From the NCBI GenBank assembly GCA_017541025.1, contig JAFXZY010000051.1, forward strand, positions 1 through 33,974: a stretch of DNA of 33,974 bases, written 5' to 3'. Made by a program: the position numbers and the translations under genes. Positions 1-33,974 of this stretch are shown in pieces. The stretch's first letter is position 1; each line of letters starts with the position of its first letter. The notes below the pieces were generated by a model that had not been told where the DNA came from, ran no database searches, and saw only the letters and a list, made by a program, of their open reading frames with translations. Source of the stretch: Bacteroidaceae bacterium. Its GTDB lineage: Bacteria; Bacteroidota; Bacteroidia; Bacteroidales; Bacteroidaceae.

Positions 1-1
1 A

Positions 2-304
2 TGGAACAGGCCATATTTGGAGCCGATAAAAACAACTCCCGATGAATTTATATTTGACATGAAGCAATACCGCGACAAACTACTGATATACTCACAGTCG
101 GATGTCTATATGGTATCAAAAGCCGATTTAATTGAGCAAACGACTTCATTAAGTGAAGAGTTAAGAGCGAGGGGTGAAGAATCTGTTGATGCCATCTATG
201 ACCTCTCTGGGCGTAAAGTTGATTTCCCATTTTCAACTTTCAATTCTCAATTTAGAAAGAAGGGAATATACATTCAGAATGGGAAAAAGGTTGCGGTTAA
301 GTGA
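2..304 (+). CDS. 3' end of a secreted Asp-box (BNR) protein, cut by the window edge
   Basis: The open frame enters at the left edge reading WNRPYLEPIKTTP and ends with TGA at 302-304. Over about 140 bp it is almost identical to the end of the Asp-box protein at 2554-3792, so it is the tail of a paralogue whose body lies outside the window. The tail DLSGRKV...GIYIQNGKKVAVK resembles a type IX secretion C-terminal signal. The short segment before it (ELRARGEESVD) differs from the paralogue, which has a palindromic-element sequence at the same place. A methionine-initiated short ORF inside this stretch is not a real gene, because the frame is open to the edge. Confidence 0.8.
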   Translation, partial: WNRPYLEPIKTTPDEFIFDMKQYRDKLLIYSQSDVYMVSKADLIEQTTSLSEELRARGEESVDAIYDLSGRKVDFPFSTFNSQFRKKGIYIQNGKKVAVK

Positions 305-350
305 GAGAAGAAGTCTGCTTTGTAAAGGTTATAGGTTAGGGGTCCCAAAC

Positions 351-378
351 GGTTAGTGGTTAGCGGTTAGCGGTTAGC
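351..378. repeat. Heptamer array (GGTTAGC)4
   Basis: Four consecutive 7-mers, GGTTAGT followed by three GGTTAGC. The same unit recurs at 17161-17270 and, in reverse complement, at 24120-24177. The rest of 305-450 shows no gene. Confidence 0.85.
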
Positions 379-449
379 GAAGCCAATGGCCAACAGCCAA
401 AGGTCAAAGTTCTTGAACTCCTGAGAATAAGATTATCAAATAAAAGTTG

Positions 450-457
450 TATATTTG
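450..457 (+). promoter_or_regulatory. Candidate Bacteroidetes -7 box TATATTTG
   Basis: TATATTTG fits the TAnnTTTG -7 consensus of Bacteroidetes housekeeping promoters. No convincing TTTG lies 19-21 bp upstream, so this is weak. If used, it would transcribe the remnant at 470-628 and the LRR gene at 658. Confidence 0.35.
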
Positions 458-469
458 CATGAAGGGTGA

Positions 470-628
470 CAAGGGACATCCCTGTCACATAAACTTACAA
501 ATGCAAAGCTTGATTTTAAGCCTGGGGCAACCCTCCGAATTATAAATAACGGAACCATTGAAACGCGGAATGGATTCACAGCACCAGTAGGAGCAAAAGT
601 GGAAATCAGTCATGGAAAGATATTGTAA
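470..628 (+). pseudogene. Remnant of the C-terminus of a secreted protein
   Basis: A frame without an ATG is open from a stop at 467-469 to TAA at 626-628. It encodes a plausible protein end containing KPGATLRIINNGTIETRNGF and then APVGAKVEISHGKIL. This beta-rich, glycine-punctuated ending resembles the C-termini of large Bacteroidales exported proteins. It has no start or signal peptide and sits directly downstream of a promoter-like box, so I read it as the surviving 3' end of a deleted gene. The identification rests on sequence texture only. Confidence 0.45.
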
Positions 629-657
629 GGTGCAAAAAACATGTTAATTATAAAGCT

Positions 658-2406
658 ATGAAAAGAGTATCTCTTTTTCACATTATGGTACTAATAACAG
701 GTATCTTGTCTGTTATCAATGCGCAAGAGTTGCAAGTGTCTGACATTAGGTGTCGGCTTACTCATGGCGCAAAATATATAGGGAGTGATGATATTGCGCT
801 TTATAAAGAAGGCAGCAATTTGCGAATCATATTGGGTTGTTATCAATGTAGCCCATTCACGACGGACTTTGATATAACACCCATCTTGAATAGAGGTAGT
901 AATGGTGCCCCAGATTCTTTATCTGTCGGAATTGATCCCGTTGTTCCTGATTCATTAAAGAACATGGAGGTATTGCCACAATGGTATCACCTGATGTTCA
1001 CTATTCATGATGTAGAGGCCAAAAGTGTCTATTTATCCTGTTTGTGGTACGAAGGACAAGTCGAACTAAAAGAATCCGTAGGGCTGAAAGACCCAGGAGT
1101 AGCTGTTACCGTAGATGATGTGGATTATAATATATATGAGGCAAAACATTATGCTACGTTGATAAATGGGAAAGGTGTGAAAGGTGGACTGACTATCCCG
1201 TCAGAGGTAAGTTATGCAGGAAAGGAATACCCTGTAAAAGCGATAAAATCTCAGGCCTTTAAAGGGTGTAGCACTATAACCTCTGTTACCATACCAAATT
1301 CCGTTATGGCTATTGAAAACGAAGCCTTTCAGAATAGCAGTCTTAACACCATTTATAACGGAACGAATGTGGAAATGGTTCATCCCAATGCTTTTAACGG
1401 GACGCCATGGTATAGCAATCAGCCTGACGGAATTATTTATTTAGGGAAAGCCGCATGCGCTTGCAAAGGTGAACTGCCAGAAGGGGCTGAAGTCACCATA
1501 AAAGAAGGCACATTGTCTATCACACAGAATGCTTTCTATTTCTGTAATGGCTTGACTTCCATTTCCATTCCAGAGGGTATCACAAACATCGAGGAAAGCT
1601 CTTTCATGGGATGTTCCGACCTGGTTTCTGTCAGATTACCTGAGAGTTTAACAACTATTGATCGTGATGCTTTTCAGTACTGCAGTAAGTTAAGCTCCAT
1701 TAATATCCCCAGCCACGTTAAATATATATGTGGTGGGGCATTCCGTTATTGCAGTTCTCTGACGTCTGTCAACATCCCAGAAGGTGTTGAGGAGATAGAA
1801 GACGGAGCATTTTATTTTTGTAATCAGCTGACTGATGTTGCCCTTCCTGAGAGCTTGAGAAAAATTGAAAGGGATGCTTTTGCTAGCTGTAAATTGCTAT
1901 CCGATATAAGAATCCTAGACAACGTAGAGGAAATAAGTTATGGTGCTTTTTTAGCTTGCAAGAAATTAAAACGTATTACCCTTTCCGAGAAATTGAAATA
2001 TATAGGCGAGGCAGCATTTTGCTACTGTTCAGACTTATCCACAATAGTATGCAATGCAAAGATTCCTCCTATAGCTATACCTAATCCGGACAAAACTTAC
2101 TTTTACTCTGATGTTTTTCATGATGTTGACAAGCAGAACTGCAAACTATATGTCCCCCAAGGTTGTGAAGAGGCATACAGAGCATCTGATCTGTGGAAGG
2201 ATTTCAACATCATGGAGATGGGAACAGGAATTGGTGAGGTGAAAAGTGAAGACCCCCTAACCCCCTTTAGAGGGAATGAAAAATGTGAAGATGCAGTTTA
2301 TGACCTCTCTGGGCGCAAGGTTAATTTTCAATTTTCAATTTTCAATTCTCAATTAAGACGGAAGGGTATTTACATTCAAAATGGGAAAAAGGTTGCGGTA
2401 AAGTGA
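658..2406 (+). CDS. Secreted BspA-like leucine-rich repeat protein
   Basis: A 582-residue exported protein. Residues 1-22 form a signal peptide (MKRVSLFHIMVLITGILSVI then NAQ). Residues ~170-500 hold about twelve LRR_5-type repeats with the pattern 'IPEGVEEIEDGAFYFCNQL', typical of BspA-like surface proteins that bind host or matrix proteins. A KLYVPQGCEEAYRASDLWKD segment is the usual cap of this family. The end, DLSGRKV...GIYIQNGKKVAVK, matches a type IX secretion tail. Two stretches look like repeat-derived insertions: EDPLTPFRGNEKCED (2253-2290) and FQFSIFNSQL inside the tail. Translated products of the same repeats occur in unrelated genes of this window. Function beyond adhesion or surface display cannot be assigned. 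Confidence 0.85.
   Translation: MKRVSLFHIMVLITGILSVINAQELQVSDIRCRLTHGAKYIGSDDIALYKEGSNLRIILGCYQCSPFTTDFDITPILNRGSNGAPDSLSVGIDPVVPDSLKNMEVLPQWYHLMFTIHDVEAKSVYLSCLWYEGQVELKESVGLKDPGVAVTVDDVDYNIYEAKHYATLINGKGVKGGLTIPSEVSYAGKEYPVKAIKSQAFKGCSTITSVTIPNSVMAIENEAFQNSSLNTIYNGTNVEMVHPNAFNGTPWYSNQPDGIIYLGKAACACKGELPEGAEVTIKEGTLSITQNAFYFCNGLTSISIPEGITNIEESSFMGCSDLVSVRLPESLTTIDRDAFQYCSKLSSINIPSHVKYICGGAFRYCSSLTSVNIPEGVEEIEDGAFYFCNQLTDVALPESLRKIERDAFASCKLLSDIRILDNVEEISYGAFLACKKLKRITLSEKLKYIGEAAFCYCSDLSTIVCNAKIPPIAIPNPDKTYFYSDVFHDVDKQNCKLYVPQGCEEAYRASDLWKDFNIMEMGTGIGEVKSEDPLTPFRGNEKCEDAVYDLSGRKVNFQFSIFNSQLRRKGIYIQNGKKVAVK
2253..2290. repeat. Degenerate palindromic element inside the LRR gene
   Basis: The DNA CCCCCTAACCCCCTTTAGAG matches the arm of the palindromic family. 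It is in frame and encodes DPLTPFRG just before the C-terminal tail. Confidence 0.5.
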
Positions 2407-2474
2407 TGTATGATGTATGATGTAAGATGTATGATGGAAGAAGGAAAATGGCTGATGGAAGATGTATGATGGGA
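2405..2474. repeat. Heptamer array (GATGTAT)n
   Basis: Begins at the LRR gene stop codon: GATGTAT, GATGTAT, GATGTAA, GATGTAT, then degenerate GATGGAA units. A related array follows the next gene at 3791. Confidence 0.8.
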
Positions 2475-2553
2475 GGGTGGTTGTTACAAGGAGAATGATT
2501 GTGGAAATGTAATTGTTAATGCGACTAAACTGAAGATAGTAAACCAATAATAA

Positions 2554-3792
2554 ATGATAACGACAATGAAATCATATAGATTAGTCATACTTTCCTTTGC
2601 TGTTCTCGTATCAGCAGCCGTTCATGGGCAACTTTTCGTTCCACTTGGATTGGGAATTGAAACATCTGATCAATTGCGTCAGATCTTCCAACCACAAATG
2701 TATGTTGAGGGCGACATCCTTTATGTATGTACAAAACTGGGTCTTTATTCCAAGGATTTATTAAATATCGAAAGCGAGTGGCAGTTAGCAGGATTCGAAG
2801 GCGTTCCTATTCTCGACTATGTCCGCAGAGGAGATGATATCTATGCCTTGTGCTTCAATGATAAGAATGATGTATTTCTGTTGTCACATGATGGCGGAAA
2901 AACCTTTGAGGATGTTACTCCTGATGACTTTAGGAATTTTATAGACAAGTATGGACATGTGTTTTGGTATTTTGCTCGGCATCCCAAAGACCCAAAAACA
3001 TTCTTACTTTCATCTTTCCATGCGGCTGGTATATTCCAAACTACCGATTTTGGACAAACTTGGAACAAGCTTTCATCTTACGCCCCTGATTACTTTGGAT
3101 ACCACGCACAGAATCCGGCAATAATTTATGAATGTGGTGGCGGAGGGTTTACTGACGAAAAGACAGATTTTAGGATAAGCTACGATGGAGGAAAGACATG
3201 GGAAGAAAAAGCCAGTTGCTTACCAAACGGCAGCGAAGTATCTCGTATAGCATTCCATCCTACTAATCCCGACAGATGGATAGCCGGAGGTTTTCGTTGC
3301 GTCTATACAACGAGTGACAACGGTAAAACATGGGAGACACAACACTTTATTGGTGATTCTGAAAGAGAGACGGTATGGCGTCATCCAACTTACGACAACG
3401 AGAATGCTGATATTGTATATATGGCAGGAGGATATCATCCTAAATATATGAAACTTATGTGCTCTACTGATGGTGGAACCACATGGAACAGGCCATATAT
3501 GGAGCCGATAAAAACAACTCCCGATGAATTTATATTTGACATGAAGCAATACCGCGACAAACTACTGATATACTCTCAGTCGGATGTCTATATGGTATCA
3601 AAAGCCGATTTAATTGAGCAAACCACATCTATCAGTGAAAAAAGCCTCACCCCTAATCCCTCTCAGAGAGAGAGAGGAGCCATCTATGACCTCTCTGGGC
3701 GCAAGGTTAATTTTCAATTTTCAACTTTCAACTCTCAATTCAGGAAGAAGGGCTTGTACATCCAAAATGGGAAAAAGGTTGCGGTAAAGTGA
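2554..3792 (+). CDS. Secreted Asp-box (BNR/sialidase-type beta-propeller) protein
   Basis: A 412-residue protein with a signal peptide (KSYRLVILSFAVLVSAAVHG). Translation could start at the ATG at 2554 or, equally well, at the ATG at 2566. Five Asp-box motifs of the S/T-x-D-x-G-x-T-F/W kind are visible (SHDGGKTF, TTDFGQTW, SYDGGKTW, TSDNGKTW, STDGGTTW). They predict a beta-propeller as in sialidases, Ycf48-like or sortilin-like proteins, but no sialidase catalytic set is evident, so an enzymatic role should not be assumed. The end is a type IX-like tail, KKGLYIQNGKKVAVK. A palindromic element at 3648-3680 encodes SLTPNPSQRERGA just before that tail. The last ~300 bp duplicate 2-304. Confidence 0.8.
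   Translation: MITTMKSYRLVILSFAVLVSAAVHGQLFVPLGLGIETSDQLRQIFQPQMYVEGDILYVCTKLGLYSKDLLNIESEWQLAGFEGVPILDYVRRGDDIYALCFNDKNDVFLLSHDGGKTFEDVTPDDFRNFIDKYGHVFWYFARHPKDPKTFLLSSFHAAGIFQTTDFGQTWNKLSSYAPDYFGYHAQNPAIIYECGGGGFTDEKTDFRISYDGGKTWEEKASCLPNGSEVSRIAFHPTNPDRWIAGGFRCVYTTSDNGKTWETQHFIGDSERETVWRHPTYDNENADIVYMAGGYHPKYMKLMCSTDGGTTWNRPYMEPIKTTPDEFIFDMKQYRDKLLIYSQSDVYMVSKADLIEQTTSISEKSLTPNPSQRERGAIYDLSGRKVNFQFSTFNSQFRKKGLYIQNGKKVAVK
3648..3680. repeat. Palindromic element copy in the Asp-box gene
   Basis: CCTCACCCCTAATCCCTCTC followed by GAGAGAGAGGAG, in frame, encoding SLTPNPSQRERG. The paralogous copy at 140-185 has a different sequence at this position, so this site is variable between paralogues. 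Confidence 0.75.
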
Positions 3793-3840
3793 TGTATGAT
3801 GGCTGATGTAAGATGTATGATGGAAGAAGGAAGATGGCTG
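3791..3840. repeat. GATGTATGATGG-type array after the Asp-box gene
   Basis: Begins at the stop codon and repeats degenerate GATGTAT/GATGGAA units like the array at 2405. The rest of the gap to 3910 shows no gene. Confidence 0.7.
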
Positions 3841-3910
3841 AAAGTATTACGGACTCACGAATCTACGGATTCACGGAAATTAAGACAGAATAAAAACGTT
3901 ATAAGAATAT

Positions 3911-4066
3911 ATGGCTAAGATAAGCAAGAAGAAAGAGGGCGAACCGAAAAAGGTGGTCGCAAAATGCGACAACCCTAATGAGGTGGCTGCAAATTGTGAC
4001 CACCCTGAAGAGGTTATCGCAAATTGCGAGAACCCTCAAGAAAAATCTCTCAGTCAATATGTATAG
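3911..4066 (+). other. Out-of-frame original 5' end of the ORF6N gene
   Basis: From the ATG at 3911 a lysine-rich start (MAKISKKKEGEPKKVV) leads into three decapeptide repeats and stops with TAG at 4064. The stretch ends NPQEK exactly where the downstream frame reads KISQSICIEKL. Adding one A to the five-A run near 4041-4045, or a -1 slip on it, joins the two frames seamlessly. I infer this is the true N-terminus of the gene at 4024-4890. Confidence 0.7.
3951..4040 (+). repeat. Three 30-bp tandem repeats encoding decapeptides
   Basis: The units start at 3951, 3981 and 4011 (AGGTGGTCGC.., AGGTGGCTGC.., AGGTTATCGC..). They encode VVAKCDNPNE, VAANCDHPEE and VIANCENPQE. A fourth, isolated relative (EVVANCDHLQ) lies within the ORF6N domain at about 4229-4258. 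Confidence 0.9.
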
Positions 4067-4890
4067 AGAAGCTGATAGTTTCTGTCCGAGGTGAGCAAGT
4101 ACTTATAGACCAGGATATTGCAAGGATTTATGGCGTAACAACAAAACGCTTGAATCAACAGGCAAAGCGCAATATCGCAAGGTTCCCTGAGTCTTTCCGT
4201 TTTGAATTAACCAAGGAAGAAGTTGGAGAGGTGGTTGCAAATTGTGACCACCTCCAGTCCTTGAAGTTTCGCCCTACCTTACCTTATGCTTTCACGGAGC
4301 AAGGCATAGGACAACTATCAACTGTGGTGCATAGCAAAATCGCGATAGAAAGGAGTATTATGATTATGAATGCTTTCGTGGCTATGCGTCGGTTTATGGT
4401 CCAGAATGCAGGTATTCTGATGCGAATTGCCCATCTCGAAAAACATCAGATAGAAACGGATCAGAAGATGGACATGCTTCTTGACAGGATGGACAAACAA
4501 TCGCCGAAACTTTTGCCGGAGCAGATTTTTGCTACAGGGTGTGTATGGGATGCATGGACTTACGTGTCCGACTTGGTAAGAAGCTCCAAACAACGGATTG
4601 TGTTGATTGACAACTTCGTGGATGACCGCGTGCTGTCGCTCATGGATAAGCAAGCAGATAATGTGGAGGCTACGATTCACTCTCGCTACTATGAGTCTTT
4701 CCAGACAGACTTGAAGAAACATAATGAGCAGTATCGCGAAATCAATTTCATACAACTACCACAAAAAAGCCACGATAGGTTCTTGATTATTGACGATGAT
4801 GTCTATTTACTTGGTGCCAGCGTGAACCATGCAGTCGGCACTTTCTGCCTATGTGAAGATGGTGAATCAGTACTATATGCTGTAAAGTAA
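4024..4890 (+). CDS. ORF6N-domain protein with a C-terminal PLD-like region (frameshifted 5' end)
   Basis: 288 residues when read from a TTG at 4024. The N-terminal ~110 residues (SVRGEQVLIDQDIARIYGV, then KRLNQQAKRN..FPESFRF, PYAFTEQGIGQL) are a typical ORF6N domain, a predicted DNA-binding module found in phage-derived and Bacteroidales proteins. A coiled linker follows (IAHLEKHQIETDQKMDMLLD). The C-terminal region (RIVLIDNFVDDRVLSLM.. HDRFLIIDDDVYLLGASV) resembles a phospholipase-D-like fold with HDR in place of HxK. The frame has no ATG near its start. The ATG at 3911 opens a frame ending NPQEK that would continue here after a single-base change in an A-run, so the gene is either a recent frameshift mutant, phase-variable, or read by slippage. 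The exact molecular function is unknown. Confidence 0.75.
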   Translation: MREPSRKISQSICIEKLIVSVRGEQVLIDQDIARIYGVTTKRLNQQAKRNIARFPESFRFELTKEEVGEVVANCDHLQSLKFRPTLPYAFTEQGIGQLSTVVHSKIAIERSIMIMNAFVAMRRFMVQNAGILMRIAHLEKHQIETDQKMDMLLDRMDKQSPKLLPEQIFATGCVWDAWTYVSDLVRSSKQRIVLIDNFVDDRVLSLMDKQADNVEATIHSRYYESFQTDLKKHNEQYREINFIQLPQKSHDRFLIIDDDVYLLGASVNHAVGTFCLCEDGESVLYAVK

Positions 4891-4909
4891 CATCAATCTC
4901 TCTAAAAAG

Positions 4910-4935
4910 AAAAGGCATCCTTGCGGGTGCCTTTT
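4910..4935. terminator. Bidirectional rho-independent terminator
   Basis: Stem AAAAGGCATCC / GGGTGCCTTTT with loop TTGC and one G-U pair, flanked by T-rich sequence on both strands. It lies between the convergent ORF6N gene and the GH92 gene. Confidence 0.85.
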
Positions 4936-4949
4936 TCTGTTCTTTATTA

Positions 4950-7178
4950 CTACTTCTTCTCGCTCATCTGGAACTGGAGGGTTCCGCCAGCCATAATCTG
5001 AATGTGAGTAAGTGTCCAGTCGGTTATTTTCTGACCGTTCAGCTTTACGCCCTTCACATAGATGGCTTTGTCGCTTTTGCGAGGTGCCAGGATAGTGAAA
5101 TCCTTTCCGCCTGCCAGATGCAGCGTTGCCTTCTGGAAGAGAGGTGTACCAATGGTGTATTCGGCACTTCCGGCATTGAAGGGATAGAAGCCGAGGGCTG
5201 AGAAGATGTACCAGGCCGACATCTGTCCGCAGTCGTCGTTTCCGGCATAGCCGCAGGGTGTCTCGTTATAGAATGTACTGCGCACCTGATTCACCAACTC
5301 CTGAGTGCGCCAGGGCTGACCGGCAAAGTTATAAAGATAGACGGTATGATGACTGGGCTCGTTACCGTGGGCATACTGGCCGATAAATCCGCTGGCATTG
5401 CCATTCACCTCACCGCTGGTAGCAGTAAGGGTAAAGTTCTCGTCGAGCTTCTGAATGAAGCCCTTCTCACCTCCCAGCAACTCTATCAGTCCCCTCGGAT
5501 TCTGAGGCACGAACCACATATACTGCCAGGCATTGCCCTCGATGAAGCATGGTTCTTCGTAGCTCAGAGGATCGAACTTCCCGATAAAGTTACCCTTGCT
5601 GTCCTTGGGACGGAAGAAGCCTGTCTCCTTGTCCCACAGATTGCGGTAGAACTCGCTACGACGCAGGAAACGCTCGTAATCGGCCTGCTTGCCCAACTTC
5701 TTGGCTACGGCAGCTACGCACCAGTCGTCGAAGGCCTGTTCCAATGTGATGCTTACGCTGGTTCCCTGCAAATCCTGAGGCATATAGCCGTACTTCTCCC
5801 AAGCTTCGAAGGGACTGTTGGTATGCGTGCGGGTGCTACTCTCGTACATCGCCTTATAAGCTTTCTCGGCATCTACGCCGGGGATTTCTGCCAATATAGC
5901 ATCAGCCAAGACAGGAATGGCATGATTGCCAATCATACAGTAGTTGTCCTGTCCCCAAAGATCCCAGATGGGCAGGTAGCCGTAGGTCTTGTGATGGAGA
6001 ATCATATCGCGTACAAACTGAGCGGCCACATCGGGGCAGAGCAATGTGTATAGGGGATGAGCGGCACGGAAAGTGTCCCAAAGACTGAAGGTGCTGTGGT
6101 AAGACTGACCGGCAGGCATCTGCTTAATCTCGAAGTTGGTGTCCATATACCTTCCGTCCACATCGCTGATGGTATTGGGTTGCATCAGCACATGATAAAG
6201 ACCTGTATAGAAGATGGTCTTCTGCGCATCCGTACCTTCTATATCTATGCGGGAAAGTTCCTTCTCCCAGGCATCGTGGGCAGCCTTCGCATAGTAGCCA
6301 AAATCCCAACTCTGTGCCTCGGCCTTCATATTCTTACGGGCGCCGTCGTTATCGACAGCCGAGATAGCGACCTTAACCATCAGGTCCTGACTGTCCTGAC
6401 TGTTGAACTCGAGGGCAGCACGCAGGGTACGACCGTTCATCACATCGCTCTCGCCAACAGAGCGTCCGCCGTCCATCATCAGGCGGCCCTGGATGGGCTT
6501 GCTGAACTCGGCACGGAAATAAACCTTGCGCAACTTGGCCCAACCGGTTAGCACACGGAAGCCCTCGATGGTATGGTCGTCAACCACGCGCATCTGACTC
6601 TGGATAATCTGATAAGCCCTGCGACCGGCATAGTAGGCATCGCCGCGCCACGTCATACGGTCCAGATCGAGAATCACCGTCTGCTGTGCGCCCTTGGGGA
6701 AGGTATATTTATGAATTCCGGCATGAACGGTAGCCGACAGGTTGACGAGGATATTCTCGTTCTGCAACTTTACCATATAGAAGCCGGGAGTGGCAGATTC
6801 CTCGCTGTGCTTGTATGTCTGTGCAAAGATACCCTTCTTCAGTTCGGCAGGAGTCACCTTTTTAATGGTGGGCATCAGGGAAATGTCAATCAGGTCGGTA
6901 CAACCCGTTCCGCTCAGGTGCGTATGGGTAAACCCGAAGATGCTGTCCTTATTGAAATCGTAGCCGCAGCAAGGGTCCCAGGTTACATACTGCTCCGTCT
7001 CGGGACACAGCTGCACCATGCCCTGCGGCATTGTAGGGCCGGGGAAAGTACTTCCGCTCAGAGCACCCGTCTCGTCGGTCTGCGTTCCGATAAAGGGATT
7101 TACGAACTTTGTGTAGTCAATGGCCTGCAACTGAAAGGTTGCTGCTACCATAACAATCAGAGATAAAAATGTCTTCAT
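4950..7178 (-). CDS. GH92 family alpha-mannosidase, exported
   Basis: About 742 residues from the ATG at 7178, which opens directly into a signal peptide (MKTFLSLIVMVAATFQLQA). The frame is open further upstream to 7289, but that stretch translates a palindromic element, so I do not use it. GH92 hallmarks are YTKFVNPFIGT, GYDFNKDSIFGFTHTHLSGT, FSLWDTFRAAHPL, HGNEPSHHTVYLYNFAGQPW and the ending GNDDCGQMSAWYIFSALGFY. GH92 enzymes are calcium-dependent exo-alpha-mannosidases acting on N-glycans and yeast mannan in the periplasm or at the surface. Stop TAG at 4950-4952. The next gene upstream is a secreted hydrolase on the same strand. No SusC/SusD pair is in the window, so a full polysaccharide locus is not shown. 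Confidence 0.93.
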   Translation of the reverse strand: MKTFLSLIVMVAATFQLQAIDYTKFVNPFIGTQTDETGALSGSTFPGPTMPQGMVQLCPETEQYVTWDPCCGYDFNKDSIFGFTHTHLSGTGCTDLIDISLMPTIKKVTPAELKKGIFAQTYKHSEESATPGFYMVKLQNENILVNLSATVHAGIHKYTFPKGAQQTVILDLDRMTWRGDAYYAGRRAYQIIQSQMRVVDDHTIEGFRVLTGWAKLRKVYFRAEFSKPIQGRLMMDGGRSVGESDVMNGRTLRAALEFNSQDSQDLMVKVAISAVDNDGARKNMKAEAQSWDFGYYAKAAHDAWEKELSRIDIEGTDAQKTIFYTGLYHVLMQPNTISDVDGRYMDTNFEIKQMPAGQSYHSTFSLWDTFRAAHPLYTLLCPDVAAQFVRDMILHHKTYGYLPIWDLWGQDNYCMIGNHAIPVLADAILAEIPGVDAEKAYKAMYESSTRTHTNSPFEAWEKYGYMPQDLQGTSVSITLEQAFDDWCVAAVAKKLGKQADYERFLRRSEFYRNLWDKETGFFRPKDSKGNFIGKFDPLSYEEPCFIEGNAWQYMWFVPQNPRGLIELLGGEKGFIQKLDENFTLTATSGEVNGNASGFIGQYAHGNEPSHHTVYLYNFAGQPWRTQELVNQVRSTFYNETPCGYAGNDDCGQMSAWYIFSALGFYPFNAGSAEYTIGTPLFQKATLHLAGGKDFTILAPRKSDKAIYVKGVKLNGQKITDWTLTHIQIMAGGTLQFQMSEKK

Positions 7179-7183
7179 TAATT

Positions 7184-7301
7184 TGCCCCTCTCCCTAACC
7201 CTTTGCCCATCTTCGCGAATGGTGATTCGCTCACCTTTGTGGGGCCGAAACCACATTCGGTGGTTTCTCTTAAGACCCCAGTCGCCCAAATGGGAGGGAA
7301 C
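7184..7301. repeat. Full-length palindromic element in the GH92 5' leader
   Basis: Runs from GCCCCTCTCCCTAACCC to CGCCCAAATGGGAGGGAAC. Over ~90 bp it matches, in the opposite orientation, the element inside asnB at 11956-12090. Shared blocks are GATTCGCTC, CCTTTGTGGGGCC, CCACATTC and AAGACCCCAGTCGC. Confidence 0.85.
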
Positions 7302-7333
7302 TGCTAACAGGGGTTTGGCAGTTATATGTTTCT

Positions 7334-7375
7334 AATTTTCAATTTTCAACTATCAACTATCAACTGTCAACTCTC
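7334..7375. repeat. Six heptamers (AATTTTC/AACTATC)
   Basis: AATTTTC x2, AACTATC x2, AACTGTC, AACTCTC in perfect 7-bp register, ending one base before the stop codon of the hydrolase gene. Confidence 0.9.
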
Positions 7376-7376
7376 C

Positions 7377-8201
7377 TCACTCCATATATTCCTCTTCCTT
7401 CCCGTCCTTGCTATGCAAGTCGCGTAAATCCTCGTATGCTTTGCTCAGCATTTCGGGTGTAACCTTGAAGTCGCGGCAGACCTCGCGTCCGGGGTCTTTG
7501 GTAGAATGACTGAAGAGCCAGTCGTACGTCTGTGTCATATAGAAGAGTCGTGCAGGCCGTCCGTGATCTACTCCCTTCAGCGGTGTAAAGATAAGGCGGT
7601 CTGTTCCTGTTTTCTCCATTGCATCCACCACCTTCTGCGAGGCACTGAAGGGCACAGCGCGGTCGGCAGTCCCGTGCAGAATCCACATAGGAACCTTTGA
7701 GAGGCCCTCTACATTCTTCACTGTAGCACCGCCACAGGCAGCCATGCCGGCAGCGATACGGTCGGGATAAGTGGCACAGAGGTCGATGGTTCCGTATCCG
7801 CCCATACTCATGCCGTAAACATAGATGCGGGTGGTATCGACGGCAAAGTTCTTAATAGCCCAATCCACAATCTTCATTACCTTCTCGGGGCTCCATCCGT
7901 TATTGGTCTGCGGAGCCAGAATATAGCTATCGATGTTCAGTCCCTTGGCCACGGCACTGATGGGCCCATAGCGTTTTACCCGCTCCAGATTATAACCGCT
8001 AAGACTTTTGCCGTGCAAGAAGATAAGCAGGGGAAAGTGCGCCTTGGGGTCCTTATGCGAACCGCCCTCGGGGTCGTGGAACCAGAAGTTATAGCTACCG
8101 GGCACAGTACCCCGATATGCCTTAAAGTCCTGAGCGCCTGCCGAAGTGTAAAAAAGCATCACAAGGAGCCAAAGAACGAGTCTTTTCATGCAAAATCTCA
8201 T
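7377..8201 (-). CDS. Secreted alpha/beta hydrolase (esterase / prolyl-oligopeptidase-like)
   Basis: About 274 residues. The start at 8201 (MRFCMKR) has an A-rich leader; the alternative at 8189 begins exactly at the signal peptide (MKRLVLWLLVMLFYTSAGAQ). A GxSxG nucleophile elbow is visible as YGMSMGGYG, preceded by the oxyanion-type LLIFLHGKSL. A candidate acid lies in LHGTADRAVPF and a candidate histidine in KGVDHGRPARLFY. This is the layout of LpqC/PHB-depolymerase-like or feruloyl-esterase-like hydrolases. The substrate is unknown. Its position upstream of GH92 on the same strand suggests a role in glycan deacylation, which is inference. The two genes are separated by ~200 bp of repeats. 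Confidence 0.85.
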   Translation of the reverse strand: MRFCMKRLVLWLLVMLFYTSAGAQDFKAYRGTVPGSYNFWFHDPEGGSHKDPKAHFPLLIFLHGKSLSGYNLERVKRYGPISAVAKGLNIDSYILAPQTNNGWSPEKVMKIVDWAIKNFAVDTTRIYVYGMSMGGYGTIDLCATYPDRIAAGMAACGGATVKNVEGLSKVPMWILHGTADRAVPFSASQKVVDAMEKTGTDRLIFTPLKGVDHGRPARLFYMTQTYDWLFSHSTKDPGREVCRDFKVTPEMLSKAYEDLRDLHSKDGKEEEYME

Positions 8202-8223
8202 CTTTTTTTTGTGTTTCAAGTCA

Positions 8224-8231
8224 CAAAAGTA
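8224..8231 (-). promoter_or_regulatory. -7 box TACTTTTG of the hydrolase gene
   Basis: On the minus strand TACTTTTG fits TAnnTTTG, about 23 bp upstream of the ATG at 8201. No clear TTTG -33 box is at the right distance. Confidence 0.5.
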
Positions 8232-8252
8232 ATAAAAATATGCACATCACCC

Positions 8253-8282
8253 TTTGTTTCTTGCATTTAATTTGTACTTTTG
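8253..8282 (+). promoter_or_regulatory. Promoter of the small exported protein gene
   Basis: TTTG at 8253-8256 and TACTTTTG at 8275-8282, 18 bp apart, which is close to the Bacteroidetes consensus. The ATG follows at 8305. It is divergent from the hydrolase promoter. Confidence 0.65.
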
Positions 8283-8304
8283 TGAACATTTAACAAAGAA
8301 AAGA

Positions 8305-8706
8305 ATGATAAACGTCCTTTTTACAGCCCTTATGCTGACGGCTCTGCCCGATGACACCATTCCGCCAACCCATGAGCCGACAGACACGCTAAAAGAAGTG
8401 CAGGTAGTAGCACCGAGTTCTATGGCAGGTCTTCAGGATGCCATACGCCAGAGTATGGAAAGAATGGGAGTTCCCCGCACCCCGAATATGGGTGAGGTGA
8501 TAGATAAGATTTCCCCGGGACTGACAGACAAGATTCTGCATCCCTTCGCCTTTAAGGACAGGAAGAAGGCCCGCAAGCACCAGCGCGACAAGAAAGTCCT
8601 TGAAGAATTCGACAAGGTTAAAAGTTTTGACGACTTGGTACGCGAAGCCTTGGAACGCGAAGGTATTGTCCTTCCCGAACGTAAGGAAAGTACTGGCAGC
8701 AAATAA
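8305..8706 (+). CDS. Small exported hypothetical protein
   Basis: 133 residues from the ATG at 8305, preceded by an A-rich leader and the promoter at 8253-8282; upstream in-frame codons lie within the promoter and are ignored. A short hydrophobic start (MINVLFTALMLTALP) could be a signal peptide. The segment TDTLKEVQVVAPSSM resembles the opening of exported Bacteroidales proteins. The rest is charged and helical (DRKKARKHQRDKKVLEEFDK, LVREALEREGI). I do not recognise the family. It ends at a strong terminator and is convergent with hsp20. Confidence 0.7.
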   Translation: MINVLFTALMLTALPDDTIPPTHEPTDTLKEVQVVAPSSMAGLQDAIRQSMERMGVPRTPNMGEVIDKISPGLTDKILHPFAFKDRKKARKHQRDKKVLEEFDKVKSFDDLVREALEREGIVLPERKESTGSK

Positions 8707-8740
8707 TACGTCTATACTGTCCAGCATATCTTTGACAAAA

Positions 8741-8770
8741 AAAGGGTCGCACTTTTTTGTGCGGCCCTTT
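8741..8770. terminator. Bidirectional rho-independent terminator
   Basis: Stem AAAGGGTCGCAC / GTGCGGCCCTTT with a TTTTTT loop and one G-U pair, between the convergent genes at 8305-8706 and 8795-9220. Confidence 0.9.
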
Positions 8771-8794
8771 ATCATTAACAGTTATCGTTATCGT

Positions 8795-9220
8795 TTAGCA
8801 GACTTCGATTGCCTTCGTGCATTTCTTCTCCTCCTTGGCCAGTTTAGGCATGGTAACCGTCAGGATACCATCCTCTACCTTGGCAGAGATCTTGTCGCGT
8901 TCCACATCATCGGGCAGTGTATAGGCCTGCTCGTAGTTTGAGTAGCTGAACTCACGGCGCAGATAGTGATGATGCTTATCTTCCTGTTTGTGCTCAACCT
9001 TATTCTCGATGGCAACAGTAAGGTTGCCATCTTCGTTGATACCTACGCGGCAATATTCTTTCTTTATGCCTGGAGCTGCAAGTTCCATTGTGTAGGCTTT
9101 TTCACTCTCCTTTACATTGACTGCAGGTGCTGTACTCTTGGCACGAGGCATGAAATCAGTGTTCAGAAAATCATCAAATAATGTTGGCATCCAACTGTTT
9201 TGAAACATTACTGGTAACAT
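8795..9220 (-). CDS. Small heat-shock protein of the Hsp20/alpha-crystallin family
   Basis: 141 residues, a normal length for the family. The alpha-crystallin domain runs from PAVNVKESEKAYTMELAAPG to DGILTVTMPKLAKEEK and contains the conserved A-x-x-x-n-G-v-L-type signature (SAKVEDGILTV). It acts as an ATP-independent holdase in the cytoplasm. The ending (KAIEVC) lacks an obvious I-x-I oligomerisation motif. The start at 9220 is fixed by a perfect AGGAGGTA at 9227-9234, rare among Bacteroidetes. A GTTATC array (8781-8795) abuts the stop codon. Confidence 0.93.
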   Translation of the reverse strand: MLPVMFQNSWMPTLFDDFLNTDFMPRAKSTAPAVNVKESEKAYTMELAAPGIKKEYCRVGINEDGNLTVAIENKVEHKQEDKHHHYLRREFSYSNYEQAYTLPDDVERDKISAKVEDGILTVTMPKLAKEEKKCTKAIEVC

Positions 9221-9226
9221 AATTAA

Positions 9227-9234
9227 TACCTCCT
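9227..9234 (-). promoter_or_regulatory. Strong Shine-Dalgarno of hsp20
   Basis: AGGAGGTA on the minus strand, six bases before the ATG. Neighbouring genes have only A-rich leaders. It decides the hsp20 start. Confidence 0.85.
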
Positions 9235-9263
9235 AGTTATATTTTAGTTAAACATTTTGTTCG

Positions 9264-9290
9264 TTGAACATTGAACATTGAGTATTGAAC
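9264..9290. repeat. Heptamer array (TTGAACA)n
   Basis: TTGAACA x2, TTGAGTA, then TTGAAC in 7-bp register, in the leader of hsp20. The same unit occurs in frame within carA at 14869-14902. Confidence 0.85.
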
Positions 9291-9329
9291 TTTGTTCGTT
9301 ACTTTTTGTCCTTCGTTCACTAAAAGTAA

Positions 9330-9345
9330 TACAACTATTGTGCCT
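9330..9345 (-). promoter_or_regulatory. Weak sigma-54-like site upstream of hsp20
   Basis: Minus strand AGGCACAATAGTTGTA has GG and the next G 10 bp apart as in -24/-12 promoters, but it has GT where GC is expected. Sigma-54 control of hsp20 is known in some bacteria; here it is only a suggestion. Confidence 0.25.
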
Positions 9346-9380
9346 GTTCCGATTATCCTGACAGATTGGGACAAAGTGTC

Positions 9381-9409
9381 ATAAAAGGCGGCAGAACGGC
9401 TTCTTTTAT
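9381..9409 (-). terminator. Possible terminator after the gene at 9449-10507
   Basis: Imperfect inverted repeat ATAAAAG...CTTTTAT with partly paired GC-rich inside and T-rich ends, about 40 bp past the stop codon. Confidence 0.3.
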
Positions 9410-9448
9410 GTCGTTACTGTTGTCTGTATGGAATAATCAATTGAGTTT

Positions 9449-10507
9449 TTACTGCAGCTTCAGCTTCAGGACTGCTTGCCGAACGGTAGGAGCAAGAGCA
9501 GGTATGTTATGCTGCTTCTCGTATTCCTCCAATCTGCTCAGCGACCCTATTGACTTGTATGCCTTCTTCAGCTCATCCTTTTTGCTCTTCCATTCCTCTT
9601 TATTTACATAGGCGTGATCAACGGCATAACCTTCGATGATGAATTTTACATGGCTCTTCTTGTCGTTATATTCCCAGTGGTCAGACTTCATGACAAAGTT
9701 GCTCACATCATAGTCTTTACCGTCATCGCCGATATAGATCAGGGAGTACTGATACTGGTAGCCCTTCTCTTGGCGAGCCTGCAGCAACTTAGTCTGTCCT
9801 TTCGCCTCGTTGACATACATCTGCATCTTACCTCCATCGAGGGTTAAGTGCGACTGGCCGTTCGAGATTATGCGGTTCCCCACTATACCTTTCGGGTTAG
9901 AGAAAACCTTATGGTTAGGACTTTTCTCGGTAGCTGTAATGTAGTATTTATCTTTCAGGAATTTATCCGACGAGCCACCTGTTTGGACCAATCCTGCATG
10001 AAGGCGTTGCGCTCTGACACCCCAGTTGACAGCCACACCTAACTTCGGAGCATATTCTGCATAAGCATGATAGTAGCTGCCGTGCTCCAGTTTCTTTTTC
10101 TGTGGATCATAGGCATTAGGCATAATACCCGTCAGGAAGTAACAGAGCGAGTCGTTGCGATATACATAGACACGATAGTAGGTCTCAACATAGATATACT
10201 GTTTGGGCGTAATGGTGATCTCTCCTATGGAATAATCCTGATTCTCCATCACGACGCGTCCGTTCTGTATCGTTGCAGCACTAATAGTCAGTGGCTTGTA
10301 GGCCACATGGGTAACAACCACCTTCTGTGCTCCCGCCATATCGAAGTATCCACCCAGATTAGTGGTACCAATCATTACACCATCTTCGGTAAGGATACTG
10401 GCCAAAGGAACACCCAATCCCTCGTCGTCCACAACCTGTACCTTCTGTGCCCTGACGCTTATGGCAGCCAACGCACATACAGCCAATATTAATGGTATCT
10501 TTTTCAT
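9449..10507 (-). CDS. Exported protein with a carboxypeptidase-regulatory-like N-terminal domain
   Basis: 352 residues. Signal peptide MKKIPLILAVCALAAISVRA. Residues ~22-95 (VQVVDDEGLGVPLASILTED, then GTTNLGGYFDM, VVVTHVAYKPLTI) form a CarboxypepD_reg-like beta-sandwich, the fold that also starts many TonB-dependent receptors. The remaining ~250 residues have no family I recognise. They include a tyrosine-rich stretch (YIYVETYYRVYVYRND) and a charged helical C-terminus (NKEEWKSKKDELKKAY). It is probably periplasmic or outer-membrane associated. It has its own well-matched promoter at 10528-10558 and appears monocistronic. Confidence 0.75.
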   Translation of the reverse strand: MKKIPLILAVCALAAISVRAQKVQVVDDEGLGVPLASILTEDGVMIGTTNLGGYFDMAGAQKVVVTHVAYKPLTISAATIQNGRVVMENQDYSIGEITITPKQYIYVETYYRVYVYRNDSLCYFLTGIMPNAYDPQKKKLEHGSYYHAYAEYAPKLGVAVNWGVRAQRLHAGLVQTGGSSDKFLKDKYYITATEKSPNHKVFSNPKGIVGNRIISNGQSHLTLDGGKMQMYVNEAKGQTKLLQARQEKGYQYQYSLIYIGDDGKDYDVSNFVMKSDHWEYNDKKSHVKFIIEGYAVDHAYVNKEEWKSKKDELKKAYKSIGSLSRLEEYEKQHNIPALAPTVRQAVLKLKLQ

Positions 10508-10527
10508 GCCACATGGTTTTGATAGTG

Positions 10528-10558
10528 CAAAGATACATATTTTATTTTATATGTCAAA
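10528..10558 (-). promoter_or_regulatory. Bacteroidetes-type promoter for the gene at 9449-10507
   Basis: Minus strand TTTG (10555-10558), 19 bp, then TATCTTTG (10528-10535). An excellent match to the TTTG/TAnnTTTG consensus, 20 bp before the ATG. Confidence 0.85.
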
Positions 10559-10601
10559 TCATTATTGGCGTAATTATTCTTTTGGGGTAGGGATTATTCT
10601 G

Positions 10602-12413
10602 TCAATACGCTTGTTCATGTACGCCTTTTACAGCACGGCCAGAGGGGTCGTTCAGGTTCTTGAAGGCTTCGTCCCACTCAAGGGCTTTGGCAGTGGAGCA
10701 AGCTACAGAAGCTTCGCTGGGAACGCTTCTGGCAGCGCTGTCAGAGGGGAAGTGCTCGGCAAAGATACTACGGTAGTAATACTCCTCCTTGTTCTTGGGC
10801 GGATTGATGGGGAAACGTTCGGCGGCATGAGCCATCTGCTCGTCCGAGACGGCCTCGGAGGTTATCTGCTTTAAGGTATCAATCCAACTATAGCCTACGC
10901 CGTCGCTGAACTGCTCCTTCTGACGCCATGCCACTGCTTCGGGCAACATATCGGCAAAGGCCTCGCGGACAATTCTTTTCTCCATCGTTGATCCTGGACA
11001 CATCTTGGCTTCCGGGTTAGTGCGCATGGCAATATCCAGGAACTCCTTGTCAAGGAAAGGAACGCGACCTTCAACGCCCCAGGCACTCAGGCTCTTGTTG
11101 GCACGCAGGCAATCGTAAAGGTATAGTTTGCCCAATTTGCGAACTGTTTCCTCGTGGAAGTCTTTGGCTGATGGGGCTTTATGGAAATAGAGGTAGCCAC
11201 CGAAAATTTCATCAGCACCCTCGCCACTGAGCACCATCTTGATACCCATAGACTTAATGACACGCGCCAACAGATACATGGGTGTAGAAGCACGGACTGT
11301 TGTTACATCGTATGTCTCGATGAAGTAGATAACATCACGTATGGCATCCAAACCCTCCTGAATCGTATAGTTTATCTCGTGGTGTACGGTGCCTATGTGG
11401 TCAGCCACCATTTTAGCCTTAGCCAAATCAGGTGCGCCTTTAAGACCTACGGCAAAGGAGTGAAGACGGGGCCAGTAAGCGCGTGTCTGAGAATTATCCT
11501 CAATGCGGTGCTCGCTGAACTTCTCGGCTATGGCAGAAATCACACTTGAATCCAAACCACCAGAGAGCAAAACGCCGTAAGGTACATCGGACATCAACTG
11601 ACGCTTCACAGCAGCCGTAAGACCATCATGGATAGCCTCAACAGAAGCGGGATTATCCTTCACGGCATCATAACTGAACCAATCACGCTGATAAAAGCGT
11701 TTCATGCCAGGGTCTTTGCTCCAGTAGTAATGACCAGGCAGGAAAGGCTCGTAGCGTTCGCATTGGCCTTCGAGAGCTTTCAGCTCGCTGGCAACATATA
11801 CCGTTCCGTCGCTGTCGTAACCTATATATAAAGGTATAACGCCTATTGGGTCGCGGGCTATCAGGAAGGCATCGCGCTCCTCGTCGTACAGCGCAAAGGC
11901 GAAGATGCCGTTTAACTGTTCCAGCATCGAACAAATCTGCTCGTGAGTAACAAAGTTCCCCTCGCCCACGGGAGCGACTGGGGTCTTCAGAGGAGCCACT
12001 GAATGTGGCTCTGGCCCCACAAAGGGGAGCGAATCCCCATTTGCGACGGTGTTCGGGTTAGGGGTGAGGCCGGCGTTAGGGGTGAGGCTTCTGTAAAGTG
12101 ATAAGACCACTTCGCAGTCGCTGCCTGTCTGAAAATCGTACTGACCGGCAAAGCGACGACGAATCTCCTGATGGTTATAAATCTCGCCGTTCACGGCTAG
12201 CACCTGCTTACGGTCGGGAGAGAAAAGGGGCTGCCTTCCGCTCTCAGGATCCACGATGCTGAGTCGTTCGTGCGCCAGAATGGCCGAACCGCCACAATAA
12301 ATTCCACTCCAGTCAGGTCCGCGGTGGCGGATCTTCTGACTCATCTTCAATGCTTTTTCACGCAGTTCATGCGACTGCTGCCTGATGTTAAATATGGCTA
12401 CAATTCCACACAT
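10602..12413 (-). CDS. asnB: Asparagine synthetase B (glutamine-hydrolysing) with a repeat-derived insertion
   Basis: 603 residues, against about 555 for E. coli AsnB. It makes asparagine from aspartate, glutamine and ATP in the cytoplasm. Cys2 after the initiator Met (MCGIVAIF) is the class II glutaminase nucleophile. NGEIYNH and TGSDCEVVLSLY complete that domain. The ATP pyrophosphatase loop is LLSGGLDSSVISA at ~285. Between LYR (108) and the expected GIFAFALYDEER (169) there are ~49 extra residues (TPNAGLTPNPNTVANG.., then PLKTPVAPVGEGNF) encoded by a palindromic element at 11956-12090. E. coli has an 11-residue surface loop there. The other motifs are intact, so activity is likely. The gene starts immediately after a heptamer array following truncated carB. 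Confidence 0.95.
   Translation of the reverse strand: MCGIVAIFNIRQQSHELREKALKMSQKIRHRGPDWSGIYCGGSAILAHERLSIVDPESGRQPLFSPDRKQVLAVNGEIYNHQEIRRRFAGQYDFQTGSDCEVVLSLYRSLTPNAGLTPNPNTVANGDSLPFVGPEPHSVAPLKTPVAPVGEGNFVTHEQICSMLEQLNGIFAFALYDEERDAFLIARDPIGVIPLYIGYDSDGTVYVASELKALEGQCERYEPFLPGHYYWSKDPGMKRFYQRDWFSYDAVKDNPASVEAIHDGLTAAVKRQLMSDVPYGVLLSGGLDSSVISAIAEKFSEHRIEDNSQTRAYWPRLHSFAVGLKGAPDLAKAKMVADHIGTVHHEINYTIQEGLDAIRDVIYFIETYDVTTVRASTPMYLLARVIKSMGIKMVLSGEGADEIFGGYLYFHKAPSAKDFHEETVRKLGKLYLYDCLRANKSLSAWGVEGRVPFLDKEFLDIAMRTNPEAKMCPGSTMEKRIVREAFADMLPEAVAWRQKEQFSDGVGYSWIDTLKQITSEAVSDEQMAHAAERFPINPPKNKEEYYYRSIFAEHFPSDSAARSVPSEASVACSTAKALEWDEAFKNLNDPSGRAVKGVHEQAY
11956..12090. repeat. Palindromic element inserted in frame in asnB
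   Basis: Extends from TTCCCCTCGCCCACGGGAGC to GGCGTTAGGGGTGAGGCTT and contains a hairpin GAGCCACTGAATGTGGCTC. It is homologous to 7184-7301 in the GH92 leader. It keeps the asnB frame open for 45 codons. Confidence 0.9.
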
Positions 12414-12414
12414 G

Positions 12415-12449
12415 TTGTTAATTGTTAATTGATAATTGACAATTGATAA
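12415..12449. repeat. Five heptamers filling the carB-asnB gap
   Basis: TTGTTAA x2, TTGATAA, TTGACAA, TTGATAA in perfect register. The array begins one base before the asnB ATG and ends directly at the carB stop codon (12450), so it is the whole intergenic region. Confidence 0.95.
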
Positions 12450-15389
<2,940 letters not shown>

Positions 15390-15392
15390 ATC

Positions 15393-17150
15393 TTAAACAA
15401 ATGCCTTTAATGTCTGTTCAACGTATTTTACAAAAGCCTCATTTGCCAATTTGTTGCCGCCTGGGGTGGGGTACTGACCGGTAAAGTACCAGTCGCCCTG
15501 ATGGTCGGGACAGGCAGCATGTAAGCCTTCGATGGTCTGGAAAACAAATTCCACAGGAGCTTTCATTCCCACAGGACGCAGCATCTCTGCCATCTTTAGA
15601 TTGATGTCTTCCACTGTGAAAGGTTTATACAAGGCACAGACGCAGTTGCGCTGCTCTGCCTTTGGCTTCCGAAGTTCGGCGTAGCAGGCTTCGTAGGTGT
15701 CGTTAACCAACTGCCATAGGCCACGCTCTGTCAGCAGGGCGATGGTGGCGCGGAAAGCACAGAACTCCTCCAGACGTGCCATATCTATGCCGTAATAATC
15801 GGGGTAGCGAATCTGGGGTGAGCTGCTGACCATTACAATCTTCTTAGGATTCAGGTGGTCCAGAATCTTGAAGATGCTTTCCTTTAAGGTCGTGCCGCGA
15901 ACGATAGAGTCATCGATTATGACCAGGTTGTCTTCGTAGGGGCGTAGCGAACCGTAAGTAATATCATAAACGTGCGAAGCGAGATCGTTGCGCGAACCTG
16001 CTTCTGTGATGAAGGTACGCAATTTGATATCCTTCCACGCCACCTTTTCGCTACGAACGCTGAGTCCCTGACTGCGCAGGCCTTCCATCATACCGTAGAA
16101 GGCTACCTCGGCTGTGTTGGGGATGAAGGAGAATACCGTATGGTCGGTATCACCGTCAATGGCCTTTAGGATAGGCGCAGTGAGTTGCTGTCCCAGTTGT
16201 TTGCGCTCGTGGTAGATGTCGCGGTCGGAACCACGACTGAAATAAATCCTTTCGAACGAGCAGCGGGCTTGCTGTTTGGCCTCCAAGATAGTCTCCAAAT
16301 AAGATATGCCGTCCTTATGGATAATCAGCGCCTTTCCTGAGGGGAGTTCCTGAACATCCTCCACTTGCAGGTCGAAGGTGGTTTGCAACACAGCACGCTC
16401 GCTGGCGACAGCAATCACCTCATCGTCTTTGTAGAAGAATGCCGGACGGATGCCCCAGGGATCACGCATGGCAAACATTTCGCCCGAGCCGGTCATGCCG
16501 CACATCACATAGCCGCCGTCGTAGTCGGCCATGGTGGTACGCAGCACATTGGCCATCTGCACATTGTCATCAATGTAGCGAGTGATGTCGGTGTTCTCCA
16601 AACCTTTCTCTTTCGCCTCCGTGTAGCAGCGTTCCACCTCACGGTCCAGTCGGTGTCCCATCAGCTCCAGCGTAATGTATGAGTCGCTATAGATACGTGG
16701 CGACTGGCCCTGCTGCACTATTTTATCAAATATCTCATCGATGTTGGTCATGTTGAAGTTGCCGCACAGACACAGGTTCTTGGCCCTCCAGTTGTTGCGA
16801 CGCAGGAAGGGGTGTACGTACTGAAGTCCGCTCTTGCCTGTTGTGGAGTAGCGCAGGTGACCCATGTAGAGCTGGGCCCCGGTCCATTCGGGTGTCACGT
16901 GGTCGAATGTCTCCGTGATGGCATCCTTGCCCAGGGCTTTCTCGCGGAACATGTACTCTGTTCCCACGGTAGCGTTCATATTCACGCAGGCAATACCCGC
17001 ACCCTCCTGACCACGGTTGTGCTGCTTCTCCATCATCAGATAGAGCTTGTTCAGACCATACGACTGTGTGCCGTACTTCTGGTTATAATAGCTTTGCGGT
17101 TTCAGTAGGCGAACCAGTGCCACACCGCACTCATGTTTCAGTTGTTCCAT
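15393..17150 (-). CDS. purF: Amidophosphoribosyltransferase (glutamine PRPP amidotransferase)
   Basis: 585 residues. It transfers the glutamine amide to PRPP, the first step of purine synthesis. Cys8 after MEQLKHE is the class II nucleophile behind a short propeptide. EKQHNRGQEGAGIA, MGHLRYSTTG and CLCGNFNMTN belong to the glutaminase domain, and DNLVIIDDSIVRGTTLKESI is the PRPP-binding loop. It is longer than the ~505-residue E. coli enzyme and ends in an extra ~80-residue segment (FTVEDINLKMAEMLRP.. GDWYFTGQYPTPGG), so it is probably the longer Bacteroidetes variant. I see no repeat insertions in it, unlike its three glutamine-enzyme neighbours. The upstream gap is filled with repeats and has no clear promoter. 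Confidence 0.9.
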   Translation of the reverse strand: MEQLKHECGVALVRLLKPQSYYNQKYGTQSYGLNKLYLMMEKQHNRGQEGAGIACVNMNATVGTEYMFREKALGKDAITETFDHVTPEWTGAQLYMGHLRYSTTGKSGLQYVHPFLRRNNWRAKNLCLCGNFNMTNIDEIFDKIVQQGQSPRIYSDSYITLELMGHRLDREVERCYTEAKEKGLENTDITRYIDDNVQMANVLRTTMADYDGGYVMCGMTGSGEMFAMRDPWGIRPAFFYKDDEVIAVASERAVLQTTFDLQVEDVQELPSGKALIIHKDGISYLETILEAKQQARCSFERIYFSRGSDRDIYHERKQLGQQLTAPILKAIDGDTDHTVFSFIPNTAEVAFYGMMEGLRSQGLSVRSEKVAWKDIKLRTFITEAGSRNDLASHVYDITYGSLRPYEDNLVIIDDSIVRGTTLKESIFKILDHLNPKKIVMVSSSPQIRYPDYYGIDMARLEEFCAFRATIALLTERGLWQLVNDTYEACYAELRKPKAEQRNCVCALYKPFTVEDINLKMAEMLRPVGMKAPVEFVFQTIEGLHAACPDHQGDWYFTGQYPTPGGNKLANEAFVKYVEQTLKAFV

Positions 17151-17383
17151 ATCTCAATTCTCAACGTTTATCGGTTAGCGTTTATCGGTTAGCGGTTAGG
17201 AGCCCAGCCATGGCTGGAACGTCAACGATAACGTCAACGACAACCTTTTAACCTATTAGCGGTTAGTGGACCCTTTAAACTCTTAAACTCTTAAACTCTT
17301 AAACTCTTAAACTTATTAAACTGCCTCTAAACTCTATACTCTCAACTCTAAACTGTTATCGTTTAGCGGTTATCGTATAATTT
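17151..17383. repeat. Intergenic region built of stacked short tandem arrays
   Basis: In order: TTTATCGGTTAGCG units, a perfect 14-bp palindrome CCAGCCATGGCTGG, AACGTCAACGATAACG hexamers, GCGGTTAGTGG, (TCTTAAA)n, TCTCAACTCTAAAC units and GTTATCGTTTAGCGG. Almost the whole purF-pyrG gap is low-complexity. I see no promoter in it. Confidence 0.85.
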
Positions 17384-19169
<1,786 letters not shown>

Positions 19170-19219
19170 ACAATTATGGCAAAAAGTTGTAGAAAGTTCT
19201 GTAATTGGAAAAAAATAAC

Positions 19220-19259
19220 AAAAAAAGAGTCTCCCGTTGCACCTTTTCGGTAAGCAACG
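19220..19259 (-). terminator. Likely terminator of the EEP-family gene
   Basis: Minus strand CGTTGC...GCAACG stem around TTACCGAAAAGGT, followed after 8 bases by a T7 run. It lies just past the stop codon at 19282. Confidence 0.5.
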
Positions 19260-19281
19260 TGTCGGTTTCTCGAGTAAAGGA

Positions 19282-20247
19282 CTAATATTTGAACGTCATT
19301 AATATCGGTAAATGATCAGAGGGATGCCAAAAGTTAGAAATCTTCTGCGGGTTCCGAACGGGCGAAGTATAATCGTCCCTCAGGATAGCAGCATGAGTTA
19401 CTTTTTTGCGTAACGCAGGAGTAACATATATAAAGTCTATACGCGATTTTCCACCAGTTGAACTTATAAACTCCTGTGGATAAAGGTCTTTAATAAGGTC
19501 TATGTAAGGCGTTTCTGTGCGGATATAGTCGTGTACCAGAAACTTGGTGGAATTGTCCGGGTGGTGATAGGTGTCGTTGTCAACTCGCGATACAGAGTTG
19601 AAATCTCCCATCATAGCCCACAGTTCCTTCTTTGCATTAGGGTGTGTCAGCACTGTGGCTTTGCACAGATATTCCATTTCCGTTCTGCGGAAGGTGTCCC
19701 CTTCACCCTTTTCCTGACTTTCTTTCCGCTTGTCAGTTGGCACTCGGAATCCGAATCCCATGGGCCACGTATGTAAGGTTACCAGATTGAACGTCTTTTT
19801 CTTGTCTATTGTAAGTTTGTACCACGAGGCACCGTGGCAGACAACGGTATCGACATTCCCCGTTATCAGTTTCTCTGCCTCAAAGGGAAAGCGCGATGTA
19901 ATGAGCTGTGGGTAATTGTCGGGGTGAGCACTCAGATATACATAACGGTGTCCGTAACGTTCAGCCAATCTGCGCCAGCGAGCCAGGCATTCCTCTTCTG
20001 TCTCCTTCTCGCTTTTGTCTGAGTTGACAACATATAGCTTCTGTGCCTCGCACCATACGCAAATGTCAGGTTGCTGTTTAGAGACCCAATCGGTAAAGCG
20101 CTGGTAATCATCGGTCTGCCCATCCCACATACCATTCTGAATGTTCCAATAAAGCAGGTTCAGGGTTCCGTTTCCTTCCTTCTTGGCCATGCACGTTATG
20201 ACCCCCATAAGAACGAAAAATGCAACAAAAAAGACTCTTCTTTTCAT
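19282..20247 (-). CDS. Exported endonuclease/exonuclease/phosphatase-fold protein
   Basis: 321 residues. Signal peptide MKRRVFFVAFFVLMGVITCM. The EEP fold signatures occur in order: LNLLYWNIQNG, DICVWCEAQ (catalytic Glu), WAMMGDFNSVSR (GDFN), RIDFIYVTP and NFWHPSDHLPILM (SDH). These place it with DNase I, sphingomyelinase or inositol-phosphatase-like metal-dependent phosphodiesterases; substrate is not determinable here. The export signal points to nutrient phosphate release or extracellular DNA or lipid turnover. A long insertion is absent and the length is normal. It is flanked by a likely terminator and by a 116-bp gap to the efflux operon with no strong promoter. Confidence 0.88.
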   Translation of the reverse strand: MKRRVFFVAFFVLMGVITCMAKKEGNGTLNLLYWNIQNGMWDGQTDDYQRFTDWVSKQQPDICVWCEAQKLYVVNSDKSEKETEEECLARWRRLAERYGHRYVYLSAHPDNYPQLITSRFPFEAEKLITGNVDTVVCHGASWYKLTIDKKKTFNLVTLHTWPMGFGFRVPTDKRKESQEKGEGDTFRRTEMEYLCKATVLTHPNAKKELWAMMGDFNSVSRVDNDTYHHPDNSTKFLVHDYIRTETPYIDLIKDLYPQEFISSTGGKSRIDFIYVTPALRKKVTHAAILRDDYTSPVRNPQKISNFWHPSDHLPILMTFKY

Positions 20248-20363
20248 GAGCGATATATTTTTTCGCCGTAAAATTACAACTTTTATTTGATATTCTTGTT
20301 CTCGGTAGCCCCAAAAATCAAATAGCTACCTCCTACATGGGGACGCAGACGCAACATATCCCT

Positions 20364-21629
20364 TTACCACTTTATGATTTCTGCGTCACCAAAGGCTTCA
20401 TAGCCATTGATAAGGATTCTGTCTCCGGGGTTCAGACCGCTGACGATTTCGTAATGCTCGGCATTCTGTCGGCCCAACTTGATGGGGACACGTCGGGCAC
20501 TATGACCTTTCTCATCCACTTTCATGACCCATTGTCCGCTTGTCTGTGTATAGAAGTTGCCACGAGGGATGATAAGACGACGTTCCGGTTTTCCCAATTC
20601 TATTTGCAGTCTTAATGTTTGTCCTATGCGCCAGTTCTCCTCCTCTCCTATAGGTCTCATGGGACTCAAGGGCCTTTTGAGTTCTATGGCAAAGCTGTGA
20701 TCTTGCACCTGCGGCGTGGTATGGCTGACTTCGAAGGCGTACTTATGGCCTTTCAGGATAGCTGTTGCAGAGAGCCCTGTCTGGATGCGGTCTATGTAGT
20801 ATTCGTTCAGTCGGGCGGTAACCTTGTAGTCGGTCAGTACGCCTATTTCGCCTACTTGCTCACCTGCCGAGACTTGTGCCCCGATGGTAGCATTCAGGTT
20901 ACCTATCTGTCCGTCGGTAGGAGCAAGAACGACAAGGGCATCACGGCGTTTGTTGCTGTTCTCCAGCTTTTGCGCCTCGATAGCCATCTGTTGCTGGATA
21001 AGCTGGCGGTTAATTACGTTCAGCACGGAATCCTGATGCAGGCTCTCGATGTTTAGCAGGGTGCGACGACGGTTGTACTCGTATTCGTCACTTGCTACCT
21101 CCAACTGTGCTTTACTTCTGACACCCATACGCGCCTCTTCTTCTGCCAGCTCGAAGTCCTTGCTTATTTTCTTCAATTCGAAGTTGGCCTGTAACGCCTG
21201 GCTGCGCAGGGTGATGCTTTTCTGCTGCATCTCGATGAGTTGCTGACGATGCTGCATCTGTTGCAGCTCGTAACTCTGACGCTCAGCAGCCATTTCCTCC
21301 AACACTTTTGGGTTGGATAGAATGAGAATGGTATCACCGCGTTTCAGTATATCACCGTTATGGCAACAGATACGTTCCACCGTTCCACCTTCTTTGGCAT
21401 TCACTCGCATACTGGTGGCAGGACATACCACACCGTTCACATCGATGTACTCCAGAAAATCGCCCTCGCTAACTGTGGCTATCTGCTCTTCGGCAATTTT
21501 TACTTTCAGGGTCCGCGGCCCCAGTTGCAGCACAAGGGCATATATAATCAGACCTGCGAGCACCGTCCCTCCGATTATATACATGCGGTACTTTACGTAC
21601 CAAGGCTTTTTAGGTAACTTTATATCCAT
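20364..21629 (-). CDS. HlyD/MacA-type periplasmic adaptor of the efflux system
   Basis: 421 residues. A membrane anchor at ~14-32 (MYIIGGTVLAGLIIYALVLQ) is followed by a barrel-sandwich hybrid half (GTVERICCHNGDILKRGDTI), a long coiled-coil hairpin (~105-230), the second half (LAPTDGQIGNLNATIGAQVS) and beta-barrel segments ending GLNPGDRILINGYEAF. It links the inner-membrane ABC permeases to the TolC-like channel. It is the last gene of the five-gene operon starting at 29088. Confidence 0.9.
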   Translation of the reverse strand: MDIKLPKKPWYVKYRMYIIGGTVLAGLIIYALVLQLGPRTLKVKIAEEQIATVSEGDFLEYIDVNGVVCPATSMRVNAKEGGTVERICCHNGDILKRGDTILILSNPKVLEEMAAERQSYELQQMQHRQQLIEMQQKSITLRSQALQANFELKKISKDFELAEEEARMGVRSKAQLEVASDEYEYNRRRTLLNIESLHQDSVLNVINRQLIQQQMAIEAQKLENSNKRRDALVVLAPTDGQIGNLNATIGAQVSAGEQVGEIGVLTDYKVTARLNEYYIDRIQTGLSATAILKGHKYAFEVSHTTPQVQDHSFAIELKRPLSPMRPIGEEENWRIGQTLRLQIELGKPERRLIIPRGNFYTQTSGQWVMKVDEKGHSARRVPIKLGRQNAEHYEIVSGLNPGDRILINGYEAFGDAEIIKW

Positions 21630-21636
21630 TCTAATA

Positions 21637-21790
21637 ATGGTTATGGGTTATGGGTTATAGGTTATAGACATTTAGAGTTTATTAAATTGAGAATTGAGAA
21701 TTGAAAGTTGAAAGTTGAAAATTGAGAATTAGTTTACGGTTTACCTCTTCCATCTTCCATCAGACTTCAGACTTCCTACTTCAGCCTTCT
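21637..21790. repeat. Mixed heptamer arrays between HlyD and TolC genes
   Basis: GGTTATG units, TTGAGAA/TTGAAAG units, then CTTCCATCTTCCATCAGACT-like repeats run up to the TolC stop codon. The repeat continues into the coding end and supplies its last residues (KNEE). Confidence 0.8.
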
Positions 21791-23344
21791 TCACTCTTCA
21801 TTCTTCAGCGTCAGGCTCCTCAGTCCATAGTATAAACTCCAATAGGTTTGCAGGGAACCGATGAAGGCCCGTTGTGCCTTGTCCTTCTCGCTGATGCTGG
21901 TATTGAACTCCAGTAGTGTCGTGCGCCCTTGCACATACAGCCAGCGTGCTACTTCGTAGCGGCGAAGGGCTGTCTCTCTTGTCTTGTAGGCAATGCGTAC
22001 GCGATAGCCTTGCAAGTTGTATTGACGTACCATTTTCAGTACGTTCAGCCGAAAGTCCTCCATAGCCTGATCGCTTTGCGTCTGTGTCAGTTCCAGCCTC
22101 GACTTTGCCACGCGCACTTGTCCCTTTCCCCGTCCCCAGTCCAAGAGCGGTAGCGACAATGTCAGGCTGCCATACTGCTGGTTCAATGGTTTCGAATAAG
22201 CTTCTCCCAGTGTTGTTCCCGTCTGAGAAAGACCGAACTTCACGTACAGGTCAGCTTTCAGGCCGCGATTGGCCTTGGCAGCAGCGAGCGAGCTCTGGCT
22301 CTCTATGATGTTAAGACGGAACTGATCGGGATCGGGGTTGTTCTCTAAAGCCAGTGCCAAGGCTTCCTCTGCATCATACATCGTGTCGTGAATCATCGTG
22401 TCGGGAACCACCTTCAGCGTCACAGGATCCTTTATTCCCAAGTACGACTTCAGCGTCAGCATCGACTCCTCCACTTCTGCCTCAGCATTCAGTTGGTTGG
22501 TTTCCTCGGTCAGTCGGTTCACCTCCAGTTGCAGCATCTCATTTTCTGTGATACTTCCTCGTTCATAGCGGCTGCGTGCATATCGGTGCAGGGTATCGCT
22601 TACCGCATAGTTCTGTCGGGCGATGTCCAGGTCGGTTTGAGCCGAAGCCAGCATGAAGAAGTAGCTGCTGGCTCGTGAGGCCACCAGTTCCATTGTCTCG
22701 TTGTACTGTTTCCTGGCCATACGTACCCGCAATGGTTCTGTGCGTTTTGCCCACTTTAGGCTGTTGTGCCCCAAAAGGCTTTGCTGATAGCCGATAGAGA
22801 AGGGCACTGTGCTGTAGCCGTGTGTGTGTTGCTCAAACTCGTCCTGACGGTAGAGGCTACTGCTCACGAAGAGCGTGCCGCCCGTCAATGCTATATTCTG
22901 CTTGATGCTTAGCGAAAGGTCGGTGCTCAACTGGTTCTGCCGCACAAAAACATTGGTACCATCGGGTTGCGTGATGCTACTGACCTGACGGTTCAGCGAA
23001 GGCGATGACGAGAGCGATACCGACGGCAAGTAGTTCGCCTGATAGTAGCGGTAGTTCCATTCTGCCGCCTCCAACTGATGCTTTGCCGCCAGTGCGTCTG
23101 CCGACTGACTTTGTGCCAGAGCTATACATCCGTCCAAGGACAAGCAAAGCGTGTCTTGGGCGAATGAGTGAAGAGTGAAGGCTGCGATTAAGTGAGTGAA
23201 AAGCCAAACTCGTTTGAGCTTTTCCGAACGAAAGCAGGCTCGAACGAAGTTCAAGAGTGAAGAGTGAAGAATAAAGAGTGAAAAATAAGGATTACTCATA
23301 TCTTCAGATTTATTATTTGTCATTCTTAGTTTATTATTCTTCAT
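21791..23344 (-). CDS. TolC-like outer-membrane efflux protein
   Basis: 517 residues. The mature part starts near QDTLCLSLDGCIALAQSQSA and shows the two-fold TolC repeat (LEAAEWNYRYYQANYLPSVS, SLPLLDWGRGKGQVRVAKSR) with long helices. It forms the outer-membrane channel of the tripartite pump. The N-terminus is unusual. A signal peptide (KRVWLFTHLIAAFTLHSFAQ) is preceded by ~42 residues (MKNNKLRMTNNKSED.. SLFILHSSLLNFVRACF) largely translated from a CTCTTCACTCTT repeat. No Met lies closer to the signal peptide, so either this long leader is used or an alternative start codon is. Confidence 0.88.
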   Translation of the reverse strand: MKNNKLRMTNNKSEDMSNPYFSLFILHSSLLNFVRACFRSEKLKRVWLFTHLIAAFTLHSFAQDTLCLSLDGCIALAQSQSADALAAKHQLEAAEWNYRYYQANYLPSVSLSSSPSLNRQVSSITQPDGTNVFVRQNQLSTDLSLSIKQNIALTGGTLFVSSSLYRQDEFEQHTHGYSTVPFSIGYQQSLLGHNSLKWAKRTEPLRVRMARKQYNETMELVASRASSYFFMLASAQTDLDIARQNYAVSDTLHRYARSRYERGSITENEMLQLEVNRLTEETNQLNAEAEVEESMLTLKSYLGIKDPVTLKVVPDTMIHDTMYDAEEALALALENNPDPDQFRLNIIESQSSLAAAKANRGLKADLYVKFGLSQTGTTLGEAYSKPLNQQYGSLTLSLPLLDWGRGKGQVRVAKSRLELTQTQSDQAMEDFRLNVLKMVRQYNLQGYRVRIAYKTRETALRRYEVARWLYVQGRTTLLEFNTSISEKDKAQRAFIGSLQTYWSLYYGLRSLTLKNEE

Positions 23345-23387
23345 AGCGACATCAAATTCTTCATTCTTCTCTATTCCCTATTCCCTC

Positions 23388-23417
23388 CTCTCCCCCTAAA
23401 GGGGGGCGGTGAGGCTT
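23388..23417. repeat. Short palindromic element copy
   Basis: CTCTCCCCCTAAAGGGGGGC then GGTGAGGCTT, ending one base before the ATPase stop codon. Confidence 0.75.
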
Positions 23418-23418
23418 T

Positions 23419-24093
23419 TTACATCTCCACTTCCTGTACAATCTGTCCGTCGGATAGGTTGATGATACGCTGGGCGTATGAGGCATCACGCTGCGAGTGA
23501 GTCACCATTACGATGGTGGCGCCTTCGTCGTGCAACTGGCTCAGCAGATCCATTACCTCGCGACCGTTCTTGGAGTCGAGGTTACCTGTGGGCTCGTCGG
23601 CAAGGATGAGCTTGGGACGCGAAACTACGGCACGTGCGATTGCCACACGCTGCTGCTGACCGCCGCTGAGTTGACGGGGAAAATGCTTGGCGCGATGGCT
23701 GATGTCCATACGGCGCATTGCTTCCTCTACCCGCTTACGTCGCTCAGCCTTCGGCAGTCGCATGTAGAGCAGCGGCAGTTCGATGTTCTCCTCGACGCTG
23801 AGGTCATCGATGAGGTTGAAACTTTGGAAGACAAAGCCGATGAGTCCTTTGCGCAGCTTGTCGCGTTCGGGTTCGCTGAGTGGTGTCACATCCTGTCCGC
23901 CGAGCAGATATTGTCCGCCTGTAGGGGCATCCAGGAGTCCGAGGATGTTCAGCAATGTTGATTTACCGCAGCCGCTGGGGCCCATGATGGCGACGAACTC
24001 GCCTTCGTTGATTTCAAGGTTCACGCCGTTCAGGGCGATAGTGCGCACCTCTTCTGTAGTAAATGCGCGCTGGAGATTTGTTGTCTTAATCAT
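23419..24093 (-). CDS. ABC transporter ATPase (LolD/MacB type)
   Basis: 224 residues from MIKTTNLQRAFTTEEV at 24093. An in-frame ATG at 24108 lies within an AAATGGTA repeat and is less likely. Walker A GPSGCGKST, Q-loop FVFQSFNLIDDL, signature LSGGQQQRVAIARA, Walker B LILADEPTGNLDS and H-loop VTHS are all intact. It powers the two FtsX-type permeases encoded just upstream. This subfamily drives mechanotransmission, in which the ATPase works periplasmic domains rather than passing substrate through the membrane. Confidence 0.93.
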   Translation of the reverse strand: MIKTTNLQRAFTTEEVRTIALNGVNLEINEGEFVAIMGPSGCGKSTLLNILGLLDAPTGGQYLLGGQDVTPLSEPERDKLRKGLIGFVFQSFNLIDDLSVEENIELPLLYMRLPKAERRKRVEEAMRRMDISHRAKHFPRQLSGGQQQRVAIARAVVSRPKLILADEPTGNLDSKNGREVMDLLSQLHDEGATIVMVTHSQRDASYAQRIINLSDGQIVQEVEM

Positions 24094-24098
24094 CTTTT

Positions 24099-24250
24099 CA
24101 TTTACCATTTAATTATTTACCATTTAACCATTTATATCGCTAACCGCTAACCTATAACCGCTAACCACTAACCGATTAAAGTTCCCGTTTCCGTTAATCT
24201 CCTCCCCTTTGGGGGAGGTCGGGAGAGGGGCCGGAGGTCGGAAGAGGGGC
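24099..24250. repeat. Heptamer arrays and a palindromic element between permease and ATPase genes
   Basis: TTTACCA/TTTAACC units, then (CTAACCG)n to 24177, then a palindromic element CTCCTCCCCTTTGGGGGAGG plus TCGGGAGAGGGGCC at 24199-24250, which ends exactly at the stop codon of the permease. Confidence 0.85.
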
Positions 24251-26671
24251 CTAATTCTCTTTCAACACTTCATATGGTTTTATTCTTGTTGCCTTCCATA
24301 CTTGCTGCCAGAGAGTTAGGGCACAGAGGATGAGGATGATGGCAATGCTGAGGATCGGAATCCACCAGGCGAAACTGGTGCGGATGGTGTAGCTGGCCAT
24401 GATGCGATGGATGACGAGCAGGCTGACGGGCAGCGAAGCGACGACAGCAATGCCGAAGACGATAAGATAGCGGCGTGAGAGCAGTAGGGCAATGTCCAGG
24501 AACGTGGCGCCATTGACCTTACGGAGGGCAATCTCGCGGTAACGCCTGCGTACATCGAACATCATCAACCCCAGTACGCCGAGGCAGGTGACGGCAATCG
24601 CCAAAAGTGAGAACGTCACGAAGATGCGGGCGATGCGCTGATCATCTTTATAGAGTGCCTTGCGCTGGTCTTCTATCCAGTGATACTTCAGATCGGTGGT
24701 GCCGAAGAGTTCCTTTTCCAATGCTTTCAGTTCGCGGATGATGTCGTCCTCGTGCCCCTCGACGACCTCGATGAGGTAGTTGTTCCCCCGCATCTGGTGG
24801 GCGTCGAAGATGTCAAACTCCCTTGTCCAGCCTTCGAACATCAGCAGTATCGGCGGCACAGGCTCAGACTGCCGACCGGGGTTGAAATCGCGGACGACGC
24901 CTATGATGCGGTAGGGCGGGTTGCCGCTACAGTCCTTGTCGCCACTATACCAAAAGCGCTCATCAAATTGCACGAGGTCGGTATTGCGGTCTTTGATGCC
25001 CAGTGCACGGATGGCAGATTCATTGGCAACACAGGTATAGTCTTCCATCGAGAGGCTGTCACCGGGCAGTACACCCTCTACCAGTTGTAGGCCGTACATC
25101 TGCGCCTCTAATCCCTCGATATACATTATGTCTACGTTGCTGCCATCGGCGAGGTTCATGGTCATGTTACCGTTGATGAATCCATTATCAATTGTAATGC
25201 CCTTGATATAGGGGCACGCCTGCAGGCGCTGCTTCACCACCTCGGTTTGCTTGGCGAGATTTGCTATCATAGCTTCCCACTCTTCTTCTGAAAAACTGCC
25301 GCGGTTGCTGGGGGGATAGATGCAAGCACTGAGCAGTCCTTTGGTGCGGAAGCCTGGGTCGGCGGTCATCATCACATGCAACTGGCGCATAAAATAAATG
25401 CTGACATTCAACAAAGCGAGGGAGATGAAGAATTGGAAGAACATAAAAGCCTCACCCCTAACCCCTCTCCCGAGAGAGAGGGGAACTTTAGCCGCGGAAC
25501 TCCCCTCGCCCACGGGAGAGGGGCCGGGGGTGAGGCTTGTTATTAGTGGCAGCCCGAATAGGATTATCAACGTCAGTCCCACATCGAACTTCCATTGTGG
25601 CAAGACCTCTATATTATAATAGGTTGCGAGCAGCGGCTCCATGAGTTCCACTACCGTCCAGACACCGACCATCGTGAAGACAGCGAGCAGGAATGTCTCG
25701 GCATAAAGCTGGCAGAAGATGTTCCAGCGCGAGGCGCCGAAGATGCGGCGCACCTCCAATTCGTGGCGGCGATGGCTGCGCATGACAGCGAATAGGTTCA
25801 CAAAATTGAACAAGCCGACGAACAGCAAAAGCACAGCCACAAAGAGGAGCATCCACAGATGGCTGGAGGAGGCAACGGGGACTAAACAGCTAAGTTCTGT
25901 CCAATAGCTGCCACAGCATTTTTGCAGCATTTGCGTATAAGGCTGTAGTCCGTAGTGGACGGGGCGGTCGGAAAATTCAGTCAACCGCTGTTCGGGCTGC
26001 CGTTCGTTGTATGCCTGCATATCGGTTCCTTCGTGCAAGCGGATGAGACCGATGCCGCGGCTGTTCTGCCCATATCTGAACTCGTCGTTGAAGTTGGCGA
26101 TGTCGAAGCGGATGGTAGACTTTGTGGCAGGTTGGCAGAAGACGCCCATCACGGTATTCACCTCGTCGTCTTCCACCGTGATGGTCTTTCCCACGGCGCT
26201 TTCGCCAGGGAACAGCCGTTCGGCAAGTTCTTCGCTCAGGATGCACTGACCTTTTGCCTGTAGTACCAAGGTCCCCTCCAACGCTTTCAGCGGATAAACT
26301 TGTGTAAACGTGGAATCCACGCTGATGGCCTTGGGGTAAAATACCTCGCCTTGCTCGGGCTTGAGGGGGAACATCGAGCGCAGTTGCACATTCGTCCAGC
26401 ACTCCACGTCGCTTTGGTTCAGCACGGGCGAGACGAAGTGCTCTTGGTGGTTGGGATCGTAGGTCTTTATCGGAAACCATTCGTTGGAGTTCTGATATTG
26501 TACGCAGCATACGTAGGTGCGGTCCAGGTCCGGCATCCAATGGTCGATGGTCCACTCCTGATAGAGGTAGCGGGCGATGATGATAGTTCCGCTGAGGGAG
26601 ATGATAAGGCCCAGCAGCGAGAGGGCTGTGTAGCCCTTCATGCGGCTGATGATTCGAAATGCTTGTTTCAT
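24251..26671 (-). CDS. FtsX/MacB-type ABC permease (second copy)
   Basis: 806 residues. The first TM helix (GYTALSLLGLIISLSGTIII) is followed by a large periplasmic domain (~45-280), then TM helices near 283-305 and 325-375, another near 410-430, a second periplasmic domain (~440-680), and a closing FtsX helix set (VTFSLLAIAVTCLGVLGLMM, DVRRRYREIALRKVNGATFL). It is a tandem paralogue of 26728-29088 with near-identical DNA at both ends but divergent periplasmic domains. A palindromic element adds ~30 residues at 377-408 (SLTPGPSPVGEGSSAAKVPL), absent in the paralogue. Its role is probably export or resistance to an envelope-active compound; the substrate is unknown. Confidence 0.9.
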   Translation of the reverse strand: MKQAFRIISRMKGYTALSLLGLIISLSGTIIIARYLYQEWTIDHWMPDLDRTYVCCVQYQNSNEWFPIKTYDPNHQEHFVSPVLNQSDVECWTNVQLRSMFPLKPEQGEVFYPKAISVDSTFTQVYPLKALEGTLVLQAKGQCILSEELAERLFPGESAVGKTITVEDDEVNTVMGVFCQPATKSTIRFDIANFNDEFRYGQNSRGIGLIRLHEGTDMQAYNERQPEQRLTEFSDRPVHYGLQPYTQMLQKCCGSYWTELSCLVPVASSSHLWMLLFVAVLLLFVGLFNFVNLFAVMRSHRRHELEVRRIFGASRWNIFCQLYAETFLLAVFTMVGVWTVVELMEPLLATYYNIEVLPQWKFDVGLTLIILFGLPLITSLTPGPSPVGEGSSAAKVPLSLGRGVRGEAFMFFQFFISLALLNVSIYFMRQLHVMMTADPGFRTKGLLSACIYPPSNRGSFSEEEWEAMIANLAKQTEVVKQRLQACPYIKGITIDNGFINGNMTMNLADGSNVDIMYIEGLEAQMYGLQLVEGVLPGDSLSMEDYTCVANESAIRALGIKDRNTDLVQFDERFWYSGDKDCSGNPPYRIIGVVRDFNPGRQSEPVPPILLMFEGWTREFDIFDAHQMRGNNYLIEVVEGHEDDIIRELKALEKELFGTTDLKYHWIEDQRKALYKDDQRIARIFVTFSLLAIAVTCLGVLGLMMFDVRRRYREIALRKVNGATFLDIALLLSRRYLIVFGIAVVASLPVSLLVIHRIMASYTIRTSFAWWIPILSIAIILILCALTLWQQVWKATRIKPYEVLKEN
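25448..25542. repeat. Palindromic element in frame in the permease
   Basis: AGCCTCACCCCTAACCCCTC ... GAGAGGGGCCGGGGGTGAGG with inverted ends CCTCACCCC / GGGGTGAGG and an inner TTTAGCCGCGGAAC. The paralogous permease lacks it. Confidence 0.92.
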
Positions 26672-26693
26672 GTTGTTTTAGTTGACAAGTTAA

Positions 26694-26727
26694 TCCCCTC
26701 CCCTTTGGGGGAGGTCGGGAGAGGGGC
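26694..26727. repeat. Palindromic element abutting the stop codon of the first permease
   Basis: CCCCTCCCCTTTGGGGGAGG then TCGGGAGAGGGGCC, ending exactly at the TAG stop. The same junction occurs at 24250. Confidence 0.85.
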
Positions 26728-29088
26728 CTAATTCTCTTTTAATACTTCATACGGTTTGATGCGTGTTGCCTTCCATACTTGTTGCCAGAGCGTCAGGGCG
26801 CAAAGCAGCAGGACGATAGCGATGCTTACGAGCGGAATCCACCAGGCGATGGTGGCGTGGATGGTATAGTAGCGCGTTATCAACTGGTGCAGGCCGATGA
26901 GTGAGACGGGGATGCTGACAGCGGCAGCTACAGCCAATATAATAAGGTAGCGGCGTGAGAGCAGCAAGGCGATGTCTAAGAACGTGGCACCGTTGACCTT
27001 ACGAAGCGCAATCTCGCGGTAGCGACGTCGCACATCGAACATCATCAGGCCCAGCACGCCCAGACAAGTGACGGCAATCGCCAGGAACGAGAAGGTGAAG
27101 AAGATACGGGCTGTTCGACGGTCCTCCTCGTAGAGGCTGGCTACATCATCTTTGAGCCAATGATAAGGCAATTCCTCCACATGGAAGATTTCGCGCGACG
27201 TCTTCTGTATGTATTCAATAGCTTCCTTCTCATGCCCGGGCATAACTTCGACCGCCACCTCAGAACCATTCAGTCTGTCAGGTTCTTCCTTACGATAAGC
27301 AAAGAACATGCCGGGTTGAGGTTCGGATAGTTTGCCAGGATGGTAATCGCGTATTACACCCACTATCTCGTAGGGCACGAGCGGTTGTTCATCGGGCATC
27401 CTGCCAGTCGTGTAGTCAAAAATCCACCACAGACGCCTTGCAGGCAGAACCGTCTCTTTCTCAATGTCCTTGATGCCCAGTTGTCGGATAGCTGTTTCGT
27501 TCAGGAGGCAGCGATATTGTTCTCTGGTGTCCAGTGTGTCGTTGAAAGCCCGACCCTGAACGACTTCCAGACCGTACATCTCCATCTGCTGCGGGCTTAT
27601 GCTTTGGTATTCAAGCGAGACATTATTGACCGACAACTCGTTACCCGTTTTATAAATGTTTCCCGAGGAGCAGAAGCTTTTAATATGCGGGCATGCCGTC
27701 AGGCGGTCGTTCAGTAGCTTGCTGTCGTTCTTCATTGTTTCGAACCAATCCATAGTGGGCCCGCCGCTTCCCGTCCATGTTCGTGAAGGATAGGGTGTAC
27801 AGTTCAGGATATTCTCGGTACGGTAGCCAGGGTCGCTGCCCATCATGAAGTGCAGTTGCCGCATCAGGTAGAGGCTTACGGTGATGAGGGTGATGGATAT
27901 GAAGTATTGGAGGAAAAGGAAAGACCTTGCCCCAGCCTTGCCCAACCTTCCTACGATTGCTATAAGAGGCAATATAAATATTATTGAGAGTGACAGCGTC
28001 GTGTCGAAGAGGGGCATGCTCATCTGCTCAATGCTGAACCAGTCCTTCATGTGCGGCGTAATCAGCTCGACGACCATCCACACACCAAGCATAGCAAGAG
28101 CGCTGATGAGCAGGTTCTCCATGTAGAGCATCGAGAATATGTCGAGGCGCGAGGCACCGAAGATGCGGCGCACCTCCAGCTCGTGGCGGCGGTGGCTGCG
28201 CATCACGGCAAAGAGGTTCAGGAAGTTGAAGATGCCGACGAGGAAGAGCAGGACGGCGACGGCGAAGAGCATCCACAGGTATTTGGGCGAGCTGACACTC
28301 CTAACGGTAACGTCCCTTTCGCCCCATAGCTGTGAAAGCAGTCCTTCGTATGGAGCCAGCTGAAAACGCAGTGTACGCCCCTCCATTTCGAATACGTTGG
28401 GAGTCTGTACGGGTTGGCGTTTGTTGTAGGTCTTCACGCTGGCCCCTGGGTGAAGTCTGACCATATAGAAGACACTGCCCTGATTATTGTAGGCATATTC
28501 TGCTTCGTACTCTACATAGTCGAAGTTCAGCGAAAGCTTCGAGGCGGGTTTCCGAAAGACGCCGATAACAGTGCGCAGTTGTCCGTTGTCCGTCGTCAGG
28601 GTCTGCCCAACAGCCTCCCCCTCGGGAAAGAGCCGTGCAGCCAGTTCTTCGCTGATGATGGCATCCCCTTCGTGGCGCAATACCAACGTGCCGGCCACAG
28701 CCTTCAGGGGGAAGAACCTGTGGAACATGCTGTCAGCCTTCAAGGCCAGCGGCTTCAGCATCTCTTCCCCATCCAGTTTCAATTGCAGCGTCGTGTAGGT
28801 GCTCGCATACGAGAAATACTCTATCTCGTTCTGTCCGTCCAAAGGCGACTGGAGTTCTGCACGCCCGAGAAAGCTTTTATAGAACATTGCCGGGTAAGGA
28901 TTATCACCAGAACTTTCTTCCATCAATACATACGTCCTGTCGAGGTCCGGCATCCAATGGTCGATGGTCCACTCCTGATAGAGGTAGCGGCTGATGATGA
29001 TAGTTCCGCTGAGGGAGATGATAAGGCCCAGCAGCGAGAGGGCTGTATAGCCCTTCATGCGGGAGATAAGTCGGAATGCTTGTTTCAT
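26728..29088 (-). CDS. FtsX/MacB-type ABC permease (first gene of the efflux operon)
   Basis: 786 residues with the same architecture as its paralogue: N-terminal TM, periplasmic domain, central TM helices (LWMLFAVAVLLFLVGIFNFL), second periplasmic domain and C-terminal FtsX helices (LAIAVTCLGVLGLMMFDVRR). At the junction where the paralogue has an element it reads LPLIAIVGRLGKAGARSFLF, the uninterrupted form. The ATG at 29088 lies 35 bp downstream of the sigma-54 -12/-24 promoter. With the ATPase, TolC-like and HlyD-like proteins it forms a tripartite export or resistance system. Confidence 0.9.
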   Translation of the reverse strand: MKQAFRLISRMKGYTALSLLGLIISLSGTIIISRYLYQEWTIDHWMPDLDRTYVLMEESSGDNPYPAMFYKSFLGRAELQSPLDGQNEIEYFSYASTYTTLQLKLDGEEMLKPLALKADSMFHRFFPLKAVAGTLVLRHEGDAIISEELAARLFPEGEAVGQTLTTDNGQLRTVIGVFRKPASKLSLNFDYVEYEAEYAYNNQGSVFYMVRLHPGASVKTYNKRQPVQTPNVFEMEGRTLRFQLAPYEGLLSQLWGERDVTVRSVSSPKYLWMLFAVAVLLFLVGIFNFLNLFAVMRSHRRHELEVRRIFGASRLDIFSMLYMENLLISALAMLGVWMVVELITPHMKDWFSIEQMSMPLFDTTLSLSIIFILPLIAIVGRLGKAGARSFLFLQYFISITLITVSLYLMRQLHFMMGSDPGYRTENILNCTPYPSRTWTGSGGPTMDWFETMKNDSKLLNDRLTACPHIKSFCSSGNIYKTGNELSVNNVSLEYQSISPQQMEMYGLEVVQGRAFNDTLDTREQYRCLLNETAIRQLGIKDIEKETVLPARRLWWIFDYTTGRMPDEQPLVPYEIVGVIRDYHPGKLSEPQPGMFFAYRKEEPDRLNGSEVAVEVMPGHEKEAIEYIQKTSREIFHVEELPYHWLKDDVASLYEEDRRTARIFFTFSFLAIAVTCLGVLGLMMFDVRRRYREIALRKVNGATFLDIALLLSRRYLIILAVAAAVSIPVSLIGLHQLITRYYTIHATIAWWIPLVSIAIVLLLCALTLWQQVWKATRIKPYEVLKEN

Positions 29089-29122
29089 GTTGTGAATTTA
29101 TGAGTTTACTTTACCTTATATA

Positions 29123-29140
29123 TAGCAAGAACCGTGCCAA
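29123..29140 (-). promoter_or_regulatory. Sigma-54 (-24/-12) promoter of the efflux operon
   Basis: Minus strand TTGGCACGGTTCTTGCTA is a perfect match to TGGCACG-N4-TTGC, with GG and GC exactly 10 bp apart. The ATG of the first permease follows at 29088. An NtrC-type activator is encoded immediately upstream in the locus. Confidence 0.93.
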
Positions 29141-29224
29141 AATGGTAAATGACTGATTCTTAGTGAATTAAAGAAATCTGGTCTTGTGGGTATGTGTGCG
29201 TCATCGCTCATCATCGTGCGGAAG

Positions 29225-29255
29225 TGCACAGGAAAAGGTATCAATACGTTGTGCA
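29225..29255. promoter_or_regulatory. Inverted repeat TGCACA...TGTGCA between enhancer and promoter
   Basis: TGCACA (29225-29230) and TGTGCA (29250-29255) flank a 19-bp A/T-leaning segment. It could bind a DNA-bending or second regulatory protein. Evidence is only the symmetry and the location. Confidence 0.3.
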
Positions 29256-29297
29256 TTTTTCTTTTTAAGTCGTGAAAAAACATCTTTTTCCCTTGTC

Positions 29298-29393
29298 TAA
29301 AACTATTTTCAAGGCGTGAAAATATATTTTCAAGACTTGGTTATTTATTTTCAAGGCTTGGTTATAAATTTTCAAAGCTTGAAAATAGTTTTA
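29298..29393. promoter_or_regulatory. Enhancer array: four 17-bp dyad sites at exact 21-bp period
   Basis: Sites start at 29306, 29327, 29348 and 29369: TTTTCAAGGCGTGAAAA, TTTTCAAGACTTGGTTA, TTTTCAAGGCTTGGTTA, TTTTCAAAGCTTGAAAA. The two outer sites are full dyads; the inner two keep one perfect half. Each is separated by 4 bp, giving two helical turns per period, so all lie on one DNA face. The array is framed by TAAAACTA / TAGTTTTA, making its ends a 16-bp inverted repeat. It lies ~165-255 bp upstream of the sigma-54 promoter, as expected for activator binding sites. Confidence 0.88.
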
Positions 29394-29424
29394 TATGCAG
29401 GACAAAATATTTTTATATTATTGA

Positions 29425-30612
29425 TCATATCTTTATTTCTATCGTAGTACCCTTTTTCTCCTTGCTTTCGATATGGATGGTGCCGCCATGTTTGAGGATA
29501 ATCTGCCGACAGAGGCTAAGACCGATGCCAGTACCAGTGGTCTTGGTGGTGTAGAAGGGGATGAAAGCGTGCTCCAGTACGTCGGGCGACATACCAGCGC
29601 CGTTGTCGCGGACGAAAAGCCTCACCCCCGACCCCTCTCCGAGGAGAGGGGAGAACTGCGTTTTGACCTCTACCTCGGTGGCGCCGCTTTCGAATGCGTT
29701 TTTGATAAGGTTAATGAGGACTTGCTCTATTTGAGCGCGGTCGGCCAACAGCCTCACCTCTAACCCTTCTCCGGGGAGAGGGGAAAACGTTAATTGCGGG
29801 GTATTTTTCTCCCCACTCTCGACGGTGTTCGGGCTGGGGGTGAGGCTGAACAGCGCTTTTAGATGTTCAAATAATTCGGAGACGGGGAAGGTCGTTTTCT
29901 CGGGTGTCTTGATGCGCGTCAGTTGTCGGTAGCTCTCCACAAAGTCGAGTAGGGAGTGGCAACGACGGTTGATGACGGCAGCCCCCTCCTGTCCTCCCCC
30001 TTGGGGGAGGGAACCTGCCAATGTCTCGCTGATGGAAATGATGGGTGTCAGGGAGTTCATGATTTCGTGGGTAAGCACGCGGATGAGTTGTTGCCAGGCC
30101 TCCATCTCCTGCCGCTGCATCAGCATAGATACATCCTTCAGGGCTACCACAAGTTTGCGTTGTCCGTCGATTCGCAACAGAACCGTAGAGAGCGCACAGC
30201 CGTCCACCACCTCTTTATGTTCGGCAATGGCCGAGAGGATACGGGGAGGCAGAAGCCCCCTCCCAACCTCCCCCGAGGGGGAGGAGTATTGGGTCGCCAC
30301 ATGGTTCATCCAATCGATGCGTCCGTCTGTGGAGCAGACAAAGAGAGCCGTATCCACATTCTCTGTCAACTGTCGCAAGTACTGCAACTGTCGCTCTGCC
30401 TCTGCAAGCTTCACATGCAACTTCTGATTCTCCTTTTCCGTTTCATGGTAAGCGTATCGTAGGCGGCTGATGCGGCCGTAAAGCGAAACACACAGCCATA
30501 GCATTGCTACAATCAAGGCTATGGACGCCCAAAGCAGATGGGATTTGACGCTGAGGACCATGGCTGCCATCAAGACCACAAGCCCCACTATATATAATAT
30601 GTATGTTTTCAT
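29425..30612 (-). CDS. Sensor histidine kinase (NtrB-like) with four repeat-derived insertions
   Basis: 395 residues. Two TM helices (ILYIVGLVVLMAAMVLSV, LLWASIALIVAMLWLCVSLY) form a hairpin with almost no periplasmic loop. A coiled coil and a PAS-like domain (~85-160) follow, then the H-box LTHEIMNSLTPIISISE (His phosphoacceptor), N-box NLIKNAFESG, and G boxes VRDNGAGM and TGTGIGLSLC. The tiny sensor loop suggests intramembrane or cytoplasmic sensing. Palindromic elements add SSPSGEVGRG (~109-121), SLPQGGGQEGA (~200-211), SLTPSPNTVESGEK.. (~255-287) and SPLLGEGSGVRL (~319-331); catalytic motifs are untouched. It overlaps the regulator gene by 4 bp (ATGA). Confidence 0.92.
   Translation of the reverse strand: MKTYILYIVGLVVLMAAMVLSVKSHLLWASIALIVAMLWLCVSLYGRISRLRYAYHETEKENQKLHVKLAEAERQLQYLRQLTENVDTALFVCSTDGRIDWMNHVATQYSSPSGEVGRGLLPPRILSAIAEHKEVVDGCALSTVLLRIDGQRKLVVALKDVSMLMQRQEMEAWQQLIRVLTHEIMNSLTPIISISETLAGSLPQGGGQEGAAVINRRCHSLLDFVESYRQLTRIKTPEKTTFPVSELFEHLKALFSLTPSPNTVESGEKNTPQLTFSPLPGEGLEVRLLADRAQIEQVLINLIKNAFESGATEVEVKTQFSPLLGEGSGVRLFVRDNGAGMSPDVLEHAFIPFYTTKTTGTGIGLSLCRQIILKHGGTIHIESKEKKGTTIEIKI
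29619..29655. repeat. Palindromic element 1 in the kinase gene
   Basis: GCCTCACCCCCGACCCCTCT then CCGAGGAGAGGGGAGAAC, in frame between the N-box and the G box. Confidence 0.85.
29751..29847. repeat. Palindromic element 2 in the kinase gene
   Basis: GCCTCACCTCTAACCCTTCT ... GACGGTGTTCGGGCTGGGGG then TGAGGC. It shares the ACGGTGTTCGGG module with the asnB element. It is in frame between the H-box and N-box domains. Confidence 0.85.
29980..30014. repeat. Palindromic element 3 in the kinase gene
   Basis: AGCCCCCTCCTGTCCTCCCC then CTTGGGGGAGGG, in frame just after the H-box helix. Confidence 0.75.
30252..30287. repeat. Palindromic element 4 in the kinase gene
   Basis: AAGCCCCCTCCCAACCTCCC then CCGAGGGGGAGGAG, in frame in the PAS-like domain. 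Confidence 0.75.
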
Positions 30613-31964
30613 TTGCTAAGTTTTCTGTATAATGCGAAGCGTGTGATGCCGAGGAGTTCCGCAGCCTTCGTGACGTTACCCCCGGCAATGTTCATGGCAC
30701 GCTCGATGGCTTCCTGCTCCAAACGTTCCAGATTCAGCGTCTGTGTCTGGGATGTCCGGCGAGAGGAGTCCTTCAGTACAAAGTCCTGCGCACAGAGACT
30801 TGACCCTTTTGCCAGGAGCACAGCACGTTCGACAGCATGCATCAGTTCGCGCACATTGCCCGGCCATGTGTGACGCAGCAGCCGTTGACGCGCATCGCGG
30901 TTGAGTTCCTTCACCACCTTATTATATTTATGTGCGTAGGTAGCCAGGAAGTGTTCGGCCAGCAGGATGATGTCTTCGCCACGCTCACGCAGCGGCGGTA
31001 TGGTAATCTCTATGGTGTTGATACGGTAGAGGAGGTCTTCGCGAAAGCGTCCTTCTGCCACTTCGGTATGGATGTCTGCATTTGTGGCGCAGAGCAGGCG
31101 CACGTCAATGGGTGTAACCTGCGTGCTGCCGATGCGCGAGATTTCCCGACGCTCCAATGCTGCCAGCAATTTTGCCTGCAAGGGTAGGGGAAGGTTGCCT
31201 ATCTCGTCAAGGAAGAGTGTGCCTCCGCTGGCAGTTTCCATGCGACCTGCCTTCGCCTTACGGGCATCGGTGAACGCACCCTTCTCGTAACCGAAAAGTT
31301 CACTCTCAAAGAGCTGTTCAGGCACGCTGCCTAAGTCGATGCTGACAAAAGGCTTTGCCGCACGGTGGGAAAGGGCGCAAAGCTGTCGGGCTATGACATC
31401 CTTTCCTGTTCCGTTCTCGCCGAGAATCAGCACATTGGCATCCGTCGGTGCCACTTGTTCTACCGTCTGCATGACACGTTGCATAACGGGACTCTCGCCT
31501 ATGAGGGTGGGAGCTTCTGTAGCGGCTGCTACCTCCATGCGCTGTTCCAGCAGACGGTTCTTATGCCGTTCTTGGCTCAGTTCTACCCCTGCAAAGAGTG
31601 TCGCCAGAAGCTTGGAGTTATCCCAGGGCTTGGTGATGAAGTCTGTGGCACCGCTCTTCAAAGCCCGTACTGCTTTATCAGCATCAGCGTAGGCAGTCAT
31701 GAGGATGACGACAGCCTGTGCATCGCGGTGCAAGATGTGCTCCAACCACTCGAAGCCCTCCTCTCCGCTGATGGCATCGCGTGTGAAATTCATATCCAGC
31801 AGCACCACATCGGGATGCAGCAGATCATAGAACCTGTCAATTTGTTCGGGATTCTTCGCCACACGGATGTCTTCTACTAATGGCTTCAGTAAAAGGTTCA
31901 GCGCAAAAAGGACATCTTCGTTATCGTCGATGACAAGTATTTTCCCATTCTTCTTTACTTCCAT
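30609..31964 (-). CDS. NtrC-family sigma-54-dependent response regulator
   Basis: 451 residues. The receiver domain (~8-125) has acidic pocket DDNED, phosphoacceptor Asp57 in VVLLDMNF and Lys in ITKPWDN. The AAA+ domain has Walker A GENGTGKDVIARQL, the sigma-54 contact loop as GAFTDA instead of GAFTGA, Walker B GGTLFLDEIGNLPL and arginine-finger region RFREDLLYRIN. The C-terminal Fis-type HTH is GGNVTKAAELLGITRFALYR. It should bind an enhancer and drive sigma-54 promoters. The candidate enhancer at 29298-29393 and promoter at 29123-29140 lie just downstream of the kinase gene. It is first in its operon, ATGA-overlapping the kinase, with a housekeeping-type promoter at 32216-32248. Confidence 0.95.
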   Translation of the reverse strand: MEVKKNGKILVIDDNEDVLFALNLLLKPLVEDIRVAKNPEQIDRFYDLLHPDVVLLDMNFTRDAISGEEGFEWLEHILHRDAQAVVILMTAYADADKAVRALKSGATDFITKPWDNSKLLATLFAGVELSQERHKNRLLEQRMEVAAATEAPTLIGESPVMQRVMQTVEQVAPTDANVLILGENGTGKDVIARQLCALSHRAAKPFVSIDLGSVPEQLFESELFGYEKGAFTDARKAKAGRMETASGGTLFLDEIGNLPLPLQAKLLAALERREISRIGSTQVTPIDVRLLCATNADIHTEVAEGRFREDLLYRINTIEITIPPLRERGEDIILLAEHFLATYAHKYNKVVKELNRDARQRLLRHTWPGNVRELMHAVERAVLLAKGSSLCAQDFVLKDSSRRTSQTQTLNLERLEQEAIERAMNIAGGNVTKAAELLGITRFALYRKLSK

Positions 31965-31979
31965 ACCAATATGTTTTTA

Positions 31980-32178
31980 CTGAAGTTTCGGAAGTTAAAT
32001 TGGAAGTTAAAATGGAAGTTATAGGGGAAGTTAAGCCAGCATGCTGGCTGGACGATAGTTATACACATGCAGACAAGAAGTCTTAAGTAACGTCGGAGCG
32101 AAGCGGTAACTTCGGAGGGCGAAAGCCCGGTAACTCCTCTAACTCCTCTAACTCCTCTAACTCCTTTAACTCCAGAAA
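31980..32178. repeat. Repeat-rich leader of the regulator gene
   Basis: (GGAAGTTAAAAT)n units at 31980-32033, a palindrome GCCAGCATGCTGGC at 32036, GC-rich hairpins (GGGCGAAAGCCC) near 32109, and (CTAACTCCT)n at 32129-32178. No coding potential is seen. The whole ~240-nt leader between promoter and ATG consists of repeats. Confidence 0.8.
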
Positions 32179-32215
32179 CAACTCCAGAAACTTAAATATT
32201 TTACCTTTCCGGAAG

Positions 32216-32248
32216 CAAATATAAGACAAAAGAAACACTTCCCCCAAA
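32216..32248 (-). promoter_or_regulatory. Promoter of the two-component operon
   Basis: Minus strand TTTG (32245-32248), 21 bp, TATATTTG (32216-32223). It gives a leader of ~245 nt before the regulator ATG. Confidence 0.6.
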
Positions 32249-32291
32249 CTTTCACTTCAGAAAAAGAGTTTCCCCTCGGCAATTACCTGCA

Positions 32292-32331
32292 TTTTGTGCG
32301 TAATCGCACACTTTTGTGCGTTCTTGCACGT
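32292..32331. promoter_or_regulatory. Two adjacent 20-bp dyad repeats upstream of the two-component promoter
   Basis: TTTTGTGCGTAATCGCACAC followed directly by TTTTGTGCGTTCTTGCACGT. Each is a dyad with half-sites GTGCG/CGCAC (second imperfect: GTGCG..TGCAC). They lie ~45-85 bp upstream of the -33 box and just past the uxaA stop, so they may be operator sites for the regulator operon or part of the uxaA 3' end. Confidence 0.5.
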
Positions 32332-32342
32332 CTTTTACCCTC

Positions 32343-33911
32343 TTATAGTGTCACGCCGTTTTTGAAGATGGCGAATTCGGCATTGCCGTGTACTTCGGCT
32401 GTGGTGCGCTCCTTGCCGGAGGCGACGTCTATGATGTAGGCGATAAAGCGTTGGAGTAGCTCTTCCATGCTTGTGCCGTCCAACAGGACTCCGGCATCGA
32501 AGTCTATCCACTGGGGCTTGCGACGGGCCAGATTGCTATTGGTGCTGACCTTCAGCGTGGGTACAAAGGTGGAGAAGGGGGTTCCCCTTCCGGTGGTGAA
32601 GAGTACCAGCTGACAGCCGGCAGCTGCCAAGGCGGTGCTGGCAACGAGGTCGTTGCCGGGAGCGGATAATAAATGGAGGCCAGCCTCAGAGTCTAACCTG
32701 TCGCCGTACTCTAAGACGCCACAGACGGGGGCGGTGCCGGCTTTCTGGGTGCAGCCGAGGGCTTTCTCTTCGAGGGTGGAGATACCTCCGGCTTTGTTAC
32801 CGGGCGAGGGATTCTCGCCTACGGGCTGTCCGTGAGAGAGGAAATATTCCTTGAAGTTGTTGATGAGGCTGATGGTCTGTTGGAGCACCTCTTCCGAGAC
32901 GGCACGGCGCATGAGGATGGTCTCAGCACCAAACATCTCGGGTACCTCGGTAAGGATGGCTGTGCCGCCCTGCTCCTTGCAGAGCCAGTCGGTGAAGGCT
33001 CCCAGAAGGGGATTGGCGGTAATGCCCGAGAATCCGTCTGAACCGCCGCACTTGAGGCCTACACGCAGTTTGCTGACAGGTACGGGAATACGCTCGTAGC
33101 TCTGTGCCTGAGCGTAAAGTTCCTTGACGATACGTACACCAACTTCTACCTCGTCGCCCTCTACCTCCTGACACACCATGAAGCGGATGCGCTGGCGGTC
33201 GTAGTCGCCCAGCATCTTCTCGAATTCCTTAGGCTGGTTGTTCTCGCAACCTAAGCCAACGACCAGCACGCCGCCTGCATTGGGGTGCAGGACCATATCG
33301 CGCAGTATCTTGCGGGTGTTCTCGTGATCGTCGCCCAACTGGGAGCAGCCGTAGTTGTGAGGGAAATAGTTGAGAGTGGAGAGTTGAGAGTTTAGAGTCA
33401 GTTTAGAGTTTAGAGTTGAGAGTTGAGAGTCGTTATCGTTGACGTTATCGTTATCGTTTTCGTTATCGTTGACGTTGATCTGTTCTTTGGCTTGTTCAAC
33501 TATTTGGCGGCAGATGCCGTTGACGCAACCTACGGTGGGGATGACCCAGATGTCGTTGCGAATACCTACCTGACCGTCGGGACGCACATAGCCGTTGAAA
33601 GTTGAGAGTTTAGAGTCGTTATCGTTGACGTTATCGTTGACGTTGACGTTTTCGTTTTCGTTTTCGTTGAGAGGTTTTATCTCCCCATAATCAATGGTGC
33701 CGCTTAGGTTGGTGGCGATGTTATGGTGGTCCACCAACTCACCTTTGCGGATGGCGCGGGTGGTGTGCCCAATGGGGTATCCGTACTTAATGACGTCCTC
33801 GCCCTGGGCAATGTCGCGAAGGGCAAACTTGTGGCCGGCAGGGATGCCGGGCATCTCTTGCAGGGCTACCGCTACGGTATCTGCGGGGTGTATTTGGAGA
33901 AAATCTTTCAT
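32343..33911 (-). CDS. uxaA: Altronate dehydratase (UxaA) with two tandem-repeat insertions
   Basis: 522 residues, against about 495 in E. coli. It dehydrates D-altronate to 2-keto-3-deoxygluconate in galacturonate breakdown. The N-terminal SAF-like domain (AVALQEMPGIPAGHKFALRD) is followed by VRPDGQVGIRNDIWVIPTVG, YGCSQLGDDHENTRK, GLGCENNQPKE, GLKCGGSDGFSGITANPLLG, NPSPGNKAGGISTLEEKALG and STGRGTPFSTFVPTLKV, all diagnostic. Two low-complexity insertions are encoded by hexamer and heptamer arrays: residues ~81-105 (NVNVNDNVNDNDSKLSTF) and ~145-182 (INVNDNENDNDNVNDND.., then STLNSKLTLNSQLSTLN). E. coli has short loops there. Conserved motifs are undamaged. The upstream end of its operon lies outside the window. 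Confidence 0.95.
   Translation of the reverse strand: MKDFLQIHPADTVAVALQEMPGIPAGHKFALRDIAQGEDVIKYGYPIGHTTRAIRKGELVDHHNIATNLSGTIDYGEIKPLNENENENVNVNDNVNDNDSKLSTFNGYVRPDGQVGIRNDIWVIPTVGCVNGICRQIVEQAKEQINVNDNENDNDNVNDNDSQLSTLNSKLTLNSQLSTLNYFPHNYGCSQLGDDHENTRKILRDMVLHPNAGGVLVVGLGCENNQPKEFEKMLGDYDRQRIRFMVCQEVEGDEVEVGVRIVKELYAQAQSYERIPVPVSKLRVGLKCGGSDGFSGITANPLLGAFTDWLCKEQGGTAILTEVPEMFGAETILMRRAVSEEVLQQTISLINNFKEYFLSHGQPVGENPSPGNKAGGISTLEEKALGCTQKAGTAPVCGVLEYGDRLDSEAGLHLLSAPGNDLVASTALAAAGCQLVLFTTGRGTPFSTFVPTLKVSTNSNLARRKPQWIDFDAGVLLDGTSMEELLQRFIAYIIDVASGKERTTAEVHGNAEFAIFKNGVTL
33367..33478. repeat. Tandem arrays in frame in uxaA, second site
   Basis: (AGTTGAG/AGTTTAG)n heptamers to ~33430, then (GTTATC/GTTGAC)n hexamers to 33478. 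Encodes NVNDNENDND then SQLSTLNSKL on the minus strand. Confidence 0.92.
33596..33670. repeat. Tandem arrays in frame in uxaA, first site
   Basis: AGTTGAGAGTTTAGAG heptamers, (GTTATC/GTTGAC)n and (GTTTTC)n hexamers. Encodes NENENENVNVNDN then SKLSTF on the minus strand. Confidence 0.92.
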
Positions 33912-33917
33912 TTGTTT

Positions 33918-33974
33918 TAAGTTTAGAGTCAGTTTAGAGAGTTTAAGAGATTAGAGATTAGAGATTAGGGATTA
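33918..33974. repeat. Heptamer arrays upstream of uxaA
   Basis: AGTTTAGAGTCAGTTTAGAG followed by (AGATTAG)n to the window edge. No promoter is visible in the stretch present. Confidence 0.8.

Follow-up and report, generated by a model that had tools for sequence, protein, structure and literature searches.

How short palindromic repeats come to lie, in frame, inside the genes of core enzymes is the question raised by this locus. The window, that is, the whole stretch of 33,974 nt analysed, comes from a gut bacterium that is probably a rumen Prevotella. The original prediction had placed in-frame hairpin elements in asnB, carA, the carA/carB linker, pyrG (twice), a permease and a histidine kinase (four times), and all of these are present in the sequence (Table 1). 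Of the shorter relatives that it assigned to two secreted proteins, the one in the BNR-repeat protein was found, and the one in the BspA-type protein is weak. A single arm shared by all the elements had also been proposed, which holds for the family A sites only: there are two GC-rich families, and both sites in pyrG, the one at the carA/carB linker and two kinase copies belong to the second, family B, and are without the CCTCACCCCTAACCCCTC arm. The 39-nt unit is indeed open in four of six frames (SLTPNPSPVGEGN, ASPLTPLPWARG, VPLAHGRGVRGEA, FPSPTGEGLGVR), with stops in one frame per strand. In agreement with the claim that the window encodes no mobilising protein, no transposase family appears in the Pfam matches of the 20 window ORFs scanned; an Rfam search of the window gave no match either.

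Table 1. Repeat elements and their host genes in the window
Feature	Position	Strand	Basis
Family A unit enclosing a second palindrome, in frame in asnB, 46 codons, 138 nt	11952..12089	-	coordinates, orthologue comparison
Family A unit containing duplicated half-units, 25 codons in frame with carA, 75 nt	15117..15191	-	coordinates, orthologue comparison
Family B inverted pair, linker joining CarA and CarB parts within a single ORF	14130..14223	-	coordinates, orthologue comparison
Family B-like inverted pair, pyrG loop 1, residues about 130-153	18639..18710	-	coordinates, orthologue comparison
Family B inverted pair, pyrG loop 2, residues about 469-491	17622..17692	-	coordinates, orthologue comparison
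Family A inverted pair, REPIN-like, 90 nt, 30 codons, FtsX-type permease, opposite-strand reading	25448..25537	+	coordinates; DNA fold z -7.2
Family A unit, histidine kinase	29618..29657	+	coordinates
Family A inverted pair with inner sequence, histidine kinase	29750..29847	+	coordinates
Family B unit, histidine kinase	29978..30014	+	coordinates
Family B unit, histidine kinase	30252..30286	+	coordinates
Family A unit, 39 nt, ahead of the C-terminal YDLSGRKV..KGLYI segment, BNR-repeat protein (ORF 2554-3792)	3643..3681	+	Pfam, coordinates
Short degenerate (weak) relative, corresponding place in BspA-type LRR protein	2249..2278	+	Pfam, coordinates
Intergenic copy, family B-related	24194..24232	+	coordinates
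Intergenic copy, family B-related	26690..26728	+	coordinates
Host gene asnB	10602..12413	-	Pfam; alignment to 1ct9
Host ORF, carA fused to first part of carB	12450..15389	-	Pfam
Host gene pyrG	17384..19096	-	Pfam; alignment to solved CTP synthase

The repeat unit and its hairpins

The 18-base family A arm, CCTCACCCCTAACCCCTC, occurs with up to 2 mismatches at 62 places in the source genome (G000, a draft of 95 contigs, 84% complete), while a reversed-arm control occurs at 0. In the consensus, 68 lined-up arm matches share a unit of 37–39 nt whose 5' edge is sharp (AG at 74% and 88%, vs 43% one base outward) and whose 3' edge is blurred (AAC at 44–56%). The tag beside the palindrome is AGCCTCACCCC, neither GTAG nor CGTC. 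Most G000 copies are single units; inverted pairs, which measure at least 90 nt and in many cases 117–156 nt, amount to 19 distinct ones in genome G018, 2 in G016 and one in the window permease. The G018 pairs form 40-bp hairpins, with a DNA fold z of -14.1 and -11.0 for two of them; values little better than those of shuffles were obtained for a monomer and for two family B pairs truncated by 2–3 bases (-1.3, -0.5 and -0.7). In general, a z of -2 or lower was reached by 31 of 111 inserts as against 3 of 111 same-length windows from the same genes. Covariation in the pair stem is small (two-sided change in 4 of 36 pairs, term 0.29), and no target-site duplication, as a MITE would show, was seen by eye in pair flanks or aligned sites, which were compared without a recent empty site. 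When the phylum was scanned with a shorter pattern, matches were obtained in 37 of 296 genomes and 29 of 140 genera.

Placement within genes and reading frame

Arms fall within ORFs of at least 120 aa in 38 of the 61 cases examined in G000, 30 of 32 in G018 and 9 of 16 in G016, counting ORF ends and allowing that some ORFs may not be genes; for ORF interiors, the figures are 27/61, 22/32 and 9/16. A Pfam domain was recognized at 1e-10 in 27 of 30 host ORFs, chosen by the analyst from 64 listed, the hosts including GltB, PyrG, an Era-like GTPase, a carbamoyltransferase and a UvrD-like helicase. The length of inverted pairs was divisible by 3 more often within ORFs than elsewhere (13/16 vs 6/15, p 0.029), the difference being non-significant for G018 and G016 alone (11/12 vs 6/10, p 0.135) and for the single units of G000 (15/26 vs 7/16, p 0.53). 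In-ORF pairs of G018 and G016 measure 117, 120, 129, 132 or 156 nt with a sole exception of 130 nt (L217), which sits in a probable N-terminal extension, and two pairs from another genus (L219) measure 103 and 133 nt.

The same loops with different repeats

When the host proteins were compared with their orthologues, lineage-specific in-frame insertions in core-enzyme loops became apparent, the orthologues either being without the insert or having a different repeat at that loop, in some cases AT-rich heptamers. Both GC-rich families and the AT-rich heptamer arrays make use of the same loops. The loops of PyrG, CarA and AsnB carry, in close relatives, the same repeat, a different one or none: the asnB site holds a single 13-codon monomer or nothing, the carA insert is missing in L083, L086 and L103, the carA/carB linker contains heptamers or other repeats, and pyrG loop 2 is a heptamer array in the closest relative, L083. 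The original prediction would have been undermined by orthologues across the phylum bearing the same loops as non-repetitive sequence; in fact, most are without the extra loop, AsnB loop 109 being short in 71 of 98 rows. A strict automatic sorting, which classed 12 of 53 AsnB loop inserts as palindromic or heptameric, was uninformative. In-place repetition of half-units (about 18 nt) was seen. Inverted pairs are also frequent among the AT-rich heptamer inserts in these loops (examples being GltB in L270 and AsnB loop 233 in L086 and L149), and a z of -2 or lower was reached by 10 of the 19 AT-rich inserts. The AlphaFold2 model of PyrG was poor (mean pLDDT 62.2) and, therefore, lends no firm support: residues 132–151, and 399–508 as a whole, are below 50, and so are core segments such as 44–75.

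The gltB genes of several genomes have native coding segments enclosed between matched inverted arms, which are alike within one genome and of a different subfamily between genomes. The two hairpin arms lie in separate loops, with a native conserved segment rather than a spacer of their own between them, and such pairs have been gained or lost several times. This points, tentatively and with less than even confidence on our part, to a hitherto unknown linked process by which selfish hairpins may remodel two loops of an essential enzyme together: the arms might be inserted as a pair, or template switching with arm conversion might copy an inverted arm into another loop close by. The bracketing pairs, in turn, pose a testable question, namely the origin of a matched inverted arm in a second, separate loop.

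Search for a mobilising enzyme

A REP-type transposase encoded in the genome, which had been suggested as worth seeking, was not recovered: no canonical RAYT matched in G000 (84% complete) with PF01797 at 1e-3 or NF047646 at 1e-4, and the divergent RAYT-like loci scanned were free of the family A arm. Once E values up to 1 were allowed, PF01797 gave two weak matches in G000, through which a divergent HUH family was reached; its model, A2, has matches in 32 of the 61 genomes. The arm was found neither beside 8 Y1_Tnp loci nor at 15 further divergent RAYT-like loci, a third G000 match (C47) being outside the scan. The number of RAYT-like genes is weakly related to that of arms (rho 0.34, p 0.038; 0.24, p 0.15, after genome size); these genes are present in 6 of 12 arm-free genomes, and G020 and G035, with 22 and 15 arms, are without them. 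The divergent RAYT-like genes of G000 have no link to the repeats.

Origin of the repeats

We consider it rather probable that the repeats are REP/REPIN-like non-autonomous hairpins spread by copying, with in-frame copies kept by selection in tolerant loops and then translated. The multi-copy consensus, the hairpins in inverted pairs, the orthologues with and without the insert and the recurrence at the same loops were all directly observed. The hairpin repeats would be copied to many places of the genome, those landing in genes surviving where the frame is kept and the loop is tolerant, and the survivors would be translated as Pro/Gly/Ser-rich loops. Movement would occur in trans, perhaps by means of an HUH (RAYT-like) enzyme, and a second inverted arm near the first might be made or matched by template switching or arm conversion. 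Since the repeat found in a given loop differs between related species, selfish DNA seems to reshape core proteins.

This pattern could also be built in situ, by replication slippage and template switching generating inverted repeats and heptamer arrays at tolerant loops without any mobile element. The paired AT-rich heptamers sharing those loops, the half-units repeated in place and the match between bracketing arms within a genome favour such local errors; nevertheless, these do not yield one consensus at unrelated genes, whereas here one and the same consensus unit turns up in numerous unrelated genes, and in different genes of a single genome, so that the explanation is disfavoured and, on balance, unlikely. 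We hold it to be less likely still that the loops are adaptive, the hosts recruiting repeats to alter enzyme surfaces or to regulate mRNA via hairpins. Occupation of the same loops in different species and retention of long hairpins inside ORFs would fit this, but the sequences occupying a given loop are unrelated, most relatives have none and the hosts are functionally diverse.

Strong hairpins within ORFs also recall the bypassed palindromic elements of a yeast mitochondrion, referred to in PMC6649704, and removal of the elements from the mRNA, or their skipping by the ribosome, might be imagined; this is very improbable, and splicing, inteins and ribosome bypass were all put low on account of the open frames and of the in-ORF pair lengths in G018 and G016. 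As for an assembly or binning artefact, which the draft state of the source genome might evoke, separately assembled genomes share inserts, and the closed isolate chromosome of Prevotella communis E15-14 carries similar in-frame copies. Ten arm matches were obtained there, 8 of them within ORFs, although L248, which is among the eight, is probably not an element; the hosts include an RsmF-like methyltransferase, a GH43 enzyme and a topoisomerase. Assembly error is excluded on the strength of this chromosome, and the artefact retains practically no probability.

Significance and comparison with known systems

Among the papers listed by literature searches on Prevotella, judged by title and start of abstract, none dealt with in-frame elements of such kind, so that, as far as these searches show, they are unpublished for this genus. 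In-frame REPs and Rickettsia palindromic elements have been described before; what is new here is the large in-gene share, the several repeat classes per loop and the bracketing pairs. The results suggest that, in an abundant gut genus, selfish DNA is being turned into essential-enzyme loops so rapidly that these vary from one species to the next. They also provide a natural map of insertion-tolerant loops (AsnB, CarA, PyrG, PurF and GltB), and P. communis E15-14 is an isolate suited to measuring the translation, cost and movement of the elements.

The parallel drawn with Rickettsia palindromic elements is fair as regards behaviour, both being in-frame palindromes in conserved protein genes that also lie between genes. 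According to PMC2229807, those elements span 105–146 bp with terminal inverted repeats, and one tested host enzyme bearing one was active; the units here are of 37–39 nt, or inverted pairs from 90 nt, the comparison being one of behaviour and size. Enterobacterial RU/ERIC elements, fused in frame at 103–168 bp (PMC2759123), are likewise small mobile repeats with open frames inside genes, but differ in sequence, size and host. The coding palindromes known from nematomorph mitochondria, which species have gained and lost and for which arm conversion by template switching is proposed (PMC6649704), share the matched inverted arms within coding genes, whereas the arms here are genome-wide repeat families bracketing native sequence.

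Intragenic REPs come closer. PMC3733652 describes GTAG and CGTC superfamilies occurring as singles or inverted dimers in frame in ORFs, sometimes two per gene, with dimers or groups coding 20–30 residues, and equates the intragenic CGTC repeats of R. conorii with RPE-4 and RPE-6 (word counts in this source: Prevotella 0, Flavobacter 0, Bacteroid 1). Those REPs are mostly intergenic and bear the GTAG or CGTC tag, while the present elements are tagged with AGCCTCACCCC, have at least half of their arms inside ORFs in three genomes and share the loops with AT-rich repeats. Among REP/REPIN features, a short palindrome with a shared consensus and many copies is found here; a mainly extragenic location is not, given the arms in ORF interiors, nor is a cognate RAYT flanked by the same REP among the 8 Y1_Tnp and 15 further loci scanned. 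Unlike in the REPIN/RAYT system of PMC3116915, family A showed no REP-flanked RAYT and its repeats are not restricted to extragenic space. Two inverted REPs with a spacer in one hairpin, the REPIN arrangement of that source, are, however, what the G018 pairs and the window permease display, and the nearest architecture is that of REP/REPIN.

Repeat families and their genomic distribution

The GC-rich palindromes reported in frame in several core genes of the window were found at their sites, and their exact coordinates have been established; the claim that four of six frames are open holds for the 39-nt unit. The original prediction also had all of the palindromes sharing their arms. Many copies do share the 18-base arm of what we term family A, but there are two families, not one. 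The family A unit is 37 or 39 nt long, AG-CCTCACCCC(T/C)(A/G)A-CCCCTCTCC..GAGGGG-AAC, and when 68 arm matches were lined up, including a few plain CCTAACC runs, the 5' edge stood out clearly and the 3' edge was blurred, in part because of the two hairpin lengths. Family B, CCCTCTCCCCGCTCCCCC.. or GCCCCCTCCC.., accounts for the pyrG inserts, the carA/carB linker and two of the four histidine kinase copies. Part of the asnB insert has a complementary counterpart close to where the GH92 gene begins, so this insert contains a third repeat.

Coordinates of repeat-related features in the window
Feature	Position	Observation
GH92-proximal sequence	7208-7294	87 nt, 82% complementary to 11965-12051
Part of asnB insert	11965-12051	
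carA/carB ORF	12450-15389	CarA fused to first part of CarB only; repeat element is the linker
CarA loop	residues about 165-212 of 12450-15389	AT-rich heptamer array in frame
UxaA	32343-33911	AT-rich heptamer array in frame
ORF	658-2406	AT-rich heptamer array in frame at C-terminus
ORF	2554-3792	AT-rich heptamer array in frame at C-terminus
Family A unit	3643-3681	directly before C-terminal YDLxGRKV...KGxYIxxGKK segment

In the draft genome to which the window belongs (3,277,679 bases, 95 contigs, 84% complete), the family A arm occurs at 62 places with up to two mismatches, and the reversed pattern at none. All were classified except one starting at base 5 of contig C13, an ORF interior being defined by at least 30 residues on each side within an ORF that reaches 120 aa or more: 27 arms lay in an interior, 9 near a C-terminus, 2 near an N-terminus and 23, some of them plain heptamer runs, in no such ORF. 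The 38 in-ORF readings comprised SLTPNPS-type (24), ASPLTPL-type (6), RGVRGEA-type (4), EGLGVR-type (3) and one other, so that the four open frames are used unequally (chi-square 31.9, p 6e-7, for readings that are not independent, given paralogous hosts). In two other genomes, the arms fell into ORF interiors, near ORF ends and in no ORF in 22, 8 and 2 of 32 cases (G018), or into interiors and no ORF in 9 and 7 of 16 (G016). A Pfam domain was detected at 1e-10 in 27 of 30 host ORFs outside the window, picked from 64 listed with long ones favoured. Family A units also stand directly before the C-terminal segment of large proteins named in the table (L045 and L071, besides the window copy), and in some of these the segment itself holds heptamers.

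An assembly artefact was rejected as the source of the inserts, since in-frame copies are also present in Prevotella communis E15-14, whose chromosome is closed. This chromosome has ten arm matches with at most two mismatches. Eight of them fall inside ORFs of 120 aa or more; one of the eight (L248) probably does not represent an element. Among the hosts are proteins of the GH43, RsmF-like and topoisomerase types; five element hosts were Pfam-scanned or are paralogues, and L242 gave no family. Prevotella sp. ne3005 had no arm match, and Leyella stercorea had seven, six of them outside ORFs.

Insertion relative to orthologues

The repeats are insertions with respect to orthologous proteins. The insert of the window AsnB corresponds in position to a short turn of the E. 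coli enzyme (1ct9), and alignment with a solved CTP synthase leaves gaps at PyrG loops 1 and 2. Among 98 AsnB rows, four loops had at least 9 residues in gap-rich columns in 3, 27, 12 and 11 rows, not all of these excesses being repeats. Furthermore, one loop receives different repeats in different genomes: PyrG loop 2 holds family B in the window, L084 and L085, neither family B nor heptamers in L086, and an AT-rich heptamer array in the closest relative, L083 (92.6% DNA identity); CarA residue 171 is occupied by a heptamer array in the window and in L083, and by family A in L085 and L086.

The in-frame heptamer arrays of the window read as VNDNVNDND or NSQLSTLNSQL, and CarA loops with such arrays hold GC-rich hairpins in relatives. 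AsnB loop 109 of L118 has 84 residues, consisting of a 14-residue repeat unit and then a heptamer array. Across the CarA-CarB fusion 14 aligned relatives match, with a different linker sequence.

Inverted pairs and folding

Most copies in G018 form inverted pairs (19 distinct), and G016 has two, with lengths of 117 to 182 nt. Alignment of 14 pairs gave 36 consensus base pairs, mostly invariant, and covariation was small (two-sided change in 4 of these base pairs, covariation term 0.29). As DNA, two G018 pairs folded with z of -14.1 and -11.0 and the window permease pair with -7.2; values were weak for a monomer (-1.3) and for two family B pairs that had been cut slightly short (-0.5 and -0.7). 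Over all loci scanned, pair length was divisible by three in 13 of 16 pairs inside ORFs versus 6 of 15 elsewhere (p 0.029); G018 and G016 alone gave 11 of 12 versus 6 of 10, the latter group counting L200 twice (p 0.135). The in-ORF exceptions were L217 (130 nt), probably in an N-terminal extension, and L219 of another genus (103 and 133 nt). Single units of the window's genome showed no significant in-ORF excess of lengths divisible by three (p 0.53).

In five enzymes (188 rows), 111 inserts of at least 14 residues, L154 being left out of this comparison only because it has stops, had better folding scores than windows of equal length taken from those genes (median z -1.18 versus 0.06; 31 inserts versus 3 control windows at -2 or lower), with a p of 2e-12 that is too small because close relatives are in the set. 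This includes the AT-rich inserts, 10 of 19 of which reach -2 or lower; L154 was excluded from no other analysis.

Bracketing arms in gltB

In GltB of several genomes, a native conserved stretch is flanked by two matched arms in opposite orientation. The set had 31 rows, L264 (nearly identical to L061, the window's genome) and L272 (a second partial copy, G099) having been removed from 33. With an excess of at least 6 residues, both arms, one or none were present in 6, 2 and 23 rows for pair 1 (p 6e-5) and in 7, 2 and 22 for pair 2 (p 1e-5), where degenerate rows (L299, and L297 in pair 2) are scored as carriers; at 9 residues or more, pair 2 drops to both in 5 and one in 4 (p 7e-4). Complementarity was higher between the two arms of one genome than between arms combined across genomes (permutation fraction as high, 0.008 and 0.0006), with own-partner scores of 241 and 256 inverted versus 130 and 137 in the same orientation. 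Inspection by eye showed the two arms of L267 to be family B and those of L284 to be family A; in L061, family A is nested within what remains of family B. A tree was built from 30 rows with insert columns removed; several of its nodes are weak, and on it the 6 and 7 carriers required at least 5 and at least 6 changes.

L061 and L264 (G075) are 99% identical in GltB and 93% in PyrG, which suggests that the gltB region may have been exchanged recently between the two genomes. The leuS of a different genus (L222, genome G326), an ORF resembling leucyl-tRNA synthetase, carries family A-like arms at 1027 and 1488, about 460 nt apart; they are inverted relative to each other, and each is in frame.

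Search for a mobiliser

Y1_Tnp (PF01797) was present at 1e-3 in 40 of 101 genomes of the genus; the window's genome had no match at that threshold, nor one to NF047646 at 1e-4. Its two weak PF01797 matches belong to a divergent, RAYT-like HUH family whose complete proteins are about 335-502 aa long. One of the two, L249, scores 39.8 bits against NCBIfam REP_Tyr_transpos (E 3.7e-10, below the cut-off of 80). A profile of ten members found three places in the window's genome and matches in 32 of 61 genomes, up to seven per genome. The family A arm was absent from all 15 loci scanned in this search and from the vicinity of canonical RAYT-like genes of four other genomes (L251, L258, L261, L262), and the number of divergent genes was weakly linked to that of arms.

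Divergent members with a long C-terminal part are L249, L250 (contig C44), L252, L253, L254, L257, L259 and L260, and several carry in-frame tandem repeats after the HUH motif (GEAQGTMLRREDI, AVPAVP, TDAQGVVAA). By eye, AATCGGGGTCTGACCCCGATT-type palindromes flank the canonical gene L258 (G111) on both sides, and CCTGTCCC-type motifs occur in the neighbourhood of L251 and L261.

Comparison with known systems

With moderate confidence, REP/REPIN-like hairpin repeats are taken as the best overall explanation, a judgement lowered slightly by the blurred 3' edge and the null single-unit length test. The inserts are presumably translated, and copying in trans and template switching may be involved. 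As far as its available text goes, a 2025 REP survey (PMC12306157) contains neither 'intragenic' nor 'Prevotella'; TnpAREP subclasses are described in Bacteroidetes (PMC6006769), and matched coding arms and the idea of arm conversion appear in PMC6649704. The kind of phenomenon is already known, since in-frame REPs were reported in 2013 (PMC3733652), enterobacterial in-frame elements in 2007 (PMC2759123) and the Rickettsia elements earlier than 2013 (via PMC2229807).
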